From Acidimicrobiales bacterium (GTDB lineage: Bacteria; Actinomycetota; Acidimicrobiia; Acidimicrobiales; Aldehydirespiratoraceae): a DNA stretch of 43,716 nt. Positions 1-43,716 of the stretch are shown in pieces. The DNA lies in assembly GCA_029247365.1 (NCBI GenBank), contig JAQWLJ010000019.1, forward strand, positions 1-43,716, read 5' to 3'. Made by a program: the position numbers and the translations under genes. How positions within the stretch are numbered: the stretch's first letter is position 1; every line of letters starts with the position of its first letter. Under the pieces are notes generated by a model. That model had not been told where the DNA came from. It made no database searches and saw only the letters and a list, made by a program, of their open reading frames with translations.

Positions 1-57
1 TTCCTTGCGGCGCTTGGTATCGCGGCCCTTGCGGACCAACTGCTGAATGGTGGGCAC
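1..57 (-). CDS. rpsL: 30S ribosomal protein S12, N-terminal 19 codons only
   Basis: The complement of the first 57 bases reads from a GTG codon as VPTIQQLVRKGRDTKRRKE, the highly conserved start of ribosomal protein S12, which helps set decoding accuracy in the 30S A site. The gene runs off the left edge. An AGGAAG Shine-Dalgarno lies about 8 nt upstream (near 65-70). It is separated from rpoC by a large membrane-protein gene, which is unusual because rpsL normally follows rpoC directly. A short hairpin (GTGCC/GGCAC, 114-126) lies between it and the upstream gene; it could be a weak terminator, and no convincing promoter could be fixed in 58-172. Confidence 0.93.
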   Translation of the reverse strand, partial: MPTIQQLVRKGRDTKRRKE

Positions 58-172
58 GGAAATGCTTCCTCGTTGAACGAACGTGAGATCTTCAGAATTG
101 GCCGACACAAGCGGTGCCTTCGGCACGCGCGTCAAGGCCAGCGGGAAAGCATACGAGGCAGATGCCCCAACC

Positions 173-2908
173 TCAACCGTCGAGAGGCGCGAAATCGCGA
201 TCCTTTCGCGCCAAGCCAAACAGGCCGATCAGGCCGAGGAGTGTAAGAACCAGCGCCGAGCCCTGCCTCGTAGGCGTGTAGTCGAACTCGACCAGGGTGT
301 CACCAGGCCCGACGACGACGCCCAGAAACGCATCGTCGACCCGTACGACGTCGACGGACTCTCCGTCGACCGTCGCTGACCAACCCGGATAATCGGGCAT
401 CGGCAGCACAAGGATGCCGGGGTGGGTGGTGTCGACCTCGACTACAACATGGCCGCCATCAGCCTGCTGGATCGTCGCCGTCGCAACGGCATCGACGGGC
501 GGCTTGGCGGGCCACTCGCCGAACCCGGCCGAGACTGTGGGCTCCAGGTGGGCGATTGAGGTCGGGCCCAGGTGGGTCTCGCTGGTCACGGGGTCGGTAG
601 AAACGGCATGCGCAATCCTGGCGCCGACCGGTCGGTCCCGGTCGTAGATCACCACGTCGCCAGCATGGACGACCGTGAGCCCGTCGCCGCCGGCCACCAC
701 CTGGAAGGCCACACCGTCGTCGACGGCACTGAGGACCGGCTCGTCGGTACCGGCAAAGGTGAAGGTGACTTCCATCCGGGCACCACGTGGCAGGTCGCCA
801 CCGACTACCACAAGATCAATCTTTCGGGCGCGGCCGTCGAGCAGAGCGACCGCGGTCGCCTCCCCGTCCGCAGCCGTGATCGTCGCCCGCAACTCACCGA
901 CCGGACCCTCGCCCACCGCAACACTGATAGCGCGCAAGCCGCCGGCCGGAACCCCGAGGCCGCTCTGGCCAGTTGCGCCTGCGGCGCCGACCACCACGAA
1001 CCGACCGCTCGCGCTGTCGAGTTCAGCGCCCCGCAAGCCGATCACAGGTGTGCGCGGGTCGGTTGCCCACAGGCGCACTCCGAGTCGGTCAAGCGCAGGG
1101 CTATGCACATCGACGTCAGCGAACCATGGGTTCTGTGCAGTGCCGCCCGGCGGCTGCGCGTGCGCGGGATCGATGGCGGAGAACAAAGCCCGATAGCCCG
1201 GCGGCGTGAAGAGCTGGCCACGCGCATCGACGAGGCCGGTGACCTGACCGGTGTTGGCGATGAAGACACGCCCCTCCCCTGCCATCCGTTCGCCCGGTGC
1301 CAACCGATCGCTAGCGGCTGTGTGAGCGGCCGTATCGAAGTCGGCACCAGCCCGATCGACGACGGTGTTGACCGACCGATGGGCGGCAACCAGATCGGCA
1401 CCGACAAGAACGGTGATGGCGATGACGAGGCCGACACCAGCGTCTTTCCATCGCCAGAGGACGGCGATCAAGAACGCCGCACAGACGACCGGCACCACGG
1501 CAGCCGCCACGAGGTCGCCCACCGCATCCGACGCACGAGTGACCCTGAGCCAGGTCAGGATGAGTGGACTGGAGAAAATGCCGAGCACGGCTGCAAAGAA
1601 CCCGGCCCGCTTCAGGCCCCAGCCAATATCAGCGCCATTGACGTTATCCCTGGCATCGAGCCAGGTTTGCACACCCAGGGCGGCGAGCACTGCAAGGCCG
1701 AGATTGGCAACCACTCGGATGCGCCCGACCGTACTGAAGCCAAGAAAGGGCAGAGAATTGAGCGCCGTCGTGAGCGGCCCGCCAACATAGGCCAGCAAGA
1801 CAACGAGGATGACCAATCCCCACCAGACCCGGACAGCGTGTCCTCGGTCGGCGATCGCGCCGCTTGCGCCTTGGCATTGGGTCCGGGCCCCGAATCCGAG
1901 CAAGGCGAGGATCACGACGGTGAGGCCGGCGTAGGACTGCACCTCGACCCAGTTCAGGGTCTGACCCCAGTAGGTCAGCCCGTCGTGGGTAGCGCCGTAG
2001 GGCTGGGGTAGCACGAGCGACGGGATGTATTCGCCCCCGATCGACGAGTCCGCCGGAAGCGACTCACGTGCAGTGGTGTCGGACCAGCGCAGATACTCCG
2101 AGAAGTGGATCAGATGCCAGGCCGCAACCAAAGCGCCAAAGACCAATCCAACGAGTGCCGCCCATCCCCGTCTGCGAAACGAGGCAAACCGATTGGCCGG
2201 CTCGGTCCGACTCCACAGCCGAAATGCTGCGTAGAGCGCAGCAAACAGGAGTGCGTAGAAGGTGATGGTCGGGAAGTTGGCCCACAACATGGCAGCCACG
2301 ACGGCACCGAGACCCGCGGATGTCCGGGGACGAGGCCGCTGCACAAGAGACTCGACCGCCCAGAACAAGCCGGGCAGCAAGGCGGCGACATTGGCGTGCG
2401 GCCAAGCGGACCAGCCGATCAAGTAGCCAGACAGCCCGTAGGCCATGCCGCCGACCGTGGCCGCGCCACGGCCCACCCCAAGACGCCGGCTCAAACCGTA
2501 CGTGAGGCCCGCAGCCGCAAGTGTCCGCAGAGCCGCAGCGAGTCCCGGCGCATACCAGGCTGGAACGAGCAGATAGACCCAGTTGAAGACTGGGAGGCCA
2601 GCCTTGAGCGTCGGGAAACCCGTGCCGACCGAGGGGTCCCACAAGCTGAAGTCGCCGCTCCAGATGTCGGCCGCTATCGACGCGAAGTGCACGTGGACCG
2701 TGACCGTGTCGACAAGGAACGGGTTGTGCACCGTGTCGCGGCCTGATCGCGGATTACTCCGCCACGGGTCGAACTGCTCCACAATGTCGGCCGGCAACAA
2801 CGATCCGAGCCCCAGCAACGGCTCCCACAACCAGGCGAGAGTCACCGCGACGAAGACCACCCACGGCCACCAGGCCCGGTCCGGGATGGGCGAAGAGGGC
2901 GTCGTCAT
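173..2908 (-). CDS. YfhO-family polytopic membrane protein (GT-C-like)
   Basis: A protein of about 911 aa with an N-terminal hydrophobic helix, a large multi-pass membrane region over roughly the first 500 residues, and a long extracytoplasmic C-terminal part ending in one more hydrophobic helix and a short basic tail. Near the C-terminus the pattern PGWSATVDG ... FDYTP is the hallmark of the YfhO family, whose characterised members act in glycosylation of cell-envelope polymers; the substrate here is unknown. I chose the ATG at 2908 rather than an in-frame TTG at 2926, because a consensus TTGACA box and a -10-like CAGGGT sit directly upstream. It lies between rpoC and rpsL on the same strand, a position where no such gene is expected. 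It is probably transcribed both from its own promoter and by read-through from rpoC. Confidence 0.82.
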   Translation of the reverse strand: MTTPSSPIPDRAWWPWVVFVAVTLAWLWEPLLGLGSLLPADIVEQFDPWRSNPRSGRDTVHNPFLVDTVTVHVHFASIAADIWSGDFSLWDPSVGTGFPTLKAGLPVFNWVYLLVPAWYAPGLAAALRTLAAAGLTYGLSRRLGVGRGAATVGGMAYGLSGYLIGWSAWPHANVAALLPGLFWAVESLVQRPRPRTSAGLGAVVAAMLWANFPTITFYALLFAALYAAFRLWSRTEPANRFASFRRRGWAALVGLVFGALVAAWHLIHFSEYLRWSDTTARESLPADSSIGGEYIPSLVLPQPYGATHDGLTYWGQTLNWVEVQSYAGLTVVILALLGFGARTQCQGASGAIADRGHAVRVWWGLVILVVLLAYVGGPLTTALNSLPFLGFSTVGRIRVVANLGLAVLAALGVQTWLDARDNVNGADIGWGLKRAGFFAAVLGIFSSPLILTWLRVTRASDAVGDLVAAAVVPVVCAAFLIAVLWRWKDAGVGLVIAITVLVGADLVAAHRSVNTVVDRAGADFDTAAHTAASDRLAPGERMAGEGRVFIANTGQVTGLVDARGQLFTPPGYRALFSAIDPAHAQPPGGTAQNPWFADVDVHSPALDRLGVRLWATDPRTPVIGLRGAELDSASGRFVVVGAAGATGQSGLGVPAGGLRAISVAVGEGPVGELRATITAADGEATAVALLDGRARKIDLVVVGGDLPRGARMEVTFTFAGTDEPVLSAVDDGVAFQVVAGGDGLTVVHAGDVVIYDRDRPVGARIAHAVSTDPVTSETHLGPTSIAHLEPTVSAGFGEWPAKPPVDAVATATIQQADGGHVVVEVDTTHPGILVLPMPDYPGWSATVDGESVDVVRVDDAFLGVVVGPGDTLVEFDYTPTRQGSALVLTLLGLIGLFGLARKDRDFAPLDG

Positions 2909-2916
2909 CGGCCGCC

Positions 2917-2945
2917 ACCCTGGCAACGGGTACGTCTCATGTCAA
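2917..2945 (-). promoter_or_regulatory. candidate promoter for the YfhO-type gene
   Basis: On the minus strand a perfect TTGACA (2945-2940) is followed after 17 nt by CAGGGT (2922-2917). Eight nt later comes the ATG at 2908, so transcription would begin at or next to the start codon. The -35 box is consensus; the -10 box keeps only the A at position 2 and the T at position 6. Confidence 0.5.
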
Positions 2946-2965
2946 CGAACCCCGGACGCGAAACA

Positions 2966-2985
2966 GCGGGGCCCGAAGACCCCGC
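2966..2985 (-). terminator. candidate terminator after rpoC
   Basis: A GCGGGG/CCCCGC hairpin with an 8-nt loop starts about 28 nt after the rpoC stop. It is followed on the minus strand by only a short T-containing stretch, so termination may be partial. It lies just upstream of the promoter of the next gene. Confidence 0.45.
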
Positions 2986-3012
2986 CGCTCAGCAATCAGT
3001 TGACCGACCGGA

Positions 3013-6924
<3,912 letters not shown>

Positions 6925-6952
6925 TGGTTACTCCCTCTTCTTCTCTCTGGCC

Positions 6953-10543
<3,591 letters not shown>

Positions 10544-10649
10544 GAGGACTCCTGGGAATCGTGGAAAGGGACGCCAAACGGTCGCCGAAGCGCAACTACT
10601 CGCTCAGAATTGAGCGGGAGGGGGCGCGACGACGACCACCTTGCACCTC

Positions 10650-10679
10650 AGACTAGCCCGGGCATGCCCCGCGTAGCAA
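10650..10679 (-). promoter_or_regulatory. candidate proximal rpoB promoter (P2)
   Basis: On the minus strand TTGCTA (10679-10674) and TAGTCT (10655-10650) are separated by 18 nt, predicting a start near 10643 and a leader of about 100 nt. The match is weaker than the distal promoter. A GGGCATGCCC palindrome (10660-10669) lies in the spacer. Confidence 0.4.
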
Positions 10680-10757
10680 CTCACAGGCAAGCGCACGAGC
10701 ACCCCCAGCATTTTGGCGGTGCTTTGATCGGGGCCCGTCAGGCCGCAACACCCGCGC

Positions 10758-10786
10758 AGAGTAGGGAACCTTCTTCGATTGGTCAA
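10758..10786 (-). promoter_or_regulatory. candidate distal rpoB promoter (P1)
   Basis: On the minus strand TTGACC (10786-10781) is followed after exactly 17 nt by TACTCT (10763-10758), a good match to the housekeeping actinobacterial sigma-A consensus. The predicted start near 10751 gives rpoBC a leader of about 207 nt. It lies about 50 nt beyond the stop codon of the phosphatase gene. Confidence 0.65.
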
Positions 10787-10836
10787 GGCATTCCGAGATT
10801 AGAAACCCGACTGTCACATCCGTTTGAGGCGTCGTT

Positions 10837-11832
10837 TCAGGGCTGGACGAAACGCAGATTTTCTCGAGCAGAGGCCCGGACCGAAGCGTCGAGACCCAAG
10901 TGATCGAAGTAGCCAGGATGATCGTTCCAACGGCCACGCATACCGTCGAGCGTCATACGCATCACGGGCCGAGGCGAGCCGAGCATGGCGTCGAGATCAA
11001 ACATGTCAGGGTCGTGGCCCGCCTTGATCAATTCGGTCGAGAAGTACTCGATCCGACCCTCCGGCTGGTGCTGGGCGGAGATCTCATAGTCGTCGAGCAC
11101 GTGTGCGTCAGCGACGTCAGCGAGGGCCAGCATCGTCATGGCGGTGATGCCCGTGCGGTCCTTACCCGCGGTGCAGTGGAAAAGAATCTTCTCGCCGTCG
11201 GCAACGGCTCGCACCATCGTGGACAGGTAGCCCGTAAACGAATCGAGCATCCGCAGGTAGCCCTCGGCCATATCGGCCTTCGTGTAGCTCGAGATATCAC
11301 CGTCGATGATGCGCTCAAACAGGCCCTTCGGGATCGCCACCTGGCTCGACATCGGCATGTGGACCAGGTCGACATCATCGGGCAACCGGTTCGGGTTGTT
11401 GTCGACCTCAAGCTGGGTGCGGAGGTCGAACACCTTGCGGATACCTAGGCTGCGAATCCGCTCAAGGTCGTCGTCGGATGTCTCGTCGAGGCGCGCGCTG
11501 CGGAACACCTGGCCCCACCGGGTATGGCCACCATCGATGGTCGGGTAGCCGCCAATGTCGCGAAAGTTCCGCACCCCGTCCATGACCACGAGGCGCTCTG
11601 CAGCAACGGTAAAGCCGCGCTCCGGGTCGAACAGATGGACGTACGGACGCCCGGCCCGCTCGACGCTGGCCTGCCCCGGCCCGTCGGGGGCGCGCACGTC
11701 GGTGCCAGCATCGATCGGATCGTTGGAGACAAAGACCGACACGTCCCCTCCGCCGCGCCACGTCACCAACAACTCGTCACCGACACGCCAGACGTTCACA
11801 TGGGAGATGGGGGCGGAGTCGGTGGTCGTCAC
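10837..11832 (-). CDS. tyrosine phosphatase family protein (Y_phosphatase3 type)
   Basis: A protein of about 331 aa. The active-site loop HCTAGKDRTG fits the Cys-x5-Arg signature of protein-tyrosine and dual-specificity phosphatases, and the preceding GVRNFRDIGGY, FRSARLDE and FDLRTQLE segments match the Y_phosphatase3 family, which includes lipid and protein tyrosine phosphatases. The first ~85 residues form a beta-rich domain without recognised motif. I start it at GTG 11832 because a TAGGGT box lies 7 nt upstream and because a longer reading (to 11904) would run through a strong hairpin. It sits between rplL and rpoB, which are normally adjacent. The physiological substrate cannot be told from the sequence. 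Confidence 0.87.
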   Translation of the reverse strand: MTTTDSAPISHVNVWRVGDELLVTWRGGGDVSVFVSNDPIDAGTDVRAPDGPGQASVERAGRPYVHLFDPERGFTVAAERLVVMDGVRNFRDIGGYPTIDGGHTRWGQVFRSARLDETSDDDLERIRSLGIRKVFDLRTQLEVDNNPNRLPDDVDLVHMPMSSQVAIPKGLFERIIDGDISSYTKADMAEGYLRMLDSFTGYLSTMVRAVADGEKILFHCTAGKDRTGITAMTMLALADVADAHVLDDYEISAQHQPEGRIEYFSTELIKAGHDPDMFDLDAMLGSPRPVMRMTLDGMRGRWNDHPGYFDHLGLDASVRASARENLRFVQP

Positions 11833-11839
11833 GCCGAGC

Positions 11840-11845
11840 ACCCTA
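11840..11845 (-). promoter_or_regulatory. -10 box of a leaderless promoter for the phosphatase
   Basis: TAGGGT on the minus strand ends 7 nt before the GTG at 11832, placing transcription start at the start codon. It follows directly after the rplL hairpin. No clear -35 box was found because the hairpin occupies that space. Confidence 0.45.
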
Positions 11846-11852
11846 GGCGCGA

Positions 11853-11880
11853 CGAGGCCGGCCCCGTGGGGCCGGCCTCG
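11853..11880 (-). terminator. strong hairpin downstream of rplL
   Basis: A perfect 13-bp inverted repeat (CGAGGCCGGCCCC and its complement) with a 2-nt centre lies 43 nt beyond the rplL stop. There is no U-tract on the minus strand, which is common for actinobacterial terminators. It probably ends or reduces rplJL transcription before the phosphatase and rpoB. Confidence 0.7.
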
Positions 11881-11923
11881 TGTGTTCTGTTTGACGCGCC
11901 GCAAGCTGCGACGATGTCAGCGT

Positions 11924-12304
11924 CTACTGAAGTTCGACAGTGCCACCGGCGGCCTCAATGGCCTCCTTGGCCTTCTCGGCATCGCCCTTCGAGGCACCCT
12001 CGATGATCGGCTTCGGCGCGTTGTCGACGAGCTCCTTGGCTTCCTTCAGACCGAGGCTGGTGAGAGCACGGACTTCCTTGATCACCTGGATCTTCTTGTC
12101 ACCGGCAGCGGTGAGGACAACGTCGAACGAGTCCTTCTCCTCTGCCTCGGCACCACCGTCACCACCGGCCGCCGGGGCAGCCATAACCGCGGCCGGGGCC
12201 GCAGCGGTGACGTCGAAGCGCTCTTCGAACGCCTTCTTCAGTTCGCTTAGCTCGAGAACGGTCATCGAACCGATCGCGTCGAGAATCTCTTCAGTCGTAG
12301 CCAT
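11924..12304 (-). CDS. rplL: 50S ribosomal protein L7/L12
   Basis: At 126 aa this has the usual length and layout of L7/L12: an N-terminal dimerisation domain ([20 protein letters not shown]), an Ala/Gly-rich hinge at about residues 34-52, and the C-terminal factor-binding domain ([20 protein letters not shown]). Several copies bind L10 to form the flexible stalk that recruits and activates translational GTPases. It starts 2 nt after the rplJ stop, with its GAGGAG ribosome-binding site inside the end of rplJ, so the two are translationally coupled. Confidence 0.97.
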
Positions 12305-12306
12305 GG

Positions 12307-13023
12307 CTACTCCTCCTCTTGAGTGTTGTTGCCGGCGGCATCGCCGTCGGTGTCGCCAGCGTCGGCGGGTTCTTCATCACCGGCGGGTTCGCCGGTGTCG
12401 GTTGCCTCAGCGGACGCTTCGGCGGGGGTCTCGTCGGCCTCATCGGCCGAATCGGATGAATCAGTGGCAGGCGCCTCACTGGCGCCTCCCTCGTCGATAA
12501 GGGCCTGCAGTGCATACGAGAACTCTCGTGGCACGGCGTCGAGCAGGTTGACGAACTCGGCAAGCGGGGCTTGCAAAAGACCGGCAATCTGGCTGAGCAG
12601 GACCTCGCGGGACGGAAGTTCGGCCAACGCCTTGATGTCGTCAGCACTCACCACCGCACCGTCAAGCACGCCGCCCTTGAGCACGAGCTTGTCGTTGCCC
12701 TTGGCGAAGTCCTTGAGCGCCTTGGCCACGGCCGCAGCGTCACCGGGGGCACCGTCGGCACCACCGTAGACGAACGCAATCGCAGTCGGACCAGTCAGCA
12801 TGTCGTCGGCGATATCGATGCCGGCATTGGCTGCCGCGATCCGGACGAGGGTGTTCTTGTAGATCTTGTACTCGCCGCCGGCGTCTCGCAGTGCCTTTCG
12901 CAGCTCCGCAAGCTCGGGCACGTTCAGCCCGCGGTACTCGGTGAGGAGAGCACCGTCGGCTTCGTCGAGCTTCGTTTGAACTTCGTCGACGACGGCGACC
13001 TTGTCTGGTCTTGGGTCTTCCAT
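12307..13023 (-). CDS. rplJ: 50S ribosomal protein L10 with long acidic tail
   Basis: A protein of 238 aa; the L10 core (about residues 1-175) anchors the L7/L12 stalk to the ribosome and contains the typical [20 protein letters not shown] and YKNTLVRIA segments. About 60 residues rich in Asp, Glu, Ala, Ser and Thr follow the core, making it clearly longer than the usual 165-180 aa. The ATG at 13023 is chosen because a near-perfect AGGAGGTGAG ribosome-binding site precedes it; longer readings would enter the leader RNA. Expression is probably autoregulated through the L10 leader and the attenuator-like hairpin upstream. Confidence 0.95.
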
Positions 13024-13063
13024 CTCACCTCCTTTTTCTTCTGTCGGGTTCTTCTCTGGTTGA

Positions 13064-13203
13064 AAAGAACAGTGGGCGCTCACCGAGTCGGTAAGCGCCC
13101 AGACAGAAACCCGAAGGTGTCGTTCAAAAGGTGCTTTCCTCGTCCGGCGAGCCTGGGCTCATTGGTTCTGCGGATGCAGAGCACCGGAGGTCTTCGGTGA
13201 AGC
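13064..13203 (-). ncRNA. L10 leader RNA (ribosomal protein leader)
   Basis: The transcript between the rplJ promoter and the gene begins CACCGAAGACCTCCGGTG followed by further paired segments and ends in a long hairpin. The ACCGAAGACC..GGT element and its position directly before rplJ match the widespread L10 leader, which binds L10 (with L7/L12) and represses synthesis of both. Boundaries are approximate. Confidence 0.7.
13074..13100 (-). terminator. attenuator-like hairpin in the L10 leader
   Basis: A 13-bp stem (GGGCGCT at 13074-13080 with AGCGCCC at 13094-13100, extended by ACCGA/TCGGT with one mismatch) is followed on the minus strand by ACTGTTCTTTTC. This has the shape of an intrinsic terminator, located about 50 nt before the rplJ start, so L10-mediated control may work by premature termination. 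Confidence 0.6.
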
Positions 13204-13223
13204 AGAGATCAGTTGTGCAACTT

Positions 13224-13252
13224 AGCTTAGGTAGCCTGACCTGAAATCGAAA
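13224..13252 (-). promoter_or_regulatory. candidate rplJL promoter
   Basis: Just after the rplA stop the minus strand carries TTTCGA (13252-13247), a 17-nt spacer and TAAGCT (13229-13224). The predicted start near 13217 matches the beginning of the L10 leader structure. Confidence 0.5.
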
Positions 13253-13255
13253 CGG

Positions 13256-13957
13256 TCAGGCCTCGGAACCAGCGATGTTGCTGGGCTCGATGCGGACACC
13301 AGGACCCATCGTGGTGGACACGACGACCTTCTTGACGTACTTACCCTTGGCCGACGCAGGCTTGACCCGCTCGAGCTCACCCACGAGGGCACGGAGGTTC
13401 ATGAGCAGCGCCGACTCGTCGAAGCTGGCCTTGCCGATCAGGACGTGGACGTTTGCGAAGCGGTCGGTGCGGTACTCGACCATGCCACCCTTGAATTCGT
13501 TGATCGCCTTGACGACGTCGGGGGTCACAGTGCCAGTCTTGGGGTTCGGCATGAGGCCACGCGGACCGAGGACCCGGCCGAGCTTGCCGACCGTGGGCAT
13601 CATGTCGGGGGTCGCGATTGCAATGTCGAAGTCGGTCATACCGCCCTCGACTTCGGCGGCAAGATCATCGGCACCGACGTGTTCGGCTCCGGCCTCGCGA
13701 GCCGCGGTGGCGGCTTCACCCTGAGCGAACACGGCGACGCGAACGTCCTTACCGGTGCCAGCTGGGAGTGCGACCGTGCCACGGATCATCTGATCGGCTT
13801 TGCGGGGATCGACGCCGAGGCACACGACGACGTCGACGGTCTCATCGAACTTCTTCGTGCCGAGCGACTTCAGAATGCCGATGGCTTCGGTGTCTGAGTG
13901 CAACCGGTCACGGTCGTACTTCCGGGCATTGTCGTTGTACTGCTTGCTCTTCGCCAT
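13256..13957 (-). CDS. rplA: 50S ribosomal protein L1
   Basis: A protein of 233 aa, the normal length of L1. It contains the conserved [18 protein letters not shown] segment of the rRNA-binding face. L1 forms the mobile stalk next to the E site and in many bacteria represses its own operon. The start at 13957 ([10 protein letters not shown]) follows a GGGAGC ribosome-binding region; the open frame continues upstream but that extension shows no L1 similarity. It follows rplK after an 82-bp gap and precedes the rplJL promoter. Confidence 0.96.
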
Positions 13958-14012
13958 AGTGAGGCTCCCTCTGTGTTGATGCCGCCCGGCGAGGTCTTCC
14001 GGTACGAGCGCT

Positions 14013-14037
14013 GGGCCAACTTGGCCCGAAGTTTTTT
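14013..14037 (+). terminator. terminator-shaped element in antisense orientation, rplK-rplA gap
   Basis: On the plus strand GGGCC-AACTT-GGCCC (extendable to GGGCCAA/TTGGCCC) is followed 4 nt later by six Ts (14032-14037). It has the shape of an intrinsic terminator, but all nearby genes run on the minus strand. It might stop antisense transcripts entering rplK, or be a regulatory hairpin in the sense RNA. Confidence 0.35.
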
Positions 14038-14039
14038 GG

Positions 14040-14468
14040 TTAACCCTGGACCTTGATACCCATGGAGCGGGCAGTGCCAGCGACCTGCTGCTTGGCGCCT
14101 TCGAGATCGATGGCGTTGAGGTCGGGCATCTTGATCTCGGCGATCTCGGCGACCTGGGCATCGGTGATGGAACCGGCGACATCTCGGCCCGGCTCGCTAG
14201 ACGCCTTGTCGAGCCCAGCGGCCTGACGGATCAGGAATGGGGTCGGCGGGGTCTTGAGAACGAACGAGAAGGATCGGTCCTCATAGATCGAGATCTCGAC
14301 TGGAACGATCTGACCGCGCTTGTCTTCGGTCCGAGCGTTGTAGTCCTTACAGAAGTCCATGATCGCAACACCGTGCGGACCGAGCGCGGTACCCACGGGG
14401 GGCGCGGGAGACGCTTGCCCGGCGGGGATCTGGATTTTGACAACAGCAGCGACCTGCTTCTTGGCCAT
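14040..14468 (-). CDS. rplK: 50S ribosomal protein L11
   Basis: At 142 aa this is a full-length L11. It begins [19 protein letters not shown] and carries the proline-rich N-terminal region ([14 protein letters not shown]) that contacts elongation factors and thiostrepton-type antibiotics, with the C-terminal 23S-rRNA-binding domain after about residue 70. L11 sits at the GTPase-associated centre and is needed for RelA-type stringent signalling. An AGGAAG ribosome-binding site precedes the ATG. It lies 109 nt downstream of nusG. Confidence 0.97.
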
Positions 14469-14577
14469 GAGTGCTTCCTAGCGAGAAATGCGGACCCACA
14501 AGTCTGGGCCGGATGAGCACGCGAGCCAACCCGCGCGCGTGGAGAATTGGGATTGTGAGCGGCAGGGCCGCGGTGGG

Positions 14578-15384
14578 TCAGAGTCGGGCGACCTGGGCGA
14601 ACTCGAGTTCGACCGGGGTCTCGCGGCCGAAGATGTTGACGAGCACCTTGACCTTGAGTTGGTCCTCGTTGATCTCGATGATCTCACCCGAGAAGTCGGC
14701 GAAGGGGCCTTCCTTGACCCGCACGGTCTCACCCATGTCGTATTCGAATATCGGCTTGGACTTCTTGGTGGCTTCCTGCTTGCGATCGGCTTCGACACCA
14801 AGGAAGTTCTCAACGTCGCGGCGTCGCATCGGCGAGGGCTTACCGCCCTGGTTGACGAAGCCGGTGACACCAGGGGTGTTGCGAATGACGTACCATGCGT
14901 CGTCGTCGAGGTTCGTGCGGCAGAGGAGGTAGCCCGGGAAGAGCTTCTTCTCGGTCATGACCTTTTTGCCGTTCTTGAACTCGGGGATCTCACGGGTCGG
15001 AATGACGACTTCGTGGATGCGGTTCTCCATGTTCATCGACGCCGTTCGAGCTTCGAGGTTCTGCTTGACCTTCTTCTCGTAGCCCGACTGGGTGTGTAGC
15101 ACGAACCAGCGACCCGGACGGTCGTATGGGCTGATGTAGGGCTCGTCGTCGTCGTCGGAGGCGAGCAGTTCGTCTTCGTCGATGACCTCGGCTTCGAGTT
15201 CGGCTGGCTCGGTGTCGGCCGCGGCGGCACCGGTCCACTCGTTCGCGAGCCCCGCACCGATCGGAGCGGCCGTCAGAGCCGTCTCCTCTTCGGGTGCCGA
15301 CTCCACGGCGGTGTCGTCGGTCGCCTCAGCGGCGTCGACCGTCTCGTCGACGGTCTCTTTTTTGGTGGTGGTGTCGTCAGTCAT
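14578..15384 (-). CDS. nusG: transcription termination/antitermination protein NusG
   Basis: A protein of 268 aa. The NGN domain (about residues 93-200: RWFVLHTQSGYEKKVKQNL ... KLFPGYLLCR ... NTPGVTGFV) binds the RNA polymerase clamp, and the C-terminal KOW domain (VKEGPFADFSGEI) contacts Rho or ribosomal S10. The first ~92 residues are an acidic, Ala/Thr-rich low-complexity extension, as in other actinobacterial NusG proteins. The ATG at 15384 overlaps the secE stop (TGATG), supporting this start and translational coupling. Confidence 0.96.
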   Translation of the reverse strand: MTDDTTTKKETVDETVDAAEATDDTAVESAPEEETALTAAPIGAGLANEWTGAAAADTEPAELEAEVIDEDELLASDDDDEPYISPYDRPGRWFVLHTQSGYEKKVKQNLEARTASMNMENRIHEVVIPTREIPEFKNGKKVMTEKKLFPGYLLCRTNLDDDAWYVIRNTPGVTGFVNQGGKPSPMRRRDVENFLGVEADRKQEATKKSKPIFEYDMGETVRVKEGPFADFSGEIIEINEDQLKVKVLVNIFGRETPVELEFAQVARL

Positions 15385-15677
15385 CAGTTCTGTTCGAAGA
15401 GTTCGAGGATGAAGGTCGAGAACAGCCAATCGAGGCCGTAGATCATGGCGCCCATAACCACGATGGTCGCAAGGACAACGATCGAGTAGTTGATCGTCTC
15501 GTCACGGGTGGGCCAGGCGACCTTGCGGAGTTCGGCCCGCACTTCGCGGAGGAACTGGCCTGGGCTGGTGCGTTCGCGGGGAGCCGGTGGCTCCTTGCGA
15601 GCGCGCACCGGGGAGCCGTCGGCGTCGATTTCGCCTTGCTTCTGGAGCATTCGCTTTTGCTGCCGGTTCATCGACAT
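15384..15677 (-). CDS. secE: preprotein translocase subunit SecE
   Basis: A protein of 97 aa with a basic, low-complexity N-terminus, the conserved amphipathic segment FLREVRAELRKVAWPTRDET, and a single transmembrane helix (about residues 65-85). This is the short one-helix SecE typical of Gram-positive bacteria; it clamps SecY in the SecYEG channel. It lies directly downstream of tRNA-Trp and overlaps the start of nusG by one base. Confidence 0.95.
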   Translation of the reverse strand: MSMNRQQKRMLQKQGEIDADGSPVRARKEPPAPRERTSPGQFLREVRAELRKVAWPTRDETINYSIVVLATIVVMGAMIYGLDWLFSTFILELFEQN

Positions 15678-15729
15678 GAAGAAAATCCTTGACTGATTTC
15701 GAGGGCCTGGCCGGGCGACAAGACCTTCA

Positions 15730-15805
15730 TGGCAGGGGCGGAGGGACTCGAACCCCCAACCGCCGGTTTTGGAGACCGGTGCTCTACCAATTGAGCCACG
15801 CCCCT
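15730..15805 (-). tRNA. tRNA-Trp (anticodon CCA)
   Basis: A full cloverleaf can be drawn on the minus strand: acceptor AGGGGCG/CGCCCCT, anticodon stem CCGGT/ACCGG with loop CTCCAAA, and T-loop GTTCGAGTC. The 3' terminal CCA is encoded (15732-15730), unlike the other three tRNAs in this window. It precedes secE, its usual position in actinobacteria. Confidence 0.97.
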
Positions 15806-15876
15806 GAGAACAGATTCAGAGGCTACCACCGCGATCAGCGGTAGAAACCTGCAAGATTCGGCGCCAACGAGACCGT

Positions 15877-16236
15877 TCAGCCGGCCAGCCGGAGAACGCG
15901 GCGGTGGCGCGCTGCGAAGGCGATGACACCGGCTGCAGCAGCGAGGCCACCAATCGTGGCCGCTGCGGCAACAGGGACCCGCGAGGGCTGGCCACCATCA
16001 ACACCGTCGAGCGCGTCGAGGATCTGGTCCTCAAGTTGGGGTGAGGTGGCCGCCGGGTGGTCGGCGAGGCTGCGCAGAGTGCGGCGCATCCGGCGGTAGT
16101 TCGCGACCTCGGCCTGGCATCGCAGGCACGACTCGACATGAGCGCTGGCGGCCGGACTGAGCACGTACTGCTCGTCGACGGCCGCCAGGTCGTCGACGAC
16201 AGCGTCGCAGGCCGTTGGGCGGGTTTCAGACAGCAT
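15877..16236 (-). CDS. zinc-finger anti-sigma factor
   Basis: A protein of about 119 aa. The motif HVESCLRC is the His-x3-Cys-x2-Cys part of the zinc-binding anti-sigma (ZAS) domain, and about 20 hydrophobic residues near the C-terminus (VPVAAAATIGGLAAAAGVIA) form one transmembrane helix followed by a short basic tail. Family knowledge predicts that it holds the adjacent ECF sigma factor inactive at the membrane until a signal arrives; being short and lacking an extracytoplasmic domain, it may respond to redox or to a partner. The ATG at 16236 overlaps the sigma gene end by 11 bases. Confidence 0.85.
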   Translation of the reverse strand: MLSETRPTACDAVVDDLAAVDEQYVLSPAASAHVESCLRCQAEVANYRRMRRTLRSLADHPAATSPQLEDQILDALDGVDGGQPSRVPVAAAATIGGLAAAAGVIAFAARHRRVLRLAG

Positions 16237-16873
16237 GGAGGTTCTCTCCGGGGAGTGGGAAGACCTGCTCGCGGAGACGGCGGCGGGCCCGATGGAGGCG
16301 GACTTTGGCGGCACTGACCGAGATACCGAGTTCCTCGGCGATTGCTTCGTGTGGCATGTCGTAGACATCGCGCAACACAATCACCGACCGCAGGCGCAGC
16401 GGAAGATCTTGGATTGCGGCGTCGAGTTCGTCGCGGAGCTGGGCAGTCTCCGCGGCCTGCACGGGGTCGCGGTCAGGGTGGACCTCGACAACGGCGTCAT
16501 CGTCGGTGAGTAGATCGGCACGCTGCCGGCGCTTGCGGGTGTTGAAGGTCGACGCACAGTTGGCAACGATTCGGTACAACCATGTGCTGAAGCGCGCGTC
16601 GCCGCGGAACCGGCCGATGCTGCGATAAGCCCGAAGGTAAGCATCTTGCACCACGTCACGTGCGTCCTCTTCGTTGCCGGTAAGCCGGACAGCCAACCCG
16701 AACGCATCGCGATGGGTGAGCCTCACCAGTTCGTCGAACGCTTCGCGTTCGCCGGCGGCAGCCCGATCGACCAAAACGGCCATGTCGGGATCAGAAGTAT
16801 TTGACCCGCCGGAAGCGGCCGGGTTACGTGACGAATCCATGACACTGCGGAGACGACGGGGCGTTTGTGCCAT
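16226..16873 (-). CDS. ECF-family RNA polymerase sigma factor
   Basis: A protein of about 215 aa with a sigma-2 domain (AFDELVRLTHRDAFGLAVRL ... EDARDVVQDAYLRAY ... FSTWLYRIVANCA) and a sigma-4 helix-turn-helix (HEAIAEELGISVSAAKVRLHRARRRL), and no sigma-3, which defines the ECF class. It redirects RNA polymerase to a small regulon. The ATG at 16873 has an AAGGAG site 9 nt upstream; a GTG at 16897 is an alternative. It starts only 35 nt beyond the 3' end of tRNA-Met, so it may be co-transcribed with the tRNAs. The anti-sigma gene overlaps its end. Confidence 0.92.
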   Translation of the reverse strand: MAQTPRRLRSVMDSSRNPAASGGSNTSDPDMAVLVDRAAAGEREAFDELVRLTHRDAFGLAVRLTGNEEDARDVVQDAYLRAYRSIGRFRGDARFSTWLYRIVANCASTFNTRKRRQRADLLTDDDAVVEVHPDRDPVQAAETAQLRDELDAAIQDLPLRLRSVIVLRDVYDMPHEAIAEELGISVSAAKVRLHRARRRLREQVFPLPGENLHAV

Positions 16874-16907
16874 CAGCACCGTCTCCTTTCGGGTCACAAG
16901 AATTGAG

Positions 16908-16981
16908 TAGCGACGGACAGATTCGAACTGTCGACCTCTCGATTATGAGTCGAGCGCTCTCACCAACTGAGCTACGTCGCC
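16908..16981 (-). tRNA. tRNA-Met, elongator type (anticodon CAT)
   Basis: Minus-strand cloverleaf with acceptor GGCGACG/CGTCGCT, anticodon stem CTCGA/TCGAG, loop CTCATAA, and T-loop GTTCGAATC. The first acceptor pair is G-U rather than the mismatched pair of initiator tRNA, and the D-loop and position next to tRNA-Thr fit elongator Met. CCA is not encoded. A lysidine-modified Ile tRNA also has CAT, but the neighbourhood favours Met. Confidence 0.92.
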
Positions 16982-17008
16982 GTGGTTGCGACGACGAGTC
17001 GAACCGCG

Positions 17009-17081
17009 AGCTCCCTGTCAGAATTGAACTGACGACCTTCTCCTTACCATGGAGACGCTCTACCGACTGAGCTAAGGGAGC
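17009..17081 (-). tRNA. tRNA-Thr (anticodon GGT)
   Basis: Minus-strand cloverleaf with acceptor GCTCCCT/AGGGAGC, anticodon stem TCTCC/GGAGA, loop ATGGTAA (anticodon GGT), and T-loop GTTCAATTC. CCA is not encoded. Only 27 nt separate it from tRNA-Met, so the two are probably one transcript. Upstream a 7-bp hairpin (GCTCCAA/TTGGAGC, 17084-17105) lies in the leader. Confidence 0.96.
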
Positions 17082-17136
17082 GAGCTCCAAACGAACGCTT
17101 GGAGCAGGCGCTTCGAGCACGCTCGAGGCGAGGGCA

Positions 17137-17165
17137 ATGATGCCACGCCAGGGTCGGGTTCCCAA
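17137..17165 (-). promoter_or_regulatory. candidate promoter of the tRNA-Thr/Met unit
   Basis: On the minus strand TTGGGA (17165-17160), 17 nt, then CATCAT (17142-17137). Transcription would begin near 17130, about 50 nt before the mature tRNA-Thr end. The rest of the 201-bp gap to the plus-strand gene holds a GGGGAGG ribosome-binding-like sequence (17205-17211) but no other clear element. Confidence 0.4.
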
Positions 17166-17282
17166 CCCGGTTTTCGGTGGTGAGGGTACGGCGACGAACC
17201 GACCGGGGAGGTGATGGTGCCTCTGTCCCCTCTTCATAGGTCGTTCGACTTAAGTTTTGGCCTATCTGGCCGATGCAAACAT

Positions 17283-18590
17283 ATGCGTTTTGAGCGTTTG
17301 GTCATCGAAGCCGACGGGAACACCTTCTCGCTGGACTTCCACCCCAAGCTGACCGTTATCTCCGATGTGGGGCAACTGGAGCGGGAGGGACTGATCAGCG
17401 AGTTGGTCGGGAGTCTCACCTCCAGCCGAGCGGGCGTGCACGCCGAGGTGATGGCTGACAATGGCAACCGCTTCGCGATCTTCCGTCCCCACGGGGCCCG
17501 CGCTCGCGTTATCGACGTCGATGTCAGCGCCCGGTTCGCCGACTCCGAAGGCCACATCGATCTGCTGTCTGTCGCCGGCATGGACCTACGCACCGCCAAG
17601 CGAAGCCTCTGCCTCACCAGCAGTGACCTGAGCGCGAACACCCATCACGACCAGACCATTCGCCGCCTCGCGATGGTGGAGCCCAACGCGCTATGGGCCG
17701 CAGCCGACGGGGCTCACGCGAGCGAGCGCGAACTCGACGAGGCGGCCGCTGCAAGCGGATCCTCACCTGAGGACGCCACCATCGTCGCCCGCATCGAGGA
17801 GCGCCATGAGCGTTTCGAAGCCGCACAGCGGCGCAGCGAGGCGTCGCGTCGGGGGTCATTCATCGCCGGCGCCATCTCCGCCCTCGCCGCGGTCCCGACC
17901 GCGATGTTCCTCGGTCGGGACCCCGCAATGATCTGGGTGATCGTCGCTGCCCTTGCCACGGCCTTCTCGTTTTTCCAGAACCAGCGGATGCTCAGCGCTC
18001 GCAGGGCCGAGGAAGCCGCGCTGGCCGAGGCGGGCGCCCAGTCGTACCTCGGGTTCCACCTGCAGCGCGTCAACGGGCTGATCGACAGCGAACAATTGCG
18101 CCGCAAGGTCATGGAGGCGAAGCTCGCCCACGATCAGACGATGAGCATCTGGATCGGCATTGCTGGCGACGTCATGCCCGTCTGGGTGTTGGAGCATCGC
18201 GACGAAATCGAAGCGACCGTCGCTCACATTGCTGGGGTCACCAACCCGGTGATGTCGATGGTGCCCGACGACGACGATGACGAGATCGCCGCCTACGCCC
18301 AAGCCCTGATGCAACGTGCGGCCAAGGTACGCACGATCGGGCCGGCCGGCGAGAGCCTTCCGCTCATTCTCGACAACACCCTCGCAGGCGTGCGGGCTGA
18401 GCTGAAGGCACCCTTGCTCGAGTTGCTCGTCCGCGCATCGCAGGAGCAGCAAGTCGTGCTACTCACCGAAGACCCCGATGTTGCCGATTGGGCCCGCGTC
18501 GAGGCGATTGCCGGCGCCGTGTCGGTCGTCGAAGCCGGCACCAACGCCGATTCCGACACAGTCGATATCACCGACGGTGGAATCAGGTAG
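17283..18590 (+). CDS. membrane-anchored SMC/RecN-like protein lacking a P-loop
   Basis: A protein of about 435 aa with no firm family assignment. The N-terminus MRFERLVIEADG ... LDFHPKLTVI looks like the first strand of SMC/RecF-type ABC ATPases, but where Walker A (GxxGxGKS/T) should be it reads SDVGQLEREG, with no lysine (residues 27-36). A charged helical segment follows (150-190), then two hydrophobic helices (190-231), another helical stretch, an Asp-rich loop, and C-terminal segments LPLILDNTLAG and QQVVLLTEDPDVADWA that resemble Walker B and the switch region. It could be a catalytically dead scaffold or sensor. The start is uncertain: GTG 17217 has a better ribosome-binding site but adds residues without SMC character. 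Confidence 0.6.
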   Translation: MRFERLVIEADGNTFSLDFHPKLTVISDVGQLEREGLISELVGSLTSSRAGVHAEVMADNGNRFAIFRPHGARARVIDVDVSARFADSEGHIDLLSVAGMDLRTAKRSLCLTSSDLSANTHHDQTIRRLAMVEPNALWAAADGAHASERELDEAAAASGSSPEDATIVARIEERHERFEAAQRRSEASRRGSFIAGAISALAAVPTAMFLGRDPAMIWVIVAALATAFSFFQNQRMLSARRAEEAALAEAGAQSYLGFHLQRVNGLIDSEQLRRKVMEAKLAHDQTMSIWIGIAGDVMPVWVLEHRDEIEATVAHIAGVTNPVMSMVPDDDDDEIAAYAQALMQRAAKVRTIGPAGESLPLILDNTLAGVRAELKAPLLELLVRASQEQQVVLLTEDPDVADWARVEAIAGAVSVVEAGTNADSDTVDITDGGIR

Positions 18591-18636
18591 CTCGCCGCTG
18601 CAACGTCGACGGAACGACCGCCGGAGTTGTTCAGCG

Positions 18637-18642
18637 TAAGGT
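18637..18642 (+). promoter_or_regulatory. -10 box, leaderless start of the hydratase gene
   Basis: TAAGGT ends 6 nt before the ATG at 18649, which would put the transcription start at the A of ATG. There is no clear -35 element. Confidence 0.45.
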
Positions 18643-18648
18643 TTGCTC

Positions 18649-19419
18649 ATGCTGACTTTCGAGACGCTCGAATGCACCGTCGACGGCCAGATCGGCTGGC
18701 TGAAGCTCAACCGGCCCGAGAAGCTCAACCCGCTGAGCACACAATGCCTCGAGGAGCTGATCGGGGCCGCCGCATGGTTCGACGGCCACGACGACATTCG
18801 CGTCGTGGTCGTGCACGGGGCGGGCCGGGCCTTCACCGCCGGCGCCGATCTCGCCTCCTTCGGGGGGCCGACCGGCACCCTGCCCCGCAGCGCGGCTGAT
18901 GCCGGGCGCCGCATGGCCGAGGCGATCGAACAGATGCAGGCCGTCACGATCGCCGCAGTCCACGGTCATTGCATCGGCGGCGGGGTGGTGTTGGCCGCTG
19001 CGTGCGATCTCCGGGTCGCCGCCGAGTCCACCAACTTTGCGATCCCTGAGGTCGACCTCGGCATCCCATTAGCCTGGGGTGGCATCCAGCGCCTCGTCCG
19101 CGAGATCGGTCCCGCGGCGACCCGCGAACTCGTGATGACGTGTCGACCGTTCACAGCGCTCGAAGCCCATGTGCGCGGCATGGTCAACACCGTCTCAGCC
19201 GACGATGCCTACCTGACCGACGCCGAGGAGCTGGCCCACAAGCTGGCAAGGAAGTCACGACTCACCTTGCGCGCCACCCTCCAGGCGGTCGATGCCGCCG
19301 CTGAGGAACTTGTGTCGACCGGGACGGCGTGGTCCGACGCCGACTCGTTGGTCAACGCGCTCCACGACGAGGAGTCACGCGCCGCTGCGCAGGCCTACCT
19401 GGCCGCACGCGGCCGCTAG
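18649..19419 (+). CDS. enoyl-CoA hydratase/isomerase family protein
   Basis: A crotonase-fold protein of 256 aa. The oxyanion-hole segments are visible as AFTAGADLASFGG and HGHCIGGGVVLAAACDLRVA, and the region NFAIPEVDLGIPLAWGGIQRL supplies one of the two glutamates of classical hydratases. The family acts on acyl-CoA thioesters, mostly in beta-oxidation and related degradation; the substrate cannot be read from the sequence. The ATG at 18649 is preceded by a TAAGGT box at leaderless distance. Its stop is 3 bp from that of the convergent ABM gene. Confidence 0.88.
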   Translation: MLTFETLECTVDGQIGWLKLNRPEKLNPLSTQCLEELIGAAAWFDGHDDIRVVVVHGAGRAFTAGADLASFGGPTGTLPRSAADAGRRMAEAIEQMQAVTIAAVHGHCIGGGVVLAAACDLRVAAESTNFAIPEVDLGIPLAWGGIQRLVREIGPAATRELVMTCRPFTALEAHVRGMVNTVSADDAYLTDAEELAHKLARKSRLTLRATLQAVDAAAEELVSTGTAWSDADSLVNALHDEESRAAAQAYLAARGR

Positions 19420-19422
19420 GCA

Positions 19423-19725
19423 CTAGAGCGGTCTGGCCTCGCCGACGTCGTAGCGCACGACCTCGCGGCTGATCAGCGCGCCTAACTCCTGCATCGCTTC
19501 TCGGTAGGCCGCCATGTGTGGCGCTCGCGCGTGCGCAGCCAGTGAGGCCTCGTCGTCCCAGATCTCGAACAGGTGCTGAACGCCGGGGGTCTGGGCATCG
19601 TTGGAGAAGACGTAGGTCTGACACCCAGCCTCGGCGCGCACCTCCTCCATGAGCGGCCCTTGCAGCGCGATGACAGCATCGAGCTTGTCGGGAGCGAACG
19701 TGAAGGTTCCGGCGACGATCAGCAT
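19423..19725 (-). CDS. ABM-domain (antibiotic biosynthesis monooxygenase-type) small protein
   Basis: At 100 aa this is a single ABM domain: MLIVAGTFTFAPDKLDAVIA at the start, then YVFSNDAQTPGVQHLFEIWDDEASLAAHARAPHM. Such dimeric ferredoxin-like proteins include quinol and heme monooxygenases and many of unknown role. The ATG at 19725 with a GGAG site about 5 nt upstream is chosen; the frame stays open further upstream into the divergent MFS gene, but without ABM similarity. It shares a very short divergent start region with that transporter. Confidence 0.82.
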   Translation of the reverse strand: MLIVAGTFTFAPDKLDAVIALQGPLMEEVRAEAGCQTYVFSNDAQTPGVQHLFEIWDDEASLAAHARAPHMAAYREAMQELGALISREVVRYDVGEARPL

Positions 19726-19756
19726 GGTTCTCCGTTCTAGTGGCCAGACTCGCCGA

Positions 19757-20920
19757 GTGCTGCAGACGAACCGCGCCGCCACCCTGGCCCTGGCCGTGTT
19801 CGTCGTGCTTGGCGCAACCGACGGTGCCCTCGGCCCGCTGTGGCCCTCGATGCGCGACACCTTCGACCGCTCCGACGGTCACTTCGGGCAGATCTTCGTT
19901 GGGCTCGCCGGCGGCTACATGCTGGCGTCAGCGATGTCGGGGCATCTGACCAATCGGTTCGGCACAACCGCCGTCATCCGCACCGGCGGCGTCCTCGCTG
20001 CGGGGGCGCTCTGGTGGATCGGCACCGGGTCGAGCTGGGTCGGCATGCTCGTGGGATTCTTAGTCCTCGGCCTCGGAAACGGTCTGCTCGATGCGTCGAT
20101 CAACGCGTGGGTTGCGATGAGCTACGACAGTCGAGCGATGGGCCTGATCCACGGCTTCTACGGCATCGGCGCCGCGATCGGGCCAGTCTTCGCAGTTGCC
20201 TTCGTCACCAACGGCGACCGGTGGGCTGTCCCGTTCTTCATCTTCGGATCGGTCCAGGTGGCCGTCGTTCTCACCACCCTCACCACGCCCCGAGGATTCG
20301 ACCTTCCAGTCGACGAGGACGACGACGCGACCGCGAGCGGCACCACCGATCCGACTGATGCCGGCCGGCTACTCGCCCTGCTGCTGTTCTGGTTCTTCCT
20401 GTATGTCGGCGTCGAGGTCGGTGCAGGGCAGTGGAGCTTCACGATGCTGACCGAGTCGCGGGGAGTATCTGAAACCGCCGGCGGCTGGTTCGTTGCGATC
20501 TACTGGGGCGGGCTCACCGTCGGCCGCTTCGTCATGGCGTGGTTCGGCGATCGCATCAGCCCCGAAGCGTTGATGAGTCAGGCGTCGGCGCTCGGCATTC
20601 TCGGGGCCCTCATCTTGGCCGTCAATCCAGCGGGGGCAGGTGGCTTCGCCATGCCCATCCTCGGGCTCGCGTTCTCGGTCATGTTCCCGGTGGTGGTCAA
20701 TCGGACGCCGGTGTACCTCGGCAACCGCAACGCCGCTCGCTTCGTCGGCTACCAATTCGCCGCCGCATCCCTCGGCGCCATCGTCGTACCAACCCTCATC
20801 GGCCTACTCGCGGATCGCACGAGCGCTGAAGCCCTGGGACCGGTAGCGGTCATCACGTGCGCCGCGATGGCGTCGACGTGGGCGACCGTGCGGACGCTTG
20901 TCAGTCGACGGGAGTCGTGA
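19757..20920 (+). CDS. MFS transporter
   Basis: A protein of about 387 aa with the regular pattern of about 12 hydrophobic helices and a short charged cytoplasmic loop (DLPVDEDDDATASGTTDPTDA) between the two six-helix halves. This is a major facilitator superfamily secondary transporter; GLGNGLLDASINAWVAM and FYGIGAAIGP in the N-half fit the sugar/fucose-permease-like branch, but the substrate is unknown. The start is uncertain: GTG 19757 keeps a gap to the divergent ABM gene, while ATG 19724 would overlap that gene's start codon. Its 3' end overlaps the convergent serine-hydrolase gene by 20 bp. Confidence 0.85.
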   Translation: MLQTNRAATLALAVFVVLGATDGALGPLWPSMRDTFDRSDGHFGQIFVGLAGGYMLASAMSGHLTNRFGTTAVIRTGGVLAAGALWWIGTGSSWVGMLVGFLVLGLGNGLLDASINAWVAMSYDSRAMGLIHGFYGIGAAIGPVFAVAFVTNGDRWAVPFFIFGSVQVAVVLTTLTTPRGFDLPVDEDDDATASGTTDPTDAGRLLALLLFWFFLYVGVEVGAGQWSFTMLTESRGVSETAGGWFVAIYWGGLTVGRFVMAWFGDRISPEALMSQASALGILGALILAVNPAGAGGFAMPILGLAFSVMFPVVVNRTPVYLGNRNAARFVGYQFAAASLGAIVVPTLIGLLADRTSAEALGPVAVITCAAMASTWATVRTLVSRRES

Positions 20921-22028
20921 GCAGGCCGGCCTTCGTCGAGATCGCGACCGAACGGCGCGAGTCCTGCAACCGGTGCCGCTGCAGGCCGTGGGTCATGAAC
21001 CCGAACGACACCCCAGATGCCGGATCGGCCCAGGCCAGTTGACCCCGAGCGCCACCGTGGCCGAACGTCATCGAGCTCACGGTGTGGCCGTGGCCGCGGC
21101 CGTTCGCCCGCCCGTCGTCGCCGGCAAGGATGAACGCATGGGTTCGGTTAGCCGACACGCCCATGGCGTCCTTGTGGGTCTGACGGATGACGTTGAGGGC
21201 ATCATGCTTGACCTCAGGGCGAAGGATCTCACCGTCGTCGTGCAGGATCGCCTGGTACCACGACGCAAAGCCGCTGGCGCTGGTGATCCCACCGCCACCG
21301 GGTTGGCCCATCGCTCGCACGGCGGGATCATTGAACGAGGTGAGCGCGTCGTCAGTCACCTCGGTAACCGGGAGAGCCACGCCGAACTGGGCTTCGAACT
21401 CGGCCGGGTCGACCGGCTCCCCAACGCAGTACACGTCCGTAATGTCGCCCTGCTCCGGCTCCGGGATCGCGAGCCATCGGGGCTGACCGGCCGGCTCCAT
21501 CACCCGCTCGGTGATGACGTCGGCGTAGGCCCGACCCGAAACCTCCTCAATGAGGTCGGCCAGGACCCAGTGCGCAGACGAGGGGTGGTACTCGAAGCGG
21601 GTGCCTGGCTCCCACGTCGTGCGCCACGTCTCGTAGCGCTGCAAGCGAGCATCACGGTCGGCCGCGATCCGAGGAGCCATCGGCGCCCCCGGGAACCCAC
21701 CCTTGTGGAGGAGTACCTGGGAGACGGTGACCGCTTCCTTGCCGTTCGTGCCGAACGTCGGGAGGATCGACGCAACAGGATCGTCGAGGTCGAAGAGGCC
21801 GTCGGCGGCGAGCTCCATCGCGGTGAGGCTCACCGTCGGCTTGACCGCGGAGTAGGTGTGGAACCGAGCATCGTCACGGGCTTCGCCATACGCCTCGGCG
21901 TAGACGATGTCGCATTCGAAACCGACTGCGAGCTGAAAGCCCGGCATACGACCCTCGTCGACTTCGCGCCGAGCACGCCCGATCAGGTCGTCGAGACGCG
22001 ACGGAACGATCGCGGAGGGCAGGCTCAT
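20901..22028 (-). CDS. beta-lactamase-fold serine hydrolase, coupled to mftF
   Basis: A protein of about 375 aa of the beta-lactamase/penicillin-binding-protein-like hydrolase family (class C fold). The catalytic Ser-x-x-Lys is YSAVKP, a tyrosine motif lies in FEYHPSSAHW, and HGG near the C-terminus stands in for the Lys-Thr-Gly triad. No signal peptide is evident, so it should be cytoplasmic. Members are esterases, peptidases or amidases. Its ATG overlaps the mftF stop (ATGA), so it is translated from the same message as the mycofactocin glycosyltransferase, which suggests but does not prove a role in mycofactocin processing or recycling. Confidence 0.85.
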   Translation of the reverse strand: MSLPSAIVPSRLDDLIGRARREVDEGRMPGFQLAVGFECDIVYAEAYGEARDDARFHTYSAVKPTVSLTAMELAADGLFDLDDPVASILPTFGTNGKEAVTVSQVLLHKGGFPGAPMAPRIAADRDARLQRYETWRTTWEPGTRFEYHPSSAHWVLADLIEEVSGRAYADVITERVMEPAGQPRWLAIPEPEQGDITDVYCVGEPVDPAEFEAQFGVALPVTEVTDDALTSFNDPAVRAMGQPGGGGITSASGFASWYQAILHDDGEILRPEVKHDALNVIRQTHKDAMGVSANRTHAFILAGDDGRANGRGHGHTVSSMTFGHGGARGQLAWADPASGVSFGFMTHGLQRHRLQDSRRSVAISTKAGLLTTPVD

Positions 22029-23434
22029 GGCTCCGCCACGGTAGTCGTGCTCGACGAAGCACCACCATTCCCCACCACCGGTACGAGCGCCTTCGCCGAT
22101 CGGTGCCAGGCTGCGCCTTTCCAGACGCCAACGCCGTAGGCAAGGTGGTCGATGAGGCGAAGGGCAATGCCCCGGACGGGATCGACCCGCCGCTGCGAGT
22201 GCGCGTACTCGACCGCAGTCACGCCGATGAGGGCGACGGCCACTCGACAGCGAACTCGACGAGAGGCGATCGACGCAAGGAGGGTGAACGGCCACCACGC
22301 ACGCAAAAGCGCCGTAATGGTCGATTCAGCCCCATGCTCGATCACGCCGCGGGTGATCTCCGGGGGTGCCTCATCACCAAACGCGGCAACGACCCGGCGG
22401 TGCACGACGGCGGTCGTGGCGGACACAACACCCGAGATCGCCCGAGCCGGAACAACCGCTGCGGCAACAAGGCCGAACAGAACCGGGGTCGGTGGTCGGG
22501 CCGGCGCTGTCGCATCCCCGTGTCTTGCGGCCAGGGGCGCAGCCGACGAGCCGTAAGCCACACGTTGGCGAACCCACCCGCGCCAGTTGGCGCGGGGCCG
22601 ATGCCGGACGACGACGTCGGGGTCATAGCGGATGACCCCTCCGTCGGCCGCAAGCCGCCAAATCAGGTCGACGTCCTCGCCGTAGCGCAGTGTCACGTCG
22701 AATCCGCCGACCGCCCGAACTGCGTCGGCCCGCAGCAGCAGTGCGGCGCTCGGGAGATAGGAGACGAGCCGTCCAGGTCCGACGGGCGAGGGTCTGGGTC
22801 CGAGGTCGAGCGGCGAGAAGTCCTCCTCGTAGGCGGCAAGCAGACCACCACTCGGGGCCGACGCCACCCTCGGAGCTGCGGCGAGCACATCGCGGTCGAC
22901 AAAGTGGCCGAGCAGCGCGGCGACGTCATCGGGAGTGAGTTCGACGTCGGCATCGACGAAGAGCACGTTCGCTGTGGTGACGGCAGCGAGCCCGGTCATC
23001 CGCGCTGCACCGGGGCCTCGGGGGGTGTCGTGACGCAGAACGGTGACGTCGGGTGTCTCGAGGGAAAGCGGCACCATCGAACCGTCGTCGACGACGATGA
23101 CGGGGACCCCCCGGAGGCTCTCGACCAGCCGGCAAACGCCTGGCTCGTCGTCGAGCACCGGGATCACGATCGTGACATCAAGGTCGTCGACCGGCTCGAC
23201 GTGGGGATGGACGAGGCCGCCTGCGAGCAGCCGGCGAGCGAGCCGTCGTTCGGCGTCACCATCACCGACCGGCATCCCGTCGATCCACCGATCGACGATC
23301 GCCGCACCTGCGTCGCTGAGCACAATGGCACGCATCGGCGCTCCACCCACCAACAGGCGCCCCTGATCGCGACGATGGAGACTGCCATCGGCGACGAGCA
23401 TCAGTCCGCTGGGCGCGGGAGCGGGTTCGGCCAT
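22025..23434 (-). CDS. mftF: mycofactocin glycosyltransferase MftF
   Basis: A protein of about 469 aa. Residues ~85-310 form a GT-A family-2 domain: VTIVIPVLDDEPGV, VPVIVVDDGS, the DxD-type FVDADVELT, and the acceptor-site GGFDVTLRYGEDVDLIWRL. Hydrophobic helices follow (LFGLVAAAVVPARAISG and around residue 390). The N-terminal domain and overall length match MftF, which adds a beta-1,4-linked oligoglucose chain to premycofactocin. The ATG at 23434 is supported by a TACCGT box 8 nt upstream. Unlike most clusters it lies about 9 kb from mftE and forms its own unit with a downstream serine hydrolase. Confidence 0.88.
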   Translation of the reverse strand: MAEPAPAPSGLMLVADGSLHRRDQGRLLVGGAPMRAIVLSDAGAAIVDRWIDGMPVGDGDAERRLARRLLAGGLVHPHVEPVDDLDVTIVIPVLDDEPGVCRLVESLRGVPVIVVDDGSMVPLSLETPDVTVLRHDTPRGPGAARMTGLAAVTTANVLFVDADVELTPDDVAALLGHFVDRDVLAAAPRVASAPSGGLLAAYEEDFSPLDLGPRPSPVGPGRLVSYLPSAALLLRADAVRAVGGFDVTLRYGEDVDLIWRLAADGGVIRYDPDVVVRHRPRANWRGWVRQRVAYGSSAAPLAARHGDATAPARPPTPVLFGLVAAAVVPARAISGVVSATTAVVHRRVVAAFGDEAPPEITRGVIEHGAESTITALLRAWWPFTLLASIASRRVRCRVAVALIGVTAVEYAHSQRRVDPVRGIALRLIDHLAYGVGVWKGAAWHRSAKALVPVVGNGGASSSTTTVAEP

Positions 23435-23442
23435 GCGCGGCG

Positions 23443-23448
23443 ACGGTA
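23443..23448 (-). promoter_or_regulatory. -10 box of leaderless mftF promoter
   Basis: TACCGT on the minus strand ends 8 nt before the ATG of mftF. It lies back to back with the -10 box of the divergent amidohydrolase in the 64-bp intergenic region. Confidence 0.45.
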
Positions 23449-23485
23449 GCGTGATGACCCCAGGCGGGCGAAGGCGCCACGCGCG

Positions 23486-23491
23486 TAGCCT
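23486..23491 (+). promoter_or_regulatory. -10 box of leaderless amidohydrolase promoter
   Basis: TAGCCT ends 7 nt before the ATG at 23499, with no ribosome-binding site between. It probably gives a leaderless transcript. Confidence 0.45.
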
Positions 23492-23498
23492 GCTCCGT

Positions 23499-25208
23499 AT
23501 GCACGATCTCGTGGTCCGAAACGGTGAGGTGATCGACGGAAGCGGGGGGCCGCGGCGCATGGCTGATATTGCGATTGACGGCGACCGCATCACCGCCGTC
23601 GGCGCCGATGTCAGTGCCGGCCGTCGCGAGATCGATGCCGATGGTCGCCTCGTGACCCCGGGGTTCGTCGATACCCATACCCACTACGACGCGCAGGCAA
23701 CGTGGGACCCCGAGCTCACGCCGTCGGGCTGGCACGGGGTGACTACCGCTGTCATGGGCAACTGTGGTGTTGGCTTCGCGCCGGCCGCCGCCGATCGGCG
23801 CGACTTCTTGATCCAACTGATGGAAGGGGTGGAAGACATCCCTGGGGCCGCCCTCACCGACGGCATCGAATGGGGCTGGGAAACCTTTCCCGAGTACCTC
23901 GACGACCTCGGTGCCCGGAGCTGGGTACTCGACCTTGGCACCCAGGTTCCGCATGGAGCGTTGCGTGCGTTCGTCATGCGCGACCGGGCGACCGAGGACG
24001 CAACGGTCGATGACATCGCTGCGATGGCGCAGCTGGTCGAGGAAGGCCTTGGCGCTGGGGCTCTCGGTTTCTCGACCAGTCGGACACCCCTTCACAAGGC
24101 CAAGGATGGCGAACTCGTTCCCGGAACGTTCGCTACCCCTGACGAACTGTTCAGCATTGCTGAGGCGGTGCGCTCGGCCGGTCACGGCGTGTTCCAGACC
24201 GCCACCCACCACGCCGACGTTCCGGCGTCGTTCGAATGGATGCGCGAGGTCGCCCGCATCACCGGCCAACCGGTTGTGTTCAACCTCAACCAGCCCGACT
24301 ACGCACCGGACCTCTGGCAGGAAGACCTGAAACTCCTGGACGAAGCGCAGGCCGAGGGCCTCAATGTGCTGGCCCAGGTGTCGGGGCGGCCGGTCGGAAT
24401 TCTCGAGAGTTGGTCGGCCACGGTCAACCCGTTCATGCTCTGCCCGACGTGGGGCCTCATCGGGCAGTTGCCTGAGGCCGAGCGCCTCGCCGAATTACGT
24501 CGACCCGAGGTCCGAGCGGCACTCACGAGCGAGGCCCCGGCCCACTGGACCGACTTCATAACCTCCATCACCCGGAGCTGGGACAAGCTCTACCCGTTCG
24601 CAGGCGAGGCCGACTACGAACCCGATCCCAGCGAGACGTGTGCGGCGCGAGGTGCCCGAGCCGGCGTCGGACCCGCCGAGGTCGCGTACGACCAACTCAT
24701 GGCCGACAACGGCCGCGGGCTGCTCTACTACCCGCTCTTCAACTACTCGAACCAGAACCTCGACCACCTGTGTGAGCTTCATCAGCACCCGCACACGCGG
24801 ATGGGTCTCGCTGATGCCGGCGCCCATTGCGGCACCATTGCCGACGGTGGTATGCCGACGTTCATGCTCCAGTTCTGGGCCCGCGACCGCGCTCGTGGCG
24901 ACCACATGCCGCTCGAGTGGCTGATCCACCGTCAAACCCGGCAGACCGCCGAAATGTATGGCCTGCGCGACCGGGGTCTCCTCATGCCGGGGCTTCGCGC
25001 CGACCTCAACGTGATCGACTTCGATGGGCTCTGCGTCGAACTCCCCCACCTCGTCAACGATCTCCCCACCGGGGCGAGCCGCTACGTGCAGCGGGCGACC
25101 GGCTACGCCGCCACCGTGTGCGCTGGCGTAGTGACGGTGGAGGACGACACGTTCACCGGCGAAACGCCAGGCCGTCTTGTGCGCGGCCCTCAGACCGATC
25201 TGCGCTGA
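23499..25208 (+). CDS. D-aminoacylase-type amidohydrolase
   Basis: A protein of about 569 aa of the amidohydrolase superfamily, closest in pattern to N-acyl-D-amino-acid deacylases. The N-terminal beta-sandwich (DLVVRNGEVIDGSGGPRR) leads into the metal-binding HTHYDAQATWDP; later metal ligands and the barrel motif can be seen at TATHHADVP and the C-terminal GLADAGAHCG, and the family end motif GLLMPGLRADLNVID is present. It would hydrolyse an amide bond in the cytoplasm. It is divergent from mftF and abuts, tail to tail with no gap, the ABC permease gene. A link to mycofactocin peptide turnover is only a guess. Confidence 0.87.
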   Translation: MHDLVVRNGEVIDGSGGPRRMADIAIDGDRITAVGADVSAGRREIDADGRLVTPGFVDTHTHYDAQATWDPELTPSGWHGVTTAVMGNCGVGFAPAAADRRDFLIQLMEGVEDIPGAALTDGIEWGWETFPEYLDDLGARSWVLDLGTQVPHGALRAFVMRDRATEDATVDDIAAMAQLVEEGLGAGALGFSTSRTPLHKAKDGELVPGTFATPDELFSIAEAVRSAGHGVFQTATHHADVPASFEWMREVARITGQPVVFNLNQPDYAPDLWQEDLKLLDEAQAEGLNVLAQVSGRPVGILESWSATVNPFMLCPTWGLIGQLPEAERLAELRRPEVRAALTSEAPAHWTDFITSITRSWDKLYPFAGEADYEPDPSETCAARGARAGVGPAEVAYDQLMADNGRGLLYYPLFNYSNQNLDHLCELHQHPHTRMGLADAGAHCGTIADGGMPTFMLQFWARDRARGDHMPLEWLIHRQTRQTAEMYGLRDRGLLMPGLRADLNVIDFDGLCVELPHLVNDLPTGASRYVQRATGYAATVCAGVVTVEDDTFTGETPGRLVRGPQTDLR

Positions 25209-26009
25209 TCAGCCGACCGGGTCACGGCGCTCGATGAGCACCGCCGCGACCACCGTCATCACCACGGCGATCGCAACAGCGACCACTACCTCGATCCACG
25301 GTGCACCGAACATCGCGGGCTGCGCAGCGACGAGATGGTGGAACGGAGACAGCTCTTGGAGCGGCCGGCCCCACGACGCGATCGAACCCACGATTTCGGT
25401 CGCGTAGGCGAACACCACAAGGCCCGTGCTGGCACCGACGGTGGGGCCACGACGTCCAACCGCTCCGGCGACGAGCAGTGCCACTGCGCCGAACAGCAAT
25501 CCGAACACCCGCATCACGATGGATACCTCCACCAGGCGACTGACGCTCAAGCCGAGGTCGACCATCGGCCCACCGATGAGGACGGTAAGTGCGGCTAAGA
25601 CGACCGGGACCGCAACGACCAACGCAACCGCTGCCGCCGTCTCGAAGACAATCCTCGCCCGAGTTGTTGGTCCACTTACGACGAATGACATCCAGCCGCG
25701 CTCGTCTTCGCCACCGAGCAACGCTGCCGCCGCGTTCGCGGCGAAGATCGCGGCAAGGACGGGCAGCATGAGCGAATACAGCTCCGCACTCATGAACCCC
25801 GGCCCGGTCGACAGTGAGACACCGCCGCCGATGAGCGCTCGAATCGGCTCCGGGTATTCCTCGAGCAACTCGTCGAAACTGTTGTCGTCGCGCACGACCG
25901 GGAACACCGCAAGCATCATCGAAACGAAAGCCACGGTACCGATCCCCCACCCGGTCAACGAGCGAGCGCGACACCGCAGCGCGCGGACGGTGAACGGGAA
26001 ACGACTCAC
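25209..26009 (-). CDS. ABC-2 type transporter permease
   Basis: A protein of about 266 aa with some six hydrophobic helices (GWGIGTVAFVSMMLAVF, YSLMLPVLAAIFAANAAAAL, VALVVAVPVVLAALTVLIGG, and three more), matching ABC-2 membrane subunits of exporters. The segment ALLGGEDERGWMSFVVSGPTTR is the cytoplasmic loop commonly seen in this family. The GTG at 26009 overlaps the expected stop of the ATPase gene (GTGA), indicating translational coupling. It is the last gene of the apparent dehydrogenase-MoxR-VWA-ABC operon. Substrate unknown. Confidence 0.82.
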   Translation of the reverse strand: MSRFPFTVRALRCRARSLTGWGIGTVAFVSMMLAVFPVVRDDNSFDELLEEYPEPIRALIGGGVSLSTGPGFMSAELYSLMLPVLAAIFAANAAAALLGGEDERGWMSFVVSGPTTRARIVFETAAAVALVVAVPVVLAALTVLIGGPMVDLGLSVSRLVEVSIVMRVFGLLFGAVALLVAGAVGRRGPTVGASTGLVVFAYATEIVGSIASWGRPLQELSPFHHLVAAQPAMFGAPWIEVVVAVAIAVVMTVVAAVLIERRDPVG

Positions 26010-26877
26010 CGATTGCCCTCCCCACTGAGGTTGACAAATCCGCCTTCGAGGGTTGTTTTGACGTGGAGAAGTCAACGATCTCAAAACCGGCCGCGGTCTT
26101 CACCAGCGCATCGATCGACCCCGTCACCTCGGTGTCGAGGCGTGACCCGTCAGCCATCACACTGACGACTCCCGGTAGGTCGGCAAACGCCGCAATTGGA
26201 GCGGCCTGACCGAACTCAATCGAGACGACGCGGCGGCTCAACCGGGCGAGGTCGTCGACCGAGCCATCGAACACAGCCACACCTTCGCGGAGGACGACGA
26301 CCCGATCGCAGACATGTTCGATGTCGCCGAGCACGTGAGACGAGACAAACACCTCGGCACCGCGATCCGCCGCACACCGCAACGTCGCCCAGAGCTTGTG
26401 CCGCACCAGTGGATCGAGCCCCGTCGCCGACTCGTCCATGACGACCAAGTGCGGCTCGTGCATCAACGCGATCGTGATGGCGGCCTTTTGCCGGTTCCCA
26501 CGGGACAGCTCGGAGATGCGTTTGCGCGATTGGACGCGCAGCGCCTTTTTGATCTCGGCCCGGCGCACAGCCGGCCCCCGCACCGACTCCCACCAGTCGA
26601 GCTGCTCGCTGATCGTCCACCGATCCTCGAGTGGCGGGTCGTCCGGCAGGTAGCCGGCCCCTTCACGAACGCCGGCCCGGGCGACGTCGCCACATGCGAT
26701 CCGGGCACAGCCGTCTGTGGGCCGGATAAGGCCCAGCAACATCTGCATCGCAGTGGTCTTCCCCAACCCGTTGGCACCGATCAGGCCGCCAATCTCGCCA
26801 CCGTCCACAGACAACGACACGCGGTCGACCGCAAGCATGTCGCCGAAGCGCTCCGTCAATTCATCGAGTTGGAGCAC
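26006..26877 (-). CDS. ABC transporter ATP-binding protein, with a -1 frameshift near its end
   Basis: An ABC ATPase of the ABC-2 exporter class with Walker A GANGLGKTT, signature LSRGNRQ and Walker B LVVMDESATGLDP. At 26056-26059 the coding strand has a run of four A; after TCA AAA the frame must step back one base to give TTLEGGFVNLSGEGNR and a stop that overlaps the permease GTG by four bases. In the unshifted frame no stop occurs before 25222 and the tail is meaningless. A missing A in the run (mutation or sequencing error) or slippage on AAAA could explain this. The start is uncertain: GTG 26877, or TTG 26916. About 290 aa if read through. Confidence 0.8.
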
Positions 26878-26946
26878 TGGAGTGATGTATCGAGCGTCGC
26901 ACTCGGCAACGGTCAAGCGCGGGGACTTTGGTACCGATATCGACTT

Positions 26947-27819
26947 TTAGCGCTCGAGAACCCGGAGGAACGCCGCCGGGATGTCGCTCGGTTCATCGAC
27001 CATGGCGAGGGTCGCACCGACCCGCTTCGCGAACTCACCCGCGTCCTCGGCATCGTCGGTCGGGGCGACGATGCACAGCTCGTCGAGGTATCGGGCCACG
27101 GGGATTGCGTCGGCGCCAGTGGTTGCGCGGCAGTCCGACATCAGGATCGTCACGCGCCGCTTGGCCCGCGACCGGTCAAGCTGTCGGGCTGCTGCGGTGA
27201 GTGCACCGGCAAGATCAGTCGTGCCCTGGCCCCGAAGCCGGAGGAGATCATCGACCACCCCGAGCGATGAGCGAGAGTCGTCCTGGCTCTTGACTGCGAT
27301 CACCCGATCCGCAAAGGCAAGCACCGACCAGTCCACTGGCACCCGATGTGCGCAGGCTGCGGCGGCGACCGCCGCGGTCGCAAGCCGCTTGCCGCTCATC
27401 GAACCGCTGCGATCGATCACGAGACACAGCGCCGTTGCCGGCTGAGTCCAGTGCCGAACGCGAAGGTCAGCCGCGTCAACGAGTTCGCCGGCGGCACGGG
27501 CATGCACAAGCGCATCCATCGACGAATCGATGTCGATGTCACCCTCGACCCGATCGGCTGGTGACGACACCATCGACCCGACACCACGGGCCCGCACGGG
27601 CCCCGTCTTGGCTACGTCGAGCACGAGCCGACCCGCAAGGCGCGCGGCCAGTATCGCAAGCGTGCGGTCGGTGGCACTGCGCATCTGTGCGAGCAAGGAC
27701 AGGGCGTGGTCGGGGTCATCCGCAGTGAGCTCGGCCAGGGCATCGTCGTCGATCTCGCCGACGTCGGGACTGATTTCTTCGAATTTTGGATCGCGTGCCA
27801 GTTGCGGGCGCGGGGTCAT
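26947..27819 (-). CDS. VWA-domain protein (MoxR partner)
   Basis: A protein of about 290 aa. The first ~115 residues are helical and charged; residues ~125-280 form a von Willebrand factor A domain with the metal-ion-dependent adhesion site DRSGSMSG, a threonine in GTTDLAG and an aspartate in LMSDCRATTGAD. VWA proteins of this cytoplasmic type pair with MoxR AAA ATPases as chaperones that insert metals or cofactors into enzymes. It follows moxR by 50 nt, with no signal peptide, and precedes the ABC exporter genes. Its client is likely the dehydrogenase at the head of the operon (inference). Confidence 0.85.
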   Translation of the reverse strand: MTPRPQLARDPKFEEISPDVGEIDDDALAELTADDPDHALSLLAQMRSATDRTLAILAARLAGRLVLDVAKTGPVRARGVGSMVSSPADRVEGDIDIDSSMDALVHARAAGELVDAADLRVRHWTQPATALCLVIDRSGSMSGKRLATAAVAAAACAHRVPVDWSVLAFADRVIAVKSQDDSRSSLGVVDDLLRLRGQGTTDLAGALTAAARQLDRSRAKRRVTILMSDCRATTGADAIPVARYLDELCIVAPTDDAEDAGEFAKRVGATLAMVDEPSDIPAAFLRVLER

Positions 27820-27869
27820 CCGTCGGTTCTCATCGGCGAGCGCCTGTTGCGCGTCATCGCCTTCGAGGG

Positions 27870-28811
27870 TCAGCGGGGCGCCGCTGTCGCCCCGTCCGGG
27901 GCGGTCGCTTTTCCCGAGTCGGTGTCGCCGTCGGATTGCGGCTGCTCAGCCGCAAGTACGGCCTTCCACAACTCGGTGATGACGTTCTCGGGGGTCTTGT
28001 CGCCACCCTCGTGCAAGCGGATACGGCCCGAAAGTGCCGTGAGCGCCGCGTCAAGACCGAGGTCTGAGTCGTCGACCGGCAGGCTCCGCATCGCGGCGAG
28101 CTGATGGGCAACTTCGACCAAGTCGATCGCGCCGCGGACTGACGAGCCAACCCGGACATCACCGTGGGTGCGAGTGGCGCGCGTGATCGTGACCGCTCGC
28201 TTACGGAGCGTGCGATCATCAGCGGTGGTGTTGCGGACGACGATGTCCGACTCATCATCGATCGACTGGTAGCCCATTGCGATTCGGCACATACGGTCAT
28301 AGACCGCCCCCGACACCCGGGCCGTACCGATGTTGTCGAACGGGTTCATCGCCGCAACGAGTCGGAACCCATCGGCCGCCCCGATCCGACCCAGACGCGG
28401 CAAGGTGAGCTCGCCTTCGCTCATCACCGTGATGAGGAGGTTGACCGTCTCCTCCGGCACCCGGTTCAGCTCCTCGACGTAGAGGAGCGAACCGTTGCGG
28501 AGCGCTTCGACGAGCGGCCCGTCGACGAACACGTCTTCGCTGTAGCCGTCCTCGAGGACCCGCGACGGGTCGAACTGTCCAGCCAGGCGGGCGGGTGTGA
28601 GCTCGGCATTGCCCTCGACAAAGACGAACCCAGCCTCCGCCGCTGCCGCGACCTCACGAAGGATCGTCGACTTACCGGTGCCGGGTGGGCCTTCGAGCAG
28701 TACGTGGCGATCGGCAGCGAGCGCCGCCAACAGCACTTCGAGCTCGCGACGCCGCCCGACCACGCGCCCGCAGAGCGCGTCGACGACAGAGGGATCGGTG
28801 AGGGCGGTCAC
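27870..28811 (-). CDS. MoxR-family AAA ATPase
   Basis: A protein of about 313 aa with a single AAA+ module: Walker A GPPGTGKST, Walker B-type LLYVEELNRVP, and sensor-1 LVAAMNPFDNIGTA, as in MoxR/CoxD/NorQ ATPases. These act with VWA proteins in maturing metalloenzymes or dehydrogenases. The C-terminal ~80 residues are helical with a low-complexity end (SGKATAPDGATAAP). The GTG start lies 10 nt after the stop of the NDMA-type alcohol dehydrogenase gene, so the two are certainly in one transcript unless a promoter is hidden in the dehydrogenase. Confidence 0.88.
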   Translation of the reverse strand: MTALTDPSVVDALCGRVVGRRRELEVLLAALAADRHVLLEGPPGTGKSTILREVAAAAEAGFVFVEGNAELTPARLAGQFDPSRVLEDGYSEDVFVDGPLVEALRNGSLLYVEELNRVPEETVNLLITVMSEGELTLPRLGRIGAADGFRLVAAMNPFDNIGTARVSGAVYDRMCRIAMGYQSIDDESDIVVRNTTADDRTLRKRAVTITRATRTHGDVRVGSSVRGAIDLVEVAHQLAAMRSLPVDDSDLGLDAALTALSGRIRLHEGGDKTPENVITELWKAVLAAEQPQSDGDTDSGKATAPDGATAAPR

Positions 28812-28821
28812 AGACGCTCGA

Positions 28822-29934
28822 TCAGTCGAAGGTGATGACGCCGCGAATGTTCTTGTTCGACATCATGTCGGCGTAGCCCTCATTGACTTGGTCGAGGGTG
28901 TACGTGTTGGTGATCATCTCATCGAGCTTGAGCTGCCCAGCCTGGTACATCGACAGCAGGTGGGGGATCTCCTTGCGCGGCGCAGTCGAGCCGAACAGGC
29001 AGCCCTTCAGCTCCTGATTCATCATCGAGAACATAAACAGGTTGAGCTGCACGTCCATCTGGGCTGCAGGAGCCACTGCGGTGGCGACGACGGTGCCGCC
29101 CTTGCGAGTGAGGAACTGGGCCGGAGCAATCAGATCACCGGTTAGGACCGACGGGGTGAGGATGACCGAGTCGGCCTGCACACCTTCGGTGAGCCCGCCG
29201 ACAAGTTCCATCGCCTCTTCCATCGAAGGCGCCGAGTGGGTGGCGCCAAACTCCATGGCGCTCTCGCGCTTGAACTCACTGGGGTCGATGGCGACGATGT
29301 TCTTCGCGCCCGCAATCTTTGCGCCCTGGATAGCAGCGGTGCCAAGACCACCACAGCCAACGATCACGACCGTGTCACCGGCGGTGACCTCGGCACGGTT
29401 GACGGCCGAGCCGTAACCGGTGGTGACACCACAGCTGACAAGTGCGGCTGGGCCAGCCGGGACATCCTTTTGGATCTTGATGGCCGAGTCGACGCTGAGG
29501 ACCATATGTTCCGCGAAGGTGCCGAGTTTCAGCAGCGGGGTGAGCGGGGTGCCGTCGGCATCGAAGTGACGATGGGTGCCGTCGATCATGCCGGGCTCCA
29601 TGAGTTTGGCCCCTAGATCGCACAGGTTCTGCTGTCCGCGGGCACACCAGGTGCACTTGCCGCAAGACGGGATGAACGAGCACGAGATCTGATCGCCGAT
29701 CTCGAACTCCGTCACGCCTGGGCCGAGACCGATGACGGTTCCGGAGCCCTCGTGGCCACCGATGATCGGCATGGGGACGGGCATGGTGCCGTCGTGAGCG
29801 TGCTCGTCGGAGTGGCACATGCCCGCAGCGCCGGTCTTGACGAGGATCTCCCCTTCCTTCGGGTCGTCGAGTTCGATCTCCTCGACACTCCATTCGGCAC
29901 CGACCTCACGCAGAACTGCGGCACGGGTCTTCAT
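28822..29934 (-). CDS. NDMA-dependent (mycofactocin-linked) zinc alcohol dehydrogenase
   Basis: A medium-chain dehydrogenase of about 370 aa. It has the catalytic-zinc segment GMCHSDEH with GGHEGSG, the structural-zinc cysteines CGKCTWCARGQQNLC, and the nucleotide loop GCGGLGTAAIQG. The local sequence (FIPSCGKC, VSCGVTTGYGSAV, NLFMFSMMNQELKG, NIRGVITFD) is that of the Rxyl_3153-type NDMA-dependent dehydrogenases, nicotinoproteins whose tightly bound NAD is re-oxidised by mycofactocin rather than by exchange. The ATG at 29934 has AGGAG 6 nt upstream. A TACCTT box (29974-29969) may be its -10. It heads an operon with moxR, a VWA gene and an ABC exporter. Confidence 0.9.
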   Translation of the reverse strand: MKTRAAVLREVGAEWSVEEIELDDPKEGEILVKTGAAGMCHSDEHAHDGTMPVPMPIIGGHEGSGTVIGLGPGVTEFEIGDQISCSFIPSCGKCTWCARGQQNLCDLGAKLMEPGMIDGTHRHFDADGTPLTPLLKLGTFAEHMVLSVDSAIKIQKDVPAGPAALVSCGVTTGYGSAVNRAEVTAGDTVVIVGCGGLGTAAIQGAKIAGAKNIVAIDPSEFKRESAMEFGATHSAPSMEEAMELVGGLTEGVQADSVILTPSVLTGDLIAPAQFLTRKGGTVVATAVAPAAQMDVQLNLFMFSMMNQELKGCLFGSTAPRKEIPHLLSMYQAGQLKLDEMITNTYTLDQVNEGYADMMSNKNIRGVITFD

Positions 29935-30023
29935 CACGGTCTCCTCATCACTGGCGGGGAACCGTCAGAAGGTACCAGCGGCCCACCGACCGGGGACAGT
30001 TCGCCGACCTGCGACAGCATGGC

Positions 30024-30029
30024 TACCGT
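30024..30029 (+). promoter_or_regulatory. -10 box of leaderless phosphotransferase promoter
   Basis: TACCGT ends exactly 6 nt before the ATG at 30036 and no ribosome-binding site is present. It lies in the 101-bp divergent region shared with the dehydrogenase operon. Confidence 0.45.
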
Positions 30030-30035
30030 TCGGTT

Positions 30036-31154
30036 ATGGCCGACGAACCCACCCCAGACACCGATGACATGGTCGTGATCACGTCCTCGCGATCGCCCGA
30101 GGAATTGGGCAGCCGACTAGAGGCGTGGCTCGCCGACATCACCGGAGACTCGGGGGCGACGGTCAGTAATACGTCATCACCGGACGCCAACGGCATGTCG
30201 AGTGAGTCGGTCTTTTTCGACGCCTCGTTCCATGGCGAGTCTGGATCGTTCGTTGCCCGACTCGCCCCAACCGACGAAGACGTTCCCGTCTTCTCGGAGT
30301 ACGACCTCGACAAGCAGGCCCGGACCATCGAACTGGTTGCAAGCCGCACTGACGTCCCCGTCCCAACGGTGCGCTGGAACGAACCCGACGCCAGGCACCT
30401 CGACGTGCCGTTCTTCGTGATGGAGAAGATCGAAGGCCGAGTACCACCCGACATCCTCCCGTACCCGATGGACGGCTGGGTCCGTGACTTCAGCGACACC
30501 GAACGTCGGGCTCTCCAGGACAAGAGCGTTGCTGTACTCGCCGGCATCCACTCGATCGACATCAGCGATGGCTCGGCCGACTTCCTTCAGGCCGACGCCT
30601 CGCTCGGAGCTACACCACTCGAGCGCCACTTTGCGCAGGAGAAGGTCTTCTACGAATGGATGGTTGACGGCGCTGGACGCCGATTCCCCACGATCGAACG
30701 GGCCCACGCCTGGATCGAGGCCAACTGGCCCGACGAGCAGCCGAGCGCGATCTCTTGGGGCGACTCGCGAATCGGCAACATCATGTACGCAAATGACAGC
30801 ACCGACCCCGTAGCCGTCCTCGACTGGGAGATGGCGACCATCGCGCCACCGGGGCTCGACGTCGCATGGATGTGCTTCCTGCACCGCTTCTTCGAGTTCG
30901 TTCTGCAGAAGTACGGCGTCGACACGCTGCCCAACATGCTCCGGCCCGAGGACGTTCGCAACACCTACGGCGAATTGACTGGCACCGACGTCGGCGACCT
31001 TCGCTTCGAGCTCGTCTACACCGCCGCCCGCCACGCTGCGATCATGGCGCGGGTGCATGCCCGCAGCGTGCACTTCGGCACCGAGGAGTGGACCGACGAC
31101 CCCGACGACGCGTTCCGCTTCAAGGATCTGTTGACGGAGATGCTTTCGGACTGA
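30036..31154 (+). CDS. APH-type phosphotransferase family protein
   Basis: A protein of about 372 aa with the protein-kinase-like fold of aminoglycoside/choline phosphotransferases. The catalytic loop is SWGDSRIGNIMY, keeping the essential Asp and Asn but with Trp in place of the usual His, a change common in the branch found near acyl-CoA dehydrogenases. The metal-binding motif is VAVLDWEMATI. Substrates of that branch are mostly unknown; antibiotic resistance should not be assumed. It is transcribed divergently from the NDMA-type alcohol dehydrogenase. A 6-bp hairpin (31160-31187) beyond the stop could be a weak terminator. Confidence 0.87.
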   Translation: MADEPTPDTDDMVVITSSRSPEELGSRLEAWLADITGDSGATVSNTSSPDANGMSSESVFFDASFHGESGSFVARLAPTDEDVPVFSEYDLDKQARTIELVASRTDVPVPTVRWNEPDARHLDVPFFVMEKIEGRVPPDILPYPMDGWVRDFSDTERRALQDKSVAVLAGIHSIDISDGSADFLQADASLGATPLERHFAQEKVFYEWMVDGAGRRFPTIERAHAWIEANWPDEQPSAISWGDSRIGNIMYANDSTDPVAVLDWEMATIAPPGLDVAWMCFLHRFFEFVLQKYGVDTLPNMLRPEDVRNTYGELTGTDVGDLRFELVYTAARHAAIMARVHARSVHFGTEEWTDDPDDAFRFKDLLTEMLSD

Positions 31155-31255
31155 GACCCCCGAGCGGCCGGGCCCACGAAGGCTCGGTGCCGGTCGTGAC
31201 GAGCCGACACGTTGGGCTTCAGAGGACCCACGCCGCGAGGCCGGTGTCGCAGCCC

Positions 31256-32038
31256 TCAGGGGGTAGCCGTCATCCCACCGTCGACCGGGACAACAGCGCC
31301 GGTGATCGCAGAAGCCGCCGGCGAGCACAGCCAGGCGATCGTGGCCGCCACCTCGACCGGATCGATCAACCGGCCAAGGGGTTCTTGATGACGGACGAAG
31401 TCCTCCGCCGAACCGAGCCCGTACAGCCGGGCCGACTCGTCGAGGCCGGGCGTGAACGTGGAACCCGGGGAGACGGCGTTGGCGGTGACACCGGTGCCGG
31501 CAAGATCGGCTGCCAGCGAGCGGACGAGCCCAATCACCCCATGTTTTGCTGCGGCATACGGTGCCATGTGGCGCAGCCCAAGTGAGCCGGCAGCGGACGC
31601 AACAGCGACGACGCGGCCAGCGTCGGCGTCGAGCACCGCTGGCATCGCAGCGCGAACCGTGGTGAAGACACCAGTGAGATCGGTCGCGATCACTGCGTTC
31701 CACTCGGTGTCGGAGACCTCCCATACGGGACCGCCACCGGCAACAATCCCAGCGGCACAGATGACGGCATCGAGACGCCCGTGCCTGGCCACTGCGGCAG
31801 CGACGACCTCGACCATCCGGTCGCCGTCGGCGACATCGGCGTGCGCAGCCTCAGCCGATCCAGCCCGCATCACCACCCCTGCAAGATCATCGGCTGATGC
31901 CATGTCGTAGGGCACCGCTGGGTCAGGGCTGCAGCGATCGACAGCAACGATGTGCCAGCCGTCGGCGGCGAGCGCCTGCACAGTCGCAGCGCCGATGCCC
32001 CGACCGGCTCCGGTGACGAGGGCGACGGGTTGGCTCAT
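31256..32038 (-). CDS. mycofactocin-coupled SDR family oxidoreductase
   Basis: A short-chain dehydrogenase of 260 aa: nucleotide-binding VTGAGRGIG, ICAAGIVAGG, catalytic Ser in VASAAGSLG and Tyr-x3-Lys in YAAAKHG. The distinctive stretches (VDRCSPDPAVPY, AVSPGSTFTPGLD, RLIDPVEVAATIAWLCSPAASAITGAVVPVDGG) match the SDR subfamily that is encoded next to mftE and uses mycofactocin as electron acceptor. Its ATG overlaps the mftE stop (ATGA), so the two are co-translated. The substrate, probably an alcohol or hydroxy compound, is unknown. Confidence 0.9.
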   Translation of the reverse strand: MSQPVALVTGAGRGIGAATVQALAADGWHIVAVDRCSPDPAVPYDMASADDLAGVVMRAGSAEAAHADVADGDRMVEVVAAAVARHGRLDAVICAAGIVAGGGPVWEVSDTEWNAVIATDLTGVFTTVRAAMPAVLDADAGRVVAVASAAGSLGLRHMAPYAAAKHGVIGLVRSLAADLAGTGVTANAVSPGSTFTPGLDESARLYGLGSAEDFVRHQEPLGRLIDPVEVAATIAWLCSPAASAITGAVVPVDGGMTATP

Positions 32039-32706
32039 GGCTCCATGTTCTCAGAAAGGACTACGACCTCGTCGACCCACCGGGCCAGGATCTGCTCGCC
32101 TCGCTTTGGGGTTGCACAGGTTGGGTCGCCGAGCACCCCATTCGGGGTGACCGCAGCGAGCCCTCCCGAGCGGAGTTCATCGATGATCTCGACCGTCGGG
32201 GCCGTAACTCCCGGCTCAGCTCGTTCCATGCGGACGCGCCCCGCGTCGATCGCCAGCATCACCGATGTCTCAGCATCGCCAGCGTGGGCATCGCCGTCAG
32301 CGAGGCGCGCGTGCCAGACCCCGAACGGTCGACCCTCGTACTCGCAGATTTTTGCCGCCGCCCCAACGGCATCGACGTTGCCTCCGTGACCGTTGACCAC
32401 AACGATCCGATCGAACTCCGACCCGGCCGTTCGAATGATCTCAACGATGGCCGCTGCGAGCACATCGGTGCCGATCGAGAGCGTCCCAGCGAACCCGGCG
32501 TGCTCGCCGGCGGCACCAATCGGAAAGGCTGGAGCAGCGATACCAGCGGGCACGATCGCCGCCGCTCGTTCGGCAACTGTTGTGGCGATCACGGTGTCGG
32601 TGTCGAGGGGGAGGTGGGGTCCGTGCTGCTCGGTCGATCCGAGCGGCAGCAACAACACCCGAGCTGCGCCGACCTCTTCGGTGGTGTGGTCACAGAGCCG
32701 GGCCAT
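32035..32706 (-). CDS. mftE: mycofactocin precursor peptidase MftE (creatininase family)
   Basis: A protein of about 223 aa of the creatininase fold: LGSTEQHGPHLPLDTDT and VNGHGGNVDAVG carry the metal ligands, with another His/Asp/Glu set in DAHAGDAETSVML. MftE cleaves the modified C-terminal Val-Tyr unit from MftA to give AHDP. Three starts are possible (32757, 32739, 32706). I choose ATG 32706 because a TACGAT box lies exactly 6 nt upstream, the same leaderless layout seen for other genes here. It overlaps the downstream SDR by four bases. Confidence 0.92.
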   Translation of the reverse strand: MARLCDHTTEEVGAARVLLLPLGSTEQHGPHLPLDTDTVIATTVAERAAAIVPAGIAAPAFPIGAAGEHAGFAGTLSIGTDVLAAAIVEIIRTAGSEFDRIVVVNGHGGNVDAVGAAAKICEYEGRPFGVWHARLADGDAHAGDAETSVMLAIDAGRVRMERAEPGVTAPTVEIIDELRSGGLAAVTPNGVLGDPTCATPKRGEQILARWVDEVVVLSENMEP

Positions 32707-32712
32707 ACCTCG

Positions 32713-32718
32713 ATCGTA
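32713..32718 (-). promoter_or_regulatory. -10 box of leaderless mftE promoter
   Basis: TACGAT on the minus strand ends 6 nt before the ATG at 32706. It fixes the choice among three candidate start codons, and suggests the mftE-SDR pair is transcribed separately from mftABC. Confidence 0.45.
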
Positions 32719-32737
32719 CGACCGCTGGCGTCCGGCC

Positions 32738-32956
32738 ATGGTGTCGTCTCGCATCACCCCACTCTCGTGCTTCGACTCGGACTTCCCATTCGAGTACCAC
32801 GGGTGGATCGATGCTCCCGACGGCCTCGGCTCGATCCCCGACGCTGCGAAGGGTCAAGAGGTTGCGGTCGTCGGCGCCGGCACCCACACCTCGAACCTGG
32901 GGCCCGGCGACGTGTGGGACGAGCGCGGACCGACCGTCCGCGCCGACCGGTGCTAG
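32738..32956 (+). pseudogene. remnant of a flavin amine oxidase N-terminus
   Basis: From ATG 32738 a 72-codon frame reads FDSDFPFEYHGWIDAPDG then LGSIPDAAKGQEVAVVGAG. This resembles the N-terminus of flavin-containing amine oxidases of the tryptophan 2-monooxygenase type, where such a lead-in ends in the FAD-binding GxGxxG loop. Here the similarity stops at VVGAG, and unrelated codons run to a TAG at 32954-32956, 10 nt before the VOC gene. The remaining several hundred residues of such an enzyme are absent, so this is most likely a deletion relic. It lies antisense to the region upstream of mftE. The family assignment is from memory of the pattern and moderately sure. Confidence 0.5.
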
Positions 32957-32966
32957 TAAGAAACCC

Positions 32967-33668
32967 ATGATCCGACTTCGCCAACTCGTCACGGTGGCCG
33001 CCGATCTCCGATCGACCGAGCGAGCGATCACCGAAGCCCTCGATGTTGAGGTCTGTTACCGCGATCCCGGCGTCGGCCACTTCGGGCTGCGGCACGGCCT
33101 TTATACGATCGGTGATCGGTTGCTCGAAGTCGTTGCGCCGAAGCAAGCCGGCACCACCGCGGGTCGGTTCCTCGAACGCCGCGGGGGAGACGGTGGCTAC
33201 ATGGTGATCGTGCAGGTCGACAACCTCGCCGACCACAGGGCTCGGCTTGCCACGACCCATATCCGTACCGTGTTCGAAGCCGACGCACCGGGCATGCAGG
33301 GGCTGCACCTCCATCCAGCCGACGTCGGCGGCGCAATCCTGTCGATCGATCAGGCCGACCCACCGGAGAGCTGGGCATGGGCCGGATCCGATTTTGCGTA
33401 CCACGCCAATTCGTCTGTTGTCGCCGACATGGTCGGCGTCGAGATCCAGGGTGACGATCCTGATGCCCTCACCGCGAGTTGGTCTGTGGCACTCGGCGTG
33501 GCGGCCACCGTTGACCACACGATCGAGCTCAACGATGCAACGATCCGTTTCGTGCCAGCCTCTGATGGCCGCGGCGACGGACTCGCCGCCATCGATCTCC
33601 GCGCCATCGACCGGAGCCGGGCCGGCGAAACACTCGAGCTCAGCGGCGCCCAGTTCAATCTCGTGTGA
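32967..33668 (+). CDS. VOC-family (glyoxalase-like) protein
   Basis: A protein of 233 aa with two paired beta-alpha-beta-beta-beta modules (about 1-115 and 125-233), starting IRLRQLVTVAADLRSTERAI, followed by GVGHFGLRHGLYTIGDRLLEVVAP and later GLHLHPADVGGAILSID. The vicinal-oxygen-chelate fold is shared by glyoxalases, dioxygenases and binding proteins; candidate metal ligands His and Glu are visible in the first half, but the function is open. No ribosome-binding site precedes ATG 32967; a TAGTAA sequence 7 nt upstream may serve as an imperfect -10 box. Confidence 0.8.
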   Translation: MIRLRQLVTVAADLRSTERAITEALDVEVCYRDPGVGHFGLRHGLYTIGDRLLEVVAPKQAGTTAGRFLERRGGDGGYMVIVQVDNLADHRARLATTHIRTVFEADAPGMQGLHLHPADVGGAILSIDQADPPESWAWAGSDFAYHANSSVVADMVGVEIQGDDPDALTASWSVALGVAATVDHTIELNDATIRFVPASDGRGDGLAAIDLRAIDRSRAGETLELSGAQFNLV

Positions 33669-33742
33669 GGCGCATCTCGTGACCCCTGATCAGTGCATCA
33701 AACTCAACGCCACCGCACTAGCCGAGGTGGCCGATTGTCGGG

Positions 33743-33943
33743 ATGCCACCGCAATCGGACTCCACACAGCCGCCACCATCGAGCCACGAACGCAAGCGCA
33801 CCGACATCGTCGAGCGCCACAAGTCGGGCGAAGCCCGGTCGAAGGAAAAGCAGAACACGGCGGCCTTGGCGGCCGACGTGGGCGCGCCGAACGGGCCCGC
33901 CTGGCGCCGCGCCCACGAGACGCGGGTCGGCCAAGACCGCTGA
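33743..33943 (+). CDS. small charged hypothetical protein (66 aa)
   Basis: An open frame MPPQSDSTQPPPSSHERKRT onward with many Lys, Arg and Glu residues, ending 3 bp before the convergent mftD stop. Such short, hydrophilic, helix-prone proteins are common in actinobacteria, but I recognise no family. A GAGGTGG sequence lies about 13 nt upstream, a little far for a ribosome-binding site. It fills the gap between the VOC gene and mftD; it could also be chance in GC-rich DNA. Confidence 0.35.
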   Translation: MPPQSDSTQPPPSSHERKRTDIVERHKSGEARSKEKQNTAALAADVGAPNGPAWRRAHETRVGQDR

Positions 33944-33946
33944 GCG

Positions 33947-35119
33947 TTAGCTAATCGCTGGGGGGCTGAACCCGTCGGGAACAACGAGGTCCGCCGGCGA
34001 AAGGTCAGCGATATTTGCTACCCCGATGCCGCGCATCGTGGCGTCCATACCCATGCGGATCACGTCAAGCACGTTCTCGACGCCGGCCTGACCGTTCGCG
34101 GCGAGACCCCACAGGTAGGCACGGCCGATGAGCACGGCGTCTGCGCCAAGGGCTAGTGCCTTCACAACATCAGAGCCGCGCCGGATGCCGCCGTCGAGGA
34201 GAACCTGCACATCGTCACCGACGTCACCGACGATCTCGGGGAGGGTGCGAATGGCGGCGGGCATGCCATCGACGTTGTTACCCCCGTGATTCGAAACCGA
34301 TATCGCTGTGACACCGGCGTCGACGGCACGGCGGGCTTCATCAGTCCGGGCGATGCCCTTAACCATGAATGGCCCGTCCCACTGCGCTCGAAGCCAGGCC
34401 ACGTCTTCCCAGGTGGGCGGCGGCGTCATCATCCAAGTGCCGTACGCTTCGAAGAATCCGGGCGGCTTTCCGCCATCGGTGTTGAAGTTCGGGACACCGA
34501 GCGTGGGGATCTTGCCCTTGCGGAGCCAACGGAGGATGTAGCCGGGCCGCATAAGCGTCTCGCTCGCGTGCGGTAATAGTTCCTTGATCGAAAACATCTG
34601 CGGGATATGCGGGCTCCCCCAGTCACGACCATGGCTGAACGACCAGTCGAGCGTGAGGATCATGCCCTTGACTCCGGCTGCCTTTGCTCGCTCCATGCGA
34701 GCGACCATCGAGTCACGATCACCAGCCCAGTAGATCTGGAAGAACGTCGAGCCACATGTCTCTGCAACCTGTTCGACCGGCGTCGACGCGAACGACGACA
34801 GGCCCATAGGGATACCGCGAGCTGCCGCCGCACGACCGACCGCAACTTCACCCTCAGGATGCACCGCCTGGACACCTGTCGGCGAGATCATCACCGGCAT
34901 GGACGCGTACTCGCCCATTATTGTGGTCTCCATCCTCCGCTCTGGCGGCTGGCCCGCCGTGATCGGACGAAAGCCGAGCTCATCGAACGCTGCTGTGTTG
35001 TCGCGCATCGACAGGCCCGCCTCTGCGCCTGCGATCAGCGCGCCATAGACGCTCTTGGGAATCCGCTTCTTCGCCCGCTCCTGAGCGATCGCGACCGTCT
35101 CGAACCACTGGTTCGCCAT
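33947..35119 (-). CDS. mftD: mycofactocin maturase MftD (FMN-dependent oxidoreductase)
   Basis: A protein of 390 aa of the lactate-oxidase/glycolate-oxidase-like FMN family. It shows VMISPTGVQAVHPEGEVAVGRAAAA in the early barrel strands, LTLDWSFSHGRDWGSP, the catalytic SNHGGNNVDG, and the phosphate-binding DGGIRRGSDVVKALALGADAVLIGR. These are the signature stretches of MftD, which oxidatively deaminates AHDP to premycofactocin, the redox-active alpha-keto amide. ATG 35119 has a GGGAGG site 8 nt upstream; TACCCT at 35154-35149 may be its -10. It is separated from mftC by over 4 kb that includes plus-strand genes, so it has its own transcript. Confidence 0.93.
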   Translation of the reverse strand: MANQWFETVAIAQERAKKRIPKSVYGALIAGAEAGLSMRDNTAAFDELGFRPITAGQPPERRMETTIMGEYASMPVMISPTGVQAVHPEGEVAVGRAAAARGIPMGLSSFASTPVEQVAETCGSTFFQIYWAGDRDSMVARMERAKAAGVKGMILTLDWSFSHGRDWGSPHIPQMFSIKELLPHASETLMRPGYILRWLRKGKIPTLGVPNFNTDGGKPPGFFEAYGTWMMTPPPTWEDVAWLRAQWDGPFMVKGIARTDEARRAVDAGVTAISVSNHGGNNVDGMPAAIRTLPEIVGDVGDDVQVLLDGGIRRGSDVVKALALGADAVLIGRAYLWGLAANGQAGVENVLDVIRMGMDATMRGIGVANIADLSPADLVVPDGFSPPAIS

Positions 35120-35218
35120 GGATTGACCTCCCACGAAATCGGATGCTGAGGGTACCGGCCTCGCTTCGGTCCCCCGCAATCAGCCGAAAAGGAACCGTCG
35201 CCCTCTGAAAACGACAAA

Positions 35219-35240
35219 CGCCGGGCCTTCAAGCCCGGCG
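35219..35240 (-). terminator. intrinsic terminator of the small frameshifted gene
   Basis: CGCCGGGC/GCCCGGCG with a 6-nt loop, followed on the minus strand by TTTGTCGTTTTC. The stop codon of the helical small protein lies inside the hairpin loop. Confidence 0.7.
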
Positions 35241-35442
35241 ACTGTGAGTTCCGTGGACGAATGACCAGTCGCCTTCGATCTTGTCAAGGAGGTCCTTGGC
35301 CTTACCGATCACGTCGCCGATCTTGTCCGTTGCGAGATTGGCCACTCTTTGCAAGATCGGCAACCTTGTCGATGTTGTCCTCCATCTTGTCTGCCTGGTT
35401 GCCCGCTAAGTCCCTCGCCTTGTCAAGCCAGCCGATGGTCAC
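35229..35442 (-). pseudogene. frameshifted small helical protein (MT0933/CsbD-like)
   Basis: From GTG 35442 the frame reads VTIGWLDKARDLAGNQADKM then EDNIDKVADLAK, the amphipathic start typical of small actinobacterial antitoxin-like (MT0933) proteins. At the AAAGAG around 35346-35350 the coding shifts by +1: the next frame continues VANLATDKIGDVIGKAKDLL then DKIEGDWSF and ends inside the terminator hairpin. Without the shift the frame ends at 35302 with a low-quality Arg-rich tail. One extra base (or two missing) would explain this; sequencing error is possible. As one gene it would be about 70 aa. Family naming is tentative. Confidence 0.5.
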
Positions 35443-35581
35443 CCCACTCGCAGGGTTCGGTGATTCGCCCAGTGTTTGCGAGAGTACTTTCACTAACCCG
35501 CGAGCGAACTGGTGACTCTGAGTTCGGTAGAGTGAGACCTGCGTAACCCGGTATGGGGTCACACCACGAAAGCGAGCATTC

Positions 35582-36292
35582 ATGTCGTACAGCGAGGTCG
35601 ATCTCCGACCTGCCATCCAATTCGACGAGACGACCCGAGGCGACTTCGTCGTTCGCGTCTACCAGCACCTACTCGGCGCAATCGCTGCCTTTGCCGCCAT
35701 CGAAGCCCTCTTCATCAACCTGGGCATCTCCGAGCGCATCTACAACTTTGTTGCCCGTGGAGGTGGCCTTACCTGGCTGCTCGTACTCGGCGGTTTCATG
35801 GCCGGCCAGTGGATCGTTACCAATGCCGCCATGGACCTGCTCAACCCCCAGCGCCAGTACGCCGGCCTGCTCGGCTCTGCTGCGCTCTACGCCGTGCTGT
35901 TCTCGCCAATGATGCACTACTTCTTCGAGATCGCCGACGGCGGCGAGACCTCGGTCATGGCCGCCGCCCTCATCACAGCAGTCGGCTTCAGCGGCTTAAC
36001 ACTCGTGGCGTTCGTTACCCGCAAGGACCTCTCGTTTTTGCGACCAATTGTCATGTACGGCTTCGTCGCCGCCCTTGCGCTCATCCTAGGTGCGGTCATC
36101 TTTGGCCTCAGCCTCGGAATCTGGTTTTCGGTCGCAATGATCGCCCTGTCGGGCGCCGCGATTCTCTACCAAACCCAGACGATCGTCCGCGAGTTCCCGG
36201 TGGTCGCCCACGTCGGTGCGGCACTGACACTATTCAGTTCCGTGATGACCCTCTTCTACTACGTCCTCAGCCTGTTTATCGGCCGCGACTGA
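35582..36292 (+). CDS. Bax inhibitor-1/YccA family membrane protein
   Basis: A protein of 236 aa with seven hydrophobic helices and the family's C-terminal features (ALTLFSSVMTLFYYVLSLFIGRD), plus an early QHLLGAIAAFAAIEALF helix. BI-1/YccA proteins are Ca2+-leak or protease-modulating membrane proteins; the bacterial role is poorly defined. The first helices contain long hydrophobic stretches separated by charged loops (GVGL-like positions at 70-80). A TAGAGT sequence at 35528-35533 may be the -10, giving a leader of about 40 nt. DUF4956 follows after 16 bp. Confidence 0.85.
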   Translation: MSYSEVDLRPAIQFDETTRGDFVVRVYQHLLGAIAAFAAIEALFINLGISERIYNFVARGGGLTWLLVLGGFMAGQWIVTNAAMDLLNPQRQYAGLLGSAALYAVLFSPMMHYFFEIADGGETSVMAAALITAVGFSGLTLVAFVTRKDLSFLRPIVMYGFVAALALILGAVIFGLSLGIWFSVAMIALSGAAILYQTQTIVREFPVVAHVGAALTLFSSVMTLFYYVLSLFIGRD

Positions 36293-36308
36293 CCCGTGCC
36301 GATACTCC

Positions 36309-36851
36309 ATGTCTGAGGCGGAACTCCTTGCGATCGACCTGGCGGCGGTTGCGTTGCTCGCATTCGGGCTTTACTTTCCGCGCTATCACCGCCGCGACAT
36401 GGTCGTCGCGATCCTCGGAATCAATATCGGTGTCATGGCTGTCGCCACCGCGCTGGTCAACGCTGAGGTTTCAGCTGGGGTCGGACTCGGCCTCTTCGGC
36501 GTGTTGTCGATCATCCGGCTTCGGTCCGAAGAACTCACCCAGCCCGACGTCGTCTTCTACTTCGTCGCGATCGCGATGGGCGTCCTCGGTGGCATCCCGA
36601 TCGAACCTTCCTGGTACACGCCGGCGCTGATGGGCGCCATGCTGATAGCGCTGTTCATCGGTGATCACCCGGCGCTTTTCCGCGGCATGCAGCACCACCA
36701 AGTCGTGCTCGACAAGGCCTACACCGACAGAACGGCACTCATCAATCGACTTGAGTCCGACCTCGGCGCCGATGTCAAGCGAGTTGAGATCAAGCGCGTC
36801 GACTTGGTCAGGAACCGCACCACCGTCGAGGTCCGCTACCGCCGTGGCTGA
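36309..36851 (+). CDS. DUF4956-family membrane protein
   Basis: A protein of 180 aa with about five hydrophobic helices in the first 125 residues and a basic cytoplasmic C-terminus (ADVKRVEIKRVDLVRNRTTVEVRYRRG). The segment VGLGLFGVLSIIRLRSEELTQPDVVFYFVAIAMG is typical of DUF4956. The function of the family is unknown; it is usually encoded with CotH-type proteins and VTC-type polyphosphate polymerases. Here the CotH gene overlaps its end by 8 bases, but no VTC gene is in the window. Confidence 0.8.
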   Translation: MSEAELLAIDLAAVALLAFGLYFPRYHRRDMVVAILGINIGVMAVATALVNAEVSAGVGLGLFGVLSIIRLRSEELTQPDVVFYFVAIAMGVLGGIPIEPSWYTPALMGAMLIALFIGDHPALFRGMQHHQVVLDKAYTDRTALINRLESDLGADVKRVEIKRVDLVRNRTTVEVRYRRG

Positions 36852-38307
36852 TAGGCGCCGGTTGCTGATCAGCCTGATCACAGCCGGGCTTCTGGCTTCG
36901 GCTTGCAGCAGCGCCGACCTCGATGAGCTTCCCGTCATGGCCAACGTCGACAGCGCCGCGTCGACCAAATCCGACGACACGACAGGTGGTGATGCGCCCG
37001 ACGACAACGTTGAGCCTGACGCAGCGGCAGAGAACGACGATCAACGCGACAGCGACTTCCTCTTCGCTCAGGATCAACTGCACACCTTCGAGTTGACACT
37101 GAGCGCTGATGATCTTGCTTTCCTCGATGCTGACCCGACTGCTGAGCAGTACGTCAGTGGCACCCTCACGTTCGAGGGTGAGACGATCCCGGTCGGTATC
37201 CGGTACAAGGGGTCGGTGGGGGCGTTCGTGCGTTGTGTGGATGCCGAGAACTTTCTGGAACCATCGGGGCCGAAGGTCTGCACGAAGCTCTCAATGAAGA
37301 TCAAGATCAACTGGGAGGACCCCGACGCCGAACTCCTTGGAGTCCGAAAGCTTCAGTTCCACGCGATGAACAACCAGGGATCGCTCGTGCGCGAGCGACT
37401 CGCCTACTGGCTGTACCGCGAGATGGGGGTGCCAGCGCCGCGGTCGACTCATGCTCGGATCATTGTCAACGGCGACTTCGTCGGGATCTTCGCCCTGACC
37501 GAGAACATCGACGGGCGCTTCACTCGCGAGAACTTCCCAGACGGCACCGGCAACCTTTACAAGGAGGCCTGGCCGATCACGCAAGCCGGTGCCGTGCAGG
37601 CAGCCGAGGTGCTCATCGGGAGCCTCCGCACCAACGAGAACGACGTCGACGTGAGCGCCGAGATCATGCAGTCGTTCGCCGATGAGCTCCTCAGCTCCAA
37701 CGACCCCGTTGCGATCGTCGAGCAGTGGATGGACGTCGAGGCGCTAATGGCCCAGCTTGCGGTCGATCGAACAATCCGCCATGACGACGGCCCATTCCAT
37801 TGGTATTGCCAGCTAGCCGCAGGTGGCGGAGCCAACGGGGGCTGCGGCCCGCACAACTTTTTCTGGTACGAGGACCCCACGGCCCGCCAGGTTCACCTCA
37901 TCCCATGGGATCTCGATAACGCGTTCGCCAATATCGTCGAGGACTCAAACCCGGTTACCCCGATCCCCGACGGCGTCGGTGACATAACCTTCGATTGCAA
38001 ACCGTTCGCGTATGGCGCTTTCAAACTCGAGCAACGATCTGCGAGCTGCGATCCTCTCTTCGCAGCATGGGCGCTCATGGAAGACCAGTACGCAGCCGCG
38101 GTGCAGCAGCTCCACGATGGCCCACTCCGCGCAGAGGTGATCGACCCGCTGCTAGACGAATGGGAGGCGCAGATCCGCGAATCGGTTGCTGAAGCAGCGG
38201 CTACCCACGAAGACGCACTTCCCGTTGCGTGGTGGCAGGCCTCCCTCGACGAACTGCGCAGAGCGCTCCGGCACGCCCGAGGCAATCCGGTCGTGCCGCT
38301 CAGCTGA
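36844..38307 (+). CDS. CotH-type lipoprotein kinase
   Basis: A protein of about 487 aa starting at GTG 36844 in overlap with DUF4956. A signal peptide with lipobox (LITAGLLASACSS, Cys at about residue 21) indicates export and lipid anchoring. An acidic linker of 50 residues follows. The CotH kinase-like domain then shows IRYKGSVGAF, KLSMKIKINW, LQFHAMNNQGSLVRERLAYW, GDFVGIFALTENID and LIPWDLDNAF, the last carrying the metal-binding aspartates. Spore-coat CotH phosphorylates proteins, and bacterial secreted CotH proteins are implicated in cell-wall or protein modification. Several Cys residues (CVD, CTKL, CGPH, FDCK, SCDP) suggest disulfides, in keeping with an extracytoplasmic location. Confidence 0.87.
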   Translation: MADRRRLLISLITAGLLASACSSADLDELPVMANVDSAASTKSDDTTGGDAPDDNVEPDAAAENDDQRDSDFLFAQDQLHTFELTLSADDLAFLDADPTAEQYVSGTLTFEGETIPVGIRYKGSVGAFVRCVDAENFLEPSGPKVCTKLSMKIKINWEDPDAELLGVRKLQFHAMNNQGSLVRERLAYWLYREMGVPAPRSTHARIIVNGDFVGIFALTENIDGRFTRENFPDGTGNLYKEAWPITQAGAVQAAEVLIGSLRTNENDVDVSAEIMQSFADELLSSNDPVAIVEQWMDVEALMAQLAVDRTIRHDDGPFHWYCQLAAGGGANGGCGPHNFFWYEDPTARQVHLIPWDLDNAFANIVEDSNPVTPIPDGVGDITFDCKPFAYGAFKLEQRSASCDPLFAAWALMEDQYAAAVQQLHDGPLRAEVIDPLLDEWEAQIRESVAEAAATHEDALPVAWWQASLDELRRALRHARGNPVVPLS

Positions 38308-38740
38308 GCAAGATAGTCAGCATCACCTTGAGTGCCGGGGCGCCGGTGGTCACAGGAGGCGCGTGCGGTTGGACTCAGGCGCTATTCGCCAGCATGAGGG
38401 CGTCAGCCATGACCTGGCTTCGGCACAACGAACTCGCCATCCTCGATTCGCTAATCAAGGTGAGAATCCCCCTCTCACACACGTAAGCGTTGGCCTGCCG
38501 TCTGCACCCTTGTGAACAGTGCGAGCGCGTACTGGACAGCCGACAAAAAGGGTTTCAGATCTATTGCATGACGCCGAAAAGGCCATTTTGATCAACCACA
38601 ACAATCGCCTCAGCAGACCAGCAGATTAGGTCTCCCGACCAAATCAATACGCCGACCCGTCAGCCAAACGCACCCTGCTCACCGTGGTCGGCACTCCGGT
38701 CGAAGCCCCGAGCGCGAGTCCGCAACTGCGGCCCGCAGAT
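38308..38740 (+). other. 433-bp stretch without a convincing gene
   Basis: The span between the convergent CotH and DmdA-like genes has no supported coding frame. It holds a 6-bp hairpin GTGAGA-ATCCCCC-TCTCAC (about 38460-38478), a CTGCG/CGCAG hairpin directly after the DmdA-like stop (38726-38738), and a stretch at about 38480-38650 that is clearly richer in A and T than its surroundings. It may be a remnant of decayed or foreign DNA. Confidence 0.4.
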
Positions 38741-39874
38741 CTAACGAAGCTGCGCTGTTTTCTCGGGTGGGCTTGCGATGAACGGCAGCGTGGTGCGTTC
38801 AGCGTTGCGAACTCCCTCGACCGTGCCGACAGTAAGTCCGGCGCCGTTGGCGTCGAACGGCACGTCGATCATTGCGAGGGCGATGTTGCGGTCGAGTCGA
38901 GGCGAGTGCACCGAGTTGGTCACATAGCCAACCTGTCGGCCATCGCCAACAATTGGCCAGTGATGCTCGTTGTTCTTCTGGAGTGCAGGGCCGTCGAGGA
39001 AGATGCCCGTCATTCGACGAGAGACCCCCTCGTCTCGGATCTTCTGAAGCGCAGCCTTGCCGAGGAAGTCCTTCTCCCAGTCGATCAGCCGCTCGAGACC
39101 AAACTCAAGTGGGTTGTCGTCCGGCGTCATATCGCTCGCGTAGTCGAGAACGCCACCCTCGATCCGGCGGATCCGGTTCGGCGATCCCGGGGCAATTGCG
39201 AACGGCTCACCGGCGGCCATGAGGATCTCCCACAAGTCACCACCCCGGTCTTGGCCGAGCAGGTAGATCTCGTAACCGAGTTCCGACGAGTAGCCGGTGC
39301 GGGAGATGATGACATCGATCCCATCGACTGTGCCCCGCGTCCAGCGGTAGTACCGGAGGTCAAGGATTTCGTCGCCGAAGACATCGGCCATGATCTCAGC
39401 CGACCGCGGGCCCTGCAGTTGCACTGGATAGACGTGCGGCGTGTTGACCTCGACATCAAAGCCGGCGAACGCCGACACTCCCTTCGCCCACAAAAACATG
39501 TCGGAGTCGGCAGTCGATAGCCAGAACCGATCTTTTGCCATTCGCAACATGACGGGATCGTTGAGCAATCCTCCGTCTTGATTGACGAGGAAGATGTATG
39601 CACAGCGGCCGGGCTCGATCACGCTGATGTCGCGAGGCGTGAGCATCTGCATGAAAGCTTCGGCGTCGGGACCGGTGACCTCCACACACTTCTCGACGCC
39701 GACGTCCCAGAGGCTCACTCGTTCGAGCACGTTCCAGTACTCGTTAACCGGTGAGTCGTAGCCCACCGGCATCCACATGCCGTTGTAGGGGTGGAACTCG
39801 GTCGCGCCGTACTCGACGGCCTTGTCGAAAAACGGCGATTTCTTGATGCGGGGATTAAGACCGTGTGCCTTCAC
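38741..39874 (-). CDS. GcvT/DmdA-like tetrahydrofolate-dependent transferase
   Basis: A protein of 377 aa of the aminomethyltransferase fold (GcvT, sarcosine and dimethylglycine oxidase tails, DmdA). Stretches such as LTPRDISVIEPGRCAYIFLV, GGLLNDPVMLRM, WLSTADSDMFLWAKGV and LQGPRSAEI closely follow those of DMSP demethylase (DmdA), which moves a methyl group from DMSP to tetrahydrofolate. They are nearer to it than to glycine-cleavage T protein, but the clade, and thus the substrate, cannot be settled by eye. It starts with GTG only 4 nt after the mftC stop, so it is in the same message as the mycofactocin radical SAM gene. No other glycine-cleavage gene is nearby. Confidence 0.85.
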   Translation of the reverse strand: MKAHGLNPRIKKSPFFDKAVEYGATEFHPYNGMWMPVGYDSPVNEYWNVLERVSLWDVGVEKCVEVTGPDAEAFMQMLTPRDISVIEPGRCAYIFLVNQDGGLLNDPVMLRMAKDRFWLSTADSDMFLWAKGVSAFAGFDVEVNTPHVYPVQLQGPRSAEIMADVFGDEILDLRYYRWTRGTVDGIDVIISRTGYSSELGYEIYLLGQDRGGDLWEILMAAGEPFAIAPGSPNRIRRIEGGVLDYASDMTPDDNPLEFGLERLIDWEKDFLGKAALQKIRDEGVSRRMTGIFLDGPALQKNNEHHWPIVGDGRQVGYVTNSVHSPRLDRNIALAMIDVPFDANGAGLTVGTVEGVRNAERTTLPFIASPPEKTAQLR

Positions 39875-39878
39875 CCCA

Positions 39879-41066
39879 TCAGCCTATGGCTGCCCCCGAG
39901 CGGACTCCGGCGCCGGGCTTGCGGCCGATCGTGACCGCAGTGCGGCTGTGATCCTTGCTGACCGAGGCGCGGGCGACGGAATCCATTGCGGCCTCACCAT
40001 GGCCAAGTACGCACTCGGGGTCGGGACCATCAACCGGGATACCTGTGAAGAACTTGGCTGCCATGCAGCCACCCTGGCATGCGTCGAAGTGGCCACAGCT
40101 CGCACAGGCGCCAGCCGACTGCGGTTCGCGCAATTCGGTGAAGAGGTCGCTCTGCTGCCACACCGTCTCGAAGCCACCCTCGTCGCGAACACTTCCAGCG
40201 AGGAACTCGTCGTGCAGCACGAAGGGGCAGGCGTAGACGTCGCCGACAGGGTCAATCAGACAGACGACTCGACCTGCACCACACAAGTTGAGTCCGGGGA
40301 GGGCTTCGCCGAGGGCGGACAGATGGAAGAACGAATCGCCCGTGAGCACATCCGGACGGTCTATCAACCAACGGTAGAGATCTCGTTGCTGCTGGTCGGT
40401 GGGGTGAAGCTCTTCCCACGAATCGGCACCGCGCCCCGACGGTCGGAAGCGCGTGAGCCGCAGCTGGGCGCCGTAGCGGTCAGCCATCGCCTCGAACTCG
40501 TCGACCTGGGCAATGTTGTGGCGGGTCATCACGACCGAGATCTTGAATCCCTCGAAGCCGGCGGCGTCGAGGTGTTCCATCGCCTCCACTGCGGTGGCAA
40601 ACGAGCCTTCACCGCGCACGTGATCGTTGGTTTCGGCGTCAGCACCGTCGATCGAAATCTGAACGTCGACATAGTCGGATTTGGCGAGCCGCTTGGCTAC
40701 CGCAGCGTCGATGCCTGATCCATTGGTAGAGAACTTCACCCCCACGCCGTGATCGACCGCGTACTGGACGAGGTGCCAGAAGTCCTTGCGGATGGTGGGC
40801 TCGCCACCGCCGATGTTGATGTAGAAGACCTGCATTCGCTGCAGTTCGTCTATGACCGCCTCGCACTCTTCGGTGGTGAGTTCGCGGGGGTCGCGGCGGC
40901 CCGACGACGACAGGCAGTGCACACACTGCAAGTTGCACGCGTAGGTGAGTTCCCAGGTAAGGCAGATAGGAGCGTCGAGGCCTACCTTCATCTGGTTGGC
41001 CAGGCCCGACTTCTTCACCGGCGACAGAACGAGGTTCTCGGGGCGGGGCTCATCGATCAGGGTCAT
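39879..41066 (-). CDS. mftC: mycofactocin radical SAM maturase MftC
   Basis: A protein of 395 aa. The radical SAM cluster motif is CNLQCVHC (residues 44-51, Cys-x3-Cys-x2-Cys), followed by NIGGGEPTIRKDF. The C-terminal SPASM-type region contains CGAGRVVCLIDPVGDVYACP and CASCGHFDACQGGC for auxiliary iron-sulfur clusters. MftC decarboxylates the C-terminal tyrosine of MftA and then links it to the preceding valine, using S-adenosylmethionine. It overlaps mftB by four bases (ATGA) and is followed after 4 nt by the DmdA-like gene. Confidence 0.95.
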   Translation of the reverse strand: MTLIDEPRPENLVLSPVKKSGLANQMKVGLDAPICLTWELTYACNLQCVHCLSSSGRRDPRELTTEECEAVIDELQRMQVFYINIGGGEPTIRKDFWHLVQYAVDHGVGVKFSTNGSGIDAAVAKRLAKSDYVDVQISIDGADAETNDHVRGEGSFATAVEAMEHLDAAGFEGFKISVVMTRHNIAQVDEFEAMADRYGAQLRLTRFRPSGRGADSWEELHPTDQQQRDLYRWLIDRPDVLTGDSFFHLSALGEALPGLNLCGAGRVVCLIDPVGDVYACPFVLHDEFLAGSVRDEGGFETVWQQSDLFTELREPQSAGACASCGHFDACQGGCMAAKFFTGIPVDGPDPECVLGHGEAAMDSVARASVSKDHSRTAVTIGRKPGAGVRSGAAIG

Positions 41067-41371
41067 GACGCGGTGCTTTCTTCGGCAACGAGGAAGTCCG
41101 ACGCAGCGAGCGAGGCGAGGGCCTTCTCGAAGCTCGGCCAGCGGCAGGGGTCGATCTCGGCGGCGTCGAACGCCGCCCGCACGGACTCGTGCCCGTCGAG
41201 CGATTTCACGAGCTTCACGAGTTCGGGGGCGCGAAGGAAATTCAACCGACGATTGCCGTAGTGATACGCCAGCGCCCCGAACGGTTCGGGTCGCAGCGCA
41301 ACACGTTCATGCAATCGATACGCGACCGCCGAGTCGAAGGTCAAGGACTCAGTAAACGCCGCACATGCCAT
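41063..41371 (-). CDS. mftB: mycofactocin precursor chaperone MftB
   Basis: A protein of about 102 aa with the PqqD/RRE-type fold: YRLHERVALRPEPFGALAYH then YGNRRLNFLRAPELVKLVKS. MftB binds the MftA leader and delivers it to MftC. The ATG at 41371 lies inside the end of mftA, reading the same DNA in another frame for 23 bases, with an AGGAG 10 nt upstream; a TTG at 41344 is a less likely alternative. The four-base overlap with mftC shows tight coupling. Confidence 0.9.
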   Translation of the reverse strand: MACAAFTESLTFDSAVAYRLHERVALRPEPFGALAYHYGNRRLNFLRAPELVKLVKSLDGHESVRAAFDAAEIDPCRWPSFEKALASLAASDFLVAEESTAS

Positions 41372-41474
41372 CGATGGAGATCTCCTCGACGAGCAGCTCT
41401 TCTTCGACCAGGTCGGGCTCGACGGGCTCGATGGTGTCGACTGGGGTTTCATCGACAAGTTCGGTGGGCTCCAT
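41349..41474 (-). CDS. mftA: mycofactocin precursor peptide MftA
   Basis: A 41-residue peptide easily missed by gene callers. It begins MEPTELVDETPVDT, has a leader dominated by Glu, Asp, Val and Leu, and ends ISIDGMCGVY, the invariant C-terminus of MftA. The last Val-Tyr is the part that becomes mycofactocin. A GAGGAGG ribosome-binding site lies 5 nt before the ATG. Its final codons overlap the start of mftB. A TACAGT sequence at 41508-41503 is a candidate -10 box, giving a 22-nt leader. Confidence 0.95.
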   Translation of the reverse strand: MEPTELVDETPVDTIEPVEPDLVEEELLVEEISIDGMCGVY

Positions 41475-41502
41475 GGATCCTCCTCGGGGCGGCTCGTCTC
41501 TC

Positions 41503-41508
41503 ACTGTA
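41503..41508 (-). promoter_or_regulatory. candidate -10 box of the mftABC promoter
   Basis: TACAGT on the minus strand, predicted start near 41496. Unlike neighbouring leaderless genes this gives a leader with a strong ribosome-binding site, consistent with abundant precursor synthesis. No clear -35 was found, which fits a regulated promoter. Confidence 0.4.
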
Positions 41509-41580
41509 GAGGTAGTCACGGCACGCAGCGATTCGCCCGAGCTCTGGACGTGCTTTTGCGCGTTTCGGCGAGGGTGATGC

Positions 41581-41594
41581 CTGGCAGCTGCCAG
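41581..41594. promoter_or_regulatory. 14-bp palindrome upstream of mftA
   Basis: CTGGCAGCTGCCAG is a perfect palindrome 107 bp upstream of the mftA start, in the 235-bp gap after the TauD-type gene. It could be a regulator site (for instance for a TetR-type repressor) or part of a terminator for the upstream gene; there is no T-tract. A second loose repeat (ATGGTC/GACCAT, 41636-41660) lies nearer the TauD-type stop. Confidence 0.35.
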
Positions 41595-41709
41595 CCACCC
41601 CTCAGCACCGCGCAGCGCTGGCTGACACCGGGTTCATGGTCACCGCTGTGTCCCGACCATCGCAGGCGCAGGGACGTTTTCGGTCTGGAGCGACGCCACG
41701 GTCTCGCCG

Positions 41710-42567
41710 CTACGCCGCAGTGACGTCGTGGTTGTAGCCGATCGTGGTGCGGTGCAGGAGTCGCTCATAACCCTCGAAGCCGCCTGTCGCCTTATGCAGC
41801 ACGCATCGGTTGTCCCACATGACGAGCATGTCGGGCTCCCACACGTGCGTGTACACGAACTCGTCGCGGGTCTGCCACTGGTTGAGTTCGATGAGCAAGG
41901 GGATCGCTTCATCGCTCTGCATCCCCTCGATCCCGATGATGTAACCAAGGGTGGAGTACACGGCTTCGGCGCCTGACTCTCGATTGGGTCGGATGAGTAG
42001 ATGGGTTTGGGTCGCGTACGCCTCGTCGCTCGGGACGATCCGCATGGAGCGGTCGTCGGGATCATCGTCGCCATAGACACCGTCGGGGGCGTACGCGGTG
42101 CGAGCACTGTGGATCGCGGTGAGGCCCTCGATCTTCTCTCGCAGCTCAGCCGGCATCGCCGCCAGCGCCGCAACCTGGTTCGCAAAGAGCGTGTTGCCAC
42201 CGACAGCTGGAATGATTCGCGAGGCGAGACACGTGCCGTCGGGTGGGAACTCCTGGAACGTCCAGTCGGCGTGCCAGTTGTCGGCGAAGAGGGGGGCCTG
42301 CTCGTCGGGTCGGCGATGGATTGCGGCGATGTTGTTGCGGCCATCGATCGGATCGAAGAACGGGTCATGGCCGAACGGGCCAAAGTGCAATGTGAAGCGC
42401 TCAAGATCATCGTCGCTCACCGGTTGATCGGGGAACACGAGTACGTGATGATCGAGCCACGCCGAGCGAACCGCGGCAACGGTGTCGGCGTCGAGTGGTT
42501 GGGCGAGGTCGAGGCCACGCACGAAGGCGCCACACGCTTGACCGGACGGGGTCACCTCGATCGTCAT
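41710..42567 (-). CDS. TauD/TfdA-type Fe(II)/2-oxoglutarate dioxygenase
   Basis: A protein of 285 aa. The iron-binding His-x-Asp is in WHADWTF, the distal His in the C-terminal LLHRTTI, with the 2-oxoglutarate-binding Arg expected a few residues on and the conserved MWDNRCVLHKATG just before. The family oxidises compounds such as taurine, sulfonates, 2,4-D and other small acids; the substrate here is unknown. It lies 12 bp after the DUF2237 gene on the same strand and about 235 bp before mftA. A TACAAC 6 nt upstream of ATG 42567 may be a leaderless -10. Confidence 0.9.
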   Translation of the reverse strand: MTIEVTPSGQACGAFVRGLDLAQPLDADTVAAVRSAWLDHHVLVFPDQPVSDDDLERFTLHFGPFGHDPFFDPIDGRNNIAAIHRRPDEQAPLFADNWHADWTFQEFPPDGTCLASRIIPAVGGNTLFANQVAALAAMPAELREKIEGLTAIHSARTAYAPDGVYGDDDPDDRSMRIVPSDEAYATQTHLLIRPNRESGAEAVYSTLGYIIGIEGMQSDEAIPLLIELNQWQTRDEFVYTHVWEPDMLVMWDNRCVLHKATGGFEGYERLLHRTTIGYNHDVTAA

Positions 42568-42579
42568 AGCCCGGTTGTA

Positions 42580-42948
42580 TCAGTTGTCGCTGTCGGCAGC
42601 ATGCGCGCGGAGCATCTCGAGGGGCACGATTTCGAGCGCTCGCTCGTGGGTCGCCGCAAGCCGGACGGGGCACGCGTAGCCGGCGGCAGCCGCTTCGAGC
42701 CAACGACCCGCACACACGCACCATCCATCGCCGGGCCGAAGCCCGGCGAAACCGAACTCGGGCCGAGGCGTCGACAGGTCGTTGCCCGCCGCCTGCGAGA
42801 ACTCGAGAAACTCGGCCGTGACGGTTGCACAGACCGTGTGCGATCCAAGGTCTTCGGGCGATGTGTTGCAGCAGCCATCACGAAAGAAGCCAGTGATCGG
42901 GTCACGTCCACATTCCGCCAGCTCACTACCGAGCACATTTCGGGCCAT
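42580..42948 (-). CDS. DUF2237-family protein
   Basis: A protein of 122 aa: ARNVLGSELAECGRDPITGF then FRDGCCNTSPEDLGSHTVCA, with LSTPRPEFGFAGLRPGDGWC and LAATHERALEIVPLEMLRAHA. These blocks define DUF2237 (TIGR-type conserved bacterial family), rich in invariant Cys, Asp and Gly, with no assigned function. The ATG at 42948 excludes an upstream extension that overlaps the divergent acetyltransferase. The next gene, tauD-like, starts 12 bp after its stop. Confidence 0.88.
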   Translation of the reverse strand: MARNVLGSELAECGRDPITGFFRDGCCNTSPEDLGSHTVCATVTAEFLEFSQAAGNDLSTPRPEFGFAGLRPGDGWCVCAGRWLEAAAAGYACPVRLAATHERALEIVPLEMLRAHAADSDN

Positions 42949-42965
42949 GCACCTATCCAACCACG

Positions 42966-42971
42966 TAGCGT
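42966..42971 (+). promoter_or_regulatory. -10 box of leaderless acetyltransferase promoter
   Basis: TAGCGT ends 8 nt before the ATG at 42980 in the 31-bp region shared with the divergent DUF2237 gene. Confidence 0.4.
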
Positions 42972-42979
42972 TGCTCGGC

Positions 42980-43465
42980 ATGGAAACCCGGGACGCGACG
43001 ATCACCGACGCCGAACGGCTGATGTCCATCTACAACCACGAGGTCGAGCACTCGACCTCTACCTTCGATCTCGTGCCGCGCACGCTCGACGAGCAGCGGG
43101 CGTGGATCACTGACCGCCTTGGCGCGCTCGGCGTGATCGTTGCCGAACACGAGGGGCGGGTGGCCGGCTTCGCCTCACTTTCCCCGTACCGGAACCGTCC
43201 CGCCTACAACACATCGGTCGAGAACAGCATCTATGTCGACGAGGCGGCCCGAGGGCTCGGCGTTGGCAAGGCGTTGCTCTCGGAGTTGATCGAGATGGCC
43301 CGCGCCCGTGGCTTCCACACGATCCTCGCCTTCATCGCTTCCACAGAGCAGGCCTCCGAGGCACTCCACCTCTCGTGTGGCTTCGAGATCACCGGCCGCC
43401 AAAAAGAGGTCGGCCGCAAGTTCGGCAAGTGGCTCGACGTCACCGTGATGCAGAAGATGCTCTGA
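42980..43465 (+). CDS. GNAT N-acetyltransferase (Pat/MnaT-like)
   Basis: A protein of 161 aa. The order ATITDAERLMSIYNHEVEHS, FASLSPYRNRPAYNTSVENS, the acetyl-CoA-binding ARGLGVGKALL and the C-terminal LHLSCGFEITGRQKEVGRKF then GKWLDV matches the phosphinothricin/methionine-sulfoximine acetyltransferase branch of GNAT. Such enzymes N-acetylate glutamate analogues or amino acids. The start at 42980 is supported by a TAGCGT box; upstream in-frame codons overlap the DUF2237 gene. A strong terminator follows 72 bp after the stop. Confidence 0.9.
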   Translation: METRDATITDAERLMSIYNHEVEHSTSTFDLVPRTLDEQRAWITDRLGALGVIVAEHEGRVAGFASLSPYRNRPAYNTSVENSIYVDEAARGLGVGKALLSELIEMARARGFHTILAFIASTEQASEALHLSCGFEITGRQKEVGRKFGKWLDVTVMQKML

Positions 43466-43537
43466 CGCCCTCCTTGCCCAGACTGGGCCCCGACCCGGGT
43501 CCATCGAAGACCGGCGGCCTGCAGATCCAGCAAAAGC

Positions 43538-43569
43538 AAAGAACCCGGCGCCTCAGCACCGGGTTCTTT
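43538..43569. terminator. bidirectional intrinsic terminator
   Basis: AAAGAACCCGG and CCGGGTTCTTT form a perfect 11-bp stem with a 10-nt loop; the ends supply A/T tracts in both directions. It lies between the convergent acetyltransferase gene (+) and tRNA-Tyr (-) and can end both. Confidence 0.88.
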
Positions 43570-43577
43570 CGTCGCAG

Positions 43578-43659
43578 TGGGCCGAGAAGGATTCGAACCT
43601 TCGTAGGCGAAGCCGACGGGTTTACAGCCCGTTCCCTTTGGCCGCTCGGGCACCGACCC
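43578..43659 (-). tRNA. tRNA-Tyr (anticodon GTA)
   Basis: Minus-strand cloverleaf with a long variable arm: acceptor GGGTCGG/TCGGCCC (with two G-U pairs), anticodon stem ACGGG/CCCGT with loop CTGTAAA, variable stem, and T-loop GTTCGAATC. CCA is not encoded. A TAGTCT box (43678-43673) upstream may be its -10. The remaining 57 bases to the window end show no other feature. Confidence 0.95.
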
Positions 43660-43716
43660 TTGGACGGCAGCAAGACTAGCGGTCCACGGCGTTTCTGCGA
43701 CCTCCGATTTGCTCAC

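Follow-up and report, generated by a model that had tools for sequence, protein, structure and literature searches.

The window (the whole 43,716-nucleotide stretch analysed here) contains a single, complete mycofactocin cluster that insertions have lengthened and in which the gene of an NDMA-dependent alcohol dehydrogenase (ADH) is followed by those of a MoxR-type ATPase and a VWA-domain protein. This MoxR subfamily is conserved, its genes pair or fuse with VWA genes, the motifs of both proteins are maintained, and it co-occurs with mftC. The pair probably constitutes a machine like NorQD and CbbQO, which matures or reactivates mycofactocin-dependent nicotinoproteins. Our literature search found no paper linking a MoxR/VWA pair to mycofactocin-using enzymes.

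The mycofactocin cluster

MftA, B, C, D, E and F, by which a mycofactocin biosynthesis cluster is recognized, all score above curated cut-offs, as do two client dehydrogenases, so that the inventory given in the preliminary description (mftA to mftF on the minus strand, with an SDR and an ADH family) is borne out:

41349..41519, minus strand, mftA, precursor peptide with the C-terminus ISIDGMCGVY (TIGR03969, 48.6 against a cut-off of 25 bits; PF23709)
41063..41458, minus strand, mftB, open reading frame as listed (TIGR03967, 102 against 33 bits)
39879..41066, minus strand, mftC, radical SAM maturase (TIGR03962, 627.6 against 265 bits)
33947..35179, minus strand, mftD (TIGR03966, 632.9 against 470.85 bits)
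32035..32757, minus strand, mftE (TIGR03964, 250.9 against 172 bits)
31256..32038, minus strand, mycofactocin-coupled SDR (TIGR04504, 313.8 against 250 bits; NF040491, 285.6 against 265 bits)
28822..29937, minus strand, NDMA-dependent ADH, a predicted nicotinoprotein (TIGR03989, 506.8 against 440 bits)
22025..23401, minus strand, mftF (TIGR03965, 355.1 against 280 bits)

The true start of mftB probably lies near 41344, past the mftA stop, the profile match beginning at residue 43. That of mftF is uncertain: its open reading frame extends to 23593, and the match begins at residue 68. As judged from strand and family matches, there are five minus-strand runs, separated by plus-strand genes. In locus L151 of a relative, the order is mftABC-(Bax1)-mftDE-SDR-ADH-MoxR-VWA-(amidohydrolase)-mftF-serine hydrolase, which is the order of the window in compact form. 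The window therefore contains one collinear cluster with insertions; plus-strand genes do interrupt it, as had been described, but the term "dispersed" is misleading.

There is one copy of mftC above the cut-off in the whole genome, and hence no sign of the second mft cluster that had been named as grounds for abandoning the idea of an extended system. The absence of mftG, mftR and mftM, noted earlier for the window, holds genome-wide (98.2% completeness) for TIGR03970, TIGR03968 and NF041255, none of which reaches its cut-off; of the three MftG models (TIGR03970, TIGR04542 and NF038210), TIGR03970 was the one used for the whole genome. The best MftG-like protein of the genome passes the betA cut-off as a choline dehydrogenase.

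Accessory genes and insertions

The extra genes that had been named (DmdA-like, serine hydrolase, MoxR/VWA, ABC ATPase and TauD-like) all exist, as domain or profile matches. Apart from the MoxR/VWA pair, the additional genes are the following:

41710..42567, minus strand, TauD-like dioxygenase, upstream of mftA (NF007104, 154.4 against 313 bits)
38741..39874, minus strand, GcvT/DmdA-like protein with GCV_T and GCV_T_C domains (NF009133, 358.8 bits, cut-off 410; PF01571)
32967..33668, plus strand, VOC-like gene (TIGR03081, E 2.6e-6, below the cut-off), start inferred, inside the open reading frame 32580-33668
30036..31154, plus strand, APH-family gene, an insertion (PF01636)
25222..26916, minus strand, ABC ATPase open reading frame (PF00005)
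23433..25208, plus strand, member of the Amidohydrolase_3 family, lying between mftF and the ADH-MoxR-VWA run (PF07969)
20901..22028, minus strand, beta-lactamase-family serine hydrolase, start ATG at 22028 (PF00144)

One could see in the DmdA-like protein, TauD, the ABC exporter and the serine hydrolase the components of a broad extended oxidation system. Indeed, the DmdA-like gene begins 4 nt past mftC, and it adjoins mftC in two further loci; the serine hydrolase gene shares 4 bases with the end of mftF, comes after mftF in L151 and L152, and recurs in four loci. Nevertheless, such a system is quite unlikely, since the TauD-like and VOC-like genes were found in no other fetched locus at the score limits used, an ABC ATPase turned up, at these limits, nowhere but in L054, the window's own stretch, and the two further loci with the GcvT-like gene, among 77 fetched mftC-holding loci, belong to genomes of the same genus (G084 and G149). 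Thus, the DmdA-like gene is a genus-level accessory and the TauD-like gene is not conserved. Scores under the profile cut-offs also led us to reject the identities of taurine dioxygenase for the TauD-like protein and of DMSP demethylase (DmdA) for the GcvT-like one.

As to the insertions, the APH-family gene is present also in G084 and G149, and the amidohydrolase gene recurs in two loci, L151 and L152, at the equivalent position. The gene that separates mftE from mftD is the plus-strand VOC-like one, which corrects the preliminary description; the serine hydrolase gene lies almost wholly outside the start given there to the island. The second half of the ABC ATPase open reading frame seems, by eye, to be out of frame.

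The MoxR and VWA proteins

The pair shows both sequence features of a MoxR/VWA couple, a MoxR-type AAA+ ATPase and an adjoining VWA protein with a MIDAS:

27870..28811, minus strand, MoxR-type AAA+ ATPase, 10 nt past the ADH gene (PF07728, PF20030)
26947..27819, minus strand, VWA-domain adaptor with the MIDAS DxSGS (PF13519)

In MoxR, GPPGTGK, which we take to be the Walker A motif, and EE-x-NR, presumably a further conserved motif, are kept in 23 of 23 aligned proteins. The D-x-S-G-S of the VWA protein is found in all 27 proteins of alignment A3; the orthologue of L181 has no MIDAS in the aligned frame, perhaps through a frameshift. A structure model of the VWA protein (pLDDT 91.9) gave, in Foldseek, five best rows that are all chains G of NorQD complexes, which we take to be NorD, with TM-scores to the query of 0.45-0.50; the 50 matches listed by VIA-align are all generic VWA domains, not NorD. 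The sequence matches of MoxR in the PDB include NorQ and CbbQ. GvpN was rejected as an identity for MoxR (TIGR02640, 78.7 against a cut-off of 266.8 bits). No nitric oxide reductase genes lie beside the pair, its surroundings in the window consisting of ADH, ABC, APH and mft genes.

Gene neighbourhoods of the MoxR subfamily

Copies of MoxR were sampled by similarity to MoxR, not by neighbourhood. A VWA gene comes next in 128 of 134 distinct copies, 19 of these 128 being fused to it. An NDMA-dependent ADH gene lies upstream of 96 (within 200 bp for 91 of them); of the others, 22 have only an SDR, five only another mft gene, and 11 neither a dehydrogenase nor an mft gene that we could find, some of these being at contig ends. 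For TIGR03989, all 10 linked ADHs scanned, which were chosen on divergent branches, score above the cut-off. Among 10 linked SDRs scanned, out of 20 distinct ones, eight exceed mycofactocin-coupled cut-offs; the other two, from L177 and L182, are not of the mycofactocin-coupled kind. The SDR group was defined with a loose distance limit, the SDRs of L124 and L126 lying 2.2 and 1.5 kb away, and in L273 and L277, tandem MoxR copies have one SDR between them. In G321, G491 and G574, one MoxR copy is paired with an ADH and the others with SDRs. Neither of the two copies of G004 is next to an ADH or mft gene; one adjoins an aldo-keto reductase.

That the pair merely rides along with the mft cluster, as neutral synteny, would fit an arrangement inherited within a family and the 11 copies without such neighbours. 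We find it very unlikely, for one and the same MoxR subfamily is found beside dehydrogenases of two unrelated folds, and fusions of MoxR with VWA occur inside mft runs (mftA-SDR-mftB-mftC-ADH-[fusion]-mftD-mftE-mftF in L269, L270 and L275). Moreover, the linked ADHs are scattered across the ADH tree, on which the distribution of MoxR-linked and unlinked proteins requires 17 label changes, at least 14 of them by well-supported branches, and the enrichment of MoxR with mftC persists when labels are shuffled inside families (see below).

Co-occurrence with mycofactocin genes

In the order sample, the MoxR subfamily is present in 69 and mftC in 99 of 248 genomes; 66 of the 69 MoxR-positive genomes have mftC, against 33 of the 179 others (Fisher p 4e-31, with no correction for descent). 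In the 11 families that mix MoxR-positive and MoxR-negative genomes, mftC is found in 31 of 34 of the former and 10 of 42 of the latter, and a single one of 200,000 within-family label shuffles matched the observed link. In the phylum sample, some of whose genomes are also in the order sample, the figures are 26 of 30 against 25 of 366, and 9 of 13 MoxR-positive genomes outside the order have mftC. The pair is found beside dehydrogenases of these kinds both in the order, Acidimicrobiales, and in records that bear the titles Amycolatopsis, Geodermatophilus, Modestobacter and Kribbia. MoxR without mftC was seen in G092, G103 and G180 of the order, with mftE and mftF adjoining MoxR in the latter two, and in G311, G431, G491 and G600 of the phylum sample. 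Thus, the enrichment near mftC that had been expected of all the accessory families is broad for MoxR/VWA, and fails for TauD, VOC, ABC and the DmdA-like gene; the "extended mycofactocin-dependent system" is right in that one respect, the pair and its dehydrogenase, and has no support as regards the remaining genes.

Strong co-occurrence with mftC would also be expected if MoxR/VWA served not the dehydrogenases but mycofactocin biosynthesis, for instance by maturing MftC, MftD or MftF. Five MoxR copies are near mft genes alone, and L090, L092, L093, L097 and L098 have the order SDR-MoxR-VWA-mftE-mftF, with ADH elsewhere in the genome. Yet the SDRs that lie upstream in L092 and L096 belong themselves to the mycofactocin-coupled kind, two further MoxR copies of G321 adjoin SDRs far from mftC, and G491 (94% complete, 2 contigs) has three MoxR copies but lacks an mftC above the limit. 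Conversely, this MoxR is missing from 33 of the 99 mftC-positive genomes of the order, 20 of which have ADH, and from all 14 in family f89. A role in biosynthesis is therefore unlikely, and ADH and mycofactocin can occur without the pair.

Another suggestion is that the pair replaces the missing MftG as a link between the respiratory chain and either reduced dehydrogenase or mycofactocin, in the manner of RavA-ViaA, which is reported to act on fumarate reductase. In the phylum sample, MftG (TIGR03970) exceeds the cut-off in 12 genomes and MoxR in 26 of 51 mftC-positive ones, with no overlap (hypergeometric p 3e-5). But all 12 come from one family, so that this exclusion may reflect a single historical event; 11 mftC-positive genomes outside f89 have neither MftG nor MoxR, and MoxR and VWA are not redox proteins. 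We consider the replacement of MftG rather improbable.

A proposed helper machine for nicotinoproteins

Returning to a machine for the maturation or reactivation of nicotinoproteins, we infer complex formation, the client and the step as follows. The MoxR ATPase ring would pull on the VWA adaptor, as in NorQ/NorD and CbbQ/CbbO, while the MIDAS of the adaptor would grip a dedicated client enzyme. ATP-driven remodelling would then open the client, allowing a cofactor to enter or a stuck active site to be reset. As client we propose a mycofactocin-dependent nicotinoprotein: in the window this would be the zinc-type ADH, elsewhere mycofactocin-coupled SDRs. Since the unrelated zinc ADH and SDR folds are thought to share tightly held NAD(H), we favour NAD(H) loading or repair as the step. 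More tentatively, the pair may be a dedicated nicotinoprotein activase, which would spend ATP on opening the buried NAD(H) site in mycofactocin-dependent zinc ADHs and SDRs for loading, exchange or repair in lineages without MftG; if so, it would be an unrecognised part of the mycofactocin system there.

Mycofactocin-coupled SDRs hold NAD where exchange is impossible. With a conserved ATPase pair next to such dehydrogenases in culturable strains, the filling or resetting of these sites becomes a testable question. In the phylum sample, f89, which we guess to be the family of mycobacteria, is the only family with MftG over the cut-off and has no pair, which would explain why mycobacterial work has not revealed it. 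Solved mycobacterial TIGR03971 SDRs already bear NAD (PMC5264612), which speaks against a strict dependence of NAD loading on such help. Further points against the proposed machine are the mftC-positive genomes without this MoxR, the few MoxR-positive genomes without mftC, the MoxR copies with neither a dehydrogenase nor an mft gene nearby, the SDRs of L177 and L182, the loose limit of the SDR group, the L181 orthologue and the generic VIA-align matches.

Comparison with known systems

The known mycofactocin cluster comprises mftA-F(G,R) (Haft 2011, PMC3023750; MftG, PMC11778925). The window shares with it mftA to mftF and the two client families, and differs from it by the addition of MoxR/VWA and by the insertions that break it up; its genome differs by having no mftG, mftR or mftM over the cut-offs searched. 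With the folate-dependent demethylases DmdA and GcvT, the window's protein shares both GCV_T and GCV_T_C, but it falls under the DMSP demethylase cut-off.

The GvpN gas vesicle ATPase family is the best NCBIfam match of MoxR, yet far under its cut-off. NorQ/NorD, which acts in nitric oxide reductase maturation, has the same combination of a MoxR-type ATPase and a VWA partner; its client is a membrane iron enzyme, whereas the one proposed here is a nicotinoprotein dehydrogenase, and fusions of MoxR with VWA (19) were seen here. CbbQ/CbbO, the rubisco activase, likewise joins an ATPase to a VWA adaptor in the service of one dedicated enzyme, its client being other than that proposed for the pair.

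Organization of the mycofactocin cluster

Over curated cut-offs, the minus strand of the window carries, from 41519 to 22025, all genes from mftA to mftF, accompanied by a single mycofactocin-coupled SDR and a single NDMA-dependent alcohol dehydrogenase (ADH). Only one mftC in the genome exceeds the cut-off. The preliminary description had not seen mftG, mftR or mftM in the window; genome-wide, no protein passes the cut-offs of TIGR03970 (MftG), TIGR03968 (MftR) or NF041255 (MftM). The best MftG-like protein of the genome, the GMC enzyme of contig C15, was rejected as mftG: it scores 313.9 bits with the MftG model, whose cut-off is 387.45, and exceeds the betA cut-off as a choline dehydrogenase.

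The minus-strand cluster is interrupted by the following genes:

35582-38307 (35.6-38.3 kb), plus strand: Bax1-I, DUF4956 and CotH genes, an insertion that separates mftD from the DmdA-like gene
plus strand, opposite minus-strand ORF 32754-33518: VOC-like gene, interrupting the minus-strand mft genes
plus strand, opposite minus-strand ORF 30177-31724: APH gene, interrupting the minus-strand mft genes
plus strand: Amidohydrolase_3 gene, interrupting the minus-strand mft genes

Neither of these two minus-strand ORFs has a match in NCBIfam, nor does ORF 32754-33518 have one in Pfam. Because of the interruptions, five minus-strand runs remain, as defined by strand: mftABC plus the DmdA-like gene; mftD alone; mftE and the SDR; ADH-MoxR-VWA-ABC; and mftF plus a serine hydrolase. 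To this extent the earlier picture of a broken-up island stands. However, a locus of about 13 kb from another Acidimicrobiales genome (L151) has the same order in a compact form, mftABC-(Bax1)-mftDE-SDR-ADH-MoxR-VWA-(amidohydrolase)-mftF-serine hydrolase, and the reading as scattered genes was dropped. In G243, a genome of the window's family, a compact mftABCDE-SDR-ADH is found, with a second ADH and MoxR-VWA-mftF inside the next 10 kb. The window is the same cluster as in relatives, stretched by insertions.

Several details of the layout may be mentioned. The Bax1-I gene also stands beside mftD in L151 and in three further genomes (G118, G084 and G149). Upstream of TauD, at 42580-43465, there are a DUF2237 gene (minus strand) and a GNAT gene (plus strand), both of which are near mftA in G243 (L039) as well. 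The beta-lactamase-family serine hydrolase (20901-22028) shares 4 bases with mftF, which it follows in L151 and L152, and is also found 3' of MoxR-VWA in L155 and L160. At 25209-26916, the ABC ATPase ORF continues for about 270 codons that are apparently out of frame, ORF 25209-26084 covering the same part; a frameshift or an assembly error is possible.

Accessory genes recurring near mftC

Recurrence was counted in the fetched loci numbered L032 and higher, which are unequal in length and selection and of which 77 carry mftC; the 4-kb stretches L001-L031 were examined by BLAST only. The GcvT/DmdA-like gene occurs in 2 of the 77, both of the window's genus, the serine hydrolase in one (4 loci overall) and the amidohydrolase in one (2 loci overall). 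TauD and VOC genes are found in none of the 77, and the ABC ATPase is confined to the window's own stretch among the loci fetched. TauD, VOC and ABC were rejected as mycofactocin partners, no other locus having them at the score limits used. The proposed enrichment of accessory families near mftC narrows to the MoxR/VWA pair (66 of the 69 genomes with this MoxR subfamily also have mftC); it fails for TauD, ABC and VOC, and is limited to the genus for the DmdA-like gene.

Co-occurrence of MoxR with mftC and ADH

MoxR was sampled by similarity, irrespective of neighbourhood, in 248 genomes of the order, and mftC and ADH were sought in the same genomes. With the E-value limits applied, MoxR was found in 69, mftC in 99 and ADH in 86; MoxR coincides with mftC in 66 and with ADH in 64. 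Among the mftC-carrying genomes, ADH is present in 61/66 with MoxR vs 20/33 without it (Fisher p 2e-4). When the MoxR-mftC association was shuffled within the 11 varying families, the observed value was reached once in 200,000 shuffles.

A phylum sample of 396 genomes, some shared with the order sample, gave MoxR in 30, mftC in 51 and both in 26 (outside the order: 13, 26 and 9). In one family, f89, this MoxR is found in none of the 14 genomes with mftC, and the only 12 genomes of the phylum sample over the TIGR03970 cut-off are all among these 14. The mutual exclusion of MoxR and MftG was not counted as independent evidence, since the genomes with MftG represent a single family.

Two individual records deserve mention. 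In G175 (L311), of the window's family and given as 98% complete, mftC and MoxR are both missing, but there is an ADH that groups with the MoxR-linked ones; this is a single case of joint absence. L159, titled as a Bifidobacterium breve MAG, has the same MoxR as G246, of the window's order, and its title looks wrong.

Gene neighbourhood of MoxR

The named set comprised the best 80 of 98 relatives, 31 of which (L199-L214, L216-L230), distant or fragmentary, were removed before counting, leaving 49; five of these duplicated order-set copies and were dropped. The order, phylum and named sets, merged without the five duplicates, gave 134 copies. VWA lies next to MoxR in 128/134, fused to it in 19, and the six others (L100, L127, L142, L149, L195, L197) are close to contig ends or directly at them; BLAST finds a piece of VWA in L195. 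In 96 copies an NDMA-dependent ADH precedes MoxR on its strand, in 91 of them by no more than 200 bp. A further 22 have an SDR and no such ADH, SDRs being accepted up to 3 kb away and at a loose score, and two tandem pairs share one; 5 have just another mft gene nearby, and neither a dehydrogenase nor an mft gene was found near 11. TIGR03989 was passed by all 10 linked ADHs scanned, chosen from divergent branches, and TIGR04504 or TIGR03971 by 8 of 10 linked SDRs (L177 and L182 were below).

In three loci (L269, L270, L275) a MoxR-VWA fusion stands between ADH and mftD within one mft run. Among culturable carriers, Geodermatophilus sabuli (L196) and Leekyejoonella antrihumi (L186) have mft genes in the stretch fetched. 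In G321, G491 and G574, one MoxR copy adjoins an ADH and further copies adjoin SDRs, these being in G491 an NDMA-dependent ADH and a mycofactocin-coupled SDR. G491 (L277, L278; 94% complete, 2 contigs) has three MoxR copies and is without mftC over the limit. G004 (L144, L150) has two copies of the subfamily, neither beside an NDMA-dependent ADH or an mft gene and one adjoining an aldo-keto reductase; they possibly have other clients.

A quick tree was made of 93 linked ADHs and of 40 of the 78 unlinked ones, a label that may be wrong near contig ends; 20 of the 27 genomes with mftC and without MoxR not yet covered were fetched. The link label changes 17 times, compared with 34.5 times when shuffled; with well-supported branches only, the minimum is 14. 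Thus the linkage is clustered, as descent predicts, yet it has been gained or lost many times.

Features of the MoxR and VWA proteins

The motifs GPPGTGK, VEG[N/T/S]AELTP, EE-x-NR and A[A/S]MNP[F/Y]D are present in all 23 aligned MoxR proteins (the window's and 22 of the 34 short ones of the named set). The MIDAS, D-x-S-G-S, is present in all 27 aligned VWA proteins, that is, the window's and 26 of the 32 unfused ones; those left out include L198 (masked) and L181, where D-x-S-G-S is absent in the aligned frame. The best PDB sequence match of MoxR is midasin, followed by NorQ, with CbbQ and CobS also matched; the VWA protein has none at E 0.1. With the predicted VWA model (pLDDT 91.9), the five best Foldseek matches are the G chains in NorQD complexes, which we read as NorD (E 5e-10 to 7e-8; TM to query 0.45-0.50). 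The VIA-align matches are generic VWA domains, and NorD is absent among the 50 matches listed.

A possible role, and comparison with known systems

NorQD is described (PMC9976466, PMC13036017) as a MoxR ring that drives a VWA adaptor; through its MIDAS the adaptor binds the client, which is opened for metal insertion. By analogy, the pair described here would remodel mycofactocin-dependent dehydrogenases. NDMA-dependent ADHs hold their NAD tightly. In the TIGR03971 SDRs, according to PMC5264612, an insertion buries NAD and exchange was not observed. Since tightly held NAD is thought to be common to the ADH and SDR clients, the favoured step would be loading or repair at the client's NAD site. 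Metal insertion, the alternative, would fit a zinc ADH and would fit SDRs less. That many mftC-carrying genomes are without the pair, and that solved SDRs carry NAD, argues against a strict need for it.

Literature searches linking mycofactocin with MoxR, VWA or Acidimicrobi-, with most subscription journals outside coverage, found no relevant paper, nor did those linking nicotinoprotein, NDMA-dependent or nitrosodimethylaniline with MoxR. Haft 2011 (PMC3023750) lists families that co-cluster with mycofactocin, and the word ATPase is absent from it; PMC8191103 and PMC7105596, the only papers found to contain mycofactocin together with MoxR or VWA, mention them in a legend or in table rows that are unrelated. 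We place the pair within the MoxR/VWA kind, with a client that would be new, rather than regarding it as a new kind of system.
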